The notes below the pieces were generated by a model that ran no database searches, was not told the DNA's origin, and saw only the letters and a program-made list of their open reading frames with translations. DNA of 64,000 nucleotides from Climacium dendroides (Eukaryota; Streptophyta; Bryopsida; Hypnales; Climaciaceae), in contig OX467091.1 of NCBI GenBank assembly GCA_950106755.1, positions 21,345,538 through 21,409,537 on the forward strand, read 5' to 3'. Every line of letters begins with the position of its first letter. Within the stretch, counting starts at the first letter, position 1. Positions 1 to 64,000 of the stretch are shown piece by piece. Made by a program: the position numbers and the translations under genes.

Positions 1-2645
1 TGAGTCTCTTATGACACTTACATCGTGTTTCCAGGCTTATATTTCTTTCGGCTCCAGAACTGGTGGATACGCGGTGGATGGTTTTACATCAAGCCCGTTT
101 TTTCATTGTTGATCATATATCGGCAATCGTGGAGAGCATTGCGTGACAAGGAGGTTTGCGTTGTGATGGCGTGGTTCTGTCTTTTGATGGGTTTTAGCGG
201 TAAGTTTTCAGTGTTAGTGATCTGGGCATTTGGAGGTGGAAGGTTTGTTTTTGCTGAGGAGAAGGGGGGTTTCTGAATTGTGAAGGTGTCGGTGGGGTTT
301 TGTGTAGGTGAGCAGGGAGAGACCGAACAGGGACAGAGCTCCTGTGGAAAGTGGCGAATGAGTGGATATTGTTGGTGCTCAGTAGATTGCAGTTCTGTCG
401 GTAATCGCTGTTCTCTGTGGCGTCTGTGAAGAAGTGTAAAAGTCGGAGGACGCGGTGGAATTGTCGGTAGGGGAGAGTTAAGAAGAGGACTGGACGGTGG
501 GCGTGAGATTTGCAAGTAGGTTCAGGTATGTCCTTGAATCCCTAACGGACGCAAGCAGAACTCGGGTGTTACTGTTTGGATTCCAGTGTGGAGTAGGTCA
601 GAAGCTTTGTTTCGTCTCCTCTTATTTCGTTTTTCTATCACCGACTACAGTGTTTGGTGCTGACTTCGGTGATATGGAATCTGTCTCCCTTCAAATTCTA
701 TTATTTTCACAATACGATCCATGGACTCGGCCATTCGAAAAGCATGAATCCTCAGTCTTTTAGAGTTTGTTCGTGTTGTTTCGTGTTGTGGGAGCAGAGT
801 GGTTATGGCGTATTTGGCAGATGATGCTAGCGTTTGACCATATCTGCTAGAAGAGCCTTGACCATCTCGCCATGTTCAACCTTTGTGGAACCAGTCCGCA
901 TAGCACTCGTGAATGTTTTGCACGTATCTCGGTAGACTTTGTCAGGATCAGGGTTGTGGGAACTCGAAATGTTTGGCTTTGTTTCATTTTGAAACGGCGG
1001 TTTTGATTGCGTTTCCTGCGATCTTTCCAGTCTGTTTCCAAGACTCTGTGCTTTAACACACAATACGATGATTATCAAAGTGGTCAAATTATTACTGAAG
1101 TAGGTACTAGGAATGGAATGAAACGTCTTTATTCCTCCCTTGAGCATGGTCAGGATGAACTATCATTATTAATCTTGTTCCCATAAGTATTCTGAGCTTT
1201 TTGCTATGAATAGATAGAGAGAGAGAGCTAAATGGGTGGTAATGGAAGTGAATGTTGATTCCGCTTTGTTATCAGGGAGTATCCTCAAATCATACCACAT
1301 CATATAGGCACAAAATTGCAATAAGATATTGCAATTTGAGAATCTTCCAGAGTTTCAAATAGGTACAGTAACTAGACTATGCAAGCTAATTCATTTCATT
1401 TGTGGGCCCATTTTTAAAAAGTTCATTTTAATGGCTAAAATTAGATATAGAACAAGGAGGTAGTAAGTGTCTTATACATTTAGTAGGAAAGTTTTGTCAT
1501 TGGTGGATTTAGTTCTTCAATGAAAAGCTTTCCACCACCAAGTGTTGCATACCCATTCATGTAACTCTCCCAAAACCAAATTGGTAGCCATCATTCATAT
1601 TTTAGTAAGAATTGCATCTTGTTTGATCATTCCTTGTGAATTTGGTATACTTTTCAAAGTTAAGTTTGGACCAATTGGGCTAGGTTCATTTTGGATCCCA
1701 TTGAATGAGAAAGTTAACAACTTCTTTCACCCTGTCAAAAACAAAGGAATTATTGTTCTTTATTATGCAATGATCAATTTTGGATTATTGGAATTCTTGT
1801 TTTGAATCAAGGACTTAGAATTCGGAAAAAGAGGTGACAAAAGTACCAAACTAATTTCTCCAAAATTGGGGCAAATTTTAATGCAGAAATCCACTTGTGT
1901 TTTTTGATTGATTTGTTGTAACCAATCTTCTTGTATTCAAACGTAGTTGATAATCTTAGTAGGGGTTTCTGTTGGTTGTTGGATTGGTTGCATGGAGTTG
2001 GTAGACTTTCTTTGGAATTTGGTTTGATATGTTGGTGGCATTTGTAGGGCATACAATGAGGTGCCTACCATCACTGCCCACTTGCAAGGGTGCCTTCACT
2101 ATTGTTGTCTTCTATGATGAAGTTGTGTCTTCATGTTCTTGGCACTCCATTTGAGGTTTGGAGAATTTTTTGAGACTACTTGACACTTTGTCTCTCCATC
2201 CTTATTTTTTTTTGATCTTGAAGCTTGTTACATTCATTTCCTGACCTTGAACCACTTGTCATTTGTTATAAGAGTTGTTTAGAAAACTCTAGTTTGAATG
2301 AGATTATGGGATACTATTTTGTAACATCAAATCCTTGTACATCACTCTGGTTTCTTCTTGAAATGTACAAACAAATCTTGTGTGCCTTGGTTTGAATCTT
2401 TTGTGGTCAAATGCCATGGTGATGATTCTCAAACTAGGAATGATTTGAAGCATGGAACAAGGGAGCACAAGCTTGTTTACAAGCAATGGCTATGGGTTAG
2501 TAGTACTTGTGAATTATGATTTCTTGCATTGTTACTCACCTAAAGAACAAATGTTGTAATTGTTGAAATACATTTAGTTAACTTTGATTATAGAACAATT
2601 TCCAGTTTCTCTTTCACAATTGATTGATTGGTTGGTACTTTTTGT
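1..2645 (+). other. 5' flank and leader region of TNL copy A
   Basis: No convincing coding exon with an ATG is visible here. Positions 1-1110 match 53440-54410 upstream of TNL copy B with few differences, and 1170-2640 matches 55390-57190 more loosely. Donor-like sites recur in both copies, for example AGCG|GTAAGT near 190 and CAG|GTATGT near 527, so this is probably a transcribed leader with introns that belongs to the TNL. Relative to copy B, about 270 bp is missing near 2400. A GA microsatellite lies at about 1215-1226. The role as a leader is inferred from conservation and splice-like sites only. Confidence 0.5.
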
Positions 2646-3266
2646 GTGGATAGGAATTACACATTACAACCAAAACACAAGGTCTTTTTAAGCCACAGTG
2701 GAGCACAAAAAGGGTTTGTAGAACAATTATGTGTGGACTTGGAGAGATGCGATCGCCATCCATTTTTTGACAAATGTCGAGATTGCTTATCTATTGGAAG
2801 GGAATTTCCAAGTCTTATCTTTGAAGCTATTGAACAATGTGAAGTTGGTGTGGTGGTACTATCAGAGGATTTCTTTACTTCCAAATGGCCCATGTTGGAG
2901 CTGGTGGCCATGGCCACTATCAAAAAGACAAAGCCGAGCTTCATACTAATGCCGATATTTCTTGGCATTTCTTTTTCACAATGTCGTGATGCGGATAACC
3001 AAAAAAGGTGGTTATCATTGTGGCAAAGTTGGGCTGAATGTGATAAAAGGATTGATGTGAAGGATTGGGAGAATGTTTTGCGATTGTTTGGCCCAACCAA
3101 TGGCTTGAAGTACAACTTTGAATTGGGGGAAGTAAAGTTTCGGGAGGAAATAGTTGAAGCCATTTGTAAGTTGGTTCCCCCAAGAACAAGGTTTGAAGAT
3201 TCCCATATTCAAGGGAGGTCCCGTGAAAATCCATCATTTTGGATGCTTCTTCCATGTCCTTTGTGA
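2646..3266 (+). other. TIR-domain exon of TNL copy A
   Basis: The open frame encodes a complete TIR domain: the start motif KVFLSHSGAQKGFVEQL, a central VGVVVLSEDFF strand, and KWPMLELV, the segment that carries the conserved catalytic glutamate of plant TIR NADases. Because the donor after codon 193 is deleted, translation would run about 14 codons into the former intron and stop at 3264-3266, giving a TIR-only protein. The codon that aligns with copy B's candidate ATG is GTG. Whether such a product is made cannot be told from sequence. Confidence 0.6.
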
Positions 3267-6200
3267 TTGATTGGTTTTGTGTAAAGTGCTTGATTTTAAT
3301 TTTTGCCACTTCTCTTGGTTTGTGTATAGGTGATCCATGAAAGAATCAAGGAATCCAAAGTATCCTTATTGCATGGGGTGCATATAGTAGGCTTATATGG
3401 AGTTGGTGGTATTGGGAAAACCACCATTTGCAAGGCTATGTGTAATGATTTCTTGGAGGAGTATCGTGACAAAGTTTGCCATGTTGAGTTGGGAAATTGA
3501 AGTGAAGAAGAAGTTTTCAAAAAAGTACTTGGAAAACTTGCAGACAAAAATCTTGCCTATTTCGAAGCTATGGATGTGGCTAAGGTTTGTTGAATTGACC
3601 ATAGTTAGAAAAGCATGGACACATTTTTGTATGTTATAGTGGTGTGCATTTGGACAATGTGTTGGTGTTTTTTGACTTGATTGGAAGTTGTTGTACTTCA
3701 ATTTGCTTGTGTATCATTGAATTTGAGATTTTGTTGTTTTGCAGTATCAACACCACTTGATGAGAGACATGATGAATGTCAAAGTGTTTTTGACAATTGA
3801 CAATGTGTCAAGTGCAACAAGCAATCAAGCTTTGATTCTTCTATGAGCAAACTATGGTATTGGGAGTGTGGTACTTGTGACATCACGTTCTTTGAATGAA
3901 TTGATGTCTTTGGGGATTGATGCAAGGGAATGCATGGAGATGCCTGAGTTGGAGTTGGATGAAGCCAGGTCTTTATTCCTTTATCATGTTGCATGTGTCC
4001 CACCTACATTTTCAAGCAACAAGGGTGACCATGATTTGATCTCATCTTGTGTTAAGCGATGTCATTTCAAGAAAGGTGACGGGATTAGTTATCATTATCA
4101 CCCATTGGCGTTGCGAGTGTTGGGTGAACAATTGCGTTGTGTTGGATATGTTCCATCACAGTGGTTGTTGCTCTTGCATGAAATTGATTTTTTCAATCCT
4201 TTTCGAGAGCCCTAGCACCCTGTGTTCTCCATCTTGAGAAGAAGCTTTGATGCATTGCATCCCGATGATCAACTTCTATTCATGGATGTGGCCCTATTTG
4301 GTCCATATAGTGTTAGAAGCATTCATTGCAAGTGGAGCATTTTTGAATGGTTGGGTATGGTCCATGGAATACCTTTGAATAATGTGATGGAACGGGTAAG
4401 TATTCTTTAAATTCATGGTTTTTAATCTTTGTTTCTTTTGATGAGAAGTATATAGTAAGACCATTTTTTCATATGGCTTTTGAATTTTTCACTTTTGAGA
4501 TTTTAGTGGTTGAAACTTTTTGTGTATTTTTTAATCTGTTTTCAATGGTGGTTTCCTAATTTGACATTGAAGGACCAATGGCTGCAACTGCTATAATTTA
4601 TGGAACTAAATGAGGACCTTGAGAGATTTGTTGTGTTTGACAATTTTTTTTTCTTGCAGTTGGAGAACCTGAAGAAGAAATCAGTACTAGAAAATCTTGG
4701 TGATGGGTTTGGTAGAATTGGCATGCATGATTTGTGGCGTGAGTTTGCAAGATTGGAAACTAAAGTTGGCAAGTTTGAAGACAGACAATGGATTTTTGAG
4801 TGGGATGAGTACAATGTTCTTGGAGAAGTGATTAGAACCAGGGGTGGTGGTTTGGTTGCCTTGAGCCGGATGTTTTTCTTGGACAAGGGATTTATGAAGT
4901 TGAAGGATGTGAATTTTGCATGTTTCCCCAACGTGATGGTTTTGAAGCTCTGTACAGAGTTTGCGAGTGCACAGGTCCTGGATCTAAGAGGCTTGAATAT
5001 ATCAAGAGCTTGGAATTGGAATCTGACTTGTATCGGGAATTGAATGGATCACAACTACTAATGTCAGTTGTTGGTTTGGGATCCTTGTCGCAATTGGTCT
5101 TTCTACGATGGTTGAACATCCCATCAAAATCATCTTGCATTGACGAGATTAGTTGTTTAACAAACCTGCGAGTGTTGGATTTATATGGATGTAACCGAGC
5201 ACCAAATTTTAGCAACCTCATTTCACTAGAAGTTATTTCTTTTCGCAAGAATGTCTCTGTGGCAACCATTCTCGGCTTGAGCTCTAGGCACACCAACTTG
5301 CAATTCTTGGATTTGTGTAGATGCAAGGTGTTGCAAAGTTGTCAAGGTGTAGGTGAGTTAGTTGCATTGCAAGAACTTCGTCTTAGTTGGTGCTCTAAGC
5401 TGAAAGAGGTGCCCAACTTACAAAAGCTCAAATGACTGCGGAAGTTGGATGTGGACGGGTGTTGTTCACTACAAGCCTTGTCGGGTTTGGGTGACCTCGT
5501 CAATTTGGTGGAGCTACATGCTTTTGATTGCTCTAGTCTTATGGAGTTGCCTGATATGCACAACCTTGTAAACTTGACAATATTGGACCTTCAGTTTTGT
5601 CATCTCATCAAATTATTGCCAGGTTTAGATGAGTTGGTTTGTTTGCAATCTCTAGAGACAAGGGATTGCCAAAATCTCACCCAACTACCAAATATGTACA
5701 GGCTTACAAATCTACAAACTTTGGAATTGGAAATAGAGGCCCTTTTACAATCTTTGGCTGGATGGAGCAATTTGATTTCGCTTCGGAGTTTGGAATTTGG
5801 AATTGATGAGTTGCATGATGGGGTTGACTTCTCCAATCTTACAATGCTGGAAAGGCTCCACATTTCTGGATGGCAAGGTCTAGGGATTTCAAGTTTGCCA
5901 AAGTTAGTATTGCTGGAATCTGTCATTGTGGACAAATGCAAAGGTGTGCATGTGTTGCCTAATCTCAAGAGGTTATCAAGGCTACGCTATTTGAAATTCC
6001 GGAAGTGCGAGTTTGAAGATTTGTCTGGTTTGTGCAACTTGGTTAGTTTGGTGGAGTTGGAGATTACAAATTGTAACAAGCTGGAGGTGTTATCAGATCT
6101 GCGAGAGCTTGCTAGATTGGAAAAGGTGATGATCAAGGGATGTGCATTGTTGAGAGATCTCCATGGCATCTTTGGATTACAAAACTTGAAATCATTGTGG

Positions 6201-6776
6201 GTGATGGGCAATCCAAGTCTTTGTAAGAATCTGGGGCAAGACCTTCATCAATTGACAAGTCTCTATGATTTGCACGTGTCAGAGTGTGCAGATTTGCAAT
6301 GGTTGTCCACTTGTTCACAACTGCTCAATTTGGTTTGCATTGATTGTTCCATGGAGGAGCTCCCAGACTTGGCTAACTTTCCAGAATTATCTAGCCTCAA
6401 GTTGCAAGGTTGTGTGAACTTAATGAACTTGACTTGCTCGGTGCCTTTATGTGCCAATTTCGAGTCTTTGAACATTAATGGATGCAAAAGGTTGCAAGCT
6501 CTTCCAAATTTGTCAAATTCACAAAAAATGGAAAGGCTGAATGTGGCCAATAGTGGAGTGGTATTGAGTGCCCAAATCATTGAAGACATGAAAGCACATT
6601 GGCCTAATATGCATTTGGTCACCAATGAAACTTTATCTCAGGTGCAAATTCAAGGGAGTTCTTGTAGGATTTGGCATCGAACTATTGGAATGATTGCATC
6701 ACTTCATTGTGGATGCATAGAGAGTTTCTTAACAATTATTCATCCCAATTATTGTTGTTTTGATCAAGAGCCTTGA
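2646..6776 (+). pseudogene. TIR-NBS-LRR resistance gene, copy A (decayed)
   Basis: This is an intracellular immune receptor of the TNL class, now a pseudogene. By alignment with copy B its exons are 2646-3224 (TIR), 3330-3584 (P-loop GVGGIGKTT), 3745-4395 (rest of NB-ARC, with an HPLAL motif) and 4660-6641 (MHD-like region and LRRs). Exons 2 and 3 have exactly the lengths of copy B (255 and 651 bp). The lesions seen are: GTG where copy B has the candidate ATG; a 17-bp deletion after 3224 that removes the exon 1 donor; stops at 3498 (TGA), 3844 (TGA), 4213 (TAG, CAG in copy B) and 5433 (TGA, CGA in copy B); and a one-base deletion near 5000. The LRR part then stays open to 6776, past the copy B stop, because copy A has CAG where copy B has TAG. 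A truncated TIR-only product up to 3266 is possible but unsupported. Confidence 0.9.
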
Positions 6777-6779
6777 GAC

Positions 6780-8785
6780 ATCAAAGCTTTTATGAACCAA
6801 TTTCAAGCCATTGTGTGTTTGTACTAAATGATACTTCAATCAAGTGGTGGTCCTATGAAACTAAGTGGTATCAAAACTTGTGAAACTTGTGATTCACATC
6901 TGAAGAATTGGTTGGAGTTGCAAAATGCTTTTTGCACATGCTTACTAGTAAGGTTGATGTTGAAACCTCATAGGAGAGTAATACCACTAATTTGCATTCG
7001 AAAGTGTTAGTGGTAAAGGGAATAATATTACAATAGAGCTACAAACCTTTTTCCAATGGAAACTAGGGAGAGGTGTGATATACAAGGCTCCATCTTTTTG
7101 CAATGTGATTGGGGTCTTTTTAAGAAGTGGAATAATAGAAAGAGTTGCAATATTCTTCATTGATTCTAATTGAGTCTTGAATAGAATGAGTGACAATAGA
7201 AGGAGCTTGAATTTGGTGAACTCTACAAGGAAGTAATGTTCTGGCCCTTGTATCCAAACTCTTAAACCATTGAATCCTAAACCAAAAGAGGATTGATTTT
7301 GGCTAAGATTAGGTTTCAAACAATTGATACAGAGTTATTTACAAGAGATTCAAGGATGATCTCCAAGTTGTTGGTTGCGTGGTTGGATGTGCACTATGAA
7401 TTTTGTGTGTCTTGAATTCCCATTGAGTACATCTTTCACAACAATTGCTAAACTTGAACTTAGTGGACTATGTCAAAGAGAGCATTATTTGTCTGAATGA
7501 AACTTTAGTGGTTCCATTTTTTTCCAAAACCATATGCAAAAAAACATAGAAAGTAATTCAAAATAAGATGAACGCTTTGTTTGTGGACATAAAATGAGCC
7601 TAGAGGACTATATTACTCTTGTATGCATCACACTTTGTTTCATATTTTTGAGCTCATGGCATATTGAGACTGGATGCACGATTCCTAGTATCCATAATCA
7701 CACCAACTTAATGAAGTTAATGATGAACTACATTGTTCACTTGGATGGTGTTACCTAATGTTATCCGTTTACACTTGTAATGGGTCAATCAACTAGGGGA
7801 TTGGTTACAAGAGAGTCACTATTGAAATTAAGAATTTAGCAGCAACTAATTGACATGCATGAGAAACACATTCAACGAAAAGAATTGAATGTATGAGTTT
7901 GGAGTCAAGAGGTAGAGCTATAATTATTTGGATGTAGAAATTTTTGCATTACCCTTGTAGGCTCCCCCCTCAAAGGTATAGAATTTGTGGTTTGCTAGCT
8001 CAATAAAATGTGGAATTTGAAGCTTCAATTTCAAATCTTATTTTACAAGTTAATTAGATGTTTGTTTGTGGCAACAATTCATTGGATTGGTCTGCATGTG
8101 ATCTTATGTTTATCTTCAAGGTGTTCAAACTAGCTTCACTTATTGTCCATCAAATTGTGGAGAACCAATTTCAAATTTAATTTGGGACAAATATATTTGA
8201 AAACCTTGGATTTATTTTAAGAAAGGAGTAGTAGTCAAACATTTCATTTCTTTAAAACTGCAAATTTGGGATGACATTTTTGCATGAATCCATTCATTGA
8301 CATCATTTGAACATTTAACAAGACTTTGTACATTTGCAATTGAAAATTTCCAAATTAGAGTAGGAACTAAACTTGAACAAGCTTCATTTCAAGAGTTAGA
8401 CCCTATTTTTAAAAAGAACATTTTCATGGCTAAAACTACACTATGTAGATAATGTAGCCATAGTCTAAATATAGCATTCAAGATAGCATATTCCATAGAC
8501 ACCACTTTTCACTTTTAACCCTAGACAATGGATTATGTTGTTTCGATGATGAGGTTGCATACTTACATGTGCAAAACTTCATCAATAAATAGAGATTTAT
8601 GTTGTTTTTTACCTCAGATATTGCTGATTACACATTCAAAGTTTAGATATTTGTGTAAAAATTGTTGTCACCTAAAGTCTTTGAAGTTGAAAACAACTTC
8701 AAGCTTTCAATTGGTGGGGGTCTTTTTTAGGGGTGGATTGGAGAGTAATGAAGCTTCGGTTTTGTAAACTTTCATCTACTAAGAC
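6780..8785. other. 3' flank of TNL copy A, duplicated downstream of copy B
   Basis: This stretch has no gene. It is AT-rich and collinear with 61420-63885 downstream of TNL copy B, with scattered substitutions and small indels. Homology to copy B ends after about 8785, at the shared CTAAGACAAT, which marks the right edge of the duplicated unit or the start of a later insertion in one copy. Confidence 0.75.
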
Positions 8786-10267
8786 AATTATAGTCATATT
8801 TCACATCAGCCAAAAATATGACTATATGGAGTCATATGCCACGTAGGCTTTTTTTTCCTTCTTCCCAAGCAACTTAAAAGAAAGTCAAGCCCAAAGAATA
8901 GTCAACATATACGTTGGCAAAAAATGGTTAATTATACTCTCCAACGTATATGACTACTAATATGACTAATGTCCAATACAACTCGGCAGTAATGATTGGA
9001 CCCAATCACGTTCCAAATTATCTATAGTGATTTTGGTGTGAGTCATATTTTTTACTCATTGCAATTATATTTTGCAATCATAGAACATGCATTTTCTAGT
9101 AGTGTTAAAGTCAAAAACCTTCAATCAATCATCATTAATAGTGAAATCCTAGTTTTTCATTTTTAAAGAAATGATGAACATATTTAGAATTTTATAAATA
9201 TAAAACCATTACAAAATACCATTTCAAGTCTAATATAGAACTTCCCACATTTGTAAGGGTTCAACAGAGTACCAATTTTCCACACATACAACAAACACAA
9301 TATTGATTTAGTAATCATATGATCCAATTCCTACAAAAGTCACGAACCCCAAGCTTAACCCTTTAGCGCTTAAGAATTGGCCTATCGTTTTCTGATACAA
9401 TACAATATGTGTGGCAATAAAGTATTAAATTGAATGCCTGACAATGTAACAAAATTTCATCAATGGATTATTATTTGTATCCACAATCTTATACTTTTAC
9501 CCTACATCCAAATATTATCAACATTAATGAAAAGGATTTAGGGCATCCATAGGTTGCAAATGAGTGATTGAGCAAGTGAGCCATCCATTCAAAATCGTCC
9601 AACTCAAACCATATTACAAAAAACATATTAAACAAATTATACAATTAATAAAAAGTTAAATAGTAAAACCCATTAAGGTCCAAGTATACTTTAAATAGTA
9701 AATCAAATTAACCCTAAGGAACCAAAGCGTGTTTTGGAACAAAATAGCGATTTTGGCAATTCACTACAAATGAAATTTTCAGTTTTTTATAGAATATGAA
9801 CCCGAGGAGGAGCTTTAAGGTCCAATGATTTTCATAAGTTTTGACTATATGGTTAAAAAGTTATTGTATGATATATAATTTTCAGCATTTGACAAGCAAC
9901 TTGGGCAACAAAAATACTTCTTTGAAAATCACTTTTTAAAAAAAAATATAAATTGATTTTCTAGATTTATTTATATGTGAAAACCTTTGAATCATTCCAT
10001 TTTGATTAATGAGATGAAAGTCATGAGGAGTTCTAGTTGTGAGTAGTTTACGAGTAGTTATAAAATCTCTACTCTAAAATCAACTTTGAAATCTTTATGT
10101 AACTCAATTTTCAATAATTATAGGAAAAAATAAAAACATTAGATGTTCATTGTTTAATTACTAAAGAGTTACAACCATTGGGTTTAGGTGTACATTGTTT
10201 AGTACAACATTACCATTGGGATTAGTATTTTCTAAATCTATAAATAAATTATTAACAATTTAATATT
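8786..10267. other. AT-rich intergenic DNA
   Basis: No gene is visible. 8786-9108 is absent from the equivalent place after copy B and ends in CTAGTAGTG, which resembles a CACTA-type terminus, but no matching left end was found. The rest is AT-rich without a recognisable open frame or repeat. Confidence 0.5.
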
Positions 10268-10312
10268 TTGAATCATTCTCTACTTCTTTCTACTTACTAT
10301 TTTTATGTTGTA

Positions 10313-10490
10313 CAATTCCAATTTCCAAATGGATCTAAAATTTTCAAAGCATGTAGCCAACTTGCCTTGAAGAATGAATCCAAAGAGTTACAAACATTCA
10401 TTAGGGGAAAATTGAACCCAAGAGGGGGGCATTTTGTATTGCAAAAATTGAAGTAGGAAAGAGCCTTCTGAATTGGGCCAAGATTGTTGC
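10313..10490 (+). pseudogene. Unrecognised exon fragment, also present in Helitron 1
   Basis: The frame reads QFQFPNGSKIFKACSQLA and continues through an NPRGGHFVLQKL motif to a stop at 10454, after which the homologous reading resumes with SLLNWAKI. The NPRGGHFVLQKL...NWAK part has a close relative on the minus strand inside Helitron 1 (about 14830-14906, NPKRGRFVMQKLEWEEPSQL). I do not recognise the protein family. Shared coding-like sequence at two places, one inside a Helitron, suggests fragments of one host gene exon. Confidence 0.45.
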
Positions 10491-10679
10491 CATTTCAAAT
10501 GATAGTATCTTTTTTTTAATTTAAAAAAACAAATTTCTGAAATTCTTTCCACATTTTCTCAAACCAACATACTACAAGATCCTACGATTACATGTGACAA
10601 AAAAATTATATTTAAAAAAAAATTGATACTTGTAATAGAAATGCCAATATTTGAGCGTTTTTCTTGTGAAAACATACTA

Positions 10680-11280
10680 TAGTGCATCTGAAACCGAAGG
10701 CCTTTTTTGACCTTCTCAGGCGCTTGGCTTGTTCGTAACGTAAGTTACTGTAGCGAAGCTGCTCAAGGCCGAGGAATGCAACCTGGCGCATTCTGCAGGC
10801 AGTATCTTAGTTGTAGCCCAGTAACTTGATGGACAGCCCCTAATGGACTCACTTTCCAGCCCTCGATCAGAAACTCAGTTTGGTCGGTAACTTAAATGTA
10901 TGAAATCAAAACCCACATTATTTTCAGGAGTGTGCTGCTATTATCCGATCCTGAACACAAATTCATTACAGTCAAATGAGAGCTCATTCAGCTGATTTTG
11001 CATCATGCGTGGTATCTGAGTTTCTGCTGGTCATCCTCGATCGGACTCCGTGGATTTATGTCCTTGAAGGTGGCCCTCACTACTATTAGTTTGAACGATG
11101 AATGCGATCAAGAAATGGAGAATCATTGCGCCATGCATGTTGAACATGCAGCAGATCCGCACTGAGAACTTCACAATATTAGCGAGCTAGTGAGGCCAAA
11201 TACAACTTTCCGGAAACTGAAGTGTTCTGCAGCGCTGCAATTGTAATGAAAACAACCATCTTACGTCGCCTGAGCCTCGT
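10680..11280. other. GC-richer unique stretch, no gene recognised
   Basis: Base composition is clearly less AT-rich than the surroundings, but all frames are broken and no domain is recognisable. It could be a decayed gene or captured DNA related to the NADP-MDH relic nearby. No function is assigned. Confidence 0.3.
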
Positions 11281-11284
11281 TTAA

Positions 11285-11445
11285 CCCTTAAACGTCAACA
11301 CGGATGTTTTGTGTCCGATGGATGACACAGAATCTCTCCATGTAGGAAAGAAGTGCAACTATTCATCTTCCAAAGTTTGTGGGGAAAGGGAACGTTTTCT
11401 ACATTAGCTTGTCTCACAATGAGTGCTTTTTCATTTTCTTAGGGC
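11285..11445 (-). repeat. Inverted copy of the 13.1-13.5 kb repeat
   Basis: Read on the minus strand this matches 13134-13330: both contain AAAGCACTCATTG, then GATGAATAGTTGCACTTC-like sequence, then an ATTCTxTGTCAT motif, and end near a CCCTTAAA palindrome. The pair is inverted and flanks the NADP-MDH fragment. Identity looks moderate, so this is an old repeat pair. Confidence 0.55.
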
Positions 11446-11769
11446 AACAATTCACATGGTATTCAAATTGTTAACCTGAGCTAGCACATCATAATGTACT
11501 TAAGGTATGTTTGCACTTGGTTAAAGGCATTGTTACTAAGGATCTTAGGAACAAATTTAGATTTACTTGTGGATTAGATGCACATTTCCAACAACACCTC
11601 TAACACCAAATGTGAACATATCTTTAAGAAGTTTGAAGTCTGTCTCCAGAATTCCAAGCCACTAACCTTGACACCAATCTCAAGTATCTCTACAATAGCG
11701 TTAGTTGGAACCTATGTCATTCACATATATACACACAGATATAGATCGATGGATTGATAGATCAATAGA

Positions 11770-12160
11770 TAGAAGTTTGATAAATTGTAGAATATTTTAT
11801 TATTTTAATAGAGGAATTCCCTTTTCCTTGTGAATTTGTAGTATCTTTAGAGACTACTCGAAGACTTTGAAATTTGAATGACGACCTTAGGTCATAGCTA
11901 TACTTTTCATCCTATTTAATGGTACTCCTTCAAACATGGGCCACACTAATCAGAGCTTTTTTATCATCAATTATTGTAGATTGAAAAGTTCACCTCAAAT
12001 TTGTGAACTTACACACTCCTAACACCATACAAGACAAAGGCCATACTATACAAGTAATTTGTATCACCAGTCAAAGGAAAAAAAAAAAATTTGATACTAT
12101 GAAGGTAGAGGTACCTATTTTAGACCACCACCATGTGATGGCTTTATAGGGTGACTTATT
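11770..12160 (+). repeat. Dispersed repeat, copy 1 (unoccupied relative of the outer-element target)
   Basis: This copy runs from the ATTATTTTAATAG region through AAATTTGTGAACTTA to a GATGGCTTTATA end. It is collinear with 13700-14146 plus 16278-16394 plus 45552-45575 (copy 2, split by insertions) and with 46355-46855 (copy 3). The segment near 12127-12150 reads across the outer-element insertion point without interruption, so it serves as an empty-site reference. Confidence 0.75.
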
Positions 12161-12189
12161 GTAATCTGTAATTCAAATCACATGCCCAT

Positions 12190-12620
12190 TTAAGTAAGCA
12201 TTTTCATAATGCTGACACAACAACTAAGTTTTCCGGCCTCTACAGTTGTTGTGTCCACTTTCATTCAATTTTCTTTATGGCAGTGACTGCCACTTTTGGG
12301 TGCATTTGACTGCCGTGAAGACGATGGGGCCTGCCAGTAGAACAATGTGGAGAACCTGAATCTTATCCCACGAGCTACAAAGTGTAATCCACATTCTCTT
12401 GCTAATTAAAAGGTTAAGTAGCCTGCTGTCTGCTTTTTCACCAAGAAATGCTAATCAACAACTTTGAAAGCAAACCTACACAACCGACACAACCGAGACA
12501 TAATTAAATAAGACTGAGCCTGAAGTCCCCAACTCAAGTGTTGGAAAAGAAGCGCTCGATAGAGTAATCCTGAAATACCACAGACGCAGAGAATCGTTGA
12601 GCGAGAGTGCGCCAGTGGTG
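12190..12620. other. Unassigned sequence upstream of the NADP-MDH relic
   Basis: No gene recognised. Composition becomes more GC-rich towards the NADP-MDH homology, so the last 150 bp may derive from the same captured or duplicated gene. Confidence 0.3.
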
Positions 12621-12646
12621 TGGCGGACAGCCAGAAGCGAGGGCAA

Positions 12647-13110
12647 TGCTTTGGGTTCTTTTTCTCTGTGTGCGATGTACAATTTGAAGGAGGACGAGAG
12701 TTCCAAGACATGGAAGAAGACGTCCGCATTGCAGTGTCCGCCGTCGTGGAGATGATTGCCAGTCATCTGCTGTTGAACTCGCTTCTGGAGAAAGTGTTTG
12801 GCCAAGACGAGCCCATCGCGCTCCTCTTGCTAGGATCTAAGTGGTCACGCAACGCCCTGCAGGGTGTGGCCATGGAGTTGCAGGATTCGCTCTTGAGAGA
12901 GGTGAACGCGAGCATTGAAGCCGAGGAGGTTTTCGCCAACGCTGATTGGGCCCTCCTCGTCGGTGCCAAGCCTTGCAGTCCTGGCATGGAGAGAGCCGAC
13001 TTGCTCGACCTCAACGGACAGACCTTGGTGTCGCAGGTGAAAAGCGTGGAACAGCATTGCAAGCCCTGAGGTGGAGGTGCTGGCTGGTGGTAGGCAAGTG
13101 AATCCGTGAA
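12647..13110 (+). pseudogene. NADP-malate dehydrogenase (chloroplast type) fragment
   Basis: The frame begins with CFGFFFSVCDV, the counterpart of the redox-regulatory N-terminal segment of plant NADP-MDH (CFGVFC...YDL), and continues through VFGQDEPIALLLLGS, GVAMELQDSLL, ADWALLVGAK and GMERADLLDLNGQ, all hallmarks of that enzyme's NADP-binding half. The first frame ends at 13067-13069; a frameshift lets the homology continue as EVEVLAGG to about 13110. The glycine-rich nucleotide-binding loop (GAAGMI in the enzyme) is degraded to AVVEMI, the second regulatory cysteine is a phenylalanine, and the C-terminal half is missing. About 150 codons run without an intron although the plant gene is intron-rich, which suggests a processed or captured fragment. 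It cannot encode an active enzyme. Confidence 0.85.
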
Positions 13111-13122
13111 TTGTTGGCTTAA

Positions 13123-13560
13123 AAGAAATGCAAAAGCACTCATTGGAAGACAAACTACTATCTATAGAAAATCTCTCTTTTTTCATGCAAAATTTTCACA
13201 ATGAATGGTTGCACTTCCTTCCTTACACACAAAGATTCTTTGTCATTCATGGACCAAAAAATGGCTTGCCGCGTTGCTTAGAGATTAAGGGAGGAATCCC
13301 TATTTCTAACCACTTAACCCTTAAATGATGAGTCGGTCACCGTGGAAATCATCTATTTGCAAATTGGGTACCACGTAAATAGCTCGCTTAGAATAATGCA
13401 AAAGCACTCATTGGAAGACAAACTATTGTAAAAGATATTTTCTTTTCATACAAAATTTGGAGGATGAATAGTTGCACTTCTATCCAACATGAAGAGATTC
13501 TTTGTCATTCATCAATCAAAAAACAACCTCTATGTCATTTATGGATTAAACAATTTCAGG
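13123..13560 (+). repeat. Direct repeat of two diverged units
   Basis: 13130-13280 and 13391-13540 share AATGCAAAAGCACTCATTGG, then TTGCACTTC and ATTCTTTGTCATTCAT in the same order, about 265 bp apart. An inverted relative lies at 11285-11445. No coding capacity is seen. Confidence 0.6.
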
Positions 13561-13699
13561 CATTTGTAGAGTGGGTTTGATCGGTAGGGGTGTGCACAAA
13601 TAGAGTCTATACGGATGCATGAAATTTTTTAGATTTTTTTAACTCAAGACGTATTTCCTGCCAATTTTTGAATTAGAAATTTTGTCTTTCCTCTATTGG

Positions 13700-14146
13700 T
13701 AATATAGGTCTAGCCTACCTTGTGATATAAGAATTCCATTTTCAAACTCTTTTGGGTATATAAGTTGCAATCTTCATTGGAATATGGAACTATTCAAATC
13801 CTACAATTTTTTGGTTAATTTAGTAGTTTGATCACATATATAGATTTTAGATTCCAAAAAACTATAATTTTTAAGTGAAACAATATATATTTATAATTTG
13901 TAATTTGTAATTAGAATACTTTTATTCATAGATTTGAAGGTTTGATAAGATTTTATTATTTTAATAAGAATTCTCTTTCTTTTATTCAACTGTTCAAAGG
14001 CTTTGAAATTTGAGTAACAACCTCACATCATAGCTACACTCTTCATTCTATTTGATGTTACTCCTAAAAAGATGGGCCATACAAAATAGAGCTTTTTATC
14101 ATCGATTATTGTAGATTGAAAACTTCACCACAAATTTGTGAACTTA
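13700..14146 (+). repeat. Dispersed repeat, copy 2, left part
   Basis: Collinear with copy 3 at 46355-46855, from TTTCAAACTCTTT through GTGAACTTA. It is interrupted at 14147 by Helitrons, resumes at 16278, is interrupted again at 16395 by the giant hAT element and resumes at 45552. Confidence 0.8.
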
Positions 14147-15414
14147 TCATTATACTACTAAAATCATAAGTCTCTCTATAATATCACAAATGCTATCATT
14201 AATACTAGGGGCTCGTGCTTGCTATGCTACGCATTCATTATATTACATATTAGTAAAATTTTGATATATTTGAATAGAATGCATGATAATGATTTCAATA
14301 AGTTTTTAAAATAATTATTTTAAATATTTTATAAAAATATTCCAATCATGCATACATAGAAATTGTATTTTCACACAATGTGATATTATAGAAATAGAGT
14401 ACCAATTTGCAATCACTATTGTAATATCATTTTTTACAAAGGGTGATATTATAGAAATAATATAGTTGTTACAATTAAGGTGATATTAAAGAGGATCCAT
14501 AGGATGATATAATAAACATTAGGAAAAAATTGAACCCACAAAGAGGCCTTGAATTTTCTTACTAATTTTTATACTAATTGAATGAATATGAAGGTGGCCA
14601 CATCCTCATGAGTACCACTACTTGGCGTGTGCTCTATTCTTCATGATGGAACCATCATGAGATTTATAAGATCATAGAGATGGATTGGATAATGATGACA
14701 AATTTTTGAATTCATAGTGTAATTCATAGCCCAATTAGTGAGTTGAAAAGGCTTTTCCCACTTAAAATTATGAGATTATGGAGATGGATTGAATAATGAT
14801 GATGAATTTTTGAATTCATCATGCAATTCTTGGCCCAATTAGTAAGTTGAGAAGGCTCTTCCCACTCAAGCTTTTGCATTACGAAACGGCCCCTTTTGGG
14901 GTTCAATTTTTTTTAATGGGTAGTAATTCCATTGCTTTTCTTGGCTTTATACTTCTTTTGCATTTCTATAATTTTTTCCTTTTGTGAGCTTTGAGCTTCT
15001 GATTTCAATTTTCTATTGTTACTACCAAATGATTTGAGAAATTTATTAGATTGAAACAATTTTGGATTTCACAACAATTAAATTGTTCACGAAACTTTTG
15101 AGATTTACAAGTTTATCCTTTAAATTCTTCTATTTGGATTGCCATTGTTTGTAACAATGGAGTCAAATTTCTAATGCATTCTAATGTATGTATCTTTTAC
15201 CGTATTCATCATTGCATGTATATCATTCATCATTCATTAAATTTCTATTGTTTATATCAATATATGCTTATTTATAAAAAAAATTATATTAGGATTTTAG
15301 TAATTTTTATTTGAAGATTTATTAAAATTCTTGCTCTTCATTCTATCTAATACATAAAAATTTCTAATGAAATTCTAATGGTAAATGCGTAGCATAGCAA
15401 GTGCCAATTGCTAG
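14147..15414 (+). mobile_element. Helitron 1 (non-autonomous, carries a captured fragment)
   Basis: The element starts with TC (TCATTATACTACTAAAATC) and ends with CTAG, inserted between A and T with no target duplication. The uninterrupted site GTGAACTTA|TACATTGC is present at about 46820. A terminal hairpin TAGCAA...TTGCTA overlaps the 3' end. About 400 bp (14518-14925) is absent from the otherwise similar Helitron 2. It contains a minus-strand coding-like segment related to 10313-10490, bounded by inverted AATTGAACCC sequences. No Rep/helicase gene is present. Confidence 0.85.
14724..14906 (-). pseudogene. Captured exon fragment inside Helitron 1
   Basis: The minus-strand frame reads MNPKRGRFVMQKLEWEEPSQ and on to TNWAKN, related to NPRGGHFVLQKL...NWAK at 10.4 kb. 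A second, weaker repeat of the same sequence lies at about 14690-14770. The source protein is not recognised. Helitrons often capture such exon pieces. Confidence 0.5.
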
Positions 15415-16277
15415 TCATACTACTAAAATCATAAATCCCTCTATAATATCACAAATGCTACCGTTAATACTAGGGGCTCATGCTTACTATGCTACACATT
15501 CATTGTATCACATATTAGTAAAAATTTAATATATTTGAATAGAATGCATGATAATGATTTCGATAAGTCTTTAAAATAATTATTTTAATTATTTCATAAA
15601 AATATTTCCAATCATGCATACATAAAAATCATATTTTCACACAATGTGATATTACTGAAATAGAGTAGCAGTTCACAATGACCTCTATAACATCACTTTT
15701 TACAAAAGGTGATGTTATAAAAATAATATAGTTATTGCAATTGAGGTGATATTAAAGAGGATCAATATGGTGATATTATAAAGGTAACAATTCCATTGCT
15801 TTTCTTGGCTTTATACTCTTTTGCATTTCTATGATTTTGTACTTTTGTGAGCTTTGAGCTTCTGATTTTAATTTTCTATTGCTACTACCAAATGATTTGA
15901 GAAATTTATTAGATTGAACCGATTTTAGATTTCACAACAGTTAAATTATTTACGAAGCTTTTGAGATTTACAAGTTTTTCCTTTAAATTCTTCTATTTGG
16001 GTTGCCATTGTTTGTAACAATTGAGTCAAAATTCTAATGTATTTTAATGTATGTGTATCTTTTCCTGTATTCATCATTGCATGTATTTCATTCATCATTC
16101 ATTAAATTTCTATTGTTTATTTCAGTATACGCTTATTTGTAAAAAAATTTTATGAATATTTTAGTAATTTTTATCTGAAGGTTTATTGAAATTCTTACTC
16201 TACATTCTATCTAATACATAAAAATTCTAATGAAATTCTAATGGTGAATGTGTAGTATAGCAAGCGCCAACCGCTAG
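15415..16277 (+). mobile_element. Helitron 2 (non-autonomous)
   Basis: It begins directly at the end of Helitron 1 with TCATACTACTAAAATC, ends with CGCTAG before T16278, and is collinear with Helitron 1 apart from the 400-bp captured segment. It has no coding capacity. The head-to-tail arrangement with one shared outer target site is typical of Helitron arrays. Confidence 0.85.
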
Positions 16278-16394
16278 TACATTGCTAATACTATAAATGA
16301 CAAAGACTATACTATACAAGTAATTTGTATCACTATTTAAAGAGAAAAAACTACTATTAAAATAGGGGTACCTATTTTGAAGACCCACCATATG
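16278..16394 (+). repeat. Dispersed repeat, copy 2, middle part
   Basis: Continues the target repeat after the Helitrons, starting TACATTGCTAATACTATA, and ends with the left target duplication ACCATATG (16387-16394) of the giant hAT element. Copy 1 reads through this region at about 12020-12140. Confidence 0.8.
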
Positions 16395-16410
16395 CATGGT
16401 TGTCATAATA
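16387..16410 (+). repeat. Left target duplication and terminal inverted repeat of outer element
   Basis: ACCATATG at 16387-16394 is the target duplication; the inverted repeat CATGGTTGTCATAA starts at 16395. Its mate is at 45538-45559. The mismatch CAT versus CAG at position 3 suggests point mutation of a CAGG end. Confidence 0.92.
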
Positions 16411-18277
16411 GACGGACGTCCGGTTCGCCCGTCCGTTAGAGGGCTCGCCCGTCCGATACAGTCAACACAAAGTTGACTTTATGAAAATGGAAAAATAGGC
16501 CACTGGGATGCGACGTGGATTCTGGAACATGCAAGGCGCGGATGCGATCGTCAGGGCGCGGACGGGATTTAATAAATATACTAAATTAATATGCTTTTTA
16601 CATATTTCCATTTCATATTCCATATTCCAAGTCACTACAACAGTCCATATTTTTATTTAATGTTAGATCATATCACTTTAACACCCAAATAAATTCCATA
16701 TCCTAATCAATCCATCATTCCATATTTTTGCAGGGTGTTAAATTACCTCATTATAAGTTTGTAACACCCAAACCACTTCCACGTCCAAATCACTCCACCA
16801 ATCCACCATTCCATAAATTTTTTGGGTGTTACATTATATTACACTGACACCCAAAGCATTTCCATATTCGAAAGCACTCCACCATTCATATTTCTTTTAA
16901 TGTTAGATTATATAACTCCTTCAAAATAATTGGCCACCCTAAAATAAATTGGTATGCTTTTCAAAAGCTTTGGTCACCCCATCTCCCCTTTTGGACATAG
17001 ATTTTTAAAGCACACTTCCATTCCAAGTGACTGCCATTATTTTTTGGGCGGAATCATTCTCTTTCCTATTTTTTTGGCATCATTACCATAAGTCTTTTAT
17101 TTGAATTCAATGCCACTTGTGTAGGGTGGAATGACTTTTTTTTCCTATTTTATTTTCCGTGATTAGCAAAATTGTTCCATCCCAAGCCGAGGCCATTTCT
17201 TTTTCGTTGATCATTCCCATTCCTTTCATTTTTTGCTCCATAGCAAAACTCTTTCATCCCAAGTGAATTCCATTTATTTTTTTGTGGTATCCCAACTCTA
17301 TTTGAAGTAAATGGTAATTTTTTGGGGTGTTAGTTGAAATCACTTTGACACACTATTTTTTGTGGGCTTCTCTCTCTCACAAAATTGTTCCAACCCAAGC
17401 CCAATCCATTTTGTATTTGTTCCATCATTTCCTTTCCTATTTTTTTTCCATTAATGAACAAAGCTCTTCCCATCCCAACTCTATGCCATTCTTTTCGGTT
17501 CGGATCATTCTTTTTTTTTTTTTTCTTCATTCCTAAAACTCTCCCATCCCAACTCATAGTTATTCTTTTCTTTTCGAACATTTTTTTTGAAAGAAATGGA
17601 CAATTTTCATGTTCTAACATTCCAAATTTCCAATTTCTATTTTGTTTTGGTTCATTAATTAGGAAGACTATTTTATTCGAACTCATAGTTCTGCTTTATT
17701 TGTTCAATATTTCCCTTCCCTATTTTATTTTTCTGATTCACTAAAGTTATTCCATCTGAACTCAAAGCCATTATTCTTATTTTTTTGTTCCATCATTCTC
17801 TGTCCTTTTATTTATTTATTTCATTACTAAAATTATTCCAATCTACTTCAATGTCATTCTTTTTTTTGGTGGATCAATTACTTTCTTTTGGAGGGGGGGC
17901 TTCATTAACTTCTAGAATATAGACCTGTTCTTTTAATGCATTGTTTTTTCCATTTGTTCAAAAAAACAAAAACAAAACATAGACCTACTGAAAAAATACA
18001 GTGTATGTATTTTTATACCAAACTACTGCATTCACTGTTTTTGTAGAGGTTTTACCATCAACTCATAGAATTCATAAAAAATAAAAATGCAATGAGAAAG
18101 AACAATGATATGGCATATTAATATATTATGACATTTTGAGTAGAGAATACATCCGATTTTATATATATTTGAGATGTTTCGCAATTGCCAAGTATGTACA
18201 CATGGTTCTCTACGAGGATGGTTTACCTTCTATGCCTGAACTATATGGTAAACTACAAAAATTAAAAAAACTAAATA
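16411..18277. other. Outer element, left subterminal region and degenerate arrays
   Basis: No gene. 16411-16562 has GTCCG motifs plus inverted units of the GTCCGCGCCCTGA minisatellite (GGCGCGGAC, 16530-16562). 16600-16990 has loosely repeated AACACCCAAA and TTCCATATTC segments. 17020-17900 is a pyrimidine-rich degenerate tandem array (TTCCATCAT..., CCATCCCAA..., ATGCCATT motifs recurring about every 55-110 bp). It matches 22950-24060 in inverted orientation. 17900-18277 is AT-rich 3' flank of the kinase-like gene. Confidence 0.7.
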
Positions 18278-19858
18278 CTATGTACGATAACAACAATCTT
18301 GCATAGTCCAACAGTGGGGGGCCTTCTTCAATGTGTCCAGAACATCTTGCACTATCGCCCTTTCACTCACATCATCTTTCATGAGGCTTCTCAATTTGAT
18401 CTTGAGATTCACATATTGCTCTGGATTCTTCGTTGTAAAGTATTTGGGGTCCCACTCCTCTTGCCAAATTGCAACTGCTATCCATTCCGCCGCATATGCA
18501 TCAGCTACCATGGAGTACAAATGTATTTTCTGCATGGCCTCAATTGAATTAGCTGAACCTTGCTCTCCGTATACATAAAACAACTCAGGGGCTGCAAACT
18601 TTCGCTTTTTCTTTTCCTTCGCTAGGGTCTCCATGTTGGGAAAGCCATACCTTGATGGCTCCTTCTCTACAACTCGGCTAGAAAGTCCCCAATCACATAT
18701 CCCTATGTACACCCTGTGCTCTTTCCAATCATCAAAATGGAGTAAAACATTGGATGGAGTTATGTCGTTGTGCATGTACTGCGCATTGTGGCATTTCCCC
18801 ACAATGACAAGCAAGGAGAGTGCCAAGTTCACTCGGTTCCTTCGGTAAGTTGCAACCCATGCAAGCTCTTCTTTTGTCAGTAGCGTACCTTGTTCACGCT
18901 CAATGTCATCCACATCCACTGATTCATTCACTTTCGAATTGTACTTGAATAAGAAAGAAATTAGAGATCCTCCATTCCACCATAGGGTATAGCCTTCCAT
19001 CGTTTTAGGGTGGATGTACGCAATTCGAATGATGCCAAGATGTATCATTGGACACCCTCCCGCCTCATTGATGATTCCTTGGCGCTTCTCCTTCTCATTT
19101 GTGGTTTTCAAGCTCTTCCCAACAAAAAATATCCAACTAGGAATGCTCTCAAGTTTTGTAAGCATCACCTTCCTCACGGTCCCATATGAACCAACCGCAC
19201 TATGGTCCGGCATGGGGATGACTTTCACTGTACTTTCAAGCCACTTGAATGTTCCACTCACACAATGAGCCGTTATGGCGTCTTCTATTGTCGCTTTCCA
19301 TGGTGCTTGTTTTTTCTTACGCGATGAAGAAAATTGTTGAGCAAAGTTTTGAATGATTTTCAATTTTGCAACCACCTCTTTATTCTGCGTGTCCCAATCG
19401 CTACCATCTTCTTTCTTCCCCGTGTGGTAACACCAATTTGACACTATATTGGTTGTGAAGACAACCACCTGTTTATCCAGCCAGTCTTGGTGCAACCAAT
19501 AATCAGAGAAATTGTTGAATTTCTATGATGATTCAAATTTGGACTCCAGCTCCCTTTGCAGGTCCCTCGTCAGTTTGTGGTATCCTTCTTCGTTGTGCGC
19601 CACATACTCCCTGGTCAACATAGTTGTACTTCAACGAATGTAGAACACCACAACTATTGCTCTCCCTTCAACTATGAATTCGTGTGGAGGCATATGGAGA
19701 TTGGGTGCTTTCTTGCGCTTCTTTTGGCCCGATGAGGAAGGATTCGATGAACTTGAGGCCACCAATGTATTCGTGGATGGAATTACCATCTCACCGACGT
19801 CATCCAAATCTATGAACATGGGACGTTTCTCCGCCAATCCACTCCCTACCCCTGTCAT
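18278..19858 (-). pseudogene. Kinase-like accessory gene of outer element
   Basis: This 527-codon frame starts at the ATG on 19856-19858, about 195 bp downstream of a minus-strand TATATAAA (20053-20060). It is open except for TGA at 19628-19630 and TAG at 19523-19525. The N-terminal 90 residues are basic and low-complexity (GQKKRKKAP). The rest has protein-kinase landmarks: glycine loop VGSYGTVRKV, candidate VAIK-lysine in FVGKSLK, candidate helix-C glutamate in INEAGG, catalytic loop HNDITPSNVLL, metal loop CDWG and AAPEL. HND for HRD and DWG for DFG are unusual and are shared with the inner element's copy. There is no signal peptide or membrane segment, so it is probably intracellular. Substrate and activity are unknown. 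It shares a 500-bp divergent promoter region with the RING gene. Confidence 0.8.
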
Positions 19859-20052
19859 AATGAAGAATATTTTATAAGATGGGCCTCCGTATCTCTCCCC
19901 AAGCACAAAAGTTCAAAAAAAATTAAAAAAAAAAACGGGTCACATATGCGGGCCAAGCCCACCACCCACCAAATTCACTCGCATAAGCCGTTAGAACTAG
20001 CGTGTGAGGCATAGGGCGTGGACTTGGCAAAAAAATGAGGGCGGGGACTCGC

Positions 20053-20060
20053 TTTATATA
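20053..20060 (-). promoter_or_regulatory. TATA-like box of outer kinase-like gene
   Basis: TATATAAA on the minus strand, about 195 bp before the kinase start codon and next to the GC-rich minisatellite. The inner kinase-like gene has the same motif at nearly the same distance from its start. Confidence 0.6.
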
Positions 20061-20064
20061 GTCC

Positions 20065-20275
20065 CCCCTTCACGTCCACGCCCCATCTTCTCGCGTTCCC
20101 GCCCCATCTCTTCACGTCCCCGCCCCGTTCCCACACGTCCGCACCCTGGCATGTGGCGTCCATGCCCTCACTTCACATCCGCGCCCCCACATCGATGGCG
20201 TCCACGCCCTGGCGTACCCCACCTCCCGCTATGTAAAGCCGTCCCCGCCCCATTCGTCCCCGCCCTGCATACTCT
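20065..20275 (+). repeat. Outer-element minisatellite in the kinase/RING divergent promoter
   Basis: Degenerate short tandem repeats built on GTCC(A/G)CGCCC with 17-25 bp spacing, far more GC-rich than the surroundings. It lies between the divergent kinase and RING genes. Related arrays of the same unit lie at 24478-25115 and 45106-45405. Confidence 0.85.
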
Positions 20276-20366
20276 CAGCCTTCCACCTCTTCATTGAGTT
20301 GGTTGTGAGCGTTGTGCGGGGTCCTCTTGATTGCCACGTGGGAGGTTTTTGATTTTTTTTGCAAAA

Positions 20367-22660
20367 ATGGCTACGCCACCAAGAATGACCAAGGAGGAAC
20401 GAGACAAGACCCGACTTCGACCAGGAAATAAACATCGTAAGCGACTGCATGTTCTACGTAACCCAGCCAAGCTTGCATTCAAGGGGTGGGAGGACGTGCC
20501 TGATCCATGGACCTTTGATGACTGTGCCAATTACATCGAGTAGTTCCACATTGACAAGGTCTTCCCAGAAGAGCGCCACAACTTCCACAGACGCTTCCAC
20601 AAGGCAAATTTGAAACATTGCCTTGACGAGGAGTTCACGACTCGATGCATTGAGGTGGTTCAAGTGTTGTATGATGTCGCGACTGTCCCGCGCAATGAAG
20701 TGCATCTTTTCATTGCACGAGGGGTCCATGCAGAGGTGAAGTTGAACAAGAGAGTGGATTGGTCAACTTTGAAGACAATGGGAAAAGATGTCAATATTCC
20801 TACCCCAGCAAATGGATTCATTCCAGGGGGGGTAAAAAGATACCCGGAAGGTGGTCTAGGGAAAACAACTACACAAGTTCAACCACCACCAACATATGAG
20901 ACTCTGGACTCATCTACAGATAGCGACTCTGATGGATCTCGTGTGGTACTTCTAGTCAGCCATAGAACACAACAACAACGTGCTAAAAGGAGAAGGGCTG
21001 CACGTGCAACTGCTAAGGTTTTACCTAAAAATGTTGTGGAGGAACAGGTGCCACCTACAGACGAACCAGTAGTAGGAGTTGTCAATGTTACAACTGCTGC
21101 AAACTGAATTCAGAGTTTGTTGACCGAAGTGAATGACAAGAATGCGGAATTGCATTCTTTGTATAATGATATTAACAAATTGAGGGAAAAAATCCAAGAG
21201 AAGGACAACATCATCAATCAACAACAACGTGACATGGAGGCACTTCGACACACTCTCCAGGCAGCAACAATGGCCAATGTTGGTTAAGATCCACGAGGGG
21301 AAGCACAAGGGCCTTTGAATACTTCTCAAATTCCATTGGAACATGCAGAAGTTGGTGCAACAATGAATACTCAAGATGATTCATTGTCCTTCAGAGAATT
21401 ACCCACGAATGAAGTTGCAGCAATGCCTGTTGACCAAAGCACCCAACTGACGAACGCGCTTGCAAAGAATTTGAGATTGAAAAATCAATTGCATGCGTTG
21501 ATGGAGCAGTATTATCAATGGAAGATGGCATGCGTCTTCAGTGTCGACAGGACTAGGCAAATGGTGGAAGAATTCAAAAAAATTGACCACAATTACGACG
21601 CACACAATCAGATGAGGGTTTTTGGATTGACATCGTGGGCCCTGGTGGATGATCATTTCAACATGGATGAAATGGCGACCATCGACAGTACTGGTCAACC
21701 AACAACCATCAATTGGTCCAAACATGGTTGGGATTTCAAGAATCAAGTTGGCACTGCCGTCGACCATCAGGGCAATCCATTACTACTGTGGCCAAACCCT
21801 TCAACCTTCGTGCATGATGGAACTACATGTCCCATTTGCCTTAATCCATTTGGCCCGGAAGGTGGAATGCACCTAGGCACGAACATTTGTACCATCCATT
21901 CTGCCTAATTAGCTTGATGATTGTTCACCGACATTGTTCATTGTGTAAGGCTCCTTTCCATGAGCGTTTGTATGAGTTGTTTGGATTAGTTCCCTACATG
22001 CCACCGCATTGGGAATACAATGAAGAAAATGCGCCTGATCATTCGTCGAAGTGGGGAACAAACTTGGTATGGAGCTGGAAACTGAACATCCATTCGTTGG
22101 GCAAACAACACCTTTGTACCGAATGGGGTTGGGAAACAGATCCATCTAAAATTGTCAAGGTGTGCCACCACTTGGTTCCACTAAAGGACAACTTCAGCCA
22201 AGGACAACGAAGTTTCTTTTTCCAATGCTTCAATGGGCATTGGAATGAGGCTGGACAATACCTCCAATTTGGCCCTCATCCTCGTGGATGGTTGTGGGGC
22301 GTTGATGGACGTCGCATTACTGATGACCAAGGCATGCGTATCGGGGGAGACATTGACATGCCAAACCCAGCTAAACTTGCACTACTATTAGAGTCAGAGT
22401 GGAGAGAAACCTTTCGAGATGAAGGGATGGACTATTTGATGGAACAACATAGCCCAGGAACTCTGCAATGTCTTGAGAGCCTCAAACAATCACAAATATT
22501 GAGGGCTATATTAGAGGAAGACGGACTAGCAAGAAGAACCCGATCCGCAGTTTGTAGACTTCGTTTGGGCTCAGATGAAGACCTTCCAGTCCGCACCGGG
22601 ACACATGACAATGAGGCTGGACCAAGTGGCAATGCAAGCAGTCCAATGAACATGGACTGA
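20367..22660 (+). pseudogene. Coiled-coil RING-H2 accessory gene of outer element
   Basis: The frame starts MATPPRMTKEERDKTRLRPG and, with a 4-bp deletion restored in register, spans 766 codons. It has in-frame stops at 20541 (TAG), 21105 (TGA) and 21285 (TAA). The deletion, near 21880, removes the third RING cysteine and shifts the frame; the protein resumes as YHPFCLI. Domains: an N-terminal block with PWTFDDC and VDWSTL also found in the inner copy, a charged or coiled middle (LHSLYNDINKLREKIQEKDN), the RING CPIC...C..H..HPFC...CSLC, and a C-terminal domain with FGPHPRGWLW. By family knowledge RING-H2 proteins are E3 ubiquitin ligases; targets are unknown. The 3' flank is AT-rich. Confidence 0.8.
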
Positions 22661-24477
22661 GTACAGTTTAGAGTGTTTTAGCTAGTGAGCTTAGGTTTTC
22701 TTAGAAGACTTACTTTCCTAGCATTATATAGGCTTATATACTTTCCTACTTTGTATTACACTATGCATATGAAATATATATGATTTTGTTTTGAATGGTT
22801 TTGCCCAAAGTGACTTCGTTCATTTTTTGCACGTACTCATTTGGAACGACTTGTCCACTTCATACATATTAAAATTATTTATACCATGAAATTAGATGTC
22901 ATTGAATTGGAGTACAATTCATTCCCAAACACAAATCAATGAATAAAATTAGAAAACGACCACAAATGTCATTTACTAGGAAAAAATGCTTTTGAAATGT
23001 TGTTAATGAAAAAATATATATATATATATATTTATATATGCAAAGGAAATAAAGAATGATGGAACCCAAAAAAAAATGGGATGAAAATAATCAAATAGGT
23101 ACGTATTTAATTGCAAAATAGGCAAAGGAATGATGGATAAAAGCCAAAAATTGGGAAGGAATGGTATACAAGAAAATGAATGGCATTCGGTTGGGATAGA
23201 ATAATCTTGCAAATCAAGGCCCAAAAATAAAGAATGGGTTTAGGGAATACAAAAATTAAATGGCCTTGGGTTGAGATGGATCTATTTCGCTAATCAATGA
23301 TTTACAAAAAAAAATGAATGATTTACAAAAAAAATTAATGGCATTGAAGTGAGATGAAAGAATTTTAGGAATGAAGCAAAAACAAAAAAAGGAAAGAGAA
23401 TGATGGAACAAAAAAATAATGGCTTTGAGTTGGGGTGGAAGAACTTTGGGAAATAAGCAAAAATAAATTAATGGCTTCGGAAGAACTTCAGGAAATAAGC
23501 AAAAATAAATTAATGGCTTTGGGAGAACTTCAGGAAATAAGCAAAAATAAATTAATGGCTTTAGGAGAACTTCAGGAAATAAACAAAAATAAAATAAGGG
23601 CTTTGAGTTGGGAATTTTGGAATTGGGATCAATGGGATGGGAGAATTTTAAGAAATAAGCAAAAAAAAAATAGAGAAGGGAATGATTCAACAAAAAAAAA
23701 GATGAACTATGAAATGGGATGGGAGAGTTTTAGGAACAAAATAGAAAAAAGAATTATTCAACCAAAAGAAAAAAAATTAGTATAAGTTGCCGGAATGAAG
23801 CATCTATAGAAAAAGGAGAGGGAATGATCCACCCCAAAAAGAATGGCATAGAGTTGGGATGGGAGAGCTTTCCTAATTCATGGAAAAAATAGGAAAGGGA
23901 ATGATGGAATAAATAAAAAAATGGCATTGACTTAGGATGGAAGAGTTTTAGGAATATAGCCAACAAAAATAGGACAGGGAATGATTCACCAAAAAAAAAA
24001 ATGACAATGAGTTGGAATAAAAGAATTTTAGGATTGGAGTAAAAAAATAGAAAAATTTCTCTAATTAATGAAGCAAGAAAAATAGAAAAATAATGATTTT
24101 ATCGAGTACAATACATTTTCAAAATATTGCCTAAACATTTCCAAAATATTTCCTCAAAGTGTTCTAACCATTTCCTAAATCAAAGAATTTAGAGTCTTTG
24201 TTTTACACTCTAAAATATATGTTGGTTCAAAGTAGTTTGAAGTGTTAGAAGAAGTAAGGAGAAACATTTTCCACCACAACGATGGGACATGCTCTTCCAT
24301 GAAGTTTCTTCCAAATCTTAGTCCGTGGAGCTCTTAATTTGGTCTCTTGCTTTCATTGACTTGTCGGAATCCAAAACAAGTTGTTGAGGCTGAAATTAAT
24401 GGTTCACCCGCTCCAAGAATAGGATGGATTGAAGGATGTTAAGCCCAAGCGCATTTCAAAGTCATGCTTCCTATGCT
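22661..24477. repeat. Outer element: degenerate A-rich array downstream of RING gene
   Basis: No gene. 22950-24060 consists of diverged units such as ATGGCTTTGAGTTGGGATGG...AGGAATAAGCAAAAA...GGAATGATGGAAC. A well-preserved sub-array of about four 43-48-bp units lies at 23420-23600. The whole array is the inverted counterpart of 17020-17900, so the kinase/RING pair is bracketed symmetrically. An AT dinucleotide run lies at about 23014-23038. 24060-24477 is unassigned. Confidence 0.75.
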
Positions 24478-25115
24478 GGACGACTACGTCCATGCCTTGG
24501 AGTCCGCGCCCTAACTTGAAGTCCGCGCCCTGACTTTAACTCTAAGCCATAGAGTCTGTGATTCAGCTGCGCTTTCTCAAGTTCCGTCTCTGTGAATTGT
24601 TCGCTCAGGAGTCCGCGCCCTGCGTTCGCACCCTGACACAGCCCATTCAGCGAAAACGTATGTTTAACTTTGCCAACTTCTCTCCCCACAAATATGAGGA
24701 ATTTAAAACAAGGTGTGTCAACATTTAATGTTTCCCTTTCTCCATGAAAAGGAGGGACACCATCTTTCAAGACCATTAAATAGGAAGAAGGAGGGATCCC
24801 ATGTCGGAGGTCAACCTACTTTTCAGTGCATCTCCATGTGCGCACCCCCATTTCTGTTATGGTGTCACTCCCTGGAGTCCGCGCCCTGTTCTGAAGTCCG
24901 CGCCCTGTTCTAGAGTCCGTGCCCTGTTCTAGAGTCCGTGCCCTGAAGTCCACGCCCTATGATGACGTCCACGCCCTGAAATTTGCGCCCTACCTTCCTG
25001 TACCCGCCTTGATGCCAAGAATTCAGGTGTGCGTTGTGAACGTCCTTCACAAATTCTCAGATTGTGCGTCCGCGCCTTGTTGGCACGCACAACGATGAAG
25101 TCCACGCCCCTGCAT
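24478..25115 (+). repeat. Outer-element minisatellite upstream of transposase gene
   Basis: Units of GTCCGCGCCCTG with 16-22 bp spacing at 24478-24650 and 24870-25115, separated by about 220 bp of other sequence. The array ends about 10 bp before a TATATATA box (25124-25131). No coding function is visible. Confidence 0.88.
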
Positions 25116-25123
25116 TCCCTAAG

Positions 25124-25131
25124 TATATATA
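25124..25131 (+). promoter_or_regulatory. TATA-like box of outer transposase gene
   Basis: TATATATA directly after the minisatellite and about 260 bp before the first ATG. The distance leaves room for a leader or an intron. Confidence 0.55.
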
Positions 25132-25391
25132 GAAAAGGAAGACCGAGCATTCCCCACATTTGTCACCTGGCCTCTATCTCTTGGACTTCAATTCATTTTG
25201 AGCTCCTTGTGAGTCTACTTGGGTGGCAGATGGCCCTAGTTTGTTGTTGAGGTGATGTCAAAATCAGTTCAAGTAGTGGATTAGCGCTAACTGTTGTTAC
25301 TGATACTTTGTTCGATATATCTTTGGTCTTTTTAACTTCAATACAAAGGAGGAGGAAGACATTTGGAATTATTTGTGAATGGCTGAACGCA

Positions 25392-25723
25392 ATGGCAAGT
25401 CAAAGGAAGCAAACCAAGGAATGGGAACCGTGGCTAAACTTTGCGGAGAATGGGACGAAGGTGACTTGTGTTTTTTGTGCTGGGACCTTCAGTTACAAAC
25501 GTGAGTGTGCTTTTGCACATTTCGGATATGGCTCAAAATCGGAGAGGTCAATTTGTCGAAGTATGCCTCGTGTAGTGCGCCATAGATTTGCCAATTGTGC
25601 AGGTTTTGTCCCACTACGAATGGATCCTAGGGACATGTATGAAGGAGAACCAATTCAAAGTGCTCCATCTAGAATAACTCCACTTGCAAGTTCAAGTGAA
25701 GCCACAGAAAATGAGGTGACGGG
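25392..25723 (+). pseudogene. hAT transposase of outer element, 5' part
   Basis: Starts MASQRKQTKEWEPWLNF and carries a BED-like zinc-finger segment VTCVFCAGTFSYKRECAFAH (Cys-x2-Cys and a histidine), then a linker ending ATENEVTG, where the inner element is inserted. The reading frame continues exactly at 41483 once the inner element and one GTGACGGG copy are left out. The inner transposase has the same layout (KVACKFCEALLSYRKDQLLFH). BED-type fingers of hAT transposases usually bind subterminal DNA repeats. Confidence 0.88.
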
Positions 25724-25733
25724 CAGGGTTGTC
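25716..25733 (+). repeat. Left target duplication and inverted repeat of inner element
   Basis: GTGACGGG at 25716-25723 is duplicated at 41475-41482. The end CAGGGTTGTC at 25724-25733 is perfectly inverted at 41465-41474. Confidence 0.95.
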
Positions 25734-25737
25734 TATC

Positions 25738-26035
25738 CGGACGTGACGTGGGCTTTTCACGTCCGGATGTCATGACGTGTCCGTTCTGACGTGTCGTGAC
25801 ATCGTCAGGATCCGTCACCAATACTGACGTGACCGTTTCAGCATGGATGAAGTCTATCTAACTGTGGACGGCCTCCCGGACAGTAAGCCGTCCTCTGGAC
25901 GGGAAGACGTCCCCCGGATGAGAGGCCGTCCCCCGAACGGCAGGCCGTCCCCCGGATGAGAGGCCGTCCCCAGGACGGCAGGCCGTTTCCGTTGGGCTTA
26001 GGATCCACCCGTCGACACATCAGCCGTCAGTCCGT
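25738..26035 (+). repeat. Inner-element minisatellite upstream of transposase gene
   Basis: GACGTG/GTCCGG repeats close to the terminus, then units of about 20 bp such as GGACGGCAGGCCGTCCCC and GGATGAGAGGCCGTCCCC at 25870-25995. It ends about 35 bp before a TATATTAA box. The unit is a short palindrome-like GACGGC...GCCGTC, different from the outer element's GTCCGCGCCCTGA unit. Confidence 0.88.
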
Positions 26036-26066
26036 CTAGCTGGGTTTTAGGAACGCCGTGAAGGTG

Positions 26067-26260
26067 TATATTAAGGACTTACGCCTATTTAAGATTACTT
26101 TTCCTTGCTGATTTTGGCTTTCATGACTTGGTTGGAGTACAACCATTGCGGTAAAGCAAAATCCAAGAAGAATGTGTTGTGGTGGCACTTGTTGTGAGAG
26201 CAAAAAGTATTGCTTCTACATCGCATTTCATACAGAATACTAATCTTCTTTCTTGTGCAG
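26067..26260 (+). promoter_or_regulatory. TATA-like box and leader intron acceptor of inner transposase
   Basis: TATATTAA at 26067-26074 and a pyrimidine-rich acceptor TCTTTCTTGTGCAG ending at 26260, 29 bp before the first ATG. This suggests a non-coding first exon plus an intron. The donor was not assigned with confidence. Confidence 0.5.
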
Positions 26261-26289
26261 GGGCAAGTAGGAAAGAATAGATAAGAGCA

Positions 26290-29289
26290 ATGGGTGGAGG
26301 AAGATCACATTGGGAACCTTGGTACACACTACGAGTAGATGGAAAAGTTGCTTGCAAGTTTTGCGAAGCTTTGCTAAGCTATCGAAAGGATCAGTTGCTT
26401 TTCCATTTGGGATACCGACGAAATGACAAGCTCCCTGGAGTGAGAGCCTGCACTAAAGTTAATGCAGCCGTGAAGCTAATGTTTTATAATTGCGGAGGGG
26501 ATATACCTGCAAGCACTTCGGACAGGAGTGGACAGGATGTGGAAGTGACATCTCCATCAATGGTACTTCCGAGTGTTGTACGTGGTGAGCAAGAATCTGA
26601 TTCCTCAATCTCAGGAAACGATGGAAGAGAAAACACTAGGGGACAAAGCTCTCAAGTACAATCATCAGACGCACCCAACCTGAGTTTGGCCCACAGTCGA
26701 TCAATGAGGCAATTGTCTGTGCAGGAAGGAATGAATACATCAAACAAGCAAGTATTAGACAAAAAGTGGGCTAAGTTCTTCTATGAAGCCAATATACCTT
26801 TCAATATAGCGAGGCATCCGGTTTTTTTGGATGTTGTGAAATCAACATCAGAATTGAGAGTTGGCTACAAACCTCCAGCGTACCATGCACTTCGTACAAA
26901 CCTCATGAAATCTACAAAAGACGAAGTGGCGGCAATGGTAGCGGAGAAGACAAAGGCACCAATCTACAAGTACGGCGTTACAATATGCTCTAATGGATGG
27001 GACAATGTCAACCATCGACCATTGATGAATGTCATGTTGGCATGTACAAGTGGAGAGGTATTTCTTGGATCCATAGACACAACAGGCAAACGCAAAGATG
27101 CTACTTATGTGGCTAATTGCATGGGTGATTATATTGACAGGGTAGGGGCGCAAAATGTGGTACAAGTTTGTACAGACAATGCAGCGAACATGTTGGTTGC
27201 TAGTGCTTTGTTACTTCGTCGATTTCCACACTTATATTTTCAAAGGTGTTCAGCACATGCACTTGACCTTCTACTTGAAGATTGGGGCAAACAAGATTAG
27301 ATAAAAAGTATGGTCAAGAAAGCCAAGTCAATTGTGAAATACATTCGCACACATCACATGCCACTTGCAATTTTTCGACGACATTCTCCTAATCTCATTT
27401 TGAAGAATCCTGTTGAAACACACTTTGCAACCATGTTCTTTATGATTGAGCGTTTGGTACATGTGAGGGTAGCGATAGAATCAACAGTCCACGATCCGCA
27501 ATGGAATGAGTACACAGAGAGATTGACATCAGAGGAAAAGAAAAGAAAAGCCAACGATGTGCAACGGTATGTACGAACGGATGAATTTTGGAGGAGATGT
27601 TTAAACTTTGTGTATATAGTGGAGCCCGTATTGGTTGCTCTTAGAGAGTTTGATGGCAAGCACCCATGCTTAGACAAGGCATGGCTTGTGATGAAAAAGG
27701 TGGAAAAGCATGTTTTGAAACTACGGGATCCACCATTTTCTTTGGAACCATGGTATGCAATTCCTGCCATCAATGATTTTTACAAGCGTTGGGACATGCT
27801 AAGGACAGATTTGCATTATGTTGGGGCTCTATTGAATCCTTTTTTACTTGACGAAGTCTTGCTAATGGATGATGACGAGGCAAGAGAAGGCATATTGAGA
27901 GTATTGCGCAAATTGGCTGTTCCAGATCAAGCATTTGCTTCAGCTTTGTCTGAGTACCAAGCATTTTGAGATTGTCGGGGCATTTTTGGTGGACTTCCCG
28001 ATGTAAACACTTTAAATTTGCAGCCTCACGAATGGTGGGACCTTCTCGGAGCCGGTGCTCGTACACTTACACCAATTGCAAAAAAGATCCTCGCCCAAGT
28101 GTGCTCTGCATCGTCGTGTGAACGCAATTGGAGCATGTATTCGTTTGTCCACAACAAATCACGCAATAGACTGACATCAGAGCGTACTCAGGAATTGGTT
28201 TACATTTACACCAATTCCAAAACTCTTAGAGAAAGGGCTGCAGCAAATCCGACAAGGTGGTACACCGAGAACATGATGTCAGAAGATTTCATGACCGATG
28301 AATCGGATGGTTTAGACCGTGGTTCGGTTCGCTCTAACCCCAATGATGACGATTCAGATGATAGTTCCAATGATGGCGATGACCCACCATTCCATGGATT
28401 TCAGGAGGCGAGAGGAGTGCGTCCTCTAATTGATGCATCTGTATTTGACTTTGAAGAGGGGGATAATAACGACAATGACCACGAGGGATATGATGGAAGT
28501 CCACCACAAATGCCACAAGGGTGGAATGCTGGGCCAAGTGGGGGAAATACGAATGAAGACATTGTGGCACCGAGACCACTAAATCCAAATCCTATCGATG
28601 TACAAGTTGATGCCCCAATGGAAAGAGATAGTGTTGACATGGAAAGAGGACGTGAACAAGACGTAGTAGTACCACAATCATTGCCTACGAAGACCACCCA
28701 CGGAGAAGGGCCCCCTTATGGTGGAGAATTAGATATGCCCCCTCCAAGTCAAGGGGATGTTGCACTACAACGTCAAACACCAATACTAGAGAATCTACAA
28801 ATCCAAAATTCAGCTAGGCCATCTAATTTCGGAGTTCGTCTACATGGACCCACTTCAACGATAGGTACACGATTGGCTAGTATGGTGTCCCAGCGTACGA
28901 CTACAAACCCGACTTCATTGCACCCACCTACACGTGCCAATAATCGAGGGAAGCATCCATGACATGAAGGTACTACTAGTCAACGTGTGAGTCCTAGAAC
29001 ACGTAGAAGACTAACGAGAGAAGAAGCGGCATCCCAACCATTTTCAAGAGAAGTTCACATAGGAGGGCCTAGTATAGATGGCATTATGGACGCAACGGGC
29101 CAACGGCCTCTTCGAACGTTGTCTTCTATAATTCGACCACAACGAAATCAAAATTTGAATGCCTCTAGCGAAAGTGGTAGTGCAACATCTAGTGATGATG
29201 GCGAGTCCATCAGTGCTAGTATAGGCGAAGATGGTGAGGTTCCAGGAGATAGTGATTATCTAGGGACAATGCCTCGACAAGGTCCATGA
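26290..29289 (+). pseudogene. hAT transposase of inner element (DUF659, dimerisation domain)
   Basis: A 1,000-codon frame from ATG 26290, broken by in-frame TAG at 27298, TGA at 27967 and TGA at 28960. In order: zinc-finger CKFCEALLSYRKDQLLFH (residues about 18-35), DUF659/RNase-H core with CSNGWDNVNHRPLMNVM, the second catalytic aspartate in CTDNAANM (about 294), CSAHALDLLLEDW, the DPPFSLEPW region, and the hAT dimerisation motif SCERNWSMYSFVHNKSRNRL (about 613-632). An extension of some 365 residues follows, rich in Asp, Ser and Gly, ending with a basic stretch. The first catalytic aspartate (SDGW in the outer copy) is asparagine (codon 26992-26994). Stops and the changed active site make it inactive. 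Confidence 0.92.
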
Positions 29290-29937
29290 GTAATGGTGGT
29301 GGTAATGAACCAATTATAGCAGAAGCAAATGCCAATACTTCTAAGCGCGTTCTTAGGCATAGAAGATGTTGAATGTTTTTCAAAAGACAATAGGATCTTC
29401 ATGTTTTCAAATGCAATGGATTTTGAGGCTCAATACCTTACATATTGAAATTAGCATTAATATGAAGTAGTACTTTTGTTTCTTTCATTCTATCCTTCAT
29501 TTATGGTAAGAGTTTCAATTTATTTTGATACATATTATAACTAATATGATTTGATTTTCATGTTTAGCTTTTCTAAAATCAAAATAAATAGATTTTTTTA
29601 TTAAATTAAAAAAGGCATAAGTAGAAAATGGATTCTTATACTAGCCAAAAATATTAAAATATTCTACTGATTTTGAATAAAAAGATAAATTTGGGTTGAT
29701 AGTCAAATTTGACTTCAAGGTGTTTGTTGTAGTTGTTTACTTGTTTGAGGTGTGATAAAAAAAAGATACATTCAATGTTTAGATAAAATACATTTATATA
29801 TATAAAAAAACGAGTACAAAATGGATTGAGGGCACAAAGTGTGCTACATTGCTATGGATGTCCTCAAGCCGATACTATAATAACCACATTTGCTAAGAAA
29901 ACATTAATTTTGCAACTATATGGTAATACACTATCAT
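29290..29937. other. AT-rich spacer between convergent inner transposase and kinase-like genes
   Basis: No gene. It is AT-rich with several A/T runs and presumably holds the 3' ends of the two convergent transcripts. No clear terminator or polyadenylation motif can be singled out. Confidence 0.6.
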
Positions 29938-31599
29938 CTAATCCTCATCGCACGCTTGTTCATCTTGAAGGTCTTGTTCTTTCCAGGCCTCGCGGTAGCA
30001 ATCCACGGGTGGTGTCCAAAACGTTGGAGCACCACTTAGACGTTGCACGGCAAATGTCACTGAGCATCGTTGTAGTGGCTCCACCTTGCACAATTCACCC
30101 AGTGTCGCTTGAAATGTACCAAATGTTGTATGGTCAGAAATCATCTTTGTATTTCCGCGATCCTTTTTCCATACCTTCATAGCCAATCTCCCTATGGAGT
30201 ATCCATCCGTGTGTATACTAACAAATGGTGGCTTACCCATGCGACTAGGAGATGTTGAAGTTCCTGTCTCTCCAACCATGTACATCAACTCCAGAGCCAC
30301 CCACCAACGTTGCTTGCGAGTTGCCTGCAACTTATTTGCACAACTAAATTGGTAAAGAGAAGGGGTTTCTTCATTGATGCGGCTATCCATTCCCCAATCA
30401 CATAGACCAATCCACACGGTTCTTCCATCGTCATTCGGAAAGTGAAGCATGATGTTCTCCAGTGTGATGTCGTTGTGCAATACTGAACATTGTTGCACTG
30501 CATCTACAATGCAGAGCAACGCCTATGCAAGTTCGGTTCGCTTGCGTCTGTATGCCATAAGTCGTTTCATGGCTTGCATTGTTTGTGGAGTTGTATGGTA
30601 AGCTACCTTCCCAATTTCGTCTGGATCTCGGGTCTTCTCATCAAGGGTAAACATGGCGCCCAGAGTACCTCCATTCCACCATTGAGAATAACACTACATG
30701 GTCATGTCATTTATGGCAAAGAATTTGATGACCCCTGGATGATCGCATGGATAAACCAATGCCTCAATGGACAACTTCTCCCTTGACTTCTTCAAGTCAT
30801 CAACGCGCACGGCCGACTTCCCAGCTAATTCCATATTCTTGGGAATATGGTTCGAATTCTGAAGACAAACCTTGCGCACCCTCCTGTGCCCCCCTTGTTT
30901 GTTATGGCCAGACAATGGAACCACCACAACTCCTCTCTCAAGAAAAACCACTCCACCCGCAGCTTGTTGACCAAAGGCCAAGTTTTGACTTCGTTGAAAC
31001 CACGGAGCAGAACGGATGTTGTTTGAAGATAGTCCCCGCATTGCTTCATGCCACCAATACACCTTCTTGTGCAACAAATTCAATGCTTGTTGTTTGGGAA
31101 CTACACTCTTTTGAAAGCCTTTGATTTTTTCCGCAACTTGGGCAAGGTTGAAGATGCACGTTTGCACTTGTAACTCCAGCCAATGATTGAAGGATTCCTT
31201 TGTGCGGTCTTCCAACCATTCATCCTCGCTCATTGTTGTCCAAAACATGTGGTGGAACTTTTGTTTGATGGCATCCACCCCCTGTAATCCGTGCGACACA
31301 TATGTTGTGTTCAACTGCGGAATCGAATACTGCTCAAAAAAACCCAACGCCACTTCATGCAATTTGCGAGTTGCAACCTTGCTTGGCCACTTCTCTGGAT
31401 TTGTGGCCTTGTGCCTTTTCCGTTGTTTTTTCTTCGACTTCGAAGACTCTTCCGCACCCACAATTGCTATGGCTCCTTCTGCAGCTACAGCCTCTGAAAT
31501 CTGGCTTTCTGATTCCGCAGACGGGTCCAAACTTGTTCCATCTCCAACTCCTGAAAACCACGCATCAACCTTCCTCTTCGAGAAATCGCGACCAGCCAT
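29938..31599 (-). pseudogene. Kinase-like accessory gene of inner element
   Basis: A 554-codon frame from the ATG at 31597-31599, open except for TAG at 30694-30696 and TAG at 30520-30522. The N-terminus is basic (SSKSKKKQRKRHK). The kinase-like half has lysine in ELAGKSAVRV, a candidate helix-C glutamate in IEALVYPCDHPGVIKF, WWNGGTL (WWNGGSL in the outer copy), catalytic loop HNDITLENIML and metal loop LCDWGMDS. The APE motif is changed to ALE. Conservation of HND, the loop asparagine and DWG in two strongly diverged copies points to past selection on a kinase-like fold. The substrate is unknown and it could be an atypical kinase or a pseudokinase. Confidence 0.82.
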
Positions 31600-31784
31600 T
31601 GCGATAGTAGTGATAATCTAGAGGAATTAGGAATTCGGGTTCCACAAAGTGAAAAACCGCCCCCTTATTCCTCAAACCAGCCTCTCACAAGCACCCGCGC
31701 TCCCAAGCAAGGACTACAACCAATCCAAGACAAGCGAGCACCGTTCGAGCAAGAGAGACTGTGGCATAAATGAATCCAAACCCC

Positions 31785-31793
31785 TTTTATATA
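31785..31793 (-). promoter_or_regulatory. TATA-like box of inner kinase-like gene
   Basis: TATATAAAA on the minus strand, about 190 bp before the start codon and directly next to the minisatellite at 31806, as in the outer element. Confidence 0.6.
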
Positions 31794-31805
31794 CCCATTT
31801 CCTCT

Positions 31806-32070
31806 CGACGGCATGACTGTCGAGTTGGACGGTCATAACCGTCGAGATGGACGGTCATGCCGTCCACATCGACGGGCATGCCGTCGACAGGACGGACAGG
31901 CCGTCGAGAGGACGGTCATGCCGTCCACATCGACGTTCAGACCGTCGACAGGACGGACATGCTGTCGAGTGGACGGTCGCGTCGTCCAGATCGACGGTCA
32001 TGCTGTCAAGAGGACGGACTCCGTTCCCCATCCACGGGTGTCCAGGGCGTGCAGGGGACGAAAAGACCGT
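31806..32070 (+). repeat. Inner-element minisatellite next to kinase promoter
   Basis: About 13 units of 18-20 bp such as GACGGTCATGCCGTCGACAG, many of them imperfect palindromes (GACGGT...GCCGTC). The same unit reappears at 36617-36700 beside the RING promoter. All open frames across it are repeat artefacts. Confidence 0.9.
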
Positions 32071-33135
32071 CGAAACAAGCTGTCGCCCAAAGTGCTGGAA
32101 GCATGGAATTAATTGCGAATCCTTGTTCGGGGAATTTTTCAATTATCTTGTTTTCCACCCTAGGACTTGTCAAGACAGGTGTCCATGTTTGAAATACTAC
32201 ATTGTCTATGATGGTGGGAAGTTTTGGAGTGCCAATTAAATGTTCACGTTTGTTCCTATGGATGTATAAATAAATACCAATAATGACATTCAAATGCAGA
32301 TGAAGGGTTTAGGATTTAGGCTCGAATAAAATGGAATTTTATTTAGTTGCACATAAATAAAGGGAAAAACATAGACAAAAATTACAAAAGGGCATATTCA
32401 AAACATCTTAATTTAAGTCCTAGAATATTTTTGATGTTCACATAAAAAATTGCATCATTTCATTTGCACCCATAATAAGAAAGTTGTGGCCAATGTTTGT
32501 ATTACAACGATCAAGGCATCCCCTCACAACTTAAATAATTTATACGGATCAAATTTAAATGCAATGAATTTTAGAATTCCATATAGAGTAATTTCACCTT
32601 TGGGATTATTGTATTTTGATTCCAAGCTTCCCTACATGTAAGTGCACCTAACAATTTCACAATTTAGTATTTCTTGAATATTCAACCTGCATGTACTCAA
32701 TTCAAACATACAAACATTCACTAATTTACTAAGTCCATATCAAATATATAGAATCAAAGACAAAATGGCCCTCTAAAAGCTAAACTCTAATATTATAAAC
32801 TTAATTTTAAAATCGTTCATTAAAAAAGATATCTAAAAAACTCCGAAAAAAAATGTATAATATAGAATCATTGATTCATTACAAACATTCTTACTTCTTG
32901 CATTTGATCCAATACCCCCCAAAAAGGGGACTTCCCCTATCTATGCTGAAAGATAAACTTATACTCTGATTTTTGGTCTTCAATATGCATTATGAGAATA
33001 TGAATTTAATTCAACAATCCATTTTTGCTTCAATTCAAACTCTACAATTTAAGTGAGCTTTGAACATATAATCCCAATTAAAAAAAACCAAGATCATCTA
33101 TATGGTAATTTCAACTATGACTTATGTTTCCAAGT

Positions 33136-33164
33136 AAACCCTAAACCCTAAACCCTAAACCCTA
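33136..33164 (+). repeat. Interstitial telomere-type repeat (CCCTAAA)4
   Basis: Four uninterrupted CCCTAAA units, the Arabidopsis-type plant telomere motif, within ordinary AT-rich DNA. Too short and internal to be a chromosome end. Confidence 0.95.
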
Positions 33165-33704
33165 TATTATGCCATAGTTTGTACCTATAGAGCCTAGTTC
33201 TATCAAAGGAATTAGTAATTATACTCCTTTGATTAAGGGATGGTTATGAGGGATTGGCCCTTATAAAAATTCCACTACAAGTTAAATGGTTTTCAATTTT
33301 GCACCATTTTTGTTGTTTATAATCTTTGGTGAAAATTTCAAATTTTTACCATATGATTTATGGGTTCATTGAAGCCCCTCCCACCCTCCCGTATGTCTAC
33401 TTTCCATGAATTTTTGAAATTTATAGCTATAGGATTTTTTCTTAACACCAATAAGATTGATTTACAATAAAGGGATTTTTTCCTTGCCAGAGGGTAAATA
33501 TTGTCATACTTCACCTAGATAATAATTTTTTCTTGGTTAAGTTTTAACCTTACATAGGGATTAAAATCAGAATCTTCTATGTAGGTTGACAAATAGCAAA
33601 ATTGAGATCATTAGTCTCCTTTCTAGTCTTGGTGTTTACACCTTGTGATGGGCTGACACATGATGGGAAGTTCCATGCCAGTTCAACAAGTGGTGGCTAT
33701 TAGT

Positions 33705-33937
33705 TTCTAGAAGAGGTCTAGGTCAACACGTGATTCACAAACGGTTGATTTCCACTAATTTTGGGAGCCTTCTAGAAGATATTTTGACCTGTATATCTAG
33801 GTCCCTAGTTATAATTTCTTGGAAGCTAGGCCGTCGTTTCTAGAAACTTAAGGTAAATTTCCTTGGGGGTTTCGTGGAGGACCTAGGCATGGACTACTCT
33901 AGCCATAGCTTACCTATACCTCTACTTGGGTATAAAG
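33705..33937 (+). promoter_or_regulatory. Heat-shock-element-like promoter
   Basis: TTCTAGAA palindromes at 33705-33712, 33770-33777 and 33838-33845, a looser TTCTTGGAA at about 33816-33824, a CACGTG G-box at 33727-33732, and TATAAAG at 33931. nTTCnnGAAn is the core of plant heat-shock elements. It could be the promoter of a retroelement LTR or a relic gene; no downstream coding frame or LTR partner was found. Confidence 0.5.
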
Positions 33938-34434
33938 GTCTGGACCAATTCAACAAGCCCTCACAACTTGCTGTTGTTGGCTAGCTTTGGAAAGGACTGC
34001 GAGTAGTTGGTGTGAGGACTAGAGATGGCGTCTACACAGGTCTTCTATGCTACATAGGATGCTAGACTAGAATTTGTTAATTAAGTTTCTTGTGATTTGA
34101 GTTTTCATGTTTGATTTCTGCTTTTGTGACTGCTATAACACGCTGCTGTGAACTGAAGACACCTTGTCTACGATTTACTAACATTCCGATGTTTGGTTTG
34201 TCATGGGGACAGGTGAGGTTCACAGCCTCTTTGGTAAAAATCTACATGGTAGCTTTTTTCCAAGACCTTGACAACAAATTTCTATTCTCTTTGGGTTCTA
34301 AATCATGATGTGTTTTTGGATTTAGAGCACTACATGATTTGTCTATAATTTATTGACATGTTGTATTGGTATTTTTACTTAGAAAGGATCTAAAGATGTT
34401 CTTGATTTGATCCTTTTTTAATATTTCTTTAACA

Positions 34435-34612
34435 AAAGATTTTATTGACTTGATGTACATAAAAATTTCTTTGTAAAGGATTTTATTACGTTGACTTGAT
34501 TGATCCTATGTACAATATATCTTTACTAAAGATTTTATTGACTTGATGGAATTAATTCTATGTACAATACATCTTTGCTAAAGATTTTATTGACTTGATG
34601 GATTTGATACTT
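34435..34612 (+). repeat. Tandem repeat of about 52-64 bp, three units
   Basis: GATTTTATTGACTTGATGG recurs with TATGTACAATA(C/T)ATCTTT between copies. No coding capacity. Confidence 0.8.
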
Positions 34613-35254
34613 TAATAGTTGAATGTGAGTGACCTCCATTCTACTTTGTACTATCCATGATCTTTGAAATACTTTTTAGATTATGATTTGTTTGTTATTT
34701 ATAGGAAAGGCCCTTCTAGGGATGTCCCTCCCACCTACCCGGGTTACCTATATCCTAAACCTATACCTTAAATGCTCTTTCTTATTTTCTTTTTAAGACT
34801 ATTTGATGTTGCTCAAGTTTATGTGATTTTAGCAAATAATTTCAAATTGAAGTAAGACCAAATCCAAAAATAGATGAATGGATTCTAATATTTCATATAG
34901 TTTTCTAACAAATGTTTCGCCTAAAACCGTAATATATTACATTTGTCCTTAAATTTTGATCCTTAAATTTTGATCAAGTTTATCCTTAAATTTTGATCTA
35001 GTTTCTTGTCCTATATACTAAAAGTCTTCTAACTAATGGTTTTAGTTTAATTTAGGATACTAACACTTTTGAATCTAAAACTCATATCTATATTTTACTT
35101 ATTTCCTATTACATTAAAAGTGAACCAATATGGTGGTTCACATAATAGAATGTAGATAATTAAAGAATATATAATCTTTAAATGGAAATATTGACATCCT
35201 CATATAATCGCTAGTTAATTCTCAAAATCATAGAATCATGCAAGTTGAATGAAG

Positions 35255-35471
35255 TGTGAAGCCAAGAATACCTTAACATCCATAATATTCCTTGTACCTT
35301 TATAATATCACATTTTAACACTGTGTGATGTTACAGAAGTGGAGTGGCTGTTGCAATTTTGTATTATAACACGGTGTTAAAATGTGATATTATAAAGGTA
35401 TTGGGCCTCTGTAATATCACACTCTGTAAAATTATGGTATTACAAAGGACCTTGTGATTTTAGTAGTATGA
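35255..35471 (-). mobile_element. Helitron relic, 5' end portion, reverse orientation
   Basis: Ends with ATTTTAGTAGTATGA, the reverse complement of the Helitron 5' end TCATACTACTAAAAT. It contains several TATAATATCAC/GTGATATTATA palindromes found in Helitrons 1 and 2. The 3' part is missing. Confidence 0.55.
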
Positions 35472-36193
35472 TAGTGGTTGGCGCTTGCTATGCTACACAT
35501 TCATCATTTGAATTTTATTGAATTTTTATGTATTAGATAAAATAAAGAACACAAATTTCAATAAACCTTCAAATAAAAGTTTCAATAAACCTTCCATTTA
35601 TTACTAAAATCTTTATATAATTTTGTTTATAAATAAGCATATATTAAAATGTACAATAGAAATTTATTGAATGATGAATAAAATATATGCAATGGGCAAT
35701 ATGTAAAAGATCTACATGTATTATAATGCATTCCATGATTGACTTTGTTGTTACAAACAATGGCACCCCCAAAATTGGGTGAATTGAAAAGAAAAACTTA
35801 TAAATTTCAAAACTTCGTGAACAATTTAATTGTTGTGAAATCCAAAATCACTTCAATTGAATAAATTTCTCAAATCATTTGGAAGTAGCAATAGAATTTT
35901 AAAATCATAAAAGTTCAAGGCTTACAAAAACACAAAATCATAGAAGTGCAAAGAAGTGTAAAGCCAAGAGAAGCAATGATATTTATATATGCATGATTAG
36001 AAGTAATTTTACAATATATTGGAAATTATTATTTTAAAGACTTATTGAAATCGTTATCATACATTGTATTCAAATATATCAAAATTTCATCAATATGTGA
36101 TACAATGAATGCGTAGCATAGCAAGCACAAGCCCCTAGTATTAATGGTAACATTTGTAATATCCCAGAGGCCATTATGATTTTAGTAGTATGA
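35472..36193 (-). mobile_element. Helitron relic A, reverse orientation
   Basis: Read on the minus strand it begins TCATACTACTAAAAT (36193), has the ACTAGGGGCTTGTGCTTGCT block at 36135, resembles Helitrons 1 and 2 throughout and ends GCCAACCACTA at 35472. The CTAG terminus is mutated to CTAT. It lies head-to-tail with the units on either side. Confidence 0.7.
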
Positions 36194-36610
36194 TGATGAT
36201 AGTAGTTGGTGCTTGCTATGCTACACACTCATCATTAGAATTTATTAGAATTTTAATGTATTTGACAAAATGCAGAACACAAATTCCAATAAATTTTCAA
36301 ATCCAAATTATTAAAATCTTTATATAATTTTTTTATAAATAAGAATATATTGAAATATAAAATAAATATTTATTGAATGATGAATGAAATATATCCAATG
36401 GTGAATGTTGTAAAAGATAAAATATATAATAAAATGCATTAGTAATTTGACTCAATTGTTACAAACAATGGCAAAACAAATTGAAGAATTGAAAAGAAAA
36501 CTTGTAAATCTCAAAAAATTTGTAAACAACTTTGTTGAGAGATCCAAAATTGCTTCAATTGAATGAATTTTTCACATCATTTGGTAGTAGCAATAGAAAA
36601 TTTCAATCAT
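36194..36610 (-). mobile_element. Helitron relic B, truncated, reverse orientation
   Basis: Begins (3' end) with AGTAGTTGGTGCTTGCTATG, collinear with relic A and Helitron 2. It breaks off at about 36606, where the inner-element minisatellite starts; its 5' half is missing. Confidence 0.65.
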
Positions 36611-36616
36611 GAACAC

Positions 36617-36832
36617 ACAACGGGCAGGCCGTCCAGCTCAACGGACAAGCCGTCGAGGGGACGGGCAAGCCGTCGAGGGGACTCGCGGATGGCGCCGTAA
36701 TGATTTTCCAATCCTCTTTTCGGCGCTCCGAGCCTTCGGACGGCTTTCCAAACCTGACCCGAACCTTCGTGGACGGATTGACCGTCCATTCCAGGGCCGT
36801 CCCACGTCCTTGGACGGTCTGGATTTGAGTTG
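36617..36832 (+). repeat. Inner-element minisatellite next to RING promoter
   Basis: Units such as ACGGGCAAGCCGTCGAGGGG and GACGGTCTGG, the same type as 31806-32070. It ends about 55 bp before the TATAAATA box at 36887-36894. Confidence 0.85.
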
Positions 36833-36886
36833 GACATCATGATTATGTACTAATCACCGAGCGTAATTGGGTCGGTAATTCGGAGG

Positions 36887-36894
36887 TATAAATA
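36887..36894 (+). promoter_or_regulatory. TATA-like box of inner RING gene
   Basis: TATAAATA, 213 bp before the RING start codon. The leader contains CTACAG and GGGACAG acceptor-like sites just before the start, so a leader intron is possible. Confidence 0.6.
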
Positions 36895-37106
36895 TGTTTT
36901 TTTGGCTCATTTGAAATCGCTTCCTCTTTTGAGTTGCTTTGTTCTGGCTTGAGAAAGCTTTGCATTGTAATTCGAGAGGAAGTGTTATACATCTGGTATT
37001 TGTTTTGCCACTTTTCAGTTGCCTTCACGCAACAGAAGGCAAAGCAAATTGTTAGTGTATCCGCAAACAGACTACAGGTACAGGGAATTTGGGACAGGTA
37101 TCCAGA

Positions 37107-39221
37107 ATGGACGGAGAGGATGCAGCACGAGGTTCAGGACATGGAGGTGAGCCCCCAAGTAAAAAGAAGAGGGGGAACAGGGCAACCTTGGATTGGGGCA
37201 CACTCAATGCCCCGGAGATTATGGCAAACGAGAGGTGGATGAATGAAGATTCACCGTGGACAAGAGTGACGTGTTGGAAGTTCGTAGATTGGGCCCACAT
37301 CAACCGCCATTGGGCACCTGACCGGTACGAGGTAAATGTGAAATGCGGGGTTGTAAATTTCGACCAGTGCCGACATCCGCACTTCAAGAAGAGATTGATT
37401 GAAGTGGCATTGGCGATTTGGGGTTCGAGATCCAAAAGAGATGGGACCCTTTCGTTGTGCCAAATGGCATATGCGGAAGTTTTTCTTGGGAAGGATGTGG
37501 ATTGGAGAACCTTCCTCGGCAAGATGCGTCATGGTCAATCACCAAATAGACCTCGCAGCATTCCACCAAACCCTGCCGTGCCATTGGACAATGTACCCAA
37601 TGTGCAAGAAAACCCGGAAGAGCAAGTGGAGCAACCCGGGATGGAGGTGATGGAGGTAGAGGGTGGCATGGGCACCGAAGAAGACCTACCCAATGAAGAT
37701 GCGATTGGTGGAGTGGAAGGTGAAGGTAATGAAGTACTTCGCTTGCGACAATTAGTCAAAACACTGCAAGCAGAAAAGGAAGCCGCATTACGACAACATG
37801 CTGTAGAGTTGGAAGGGCAAAGGGCTAGGGTGAAGGCCCTTATGGATGAGAATGCAAGACTCATCGCACGCGAGGCCGACCTTGTAGCATGTGAAAGGCG
37901 GTTGAATACGGATGAAATTCCACCACTTGATGTGGTGGTCGAATGTGCTACATACGATGCAGACGAAGACAGACCAGGCCCCAACAATGCAAACGAGTTT
38001 AGGGTGCGGTCACGGTCCTTGTTTCCAAGTGTTGGAGGTGCCACGTTGGATATTATGCATGCACGTGCGGAGCGAGTTGAAGCAGAGGTTGGAAGTACTA
38101 AAGTCCACGTTGAAGAATTGACAAACGCTATGCGGGCTTTGGAACTTCGCGCCAACAAAACCGAGGCAGATGTGGTGGTGCTTACTACAGCTCAAGCTGG
38201 CTTGGAGCAGACCATGACCGCATTAAGTGCTCAAAATATGCAGTTGGTCCAAAACCCGCAGAAGGAACGCATATTGCTTCAAATGTGCAACATAAAGTTG
38301 ACATGCAGCTTAGCACTAAGCGAGGTTGAGCAGATGCAACGTGAAGTGAAGAGAGTGGCTGCGAAGTTCAATGATGGCGGCGAACGTTATTTTGGCTTGA
38401 TCTCATGGCCTCGAGTGGAAGAAATGTTCGCTGATGATTTGCTAGTGAAGCTCAAGAATGCAAGCATCGATTGGAATAGTTCTCCACACTTGGAATTCCA
38501 ATACAACACGGAGCGCTATCAATACGAGCCAGCGAACTGCGATGGGATTAGGCCACTACTGTGGCCTTTGGTTCCCGATTTTGTACAAGACGGCACCACA
38601 TGTATTATGTGCCAAGAACCATTTGGCCCCGAGGGTGGATGGCATCTTGGTACATGTGGCCATTTATACCACCCCATGTGCCTCATTCCACACATGGTCA
38701 CTCGAAAAAGATGTGCACAATGCAAGGCTCCATTTCATTCGAGGTTGTACAAAATGTTTGGCCTCCAAGCCCACATGCCTGAACATTACGAGCACAATGA
38801 AGAAAATTTACCGGGGCCCGCGAATAGAGCGCATTGGAAGATGGACATGACTTGACTTTGGAAGTGGGGCCACGACAATCGACACCTCCCGGCAAGAACG
38901 GTCGCGGAGATACACTGGGAGAATGATGACCAGGTGACAAAGGTGATTAAGAGGGTAATTGGAGCTGGTGATCTAGGGCGGCGATTATATTTTGCTCAAA
39001 TTGCTGGTGGACATTGGGACCCGGACCTCTCCATTTTTGTGCGTGCACCACATCCACAAGGCTTAATGTTTAACTCTCAAGGCATGCCTGTCGGATTTGA
39101 AGGTGAATTGAGTTTTGAGGAAGAAATGAACTACATTGAAAACAATACTTTCCATGAGCCTGCACTTGTGAGTGCCATTTTCTCCCATTTACACAACAGA
39201 TACGATCGTGACGCACATTAG
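37107..39221 (+). pseudogene. Coiled-coil RING-H2 accessory gene of inner element
   Basis: A 705-codon frame from the ATG at 37107, interrupted only by TGA at 38853-38855, after which the same frame continues to TAG at 39219. N-terminus SKKKRGNR is basic; residues about 30-145 form a conserved block (PWTRVTCW, VDWRTFLGKM). Residues about 205-275 and 310-430 are predicted coiled coil (LRQLVKTLQAEKEAALRQH). RING-H2 at about 499-543: C-x2-C-x14-C-x-H-x2-H-x2-C-x10-C-x2-C, complete. A C-terminal domain (WDPDLSIFVRAPHPQGLMFN) also occurs in the outer copy. RING-H2 proteins normally act as E3 ubiquitin ligases; the partner is unknown. The truncated product would still contain the whole RING. Confidence 0.85.
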
Positions 39222-40851
39222 CTTTTGACGACTTTGCAATCAAGACAAGAGTTGCAAAGATTTTTGAGAGCAGTATAGCACGAGGCATTGTAATTGAAGA
39301 AGTAGAATAGATAGTTTTGGATGACGCTGTGTATAAATAGATAGATGCATAGAATTAAATTTCTAAAGTTGTACAAAGCAGAGCAATGTAAAGCCTAAAC
39401 CAATGTATCACGTTTTGATGGATTTATAAAACATTGTACATTTATCATTTTCTTTTCACCTCGTGTATTGTTGCTTTGCCTTTGTCTTTTGGGTTAATCC
39501 ATTGGCCGTTTTCCTATTAGTGTAGAAGAATCTTATATACTTAGATGGTAGAACCCTCACAGATTATTTTTTTTTAATTTCTTGCCAAACAATGTAAAAT
39601 CAATTTAGCAACTTTTGTAATTAGAAATTCAATAACGAACTCTAATCTCTTATCCTTAGAATCCTAGATGTCCAAGGTTTGCTTTGAGCTTTGTAGAATT
39701 TGCTCTAAATTGAACAACATGTCAACATTTTCATTAGGTGTATCAATTTTTAAAAAATTGTAATTGTATAAATTCGAACTAGGCATGTTAGAAACCTCAT
39801 AGAAAAGGAATCCTAAACAATATCACTTATGGAGTAAAAGATTATAATGTTTGCCCAGGAGGGTGTTAAAACTAAAAAAATGATGTGAAGTCTTACAATC
39901 CTCTTTTCACAAGTCCAATTTAAAAAGTTGGTGACCAAACAAATATGAGGTTAAAGGACCTAATATGTATAACCCCAATTAATTTATAGCTTTTAAAAAT
40001 CTATACTATAATTTTCTTTAATTTTAAATGAATTTTGAATGTGATTTTTCCTCCAAGATCCAATGTTTTTGAGGCACATTTCCAAGACCTCTCAATACTA
40101 CAACAAGTCAAGATTGCAATAGGTACCCTTGCACAAAGTTTAGAATAGAAAAATCACTATCACATATTTTTAAGAACAAACTATTGATGCTATAACTAGA
40201 ATTCAAGAACAACTTTTTAACTTCAAAGTTTGAACAACACCAGATTTGGGTGCCTTGGACATGTAGGGGTTAACCATTTTTTGGACGATGAATAAATTCA
40301 GCTTCCTATTTCAGTTTGGTTTTTACTTGAATCAAAGTCATCATAATTTTTGGTGATACTTTATCTAGTTGACTAGTTCATGTCTTATCTAATGGTTAGA
40401 TTTTTTGTTCTTAGAATACACATTTTTCTAAAATTACAAATGTGGAAGTGTGTCAAGTGGTCAACTTGCATTGACCCTAGTTCACAATTGGATTTGCAAA
40501 AATGAGGTCATAGATGTAAAGAGTATAAAAATTTCAAAAAATCACGATGTCAACGCAACCTCATTTTAAGTCCATTCCAACAAATTTCAATCAAAGAATG
40601 ATAATATTTTGCTTGTAATTGAATTTTGAAGGAATTTTTAATTTTTCCTTTCAAAATTTATAGAAAAAGATTGGTGATAGCATTGGTGGATCTAACCTTA
40701 TGGATGGAATCTACAACTCAAAATCTACAACTTCTGTTTGTATACCAATTCCAAAATATTCTTCTAAATCATACTTTATAATGGTATTTTCCAAATTGTC
40801 ATTTTGGGAGAAGAGTCTAGATGTTTAGGGGTTAAGTGCAACAAATTCAAA
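39222..40851. other. AT-rich 3' region downstream of inner RING gene
   Basis: No gene. AT-rich with no recognisable open frame. Parts of it (39930-40240) resemble 54890-55260 upstream of TNL copy B (shared CCCAATTAATTTAT and AATAGAAAAATCAC), so it contains another dispersed repeat. Confidence 0.55.
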
Positions 40852-41345
40852 GCCCGTCCAGCCCGACCGTCCATCTCGACCATCCAACCAGATCGTCCAT
40901 CTCGGCCGTCCAGCCAGACCGTCTAGATTGACGGTCTAGATCGACCGTCCATCTCGGCCGTCCAAATCGACCGTCCAGCTAGACCGTCTAGATCGACCGT
41001 CCATCTCGACCGTCCAACCGGACCATCCAGATCGACCGTCTAGCCAAACCGTCCATCTCGACCGTCCAGCCAGATCGTCTAGATCGACGGTCCAGATCGA
41101 CCGTCCATCTCGGCCGTCCAACCGGACCGTCCAGCTAGATCGTCTAGATCGACCGTCCATCTCGGCCGTCCAACCGGACCGTCCACATCGATCGTCCATC
41201 CAGACCGTCCAAATCGACCGTCTAGATCGACAGTCCATCTCGGCCATCCAACCGGACCGTCCAGCCCAACTGTCCACATCGACCGTTCATCCGACCGTCC
41301 ATCGCAGCTGTCCAGAGCGCCCGTCGACGAAGCTCGTCCATCCAT
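40852..41345 (+). repeat. Inner-element minisatellite near right end
   Basis: About 25 units of 18-20 bp alternating GACCGTCCATCTCGGCCGTC and CCAACCGGACCGTCCAGAT. Open frames on either strand (repeated MDGRSRRS, for example) are artefacts of the repeat. Confidence 0.92.
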
Positions 41346-41394
41346 TTCTGTAGTCTGAATCATCCTCTGTCGCCGGTTGTTATTTGGATTTCAT

Positions 41395-41482
41395 CCTAAC
41401 GGACGCCGGGGATGGATCCTGACGTCCGTCCGGACATCCTGACGGACGGACGCGACGTGACGGGGACAACCCTGGTGACGGG
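41395..41482 (+). repeat. Right subterminal region, inverted repeat and target duplication of inner element
   Basis: Dense GTCCGG and CCTGACG(G/T) motifs at 41395-41463, the end GACAACCCTG at 41465-41474, and the target duplication GTGACGGG at 41475-41482. Confidence 0.93.
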
Positions 41483-44400
41483 TGGGGTCAATGGTGGGAG
41501 AGCGGAAGAAAGGGCAAACGTTTCAGAAGGAAATGAAACCCTACAAACGTCCAATAGCCTTGTTGCATCAAATTTTACGAGATCTGGATCATTACGTCAG
41601 CAGCGCATGGTGGACGCATTCAACATTGCAAAGAGGAAGGAGTTGGATGAGAAGTGGGCAAGTTTTTTCTATGAAGCGAATGTGCCATTTAATGTGGCAA
41701 GGCATCCAGCCTTCTTCGAGGCTGTGAGGGCAACTTCATTGGCGAGGTTTGAATATAGTCCACCTTCTTACCATCAGTTCAAGACTAATTTAATTGAACT
41801 GAGGAGGTTGCAAATTGAGAAGCAGATTGAGGAGAAGGTTGGTTTTGCTGTAAAGCACTACGGGGTGATGATATGCAGCGATGGTTGGGATGATGTCAAT
41901 CGGAGGCCTCTCATGAATGTGATGATGTCATGCCCCGCAGGTGATGTATTTTTGAGGTCGATTGATACTACCTCACAAAAGAAAACCATGCGCTTTATAG
42001 TGGACCAAGTGAAAGTGTACATTGAAAAGGTGGGTTCCAAATATGTGACACAAGTGTACACAGATAATGCAGCAAACATGCTTGGGGCATTGCAAGACAT
42101 CACTCGAACATACCCGCACATTTTTGCGCAAGGCTGCATGGCACATGCACTAAATCTCATGTTGGAAGATTGGGCCAAAATCCAGGAATTTGCCGATTTG
42201 ATTGTCAGGGCAAAAAGATTGTGCCAATACATTCGAAACCATCATGTGACCATGTCGGTTTTCCGTGAGTTGAGTTCGAATCTGCAACTCGTAGTGCCTA
42301 TTGAAACCCGCTTTGCTTGTAATTTCCTCATGTTGCAACACCTAGTGAGACTCAGAGAAGTCTTGGAGCGGTTGAATAACCACCCGCGTGTTCTAAATTA
42401 CTTTGATACCTTACGGAACAAACAAAATGGCCCGCAGTCAGCTACCGCTGCACGTAATGTCAAAAACACCATTCAAGATGTGGCCTTCTGGCAACGATGT
42501 GTGAATTACGTGTACATGACTAAAGACGTATTGAAGGCTTTGCATATGTTTGATGGACGAGAACCAGCCATGGGTCGGGCGTGGCTCATAATGCACAATT
42601 TACGAGGGCACGTGTATTCTTTAAGAGAACCACCTTTCAGCTTACATGATGACATAGCGGTCACTTTGGAAGAATCTTTCAATGAAAGGTGGGAGATGGC
42701 TTTTGAAGATACACACTACGCTACGGCCCTTTTGAATCCATACCTCTTGGATAATGTGGCGCTCAGGGTGGATGGAATTGCCCTACGTGCATTGTACAAA
42801 GTCATCCGTAAGATGGCAGATTCAGTAGGTGTGGATTTCGATGATGTGCTGGCGGAATTAACACAATTTGAGGAGGGTACTGGACCGTACAGTGCAGCTG
42901 AGACACCCAACATCCGTGTGACACAAATGCTTCCCCACCAATGGTGGCACAGGGTTGGAGATCGGGCTCTTTCTAAAATTGTCGTGCGTTTTTTATCCCT
43001 CACATGTTCCGCAAGCTCTTGTGAAAGGAATTGGAGTAACTATTCATTTGTTCACAATAAGGTCCGAAATCGATTAGCCCCCGAAAAGGCAGAGTCATTG
43101 GTATATATTTATACCAATAGCCGTGTACTTCAGTAGCGACCAGGAGCCGATCCAGTTTGTTGGTATGATGCAAATATATACTCGGAGGATTCCGATCCAG
43201 ATGCCCTTGGTTCAATCTCGGTGAATGAACGCAATCGGGAATTCGACGCAATGCAAGCAGAGGAAGAAGAAGAGGTTGATGGAGATTGAAGCCAATCTAA
43301 ACCCTCAAGAGTATCCGGCAAACCCAGATCTTTGGAGGCGAGGAGCCGATCACCTCGAGGAAGCGAGGAACTACTATGAAGATGATGACGATGGAGAGGA
43401 GGAATTCCTTCATGGTCGTTGGGGTCCTTGGGGGCCACCCATTCCACCCAATCCACGTCGCCATCCTTCATCTCCACTTCCTCAAAATGAAGGGAATGTT
43501 GAAGTCCAAGCTTTGTCGTCTTCTTTAGAGACCGACAATCCAAATGACGATAACGTCGATGATGGTATTTCTCATAACAACAACGACGATGATGACAACC
43601 TCCCTCTAGAAAATGGCGGTGGAAATGGAAATGGTGGTGGAAATGAAGATGGCGACGGAAACAGGGGGAGGAATGCAAATCCAAATCGTGGAGGATCTTC
43701 TCACAATCAAGATGGCAATACAGGGCTTATGGGAGTGAGGCCATCAATTCGTAACATTAGAACTATTCAAGGACACCATGACAAAAACGTTAGAAATGCA
43801 AGAGTGGCACACCCTATTGCAAGAAATCAACTGGTAATGTGGTAATGTGAGAAAGCCTTTTGATCCAGAGCGTGTGGACCATAATGATGTTTTTGCATTT
43901 GTGGACCCTGCAGAAGACCTTGCCCGTGTACCTGCTCTAATTGCGGGCCATCCTGCTATTTCAGAGCAAGGTATACAAACGCCATATTCCGTAGACCCAT
44001 CTTCAATAACAATTTCCAATGCCATCCGAAGACCTTCTCAAGAAAGGTTAGGCTCAGTGGAGAATGTTCATTTGACTCCTCAAAGCGTTTTACGTGGTAC
44101 TACTAGGGGTAGACCACCTATAGCTCCTCGGCCCCCCGTTCGTCATGAAGTAGGGCAATATCAACAAGGCCGTGGAAGGGCTGGAGGCCGTGGAGGGACT
44201 CGAGGGACTCGCGGGCGTGGAGGGAGTAGAGGCCGTGGACAAATAGAAGGTCAACAAATTGGAGAAGCATCATCATCAAGGCCTACTAATCGTCCACTTC
44301 TCGGAATTGGGGCAAGAGATCCAAATAGGGTGGTAGAACCGTTCCTAAGTACATACGTACCAGGACCTAGTGGGTCAACCCCGGCATTTGTTGTTCCAAC

Positions 44401-44698
44401 AATTACAATTGCAGGTGGGCCCACTATAAATTCAGATGCAGAAGATCTCCACGCACAACAACATAAGAGGTTGAAGCGCAAACGTAGTCAAGGTCAAACT
44501 ACTGTAGAACTTCGAAATGAAAACTCGGAAGTTGAAGGACATTGGACCACAGACAGTGGTGAAGCAGAAGATGAATATGATAACAACGAAGATGCTCATG
44601 ACGAGGCACCTGAGGATAATGATGTTGTCATTCGAGATGCTAATGCAGCAGATCCAGGTGCCCAAGAAGTTCGTAGGTCAAGTCGTTTGAATAATTGA
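41483..44698 (+). pseudogene. hAT transposase of outer element, 3' part
   Basis: Continues the frame cut at 25723. It encodes CSDGWDDVNRRPLMNVM with the first catalytic aspartate intact (41880-41882, codon 244 of the joined frame), YTDNAANM, CMAHALNLMLEDW, PPFSLHDD and the dimerisation motif SCERNWSNYSFVHNKVRNRL. The first stop is TAG at 43134, giving 661 codons with the 5' part; homology to the inner copy continues beyond it (CWYDANIYSEDSD). Two frame changes, near 43285 and 43845, are needed to reach 44698. The C-terminal extension has acidic runs (YYEDDDDGEEE), a Gly/Asn-rich stretch, an RGG-like box (GRGRAGGRGGTRGTRGRGG) and a basic KRLKRKR. Such an extension is long for a hAT transposase. 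Confidence 0.9.
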
Positions 44699-45105
44699 GG
44701 TTATAGAGTTGCATCAATGGTAGATCTCGGGTCTTTAAGAGTTGAAGAGAATTGTAGCAATTGGAAGAAAGATGGACGAGAAGCCAAAGGATTGTCTTAG
44801 ATAACCTATGAGAAAGTGGGCGTATTTTGGAAGTATAGATTCATTGTATTGTTATTGTACTTTGCAATGCATGAATTTTATAAACAATTTTGGTTATCAC
44901 AAACATTGCAGCCTACTATTATTTTTTTGCATTTTTGTATTTGACGTGCATGTTGGAAACATTGGTGAGTGCAATCATGTAAAATATATTGTAGTTACTG
45001 GTTCTTTTAAATGCAGTGGGGTCATTACCTTGTTCAAAAAAAAATATGTATATATATTACATATATTGTAGAACACATAAATAAAATCCACCATTACCTG
45101 ATTAC
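44699..45105. other. 3' flank of outer transposase gene
   Basis: AT-rich, no gene. Probably contains the transcript end; there is no unambiguous signal. Confidence 0.5.
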
Positions 45106-45405
45106 CCGTCCGCGCCCTGTCTGTGACGTTGAGGTCCGCGCCCTCACACTCATGGTGAAGTCCGTGCCCTAAATGTACGAGTCCGCACCCTGACACTGAA
45201 GTCCGCGACCTGACAGCACAAGTCCGCACCCTGACGTTGAAGTCCGCGCCCTGACGCTGAAGTTCACGCCCTGATGCTCACGCTGAAGTCCGCGCCCTGA
45301 CTGCACAAGTCCACGCCCTGACACTCACGCTGAAGTCTGTGCCCTGACTTCACGAGTCCACGCCTTGATGGTGGCACAGTGACATCCGCGCCCTGGATTC
45401 GTTGT
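45106..45405 (+). repeat. Outer-element minisatellite near right end
   Basis: About 16 units of 17-20 bp: GAAGTCCGCGCCCTGAC and variants. Same unit as at 24478-25115; single inverted units lie near the left end (16530-16562). Confidence 0.92.
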
Positions 45406-45454
45406 TTGAGGTGACATGTCATTCAAAAAAATTCCACAACTTTGAAAAATTAAA

Positions 45455-45559
45455 GCCGTCCAATTGGTCCGGACCGTCCGTCCGTCCGGTCCGGTTTGCC
45501 CGTCCGTCCGGGACGTCCGACGACCCTAACTCGCCCGTTATGACAATCCTGACCATATG
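45455..45559 (+). repeat. Right subterminal repeats, inverted repeat and target duplication of outer element
   Basis: GTCCG-rich run at 45465-45520, inverted repeat TTATGACAATCCTG ending at 45551, target duplication ACCATATG at 45552-45559. GATGGCTTTATA follows, which continues the target repeat as in copy 1 at about 12137. Confidence 0.92.
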
Positions 45560-46354
45560 ATGGCTTTATACGAAAGATTCACATGGTTGGTAGATATTAT
45601 TGATGCTTTTCATGTGGAAGGAATCATAGGCCTTGTCCACTCGACTTTTCTTTCCCTCACACTTGGATGGTCGACACAACCCTTGAGAGCTCATACAACG
45701 AATCTTGTGTACAAAAATTTTGGGCACGGGTATTTGGATTAGTGCCTGTCAAGAGCAATGCACTAAAGTTTGTTCTTACATCTAAAATTTGATTAAGAAT
45801 TTCAGGTTATTGCATCTTCAAATGTCCAAATCTTTTTCAAATTTCATAAGATTCTGCTCACATCTCTAAACAAATATATTATTATACTCCTTACCTCATT
45901 TTCATTGACTTTTTGAATCAATTTTGAAATTTTCACTTCTAACTTTAATCCAAAATTTCAGTTTATAACATCTAAAAATATCTATAAGTAACCTGTCAAT
46001 ATTGCAATTCCAATTGTTTTAAAGAAATTATTTCATCATGTAATGAAGATAATACAAACACTTCCTCCAAATAGCAAAATTTTCAAAGCCAGGCATATCC
46101 AAATGACTTGTTTTTCTTATTAAAACCTTTTGAATATAGATATTTTTATTTTTTATTTTATCAAAGAAATAGACAATAGAGTTAAGTTTGCATAATACAA
46201 AAATATTTGAAATACATTTTCTTTATACTCCAAAAATTCTATTTCAAGTTGGATTTGGACCAAAAAATTGTGGATTGGCATTTAGAGGGTACTTTACTAA
46301 AAATATTCTAGCTACTGTGTATACCATAATAATCATGGTTTGTAGAGGTTGGAA
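45560..46354. other. AT-rich intergenic DNA right of the outer element
   Basis: No gene. A 61-codon frame starting at 45557 covers the insertion junction and has no recognisable content. Confidence 0.5.
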
Positions 46355-46860
46355 CAATTTTGCCTACGCTATGATGTAAGATTTCCATTTTCAAACTCTT
46401 TAGGGTACATAAGTTGCAATCTTCATTGGAGTGATGGAACTATTCAAATTCTATAATTTTTTTGGTTAATTTATTAGTTTGATGAAATATATAAAATTTT
46501 TATTTTAAGATATTATAATTTTAATATGAATATATATAATTCAAAATTTGAAATTAAAATATTTTTGTTTATAAATTTGAAAGTTTGATAGGTTGTAGAA
46601 AATTTTAAAATTTTATTATTTTAATAGTAATTCCCTTCCTTTTGCAAACTTGCATTACTTCTTGTGACTATTCAAAGACTTTGAAATTTGAGTGACAACT
46701 TTAGGTCATAGCTACAATTTCCATCCTATTCAATGTTACTCCTTCAAACATAGACCATACTAAATAGAACTATTTATCATCAATTATTTGTAGATTGAAA
46801 ACTTCACCTCAAATTTGTGAACTTATACATTGCTAACACTATAGTGTTATTTCAGTTAGC
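46355..46860 (+). repeat. Dispersed repeat, copy 3 (empty site for the Helitrons)
   Basis: Collinear with 13700-14146 plus 16278 onward. It contains the uninterrupted GTGAACTTATACATTGCTAA at about 46818, which defines the Helitron target. Confidence 0.85.
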
Positions 46861-47061
46861 TTTAATTTGTAGTTGGAACTGTTCAATTGAAATAACATGA
46901 ATTGCCTAAACCATTTCATCTCAAAAAATGCGATTGTATTGGTCAATGCATCCTTGTGTCATTCCCCTCCATCAAGTGATTGCTATGGTGACCCGACAAT
47001 CAACTTGCCAAAGTTTTGGCAATGTCATGGCTAGCTTTTTTTGACACACTCTCGTCACTCA

Positions 47062-47289
47062 CACTAAAAGAATCCTATGTTTATCTAGACTTGGGATGTT
47101 TAACTTGACACTATTTACCTAGATGTTCAATGTAGCAACCCCATGTTTTTATGTCATTGAAGATGTTACAATGAATGTTAGTGAACGTCAATGTTGACAT
47201 AAAAACATGGGGTTGCTACATTGAACATTTAGGTAAATAACGTCAAATTAGACAACCCATGTCTAGATAAATATGTGATTCTATTAGTG
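47062..47289. mobile_element. CACTA-type foldback MITE, 228 bp
   Basis: Starts CACTAAAAGAATC and ends GATTCTATTAGTG, with long inverted arms (47062-47154 and 47196-47289) and the 3-bp target duplication TCA on both sides. A three-base duplication and CACTA ends are diagnostic of the CACTA/EnSpm superfamily. No coding capacity. Confidence 0.85.
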
Positions 47290-47678
47290 TCAATCCTTGC
47301 CGCAATTGAAGGAGATGATAAACGTGAACAAGCCCTTGGAAGTGATTAATTTCCAAAGCAAATTGATTTTGGAGGCAAGGAAATTAGCTCACCAAGTTGA
47401 AGTGAGTCAATTGATCACAAGGCATATATTGAATGCAAAAGTCGGAGAGAACCAAATGCATAGCAATCAGTACTGCCATGGCTCAACTTGAGAGCATTGC
47501 TACCCCTGCGCCGTATACAGTCAGACTTCAATAAGTGTTAGGGGTTGGGAGCATACTTTTAGTTAACACTTAGACACTAGTAACACATAACACTCATAGA
47601 GGGTGATGCCGATGATTTGTAACATTTAGAAAAATTAAAAAGGTAAATACATAACATTTATAGAAAAAATGGATGAAA

Positions 47679-47828
47679 CACTACTAGAAAATTTTGTTTT
47701 TCTGTTGTTTTGGTCGCGTTGATCCAATCAAAATCTGACAGAAATCTGTTGGTTTCAACAGATTTCTGTCAGATTTTGACCAGATCAACACGACCAAAAC
47801 AATAGAAAAACAAAATTTTCTAGTAGTG
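47679..47828. mobile_element. CACTA-type foldback MITE, 150 bp
   Basis: A near-perfect hairpin: CACTACTAGAAAATTTTG at one end and its inverse at the other, loop near 47753, flanked by AAA on both sides (3-bp duplication). Such a hairpin could feed small-RNA production if transcribed. Confidence 0.88.
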
Positions 47829-47831
47829 AAA

Positions 47832-48870
47832 TTATAAAATATTGATTCATTATTCATCTAAGTCCGTCGAAAGAATGAATCAATAGTACTTTGGTGAGTT
47901 TCTACTACACGCCAAGATTCTACTTCCTTTTCTAGTGCTTCAATATTCCTAATAGATAACATTAAGTCTTTGCTCCAAAAACTTCTTCAAAGTTTGAAGA
48001 GCATTACCTACATCTTTAAAGCCTACAACCTCTTCTACTATATCATGAGGATTAGCTTCATCAGGATCACTATCTTTGTATTCACTACCTTGTTGTTGAG
48101 ATGGAAGCATTTCAATAACTTGAAAGTACACTTATCTTTTACTTTATGAGTTTAAAAATATATGATCTTTTAATTTATGAGCTTAAATACATCTACCTAT
48201 CAGTTTGTTTTTAGAATGGACATCTAGAGTCACTTTGCAACTAGAAACTATTACTTTACCTCAAAATTATCTCCCCCGAAGCGATGGCTCTTACGAAAAG
48301 CCTTTTTCTAGAAACTTATCATTTACCGAGGTAAAATTAACAAAGTTGGGAGCATGACATTGCATAACACTTAACACATAACACTTACTAGTCTTAATTT
48401 TAAGGGAGCACAAATCTCCATAACACATATAGAGTTTTAACACTTATCGAGGTAACACTTATCGAGGTCTGACTATATGGGATTGGGACGGAATAAAAGT
48501 GGGCTGGTCTCCCAAGCCCCCCCACCGTGGTGCTGACAGAGCCCGTTCAGGAGCCGGGGGCATCAAATTTTGCGATTTTCTCCTCAGCTTGCATAACATT
48601 GTATACCAAACTGGGGGACTTCCCTTTTTGCTTTCACAGGGAGTGGGAGCCCCTAACAAGGAAGCTTCTTGAAAGAGCTACGTGGTGAGAGTTGATGTGG
48701 TACTACAGGCCAACACTGTTCCGTAAGCCAATCTACATTCTGCATTTTAACTAAATTCACCCCCCCAGGCATCTTGGGGGGAATTATACCTCATGTGTCA
48801 GGGAGGTAGGGACCCCAGTTAGCAATGTTATGTGGTATGAATGAGGAGATTTCTAACCAATGATTGGAAA
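47832..48870. other. Intergenic DNA between MITE and ZNF862-like element
   Basis: No convincing gene. A 60-codon minus-strand frame at 47949-48131 has no recognisable motif. 48480-48870 is more GC-rich and may belong to the terminal part of the following hAT-like element. Confidence 0.4.
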
Positions 48871-49930
48871 AAACCGGCAGTTAGTTCATTGTCAGCCGGT
48901 GGATTTTGAAAAAAACCCGATTGTAATTTGAAATTGAAGGATGCCAAACCGGGAAGAAATTTTGAAGACCGAAAATCAACTGGTGCTCCAAAAAATGTGA
49001 AGGATATTTAGCCGCCATGAATAAAATAATAGTGGCTAATACCCGGCTATTAAAGGGTCAACAATTCCGGTTATCAACCTTCCAATGGTGGGTTGGGCAT
49101 TTGGGTTGATTGGCTGAACTGTTGTTGAAGTCCGAAAATAATTTGACCTTTATTGAAAAAATAAAAATAAATAAAAATAAAAAATTATTGCGGCCTGCCA
49201 CCTTCCTGCGGCTGGCCGGCCACCTCGGCGCCTCCTGACCTTCCTGCTGGGCGGGCTGGCTCACTAGTCGCCACCTCCCTGAGTTCCTGTGGCTGGCCAG
49301 GCTGTGGCCAGTGGCCAGGCCGGCCCAGGGATTGGGTTGGGCTATGGGTTGCGGCCTGCGGCTGCCGGTCACCAACTCGGTGGCTCCTGGCGGCCTGGCC
49401 TCCTGTCTATGCCCCGTGGACTGTGTGGAGCCGTGGAGTCTCGCAATTTGGACTCTGGAGTCCGAATTGTGAACTCCATTGTTCTGCTCTTCATCTTAAC
49501 ATCTTCTTCCTCTTCCCGTGATCCCGTCCTCAACTCCTCGTTGCTTATTGCTAGCCCTCAGTCCTCACTCCTCCTCCTCCTTTTCCCTCTGTCCACTCTC
49601 TCTCTCCTCATCAGAATACTGTGATTGACTTTGATAATATTTTTTTAAGAGGCTCCTACAGTGTACCTGCTCAACGCTTTCATTTGCTCCGACGTGCTCC
49701 TGGGACCCTACTGCGTTGACATGTTGCTGCCTTTGTTGCCACCTTGCTCGTACTTGGTTATGTTGTAGACTTCAAATATTATTTATTGTGGTGATCGATC
49801 AACATTGGTGCTGTTTTGTTGGAGTATTCAAGTATTGTTGAAGTGCAACTTTTGTGAACTTGAAGTCACTCCTACAACCTCCAGAGAAGAATACCTCACC
49901 TTATTTTTTTTTTGTTTCTAAGTTGTTTAT
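48870..49930 (+). other. 5' region of ZNF862-like hAT element
   Basis: 48870-49080 has repeated CCGG-centred motifs (CAGCCGGTGG, AAACCGGGAAG, ACCCGGCTA), related to AGCCGGTG repeats at 52335-52440 on the other side of the gene; these look like subterminal repeats. 49185-49420 is a GC-rich stretch with GGCTGGCCGG. The rest is presumably promoter and leader. Exact termini were not found. Confidence 0.55.
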
Positions 49931-49931
49931 A

Positions 49932-52149
49932 ATGGCTAAGAGGCAAAAGACCATGAGAGATATATTTTTTAAGGTAGGATCTTCTAGAGACTTGGTTGAT
50001 ACGCATGGATCTAACTCTTCTACACCTATCACACCTCCTCACAAAGAACCTAATGACATTGAAAAAGCTAATCAAGAGTGGAAAGACTCTTGGTATGAAT
50101 TATTTGATTGGGTTGAATTTAATCGTGATTTGGGGAGAGTTTTTTGTAAAACTTGTAAAGAGGGTGGAGGGAAATATGCATATGCAATAGAGGGGTCTAC
50201 AAACATTAAGGTTTCGGCATTGCAAGACCATTGTAAAACTGTAGAACATCGAAAATTAGCTTGGGCAAAACAGGGGGGACAAAAAGCTTTACAAAAAGCT
50301 GTTGCAACTGCAAATCGTAGTTGTGATGAAGCAATGGTATCTCTCTTGAAGGCTGCATATTTTATGGGGAAGGAAAGTCTTCCTTCTCACAAATTTCCAA
50401 GTTTATGCCAACTCCTTTTGTCTTGTAAAGCTCCCATCACCGAAAAAATTTATCATGATGAAAAATCATGTGTAGAGATGGTGTTTGGACTTTCTTCTGT
50501 TGTGCAAAAGAAAGTTCTAGAGAGAGTGAGGGACTCAAAATTTTTTGGCTTTATGATTGATGAATCCACTGACATCTCTGTAAAAGGACATCTTGTTGTT
50601 TTTGCTACATTTTTGGAAGCCAGTCTTCCTATAACTATTTTCTTGGGGTTATTGTGGATTGAAGATGGAAAAAATGATTCAAAAATAATATTTGACACTC
50701 TTGTTGCTGCCATGAAGACTTAGGGGCTAAATCTCCAAAATTGTGTTGGATTTGGATCGGATGGAGCTTCTACTATGGTCGGAAAAAATACGGGTGTGGC
50801 AACAAGATTGAAAAAGGTGAATCCGTTCCTCACTTCAACTCATTGTGTAGCTCACAGAACCAATTTAGCAGCATTTGAGGCCTCTAAAAATGAATCTTGT
50901 AAAGAAATGTCAAATGCTGTAGATTCCATGCTAAATGTTTTGGCTACTCACTTTAAAAAATCATCTAAAAGGAAATGTGCCTTACTAGCTCTTCAAAACG
51001 AATTAAATGATGCTCAGAAAACCCTAAAAAGGTACCATAAAATACGTTGGTTGTCGAGATGGCAAGTAGTGACTACTTTATGTGATTCTTTAGAATCAGT
51101 GTTGATTTATTTGCGTGATTATTCTTCTAATGATGATGCTAACATTTCAGACTTGTTTGCTAAATTACATGACTTTAAATTCATTTACATTCTATTTTTT
51201 TTGGCCGATATTCTACACATGCTCTCAAAATTGTCTAAAATTTTTCAATCAAAGCTTGTTGACATTTCTATCATTGGCTCTATTGTAAAAACAGAGATGG
51301 CTAGTGTTAGAATGTGTTTTCTTGTTAACTCTTGCAATTTAAACCACGACATGTTTAATCCTAGCACTGGTTTTCAATCCTCCCAGAATTTGGCCTCCCA
51401 GGTGGTTACCTCCGTCGCTTGTCTAGTGAAATTAGGGGGTCCAAATTCCATAGTGTGGAAATGATTAGAGATCTACAGGTGCTGACTTAGAGGTTGCCCT
51501 AACATTTCAGAAGTGCTATGCAGAAGCAGTTTGTTTGGCTTTGGAGGTTCGGTTTGAAAACAATGATATTATAGATGCTTTCAAAATTTTTAATTCAATT
51601 CACATGCCTCATAGGCAAATTGGTTTGGCCTCATGGGGAGTTGTAGAACTTGATTTGCTTTTACAACAATATGGGCAACAAAAAATTGAAGGAGGAAAAA
51701 TTTTTCCTCCTTTAGTAGATGCAGTAACTTGCAAACAAGAGTTTTTTGCTTTCAAGTTGCAAGGGAGTACAGAGTGGATGGATAGAGCATTTGCAGATAT
51801 ATGGGCTTCAATTAGTTGGAGCCCTTCTTTAAAATTGAAGTACCTTAACCTACTAACTCTTGTTGACATTGCTAAGTGTCAATGTGTGAGCACCGCTACG
51901 TATGAAAGGGCATTTTCAGTGTAGAATAACATCAAGCAGAAACTCCGAAATCGTATGACAACATCTAATTTGGATAGTGCCATGTGATTGGCCTTGGAAG
52001 GACCTGACAAAGACTATGACAACATTATAGAAGAGGCTATTGTCTTGTGGAAGAATTCTTCTAAGTTTCGCCACTTGTATACAAATCCTAAGCGGTATCT
52101 TGCTAGAGCAACAAAAGAAACTTATGAAGGAGGAATTGGTACTTCCTAA
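49932..52149 (+). pseudogene. ZNF862-like hAT transposase gene (TTF finger, DUF4371)
   Basis: Starts MAKRQKTMRDIFFKVG. Then come a TTF/BED-like zinc-finger region (VFCKTCKEGGG...LQDHCKTVEHRK), the DUF4371-type core FGFMIDESTD and GSDGASTMVG, CVAHRTNLAAFE, and the C-terminal dimerisation motif CVSTATYERAFSV. It is broken by TAG at 50721 and by two frame changes near 51380 and 51480 (the intermediate frame reads GGYLRRLSSEIRGSKFHSVE). TAG at 51922 falls inside the dimerisation domain, with TGA at 51985 after it. The final frame ends at 52149. This is a different hAT lineage from the two giant elements. No function is expected now. Confidence 0.88.
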
Positions 52150-52325
52150 ACTCTTTTGATTTTTGCAACCTTTTCATGACCATCCTCAACTCCATATTGC
52201 ATGGGTTGGGAGGATCCTTGGCCTTCAAATGGTGAAGGGCTTTTGTCAGGTTCAAATCCTGCTAAGGATGTAATATTAATTAGTACATTCATTTTCAACT
52301 TGATTTTCTATATATTATAGGAGTT

Positions 52326-52500
52326 TTGCAATTTAGCCGGTGCAAATTTCAATTTGGAGGAAATTAGCCGGTGAGAAATTGAAATTGGAGGAAATAAACT
52401 GGTCCTTTTTGAGATTTGAAGGATGTAGCCGGTGCCCCAAGAAAAAAACCTGGTTCATTTTCATAATAGGAGGAAATCAGCTGGTAGACTTCCAAAAATT
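52326..52500 (+). repeat. Subterminal repeats on the right of the ZNF862-like element
   Basis: Four or five units around TTAGCCGGTG, each preceded by AAATTG(A/G)AGGA-like sequence, spaced 30-45 bp. Counterparts lie at 48870-49080. Confidence 0.65.
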
Positions 52501-53360
52501 TCCCGAACGCTGTTTCTAACCAGACCTGGTTTTGAACAATTTCTCTGCAGTAATGTGGTCGGGGGAGCAGTTGGTGGTCAATTGGAGCAAGAAATAGTTG
52601 GAAGGCGCATGAGTCCAGAGCATTGGCCTACTCCCCAGCAGCATGTGGGTCTTTTTTTTAATTGAAATTTGTGGGCCAGGGTTTTCCGGCAAAAAGTTAA
52701 ACGTGTTTGGAGCACTCTGGTAATTCCAACGGTGGGGAGGTCCCAATGAGCGTGACTGGGAGATCTTACTCGCACGCCACCGTAGGCTTACCATGGGAAT
52801 TGGCCGGCCCACGGTGGCCATGCTTTGAAATCGTCACATGAATCGACATCTACAGTTCTTGAGGTCGACACTAGCTCCGTAGCTTGGAAACCCCAAAGAT
52901 GCCGTCTCACCAATAATAATGTGCGTAGCGTACTCTCATGTCCCAGTGCGCCTCACAATTGGCGAATAAAATTACTAAAATGAGTTGAAGTGCCCAGCCT
53001 ACTTAATCCATGCTCTTCATCGACTCCACGCTGCCGCGACTTCCATTTCTCTTGCAACTCGACACCCAAGTGCGAGCGAGAGATTTTCACGACGGATATC
53101 CAGCCCGAGCCTGCACCCACAGCAATCCGACTGCGTCGACCCGGCAAGTAAGAAAGTAGCTAACCAACCGTGAACTAATGAAATCACGACAGCTGGCAGC
53201 CCGACTTGGGTGGAGTGGTTGACAGGCCCTCCTCTATGCTTATCATTTATTTCGTTCTCCAACTTCCGTAGCTGCTCCTCCTCCACTAGGGTAATAAGCC
53301 TCCATCTCAAGCTTCCTCTTTCTGTTCTGCACCTTGCGACCCTTCTTTCCTATGCCCCAT
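52501..53360. other. Intergenic DNA upstream of TNL copy B
   Basis: No gene recognised. More GC-balanced than most of the window from 52700 on, and may include the distal promoter of copy B. Confidence 0.4.
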
Positions 53361-56300
53361 GTATACCCTTTCCACATTTCGAGTCCCAAAGTTCTCACCT
53401 TCTCTAGTTCCAAGTCGGTTTGTTTCGCTGTCGAATTCGATCGCGACGATTTGTGCGGAGTTTGTGACGAATAGATCAGGTGTGACGAGGAGGTTTGCGA
53501 TGTCGTGGTTGTGTCTTCTGAGGTGTTTTAGCGGTAAGTTGTCGGTGTTAATGGTTTGCTGGGCATTTGCAGGTGGAAGGTTTGGTTTTGCTGAGGAGAA
53601 GGGGGGTTTCTGAATTGTGAAGGTGTCGGTGGGGTTTTGTGCAGGTGAGTAGGGAAAGTCCGAACAGGGACAGGGCTCCTGTGGAAAGTGTCGAATGAGT
53701 GGATTATTTTTGGTGCTCAGTAGATTGGAGTTCTGTCGGTAATCCTTGTTCTCTGTGGCGTCTGTGAAGAAGTGTAAAAGTCGGAGGACGCGGTGGAATT
53801 GTCGGTAGCGGACAGTTAGGAAGAGGACTGGACGGTGGGCGTGAGATTTGCAAGTAGGTTCAGGTATGTCCTTGAATCCCTAACTGACGCAAGCAGAACT
53901 CGGGTGTTACTGTTTGGATTCCAGTTTGGAGTAGGTCAGAGGGAGCTTTGTTCCGTCTCCTCTTATTTCGTTTTTCTATCACCGACTACGGTGTTTGGTG
54001 CTGACTTCGGTGGTGTGGAATCCGTCTCCCTTCAAATTCTATTATTTTCACAATACGATCCATGGACTCGGCCATTCGAAAAGCATGAATCCTCAGTCTT
54101 TTAGGGTTTGATCGGGTTGTGGGAGCAGAGTGGTTATGGCGTATTTGGCAGATGATTCTAGGGTCTGGCCATAACTGCTGGAGGAGCCTTGTCCATCTCG
54201 TCTTGTTCAACCTTTGTGGAACCAGTCCGCATAGCACTCGTGAATGTTTTGCACGTATCTCGGTAGACTTTGTCAGGATCAGGGTTGTGGGAACTCGAAA
54301 TGTTTGGCTTTGTTTCATTTTGAAACGGCGGTTTTGATTGCGTTTTCTGCGATCTTTCCAGTCTGTTTCCAAGTCTCTGTTCTTGAGCTGTGCTTTAAGA
54401 ATGAAACGTCTTTATTCCGTTTTGCCTTGAGCAAGGTCAGGATGATCAACTGAAAAATTTATAAAAGCATGCATGTTTATCTTCCTCTCTTTATTTAAAA
54501 CAAAAACAAAAACAAAGAATTTTTTTTATATATTTATTTTTAAAATAAATAAAAAGATTATTTATTTATTTATTTTAAATTTTTTTTAAATTAATGTTTC
54601 AATGTAGAATATGCATTTGTAATCAACATGTTTAATGCAAAACATAAGTACTTCATTGTAGTTACTTAGATGATGATTTACTTTAAACAATTAAATAAAT
54701 AAATGTATAAGGTAGTTTGTTTTAGAAGCACACATGTTTTAAAAGTGATCATGATGGAGAGTTACATTTTGTTTTATTGAATGTATTGGTTCATTTTAGG
54801 ACATGATCATTTTCAATGATTATTGTCTTTCAATTTTAAAAAATTCATAACTAATTACACAAAGATTTAAAAAATATGAAACAAATCAGGTCACCAAAAA
54901 AATATAAGGATAAAGGGCCTAACATGTATAATCCCAATTAATTTATGGCTTTTCAAAATCTATTCTACAATTTTTTTAAATGAATCTTTAATGTAAATTT
55001 TTCTTCAAGATTTAACGTATTTGAGTTTCAATTCCAAAAGCCCTCAATACTATGAAAGCCAAGATTGCAATGGACATCCTTGTACAAAATCTTAAATAGA
55101 AAAATCACAATCAATCATTTCAAAAATTGGATTTTTGATGTTAAAACTAGACTTGAAAATATTGTATAAACTATTAAAAATATTAACTTGGATTAAGTTA
55201 TATTAAACTTCAGAATATTGTTGACACCAAAATTTGGTGCCTTGGACGTTTAGAAATTAAGAACAACTTGAGCAAATAAACATGTTCAAATACTAAATAA
55301 AAATAAATATTTAATGTTGAGTCAATTAAAAATGATTGAACCAAATAAGCTTTAAATTTTTATATTCAATGAAAAGCAATTATATAAATTGGCCCTAAGT
55401 ATTCTGAGCTTTTTGCTATGAGTCAATCAATTGTTTTGAATTTGAAGCTCTTGGAATACAAGTAGTCTACCAATCTTCTAAAAATAACTTTGATTGTATG
55501 GTACTTGCAGATATATAGAGAGAGCTAAATGTATGGTAATGGAAGTGAATGTTGATTCTGCTTTGTTATTAAGGAGTATCTTCGAATCATACAACATTGT
55601 ATAGACATAAAATTGCAATAAAATATTGTGATTTGGAAATCTTTCAAAATTTCAAATAGGTATAGTAACTAGACTATTCAAGTTAATTTCATTTCATTTG
55701 TGGGTCCATTTCTAAAAAGTACATTTTAATGGCTAAAATTAGATATAGAACGAAGAGGTAGTAAGTGTCCTATACATTTAGTAGGAAAGTTTTATCATTG
55801 GTGAATTTAGTTCATCCATGAAAAGCTTTCTACTACCAAGTGTTGCATACCTACTTATGTAACTCTCTCAAAACCAAATTAGTAGCTATCATCCATATTT
55901 TAGTAAAAATTGCATCTTGTTTGACCATTTCTTATGACGTGGTATACTTTTCATTGCAAAGTTAAGTTTGGATCAATTAGGCTAGATTCATTTTAGATCC
56001 CATTGAATGAGAAAGTTAACAATTTCTTTCACCCTGTCAAAAATAAAATAATTATTATTCATATCATGCAATCAAAGTTGAAATATTCAAATTCTTGTTT
56101 TGATTCAAGGACCTAGAATTCAAAAAGAGGGTTGACAAAAGTACCAAAGTAATTGCTTTAAAATTAGGGCAGATTTTTATGCAAAAATCCACTTGTGCTT
56201 TTTTTTTGATTTTGTTGTAACCAATCTTTTTGTACTAATACTTAGTCTGGAATGTTAGGAGGGATTTTTGTCAAGTCTTGTGTAGTTGTTGGATTGATTG

Positions 56301-57214
56301 CATAGAGATGGCCAAATTTTTTTGGAATCTAGTTTGATGTAGTTGTGGCGTTTGTAGGAGACGAGATAAGGCACTTGCCATCATTGCCCGCTTGTAAGGG
56401 TATCTTCATTGTCGTTGTCTTTTTGACAAAGTTGTGTCTTCAACTTCTTAGCACTCCATTTGAGGTTTGGAGAATTTTTTGAGACTACTTGACCTTGGTG
56501 AACACTTTGTTTCTCCAAGCTCGTTACACTCATTTCCTAACCTTCAACCACTCATCATTTGTTATAAGAATTGTCTAGAAAACTCTAGCTTGAATGAAAT
56601 TATGGAATACCACATTATTACATCAGATCTTTGTGGATCACTCTAGTTTCTCCTTGAAATGTACAAACAAATCTTATGTGCCTCGGTCTAAATCTAGTGT
56701 GTTCACTAGCTAGAAAAGAATAAAAACCCTTCATTAAAGAAAATGGTGTGAATCTCAAAAATAATTGTTTGTGTTAAGAGGCATTGTGTGGTTGGTCAAT
56801 CTCCAACTAGTTTTAATCCATCAAGTTCAATTTGGTTGTATCATACCTTTGAATTTGTCACCATGCCTTGAAAGCATTTCATATTCCGGATGCTCACTCT
56901 TCAGTTCATTTGTCTTGCAGAAACTTTAGAGGTGAGTCAAGCGACAACTATGAGTAGATCTTCTATAGTCAAATGCCATGGTGATGTTTTTCAGACCAAA
57001 AATGATTTGAAGCATGGAACAAGGGAGCACAAGTTTGTCTACAAACAATTGCTATGGGTTAGTAGTACCTATGAATTGTGATTTCTTGCATCAATACTCA
57101 ATTAAAGATCAAATGTTGTACTTGAAATGTTGCAATACATTGGGTTAACCTCGATTATAAAACAATGTTCAATTTCTCTTTCACAATTGATTGATTAGTT
57201 GGTATTTTTTTTGT
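53360..57214 (+). other. Promoter/leader region of TNL copy B
   Basis: 53440-54410 is a close copy of 1-1110. The ORF-like stretch at 53835-54104 (no ATG) matches 497-763 with an in-frame 3-bp difference. Donor-like GCG|GTAAGT (about 53532) and CAG|GTATGT (about 53862) sites are shared. 54440-55390 is an AT-rich insertion absent from copy A. Near 56925 TTGTCTTGCAG and GAG|GTGAGT bracket an 11-bp candidate mini-exon that is deleted in copy A. No coding exon can be fixed before 57215. Confidence 0.5.
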
Positions 57215-60200
57215 ATGGACAGAAGTTATATATTACAACCAAAACACAAGGTCTTTTTGAGCCATAGTGGTGCACAAAAAGGGTTTGTGGAACAATTGTG
57301 TGTGGACTTGGAGAGATGCGATCGCCATCCATTTTTCGACAAACGTCAAGAGTGTTTACCCATTGGAAAGGAATTTCCAAGTCTTATCTTTGAAGCTATT
57401 GAACAATGCGAAGTTGGTGTGGTGGTGCTATCAGAGGATTTCTTTACTTCCAAATGGCCCATGTTGGAATTGGTGGCCATGGTCAATGTCAGAAAGAAGA
57501 AGTCAAACTTCACAATAATGCCTGTATATCTTGGTATTACATTTTCTCAATGTCATGATACAGATAACCATATGAGATGGTTATCATTGTGGCAAAGTTG
57601 GGCTGAATGTGATAATAGGATTGATGTGAAGGATTGGGAGAATGCCTTGCGATTGTTTGGCCCAACCAATGGCTTGAAGTACAACTTTGAATTGGGGGAA
57701 GTGAAGTTCCGGGAGGAGATAGTTGAAGCTATTTGTAAGTTGGTTCCCCCAGGAACAAGGTTTGAAGATTCCCATGTTCAAGGGAGGTCCCGTTTGTGCA
57801 AGGTTTGTGTGAAAATCCATCATTTTGGATGTTTCTTCCATGTCCTTTGTGAACAATTAGAAGGGTGTCATTTGGATGTGTAGAAGTATGGTCTTGTGTT
57901 GGTATTAAATATTTTGTTTTGTGTAAATTGCTTGTTTTTAATTTATTTTTGTTTCCTTGTTTAATATGTAGGTGATCTATGAAAGAATCAAGGAATCAAA
58001 AGTGTCCTTGTTGCATAGGGTGCGTATAGTAGGCTTATATGGAGTTGGAGGTATTGGGAAAACCACCATTTGCAAGGCTATGTGTAATGATTTCCTGGAG
58101 GAGTATCGTGACAAAGTTTGCCACGTTGAGTTGGGAAGTCAAAGTGAAGAAGAAATCTTCAAAAAAGTACTTGGGAAACTTACAAACAAAAACCTTGCCT
58201 ATTTGGGAGCTATGGATGTGGCTAAGGTTTGTTGAATTGTCCATATTTAGAAAAGCATGGACTCATTTTTGTGTGTTTTAGTAGTATGCATTTGGACAAC
58301 GTATTGGTGTTTTATAACTTGATTGGAAGTTGGTGTACTTCAATTTGTTTGTATAGCATTGAATTTAAGATTTTATTGTTTTTGCAGTATCAACACCACT
58401 TGATGAGAGACATGATGAATGTCAAAGTGTTTTTGGCAATTGACAATGTGTCAAGTGCAACAATCAATCAAGCTTTGACTCTTCTACGGACAAACTATGG
58501 TGTTGGAAGTGTGGTATTTGTGACAGCACGTTCTTTGAACGAATTAATGTCTTTGGGGATTGATGCAAGGGAATGCATGGAGATGCCTGAGTTGGAGTTG
58601 GATGAAGCCAGGTCTTTATTCCTTTACCATGTTGTATGTGTCCCACCTACATATTCAAGCAACAAGGGTGACCTTGATTTAATCGCATCTTGTGTTAAGC
58701 GATGTCATTTCAAGAAAGGTGATGGCATTAGTTATCATTATCACCCATTGGCCTTGCGAGTGTTGGGTGAACAATTGCGGTGTATTGGATATGTTCCATC
58801 ACGGTGGTATTCAATATTGTATGAAATAGATTTTTTGAATCCTTTTCGAGAGCCCCAGCACCCTGTGTTCTCCATCTTGAAAAGAAGCTTTGATGCATTG
58901 CATCCTGATGATCAACTTCTATTCATGGATGTGGCCCTATTTTTACCTTACTGTGGTAGGAACGTTTTACGCAAGTGGAGCATTTTTGAATGGTTGGGTA
59001 TGGTCTATGGAATACCTTTGACTAATGTGATGGAACGGGTGAGTATTCTTTGATTCCATGGTTGTCAATGTTTGTTTCTTTTTATGAGAAATATATAGTA
59101 AAGAAATTTTTTACATGGCTTTTGAATTTTTCACTTTTGAGATTTTAGTGGTTGAAACTTTTTATATATCTTTTTATCAATTTTTAGTGGTGGTTCTCCA
59201 ATTTGACATTCAAAGGCCAATGACTATAGTTGCTATAAATTATGGAGGACCTTGAAAGATATATTGTGTTTGACAATTTTTTGTTTTTGTTTTCTTGTAG
59301 TTGGAGACCCTAAAGAGGAAATCAGTACTAGAAAATCTTGGCAATGGATTTAATAGAATTGGCATGCATGACTTGTGGCGTGAGTTTGCAAGATTGGAAA
59401 CTAAAGTTGGCAAGTTTGAAGATAGACGATGGATTTTTGAGTGGGACGAGTACAATGTGCTTGGAGAAGGGATTGGGACCAGGGGTGGTGGTTCGATGGC
59501 CTTAAGTCGGATGTTTTTCTTGGACAAGGGATTCATGAAGCTGAAGGGTGTGAATTTTTCATGTTTCCCCAACTTGACGATTTTAAAGCTTTATACAGAT
59601 TTTGCAAGTGTACAAGTTCTAGATCTGAGAGGCCTGAAATATCTCAAGAGCTTGGAATTGGACTCTGATCCGTACTTGGATGAATCAAAACTATTGATAT
59701 CAGTTGTCGGTTTGGGTTCCTTGTCACAACTGGTCTTTCTACGATGGTTGAACATCCCTTCAAAATCACCTTACATTCACGAGATAAATTGTTTGACAAA
59801 CTTGCGAGTGTTGGATTTGTATAGGAGCGGCCAAGCCCTAGATTTGAGGAACCTAATATCACTAGAAGTCATTTCTTTTTGTGGGAATGCCTTTATGACA
59901 ACCATTCTCGGCTTGAGCTCAAGGCACATTAACTTGCAATTCTTGGATTTGAGCTTTTGCAAGTCGTTGCAAAGTTGTTCGGTTGTCGGAGAGTTAGTTG
60001 CGTTGCAAGAACTTTGTCTCCGTTATTGTTCAAATTTGAAAGAGATGCCCAACTTACGAAAGTTGAAACGACTACGGAAATTGATTGTGGATGGATGCGA
60101 TTTACTACAGGCCTTGCTAGGTTTAGGTGACCTCAGCAATTTGGTGGAACTACATGCTTTTGATTGCTCTAGTCTTGTGGAGTTGCCAAATATGCACAAC

Positions 60201-61277
60201 CTTATAAACTTGAGGATATTGAACCTTCAGCTTTGCCATCTCATCAAATCATTGCCAGGTTTGGATGAGTTGATTTGTTTGCAATCCCTAAAGACATCAT
60301 GTTGCAAGAATCTCATCCAATTGCCAAATATGTACAAGCTCACAAATCTACAAACTTTGGAGTTGGATCCAAAGGCCCTTTTACAGTCTTTGGACGGATG
60401 GGGCAACTTGATTTTGCTTCAGAGTCTGAAAGTTGGAATTGATGAATTGTATGATGGGGTTGACTTCTCTAATTTTACAAAGTTGGAAAGGCTCCACATT
60501 TCTGGTTGGCAAGGTCCAGGGATTTCAAGTTTGGCAGAGTTAGTGTTGTTGGAATCCATCATTGTGGAAAAATGCAAGGACGTGCGTGTGTTGCCTAATC
60601 TCAAGAGGTTATCAAGGCTACGCTATTTGAAATTACGGAAGTGCGAGTTTGAAGATTTGTCCGGTTTATGCAACTTGGTTAGTTTGGTGGAGTTGGAGAT
60701 CACAAATTGTGACAAGTTGGAGGTGTTACCGGATCTACGAGAGCTTGCCAGATTAAAAGAGGTGATGATCAATGGATGTGCTTTATTGAGAGATCTCCAT
60801 GGCATCCTTGGATTACAAAACTTGAAATCATTGTGGATGATGGGCAATCCAAGTCTCTGTGAAAACCTGGGGCCAAACCTTCATCAATTGACAGGTCTCT
60901 ATGATTTGCATGTGTCAAAGTGTGCAGATTTGCAATGGTTGGCCACTTGTTCACAACTACGCAATTTGGAGTGCAATGATTGTTCTATGCAAGAGCTCCC
61001 AGACTTGGCTAACTTTCCAAAATTATCTAGCCTCAAGTTGCAAGATTGTGTGAACTTAATGAACTTGACTTGCTCAGTGCCTTTCTATTCCAATTTCGAG
61101 TATTTGAACATTGATGGGTGCAATAGGTTGCAAGCTCTTCCAGATCTGTCAAATTCACAATACATGGATAGGCTAAATGTAGCCAATAGTGGAGTGGTAT
61201 TGAGTGCCCAAATCATTGAAGACATGAAAGCACATTGGCCTTATCTGTATTTGGTCACCAATGAAACTTCATCTTAG
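57215..61277 (+). CDS. TIR-NBS-LRR resistance protein, copy B (apparently intact)
   Basis: Four exons with phase-0 GT-AG introns: 57215-57802, 57972-58226, 58388-59038 and 59301-61277, about 1,156 residues. Exon 1 is the TIR domain (KVFLSHSGAQKGF, VGVVVLSEDFF, KWPMLELV with the candidate catalytic Glu). Exon 2 has the P-loop GLYGVGGIGKTT. Exon 3 has kinase-2-like VKVFLAIDNV, RNBS-B-like VGSVVFVTARS and the GLPL counterpart HPLALRVLG. Exon 4 has the MHD motif (IGMHDLWREFAR) and about 20 irregular LRRs. TNLs are cytoplasmic or nuclear immune receptors whose TIR acts as an NADase on activation. ATG 57215 is the best start in the exon, but an upstream coding exon joined at AG 57221-57222 cannot be excluded. 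No internal stop is seen. Confidence 0.88.
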
Positions 61278-64000
61278 GTGCAAATTCAAAGGAGTTCCTG
61301 TGGAATTTGGCGTCGAACCATTGGAATGATTGCATCACTTCATTGTGGATGCATAGGGACTTCCTTGACAATTACTCATCTGAATTAATGTTGTTTTAAT
61401 CAAGAGCCTTGAGACTTCAAGGCTTTTATCAACCCATTTTAGGCCATTGTGTGGTTGCACTTAATGATGCTCCAATCAAGTGGTGGTCCTATGAAAATAA
61501 ATGGTAGCAAAACTTGTGATTCACATTTTGAATAGTTGGTTGAAGTTGCAAAATGCTTTTTGCACATGCTTACTAGTAGGGTTGATGATGAAACCTCATA
61601 GGAGAGTAGTACCACTAATTTGCATTCTAAAGTGTTAGTGGTAAAGGGAATAATACTACAATAGAGCTACAAACCTTTTTTCCAATCACGTTTCCAATAG
61701 GACCTAGAAAGAGGTTTGATATACAAGGCTCCATCTTTTTGCAATGTAATTGGGGTCTTTTTAAGAAGTGGAACAATTGAAAGAGTTGCAATATTCTTCA
61801 TTGATTCTAATAGAGTGAATCACAATAGAGGGAGCTTGAATTTGTTAAACTCCACAAGGTAGTATTGTTTCAGACCTTGTACCCAAACCTTTAAACCATT
61901 AAATCCTAAATCAAAGGAAGATTGATTTTGGCTAAGATTAGGTTTCAAGCAATTGATATAGAGTTATTTACAAGAGACTCAAGGGTCATCTCTAAGTTGT
62001 TGGTTGCCTAGTTGGACGTGCATTGTGAATTTCGTGTATCTTGAATCCCCATTAAGTACATATTTCAAAACAAATGCTAAACTTGAACTTAGGGGACTGT
62101 ATTGAAGAGAGAATTATTTGTCTAAATGAAACTTTGGTGGTTCTATTTTTTTTCCAAGCCATATGCAAAGAATTACAGAAAATAACTCAAAATAAGGTAT
62201 GAACTCTATGTTTCAGAAATGAATCCAAAAGACTATGGTGCCCTTGTATGCATCACTTTTGTGAGTCAAACATCACGCTTTATCTCATGTTTTTGAGCTC
62301 ATGGCATGCTGGACATGGATACACGGTTCCTAGTGCCCACAATCACACAAACTTAATGAAGTTGATTGTAAACCATGTCGTTCACTTAGATGGTGTTACT
62401 TAATGTTATCTTTTTGCACTTGTAATGGGTCAATCAACTAGAGGATTGGTTAGAAGAATGAAACAACTAAATTTAAGAATTTAGTGGTAGCTAATTGACT
62501 TGCATGAGTTTGGAGTCAAGAAGTAAAGCTATGACTATTTGGATGTCAAAATCTTTGCATTACTCTTGTAGGCTCTCCCCTCAAAGGTATTGAATTTGTG
62601 GTTTGCTAGCTCAATAGAATGTGGAACTTGAAGCTTCAATTTTGAATCTTATTTTACAAGTTAATTAGCTGCTTGTTTGCGCCAACAATTCATTGGATTG
62701 ATTTGCATGTGATCTTATTTTTATCTTGATGATCAAGTAACTCTTGTATACTACTCCCTCTATTCTAAACTAAATCCAAGATTTCATAGAAATGGCTAGA
62801 TTTATGCATGAGTAGCTCTTATTTTTAAAAGATTGCACAATTACTATGAACCTCACTAGGCATGAAAGAAAGGAAGTCAATAGTGAAGTAGAGCATGTTG
62901 AAAATAGACAACAAAATCAACAATTGTTTTTTGCTTTTTGAAATTATTCTAGTGTTATTAATTTTAATCATTCTCCAAGCAATGTTGGTACACTAATATC
63001 CATTAACATCCTCTGATCCATATTCAATTCCTACAATATCCTATGATTTAAGTCCTAAAAATTTTTAACAAGAGATTTGTTAGTAATAGGTTTGGTATAG
63101 TTGTGGATTGTATTTTTCACCTTTGGTTGGTTAGAGTTTGCATCTCAATTCCCTTTGAAGGGAACGAATTGCAAATAGTCCCTTCAACATGGTATTTGTC
63201 GATACTTTTGCTTGAAGGTGTTTGAATTAACTTCAATTGTTGTCCATCAAGTTGTAGAGAACTAATTTCAAATTTAATTTGGGACAAGTATATTTGGAAA
63301 CCTTGGATTTATTTTGAGAAAGAGGGAGTAGTAGTCAAATGTTTCATTTCTTTAAAAATTGCAAATTTGGGATGACATTTTTGCATGAATTCATTCATTG
63401 AAATCATTTGGACATTTAATAAGACTTTGTACATTTGCAATTGAAAAATTTCCAAATTAGAATAAGAACTAAAGTCGAACAAGCTTCATTTCAAGAGTCA
63501 AACCCTACTTTTAAAAAATAACATTTTCATGGATAAAACTACACTATATAGATAGTGTAGCCATAGTTTAAATATAACATTCAAGATAGCATACTCCATA
63601 GACATCACTTTTCACTTTCAACACTAGACAGTGGATTATGTTGTTTCAATGATGAGATTGCATGTGCAAAACTTCGTCAATAAGTAGAGGTCTATGTTGT
63701 TTCTCACTTCAGATATTGCTGACCGCACATTCAAGCTTTATATATTTGTGTAACTATTGTTGTCACCCAAAGTCTGTGAAGTTGAAAACAACGGCTTCAA
63801 GCTTTCAATTGGTAGGTGTTTTCATTAGGGGTGGATTTAAGAGTAATGAAGCTTTAGTTTTATGAGCTTTCATCTGCTAAGACAATAGAGGACCTTAACT
63901 ACATTCTCCTTTATTAGTTCCTTTTCCTAAATCAATATTTGGTTGTTTTAACAACATATATCTATATCTTTAGCAATATTAGAATACCATAGATTTTATT
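61278..64000. other. 3' flank of TNL copy B
   Basis: No gene. Collinear with 6642-8785 to about 63885, with an insertion of about 470 bp at 62730-63200 that is not in copy A. The stop of copy B (TAG 61275) corresponds to CAG in copy A. The last 110 bp have no counterpart in copy A. Confidence 0.7.

Follow-up and report, generated by a model that had tools for sequence, protein, structure and literature searches.

Large elements of the hAT superfamily carrying a standard set of three genes almost certainly reside in the genome of the moss Climacium dendroides: they are of autonomous type, belong to a DUF659 clade, measure 13-17 kb and encode a transposase, a kinase-like protein and a third protein whose N-terminal domain is conserved. 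In two families, called A and B here, the three genes are shown to transpose jointly, as a single unit flanked by 8-bp duplications. The window, i.e., the whole stretch of 64,000 nucleotides that was analyzed (contig OX467091.1, positions 21,345,538 to 21,409,537), holds one element of each family, one inside the other (Table 1).

Positions 16395-45551 of the window are a real hAT-type insertion. At a distance of 108 kb lies an empty paralogous site, which aligns to the joined outer flanks over 1,541 bp at 95.5%, and since it contains the target only once (ACCATGTG), the outer insertion is proved. The first-pass annotation, made from the sequence alone, had described inverted ends identical at 12 of 14 bases and a perfect 8-bp target duplication, and both descriptions were borne out (CATGGTTGTCATAA and CAGGATTGTCATAA; ACCATATG at both flanks). 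Its concern that the flanked interval might be absent as a unit from other sites was answered favourably: the unit recurs with other 8-bp duplications, and the window copy has its empty paralogous site. A second family-B copy (C17) possesses both ends, all three genes and a perfect 8-bp duplication, ATTTTCAT; in this family the right end reads CAGG(G/A) and the left end CATGG in both copies read.

The interval had also been called a giant hAT-type element. The hAT-type part stands, whereas the 29-kb unit resolves into an outer element of 13,398 bp (once the nested element is taken out along with one of the two inner duplication copies) and a nested 15.75-kb element of family A. The latter, whose ends are identical over their first 10 bases, was inserted within the outer transposase gene, and joining the flanks gives a single reading frame across the site. 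Family-A ends read CAGGGTTGTC, in some cases with one or two bases changed; within a sample of ten loci, for six of which the right ends were fetched, all six copies with both ends read display all three genes and perfect 8-bp duplications, as do the two window elements and the one further family-B copy for the duplications. That the interval is a single giant element, as the outer ends and duplication spanning 29 kb could suggest, has practically no chance of being right and was rejected, the inner 15,751 bp having their own TIRs and 8-bp duplication, the nested family recurring alone at six other sites and the outer-type copy C17 being uninterrupted by a nested insert.

Table 1. Positions in the window of the two elements, their ends, genes and repeat arrays.
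Feature	Positions	Strand	Remarks
Outer left target-site duplication ACCATATG	16387..16394		perfect 8-bp match to right one
Outer hAT element (family B)	16395..45551	+	TIRs, TSD, empty site, second copy; holds nested element
Outer left TIR CATGGTTGTCATAA	16395..16408	+	CATGG form also in C17 copy
2 GTCCGCGCCCTG-type repeats, left subterminal	16532..16563	-	<=2 mismatches
Outer kinase-like gene	18278..19858	-	HND and DWG present; 2 in-frame stops
6 GTCCGCGCCCTG-type repeats, divergent kinase/third-gene promoter region	20012..20267		<=2 mismatches
Outer third gene	20367..22660	+	N-terminal domain, helix-rich middle, RING-H2 region, C-terminal domain
11 GTCCGCGCCCTG-type repeats upstream of outer transposase	24502..25079	+	<=2 mismatches
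Outer hAT transposase, 5' part	25392..25723	+	ends at nested insertion
Nested left target-site duplication GTGACGGG	25716..25723		perfect, 8 bp
Nested hAT element (family A), 15,751 bp	25724..41474	+	own TIRs and duplication; 6 further copies
Nested left end and transposase 5' region, 7 GGACGG	25724..26280		motif count
Nested hAT transposase	26281..28965	+	DUF659 118.9 bits, Dimer_Tnp_hAT 37.5; 2 in-frame stops
Nested kinase-like gene	29938..31599	-	2 in-frame stops
GGACGG-containing array upstream of nested kinase	31600..32100		motif count
GGACGG-containing repeats upstream of nested third gene	36500..37106		motif count
Nested third gene with RING-H2	37107..39290	+	zf-RING_2 21.6 bits (cut-off 27.3); in-frame stops
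GGACGG / 13-bp repeat array, nested right end	40854..41474		motif count
Nested right target-site duplication GTGACGGG	41475..41482		perfect, 8 bp
Outer hAT transposase, 3' part	41483..43136	+	DUF659 121.5 bits, Dimer_Tnp_hAT 33.5
13 GTCCGCGCCCTG-type repeats, right subterminal	45108..45395	+	<=2 mismatches
Outer right TIR CAGGATTGTCATAA	45538..45551	-	pairs with outer left TIR
Outer right target-site duplication ACCATATG	45552..45559		perfect 8-bp match to left one

As the first-pass annotation had proposed, the interval contains a DUF659/hAT transposase and a kinase-like gene, and the same trio is found again in the nested element. The transposases match PF04937 and PF05699 above the Pfam cut-off, and the DGW, TDN and CERNWS motifs align in families A, B and D, the catalytic E being changed to K in the family-A copy used for the alignment. 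The Pkinase match of the outer kinase-like protein (29.5 bits) falls just below the Pfam cut-off of 31.7, as it does below the cut-off in the window kinase copies generally, and that of the relatives P0001 and P0035 (33.4 and 34.5 bits) lies above it. A search of the proteins predicted from public genomes and metagenomes gave 49 kinase homologues, of which 24 (26-72% identity to P0001) were aligned: the active-site Lys, Glu and Asn and the Asp of DWG are invariant in all 24, and the Asp of HND is present in at least 90%. The structure model (pLDDT 85; best Foldseek E value 5e-9, 1829 matches at E<=0.001) predicts a classical protein kinase fold, and the element kinase is a family of its own, with 20-32% identity between element families. 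One homologue, P0002 (73%), is labelled Bacilli and was taken for plant DNA in a bacterial bin. Relatives in prokaryotes or viruses were looked for as well: scans seeded by two short peptide patterns confirmed no kinase relative among 17 pattern matches in viral contigs and 29 in genome contigs.

In families A, B and C the third protein carries a predicted RING-H2 finger downstream of its conserved N-terminal domain. The C3H2C3 pattern is complete by eye; zf-RING_2 scores range from 16.2 to 27.3 bits in the nested copy and four relatives against a cut-off of 27.3, and of all the Pfam matches to this protein (RING and other weak ones) only that of P0053, at 27.3, reaches the cut-off. The structure model of the protein is poor (pLDDT 47). 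The outer third gene has several stops and a frame change that splits its RING into two pieces without Pfam match, and the RING was identified there through its likeness to relatives that are intact. Family D is a distant one; in the single copy of it that was read, the third gene keeps the N-terminal domain and is devoid of the RING, and the kinase has DWR in place of DWG; DWG and RING are therefore each dispensable, and the RING is not a universal part of the element family. The RING-H2 gene of the first-pass annotation is thus present in the nested copy below cut-off and in the outer one by similarity, but is absent from the family-D copy.

The linkage of the three genes extends far beyond the window. 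In this one genome, 69 outer-type transposases were scored among the matches listed (at least 80% identity); a kinase gene and a RING gene both lie within 20 kb of 49 of them, and at least one of the two does so for 61, where chance would predict about 1%. At the same identity, 68 of the 78 scored kinase loci among the matches listed have a scored transposase or RING match no farther than 20 kb away, which speaks against the earlier worry that the kinase genes might be found mostly outside the elements. Among the matches listed, kinase and RING genes are head-to-head in 73 of 79 nearest pairs no more than 15 kb apart, the RING gene is upstream of the transposase and on the same strand in 64 of 67 cases within 20 kb, and the family-A kinase is downstream of DUF659 on the opposite strand in all 47 linked cases. 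Conversely, 94 of 150 scored DUF659 matches have no scored kinase within 20 kb among the kinase matches listed, and hAT elements without the trio may exist in this genome. Gene order varies between families and the gene set is retained: the trio is kept in the three families read as sequence (A, B and D), family C being seen by match positions. A search found no family-D ends, and the left end may precede the stretch read. Between B and C, identity amounts to 62-64% for the transposase, 54-61% for the kinase and 53-59% for the RING protein, i.e., a roughly parallel divergence. Trio linkage and the recurring copies of A and B support the first-pass proposal that the cargo belongs stably to the family instead of having been captured by chance, except that the RING is missing in the family-D copy.

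A new finding is that families A, B and D each possess a private GC-rich repeat, mostly CpG-rich, which is clustered before every gene of the trio; in A and B, the two families with known ends, it is also found at both element ends. All 32 GTCCGCGCCCTG sites of the outer element fall in four zones, with none elsewhere in the window; 20 shuffles gave 0-1 sites, which leaves uncorrected the choice of the motif after viewing the sequence, and the repeat motifs of all families were selected in this manner. In seven family-A copies, 386 of 400 GGACGG sites fall in zones that together cover 21-25% of each element, and because the copies are related by descent these arrays are not independent of one another. 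GGACGG is also present outside the nested element: 11 sites lie in the outer element and 6 in the remainder of the window. At the single family-D locus read, a family for which no shuffles were made, GGTCGG clusters precede the three genes.

hAT elements are textbook one-gene transposons, typically of a few kb, and most of them transpose with the transposase alone. The elements described here share with Ac, Tam3 and their relatives the DUF659/RNase-H core with its DGW, TDN and CERNWS motifs, the C-terminal hAT dimerisation domain, short CAGGG-type ends and 8-bp duplications; they differ from the typical hAT by their size of 13-17 kb, their three conserved genes and their family-specific arrays. 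In En/Spm (CACTA), repeats in both subterminal regions and in the promoter are read by an element-encoded protein, TnpA/TnpD. The placement of repeats is the same here, the reader protein being putative, whereas superfamily and protein families are different and the repeats also precede separate internal genes. The repeats also resemble those of the VANDAL elements (MULE): beside their transposase they encode accessory proteins such as the anti-silencing protein VANC, and their non-coding regions contain arrays of element-specific short motifs that differ between related families and expand or contract by tandem repeats (PMC5735166). VANDAL belongs to another superfamily, however; the motif here is GC-rich and a kinase is present. 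IS3EU elements of rust fungi carry alpha-kinase and TET/JBP genes, and hAT7 elements TET/JBP genes (PMC12730594). The former are likewise DNA transposons with a kinase gene opposite to the transposase, in an orientation conserved in some, and the latter a hAT lineage with an extra gene; unlike our elements, IS3EU belongs to another superfamily, is fungal and encodes an alpha-kinase instead of a classical kinase fold, with no occurrence of the word RING, and hAT7 elements are fungal with 7-bp instead of 8-bp duplications (PMC12730594). No hAT element equipped with a kinase or RING gene was found among the matches listed from the open-licence PMC literature (title and start of abstract; Repbase Reports lies outside it).

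It is tempting to read the repeat clusters as putative sites to which a protein encoded by the element binds, with the third protein, or else the transposase, as the likeliest candidate. Such a reader could couple the trio's transcription to transposition and could keep the element expressible despite host DNA methylation, in the manner of VANC in VANDAL elements and TnpA in En/Spm. The kinase would tune either this reader or the transposase, while the RING would serve to remove a protein of the host or the element. As a whole, a three-gene hAT element with arrays as control sites is our best explanation, to which we give an even chance. The idea of transposition control or counter-silencing, already voiced in the first-pass annotation, gains a concrete form from the family-specific arrays, and such a role for the accessory genes and arrays seems plausible to us at somewhat less than even confidence. 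More tentative still is the full proposal of a hitherto undescribed class of hAT transposons with a regulatory system of its own, in which the three-gene set, a family-private GC-rich operator, an element-encoded reader and a kinase switch would let each family escape host silencing by itself without waking its relatives.

The alternative that survives best, although we consider it rather unlikely, dispenses with anti-silencing: kinase and third protein would govern how the transposase complex assembles on long, array-bearing ends, how stable it is or when it acts. The presence of arrays at the two element ends and also before genes, a size large for hAT elements and a gene set kept while its order varies would all fit; yet arrays also precede internal genes far from the ends, where transposition does not need them, and the transposase suffices for most hAT elements. 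Distinctly less probable is that kinase and RING act in trans on host immunity or protein turnover, the arrays being by-products of repeat expansion near GC-rich promoters. The two would make a plausible host-targeting pair, and the RING-H2 match of P0053 is at the Pfam cut-off, but the family-D copy does without the RING while keeping the N-terminal domain, the repeats differ between families, and GTCCGCGCCCTG is confined, within the window, to its own element.

There is little probability, finally, that the accessory genes are passengers, i.e., host genes captured once and carried without function. The window copies are indeed decayed, with stops in both kinases, the nested transposase and both third genes, and family-A substitutions look near-neutral after insertion. 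Within families, pN/pS is 0.5-0.7 at a Ti:Tv of about 8-13 to 1, shared and private changes having about equal ratios of synonymous to nonsynonymous substitutions, and since mutation is strongly transition-biased these values are weak evidence of selection. Against capture, 7 of the 13 loci whose identity to family A is 20-22% have open kinase frames of 516-568 aa free of stops, the three genes diverge roughly in parallel between B and C, and linkage is retained despite changes of order; it is the active site conserved across homologues only 26-72% identical to P0001, together with genome-wide linkage, that leads us to disfavour it.

To return to the arrays as control sites, the kinase and the third protein as fixed parts suggest a self-contained control kit, unusual for hAT elements, with accessory genes kept across families whose kinases are only 20-32% identical and private arrays before every gene. 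If this is true, the logic of VANC and TnpA would extend to another superfamily and phosphorylation would join the tools of the contest between transposon and host, each array being a ready-made probe for element proteins and methylation data.

A 29-kb interval was read in the first-pass annotation as one giant hAT element with kinase-like and RING-H2 cargo; the single-element reading did not hold. The inner segment is a second element with its own duplication, GTGACGGG, and 10 of 10 identical terminal bases; it sits inside the outer transposase gene, whose frame is stop-free across the joined site. As a separate insertion it accounts for 15,751 bp of the interval, and the outer element itself measures 13,398 bp. 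The ends, target duplication and trio genes of the outer element (a DUF659 hAT transposase, a kinase-like gene and a third gene with an N-terminal domain and RING-H2, hereafter the RING gene) are as first described. An empty site gives the strongest single check of its insertion: L039, another paralogous stretch, lying 108 kb downstream of the left flank, is 95.5% identical over 1,541 bp to the outer flanks fused at a single ACCATATG, and its sequence there is ACCATGTG, without insertion.

Features of the window (C40:21345538-21409537) and placement of GTCCGCGCCCTG-type repeats in the outer element
Feature	Position	Observation
Duplicated block, one copy on either side of the outer element	143-8788; 53482-63886	TIR-domain and leucine-rich-repeat genes, indicative of a plant; copies 83-92% identical
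Repeat block left of outer element	14146-16282	Matches 35452-36613 as reverse complement; possibly retroelement pieces
Repeats in this block	14930-16282	Reverse complement inside nested element at 35452-36613
Outer element, family B	16395-45551	Order: kinase (-), third gene (+), transposase (+)
Nested element, family A	25724-41474	Order: transposase (+), kinase (-), third gene (+)
Left subterminal		2 repeats
Shared kinase/third-gene promoter region		6 repeats
Transposase upstream		11 repeats
Right subterminal		13 repeats
Fragmented transposase-like gene right of outer element	49842-51924	zf-C17orf113 46.7 bits, DUF4371 only 13.9 bits; probably an unrelated hAT

By the features tested, families A and B are hAT elements, and their DNA similarity is barely detectable (four short matches), with 44% identity between transposases over the aligned part and about 24-32% between kinases. 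Across the genome searched (412.6 Mb, 123 contigs), we sampled ten loci from the 16 best-scoring DUF659 matches, partly chosen for long open frames, with 10 kb added on each side. All ten hold a family-A transposase (91-94%) and the left end (at most 2 changes per 20 bases); nine have the kinase on the opposite strand about 1 kb downstream of the transposase, and eight the RING gene inside the stretch read. No RING gene was found in the stretch read at L017, and neither kinase nor RING gene in that at L011, where the transposase is shortened. The right end was present in 6/6 loci fetched for it, giving elements of 13,576-14,422 bp with perfect 8-bp duplications, each different. A second family-B copy, on contig C17, has both ends, a perfect ATTTTCAT duplication, a length of 16,595 bp and the trio in the same order as the outer element; since its left end also starts CATGG, this start looks like a family-B trait. 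The proposal that the trio is a mobile unit is thus borne out by six family-A copies and the C17 copy, with their own duplications. L011 also holds a 6.2-kb segment (L011:2222-8405) with TTCCGGAC on both sides and right end CAGGGTTGTC; none of the trio queries matches this segment, which may be a non-autonomous relative.

Linkage of the three genes extends through the genome. With family-B queries, 101 of 690 kinase candidates were scored, giving 105 rows; for the transposase, 79 of 819 gave 81 rows, and for the RING gene, 142 of 585 gave 144 rows. From these lists 4, 2 and 22 second pieces of the same locus, respectively, were dropped before joining; a few double pieces (e.g., C35:10927754/10928257, C40:8211466/8212128) and the C39 tandem copies were left in. 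Among the matches listed at 80% identity or more, and within 20 kb, 69 transposases have a kinase in 50 cases, a RING gene in 60, both in 49 and either in 61; 78 kinases have a transposase in 47, a RING gene in 67, both in 46 and either in 68; and 63 RING genes have a transposase in 49, a kinase in 54, both in 43 and either in 60, chance linkage being expected at about 1% per locus. The family-B geometry is nearly constant among the matches listed: of 79 closest kinase-RING pairs no more than 15 kb apart, 73 are head-to-head, the RING gene lies upstream on the same strand in 64/67 transposase-RING pairs within 20 kb, and the kinase lies upstream and opposite in 48/51 transposase-kinase pairs. 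The family-A kinase search returned 130 rows (129 of 528 candidates scored), of which 102 were used, leaving out 13 that were second pieces of a locus and 15 that belong to family B and had come up in its own kinase search; among the matches listed, 47 of 73 kinases at 85% or more have a scored DUF659 match within 8 kb, and all 47 share one geometry, with the kinase opposite and downstream. Of 150 scored DUF659 matches (552 candidates), 94 have no kinase within 20 kb among the kinase matches listed, which leaves room for trio-less hAT elements and is not a count of them. At 4.40-4.58 Mb of C39, five family-B-like kinase matches (79-80% identity) follow one another at almost regular intervals of about 44.6 kb, and five RING matches and four transposase matches are spaced similarly; this is either a large segment repeated in tandem or an artefact of the assembly.

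Further relatives help to delimit what is constant. Family C is known from match positions only: among the matches listed, seven of eight transposases 62-64% identical to B lie no more than 30 kb from a RING gene at 55-58%; elsewhere, kinases at 54-61% adjoin RING genes at 54-59%; and a single locus (C2:49556617, over 28 kb) has all three genes, its kinase recognised through 28% identity to family A. More distant kinases, 20-22% identical to A, have a scored DUF659 match 9.8-10.7 kb away in 5 of 13 cases among the matches listed; one such locus, read as L037/L038, defines family D. There the transposase is followed by the N-terminal-domain gene and an opposite-strand kinase, 563 aa long, in which HND, DWR and WWNG are present. 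The first ~150 residues of the third protein match the profile of the A and B N-terminal domain at 61.4 bits (the reversed sequence gave no match), and in this one copy the RING is absent, with a low-complexity tail instead. Judging from the sequences read, transposase, kinase and N-terminal domain are therefore the constant parts; one family lacks the RING, and the order of the genes is free.

Each family read carries a repeat of its own. The outer element holds 32 matches to GTCCGCGCCCTG (at most 2 mismatches), confined to four places; the nested element and the remainder of the window have none, and 20 dinucleotide shuffles gave 0-1. The C17 copy has clusters at the same four places, the pre-transposase one spanning element positions 11.4-12.0 kb, and an additional block at 8.2-8.4 kb. 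The family-A repeat differs: the window copy contains 45 GGACGG sites vs 0-6 in 20 shuffles. Of 400 such sites counted in seven copies, 386 fall either at the element ends or ahead of the three genes, in zones that together cover 21-25% of each element. At the one family-D locus, GGTCGG clusters upstream of transposase, third gene and kinase, and once more 3' of the transposase. Since the motifs were picked after inspecting the sequence, the shuffle counts (A, B) overstate rarity and array placement is the stronger point; the independent cases are three families, not seven family-A copies, as these are related by descent. Array stretches at 50% GC or more have CpG observed/expected ratios of 0.64-1.55, mostly at least 1.0, in a window of 39% GC.

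A search of a protein set of 5.8 billion gave 49 relatives of the kinase. In all 24 that were aligned (26-72% identity to the reference, P0001), the active-site Lys, helix-C Glu, catalytic-loop Asn and DWG Asp are invariant, and the HND Asp is kept in at least 90%. The predicted P0001 model (pLDDT 85) has a classical kinase fold after a helical N-terminal domain, and its best 50 listed matches among solved structures are at 12-19% identity. This pattern of conservation and fold is hard to reconcile with a gene doing nothing. One protein, P0002, is assigned to a Bacilli bacterium MAG and shares 73% identity with the plant transposon kinase, probably through contamination of the bacterial bin.

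These are hAT elements in which three genes travel together; a repeat private to the family precedes each of the genes and, in A and B, also lies at both ends. It is tempting to suppose that one element-encoded protein binds the family's private repeat. The third protein would be the first candidate, since its N-terminal domain is common to the families read, and the transposase would come next, as hAT transposases bind repeats in their subterminal regions; the kinase may act on the repeat binder, the transposase or a host factor. Between family-A copies (L009-L028 and the window), transitions exceed transversions about 8-13-fold in all three genes (317:24, 198:19, 277:34), as expected of methylated, decaying copies, and silencing pressure seems plausible because this excess is what cytosine methylation would leave. 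According to the published account, VANC of VANDAL elements recognises a short motif that forms arrays in non-coding regions, binds it and brings about methylation loss at its own targets, the arrays differing among related elements (PMC5735166). VANDAL/VANC is the nearest precedent for a private repeat with an element-encoded binder, as proposed here. En/Spm TnpA is a second precedent for a protein binding its element's own repeats. Another paper describes IS3EU elements of fungi that carry an alpha-kinase, and hAT7 elements that carry a TET/JBP gene, indicating that accessory enzymes do occur in DNA transposons and, for hAT7, in a hAT lineage (PMC12730594). None of the literature matches listed (open-licence papers, at the level of title and start of abstract) concerned a hAT element that carries both a kinase and a RING gene.
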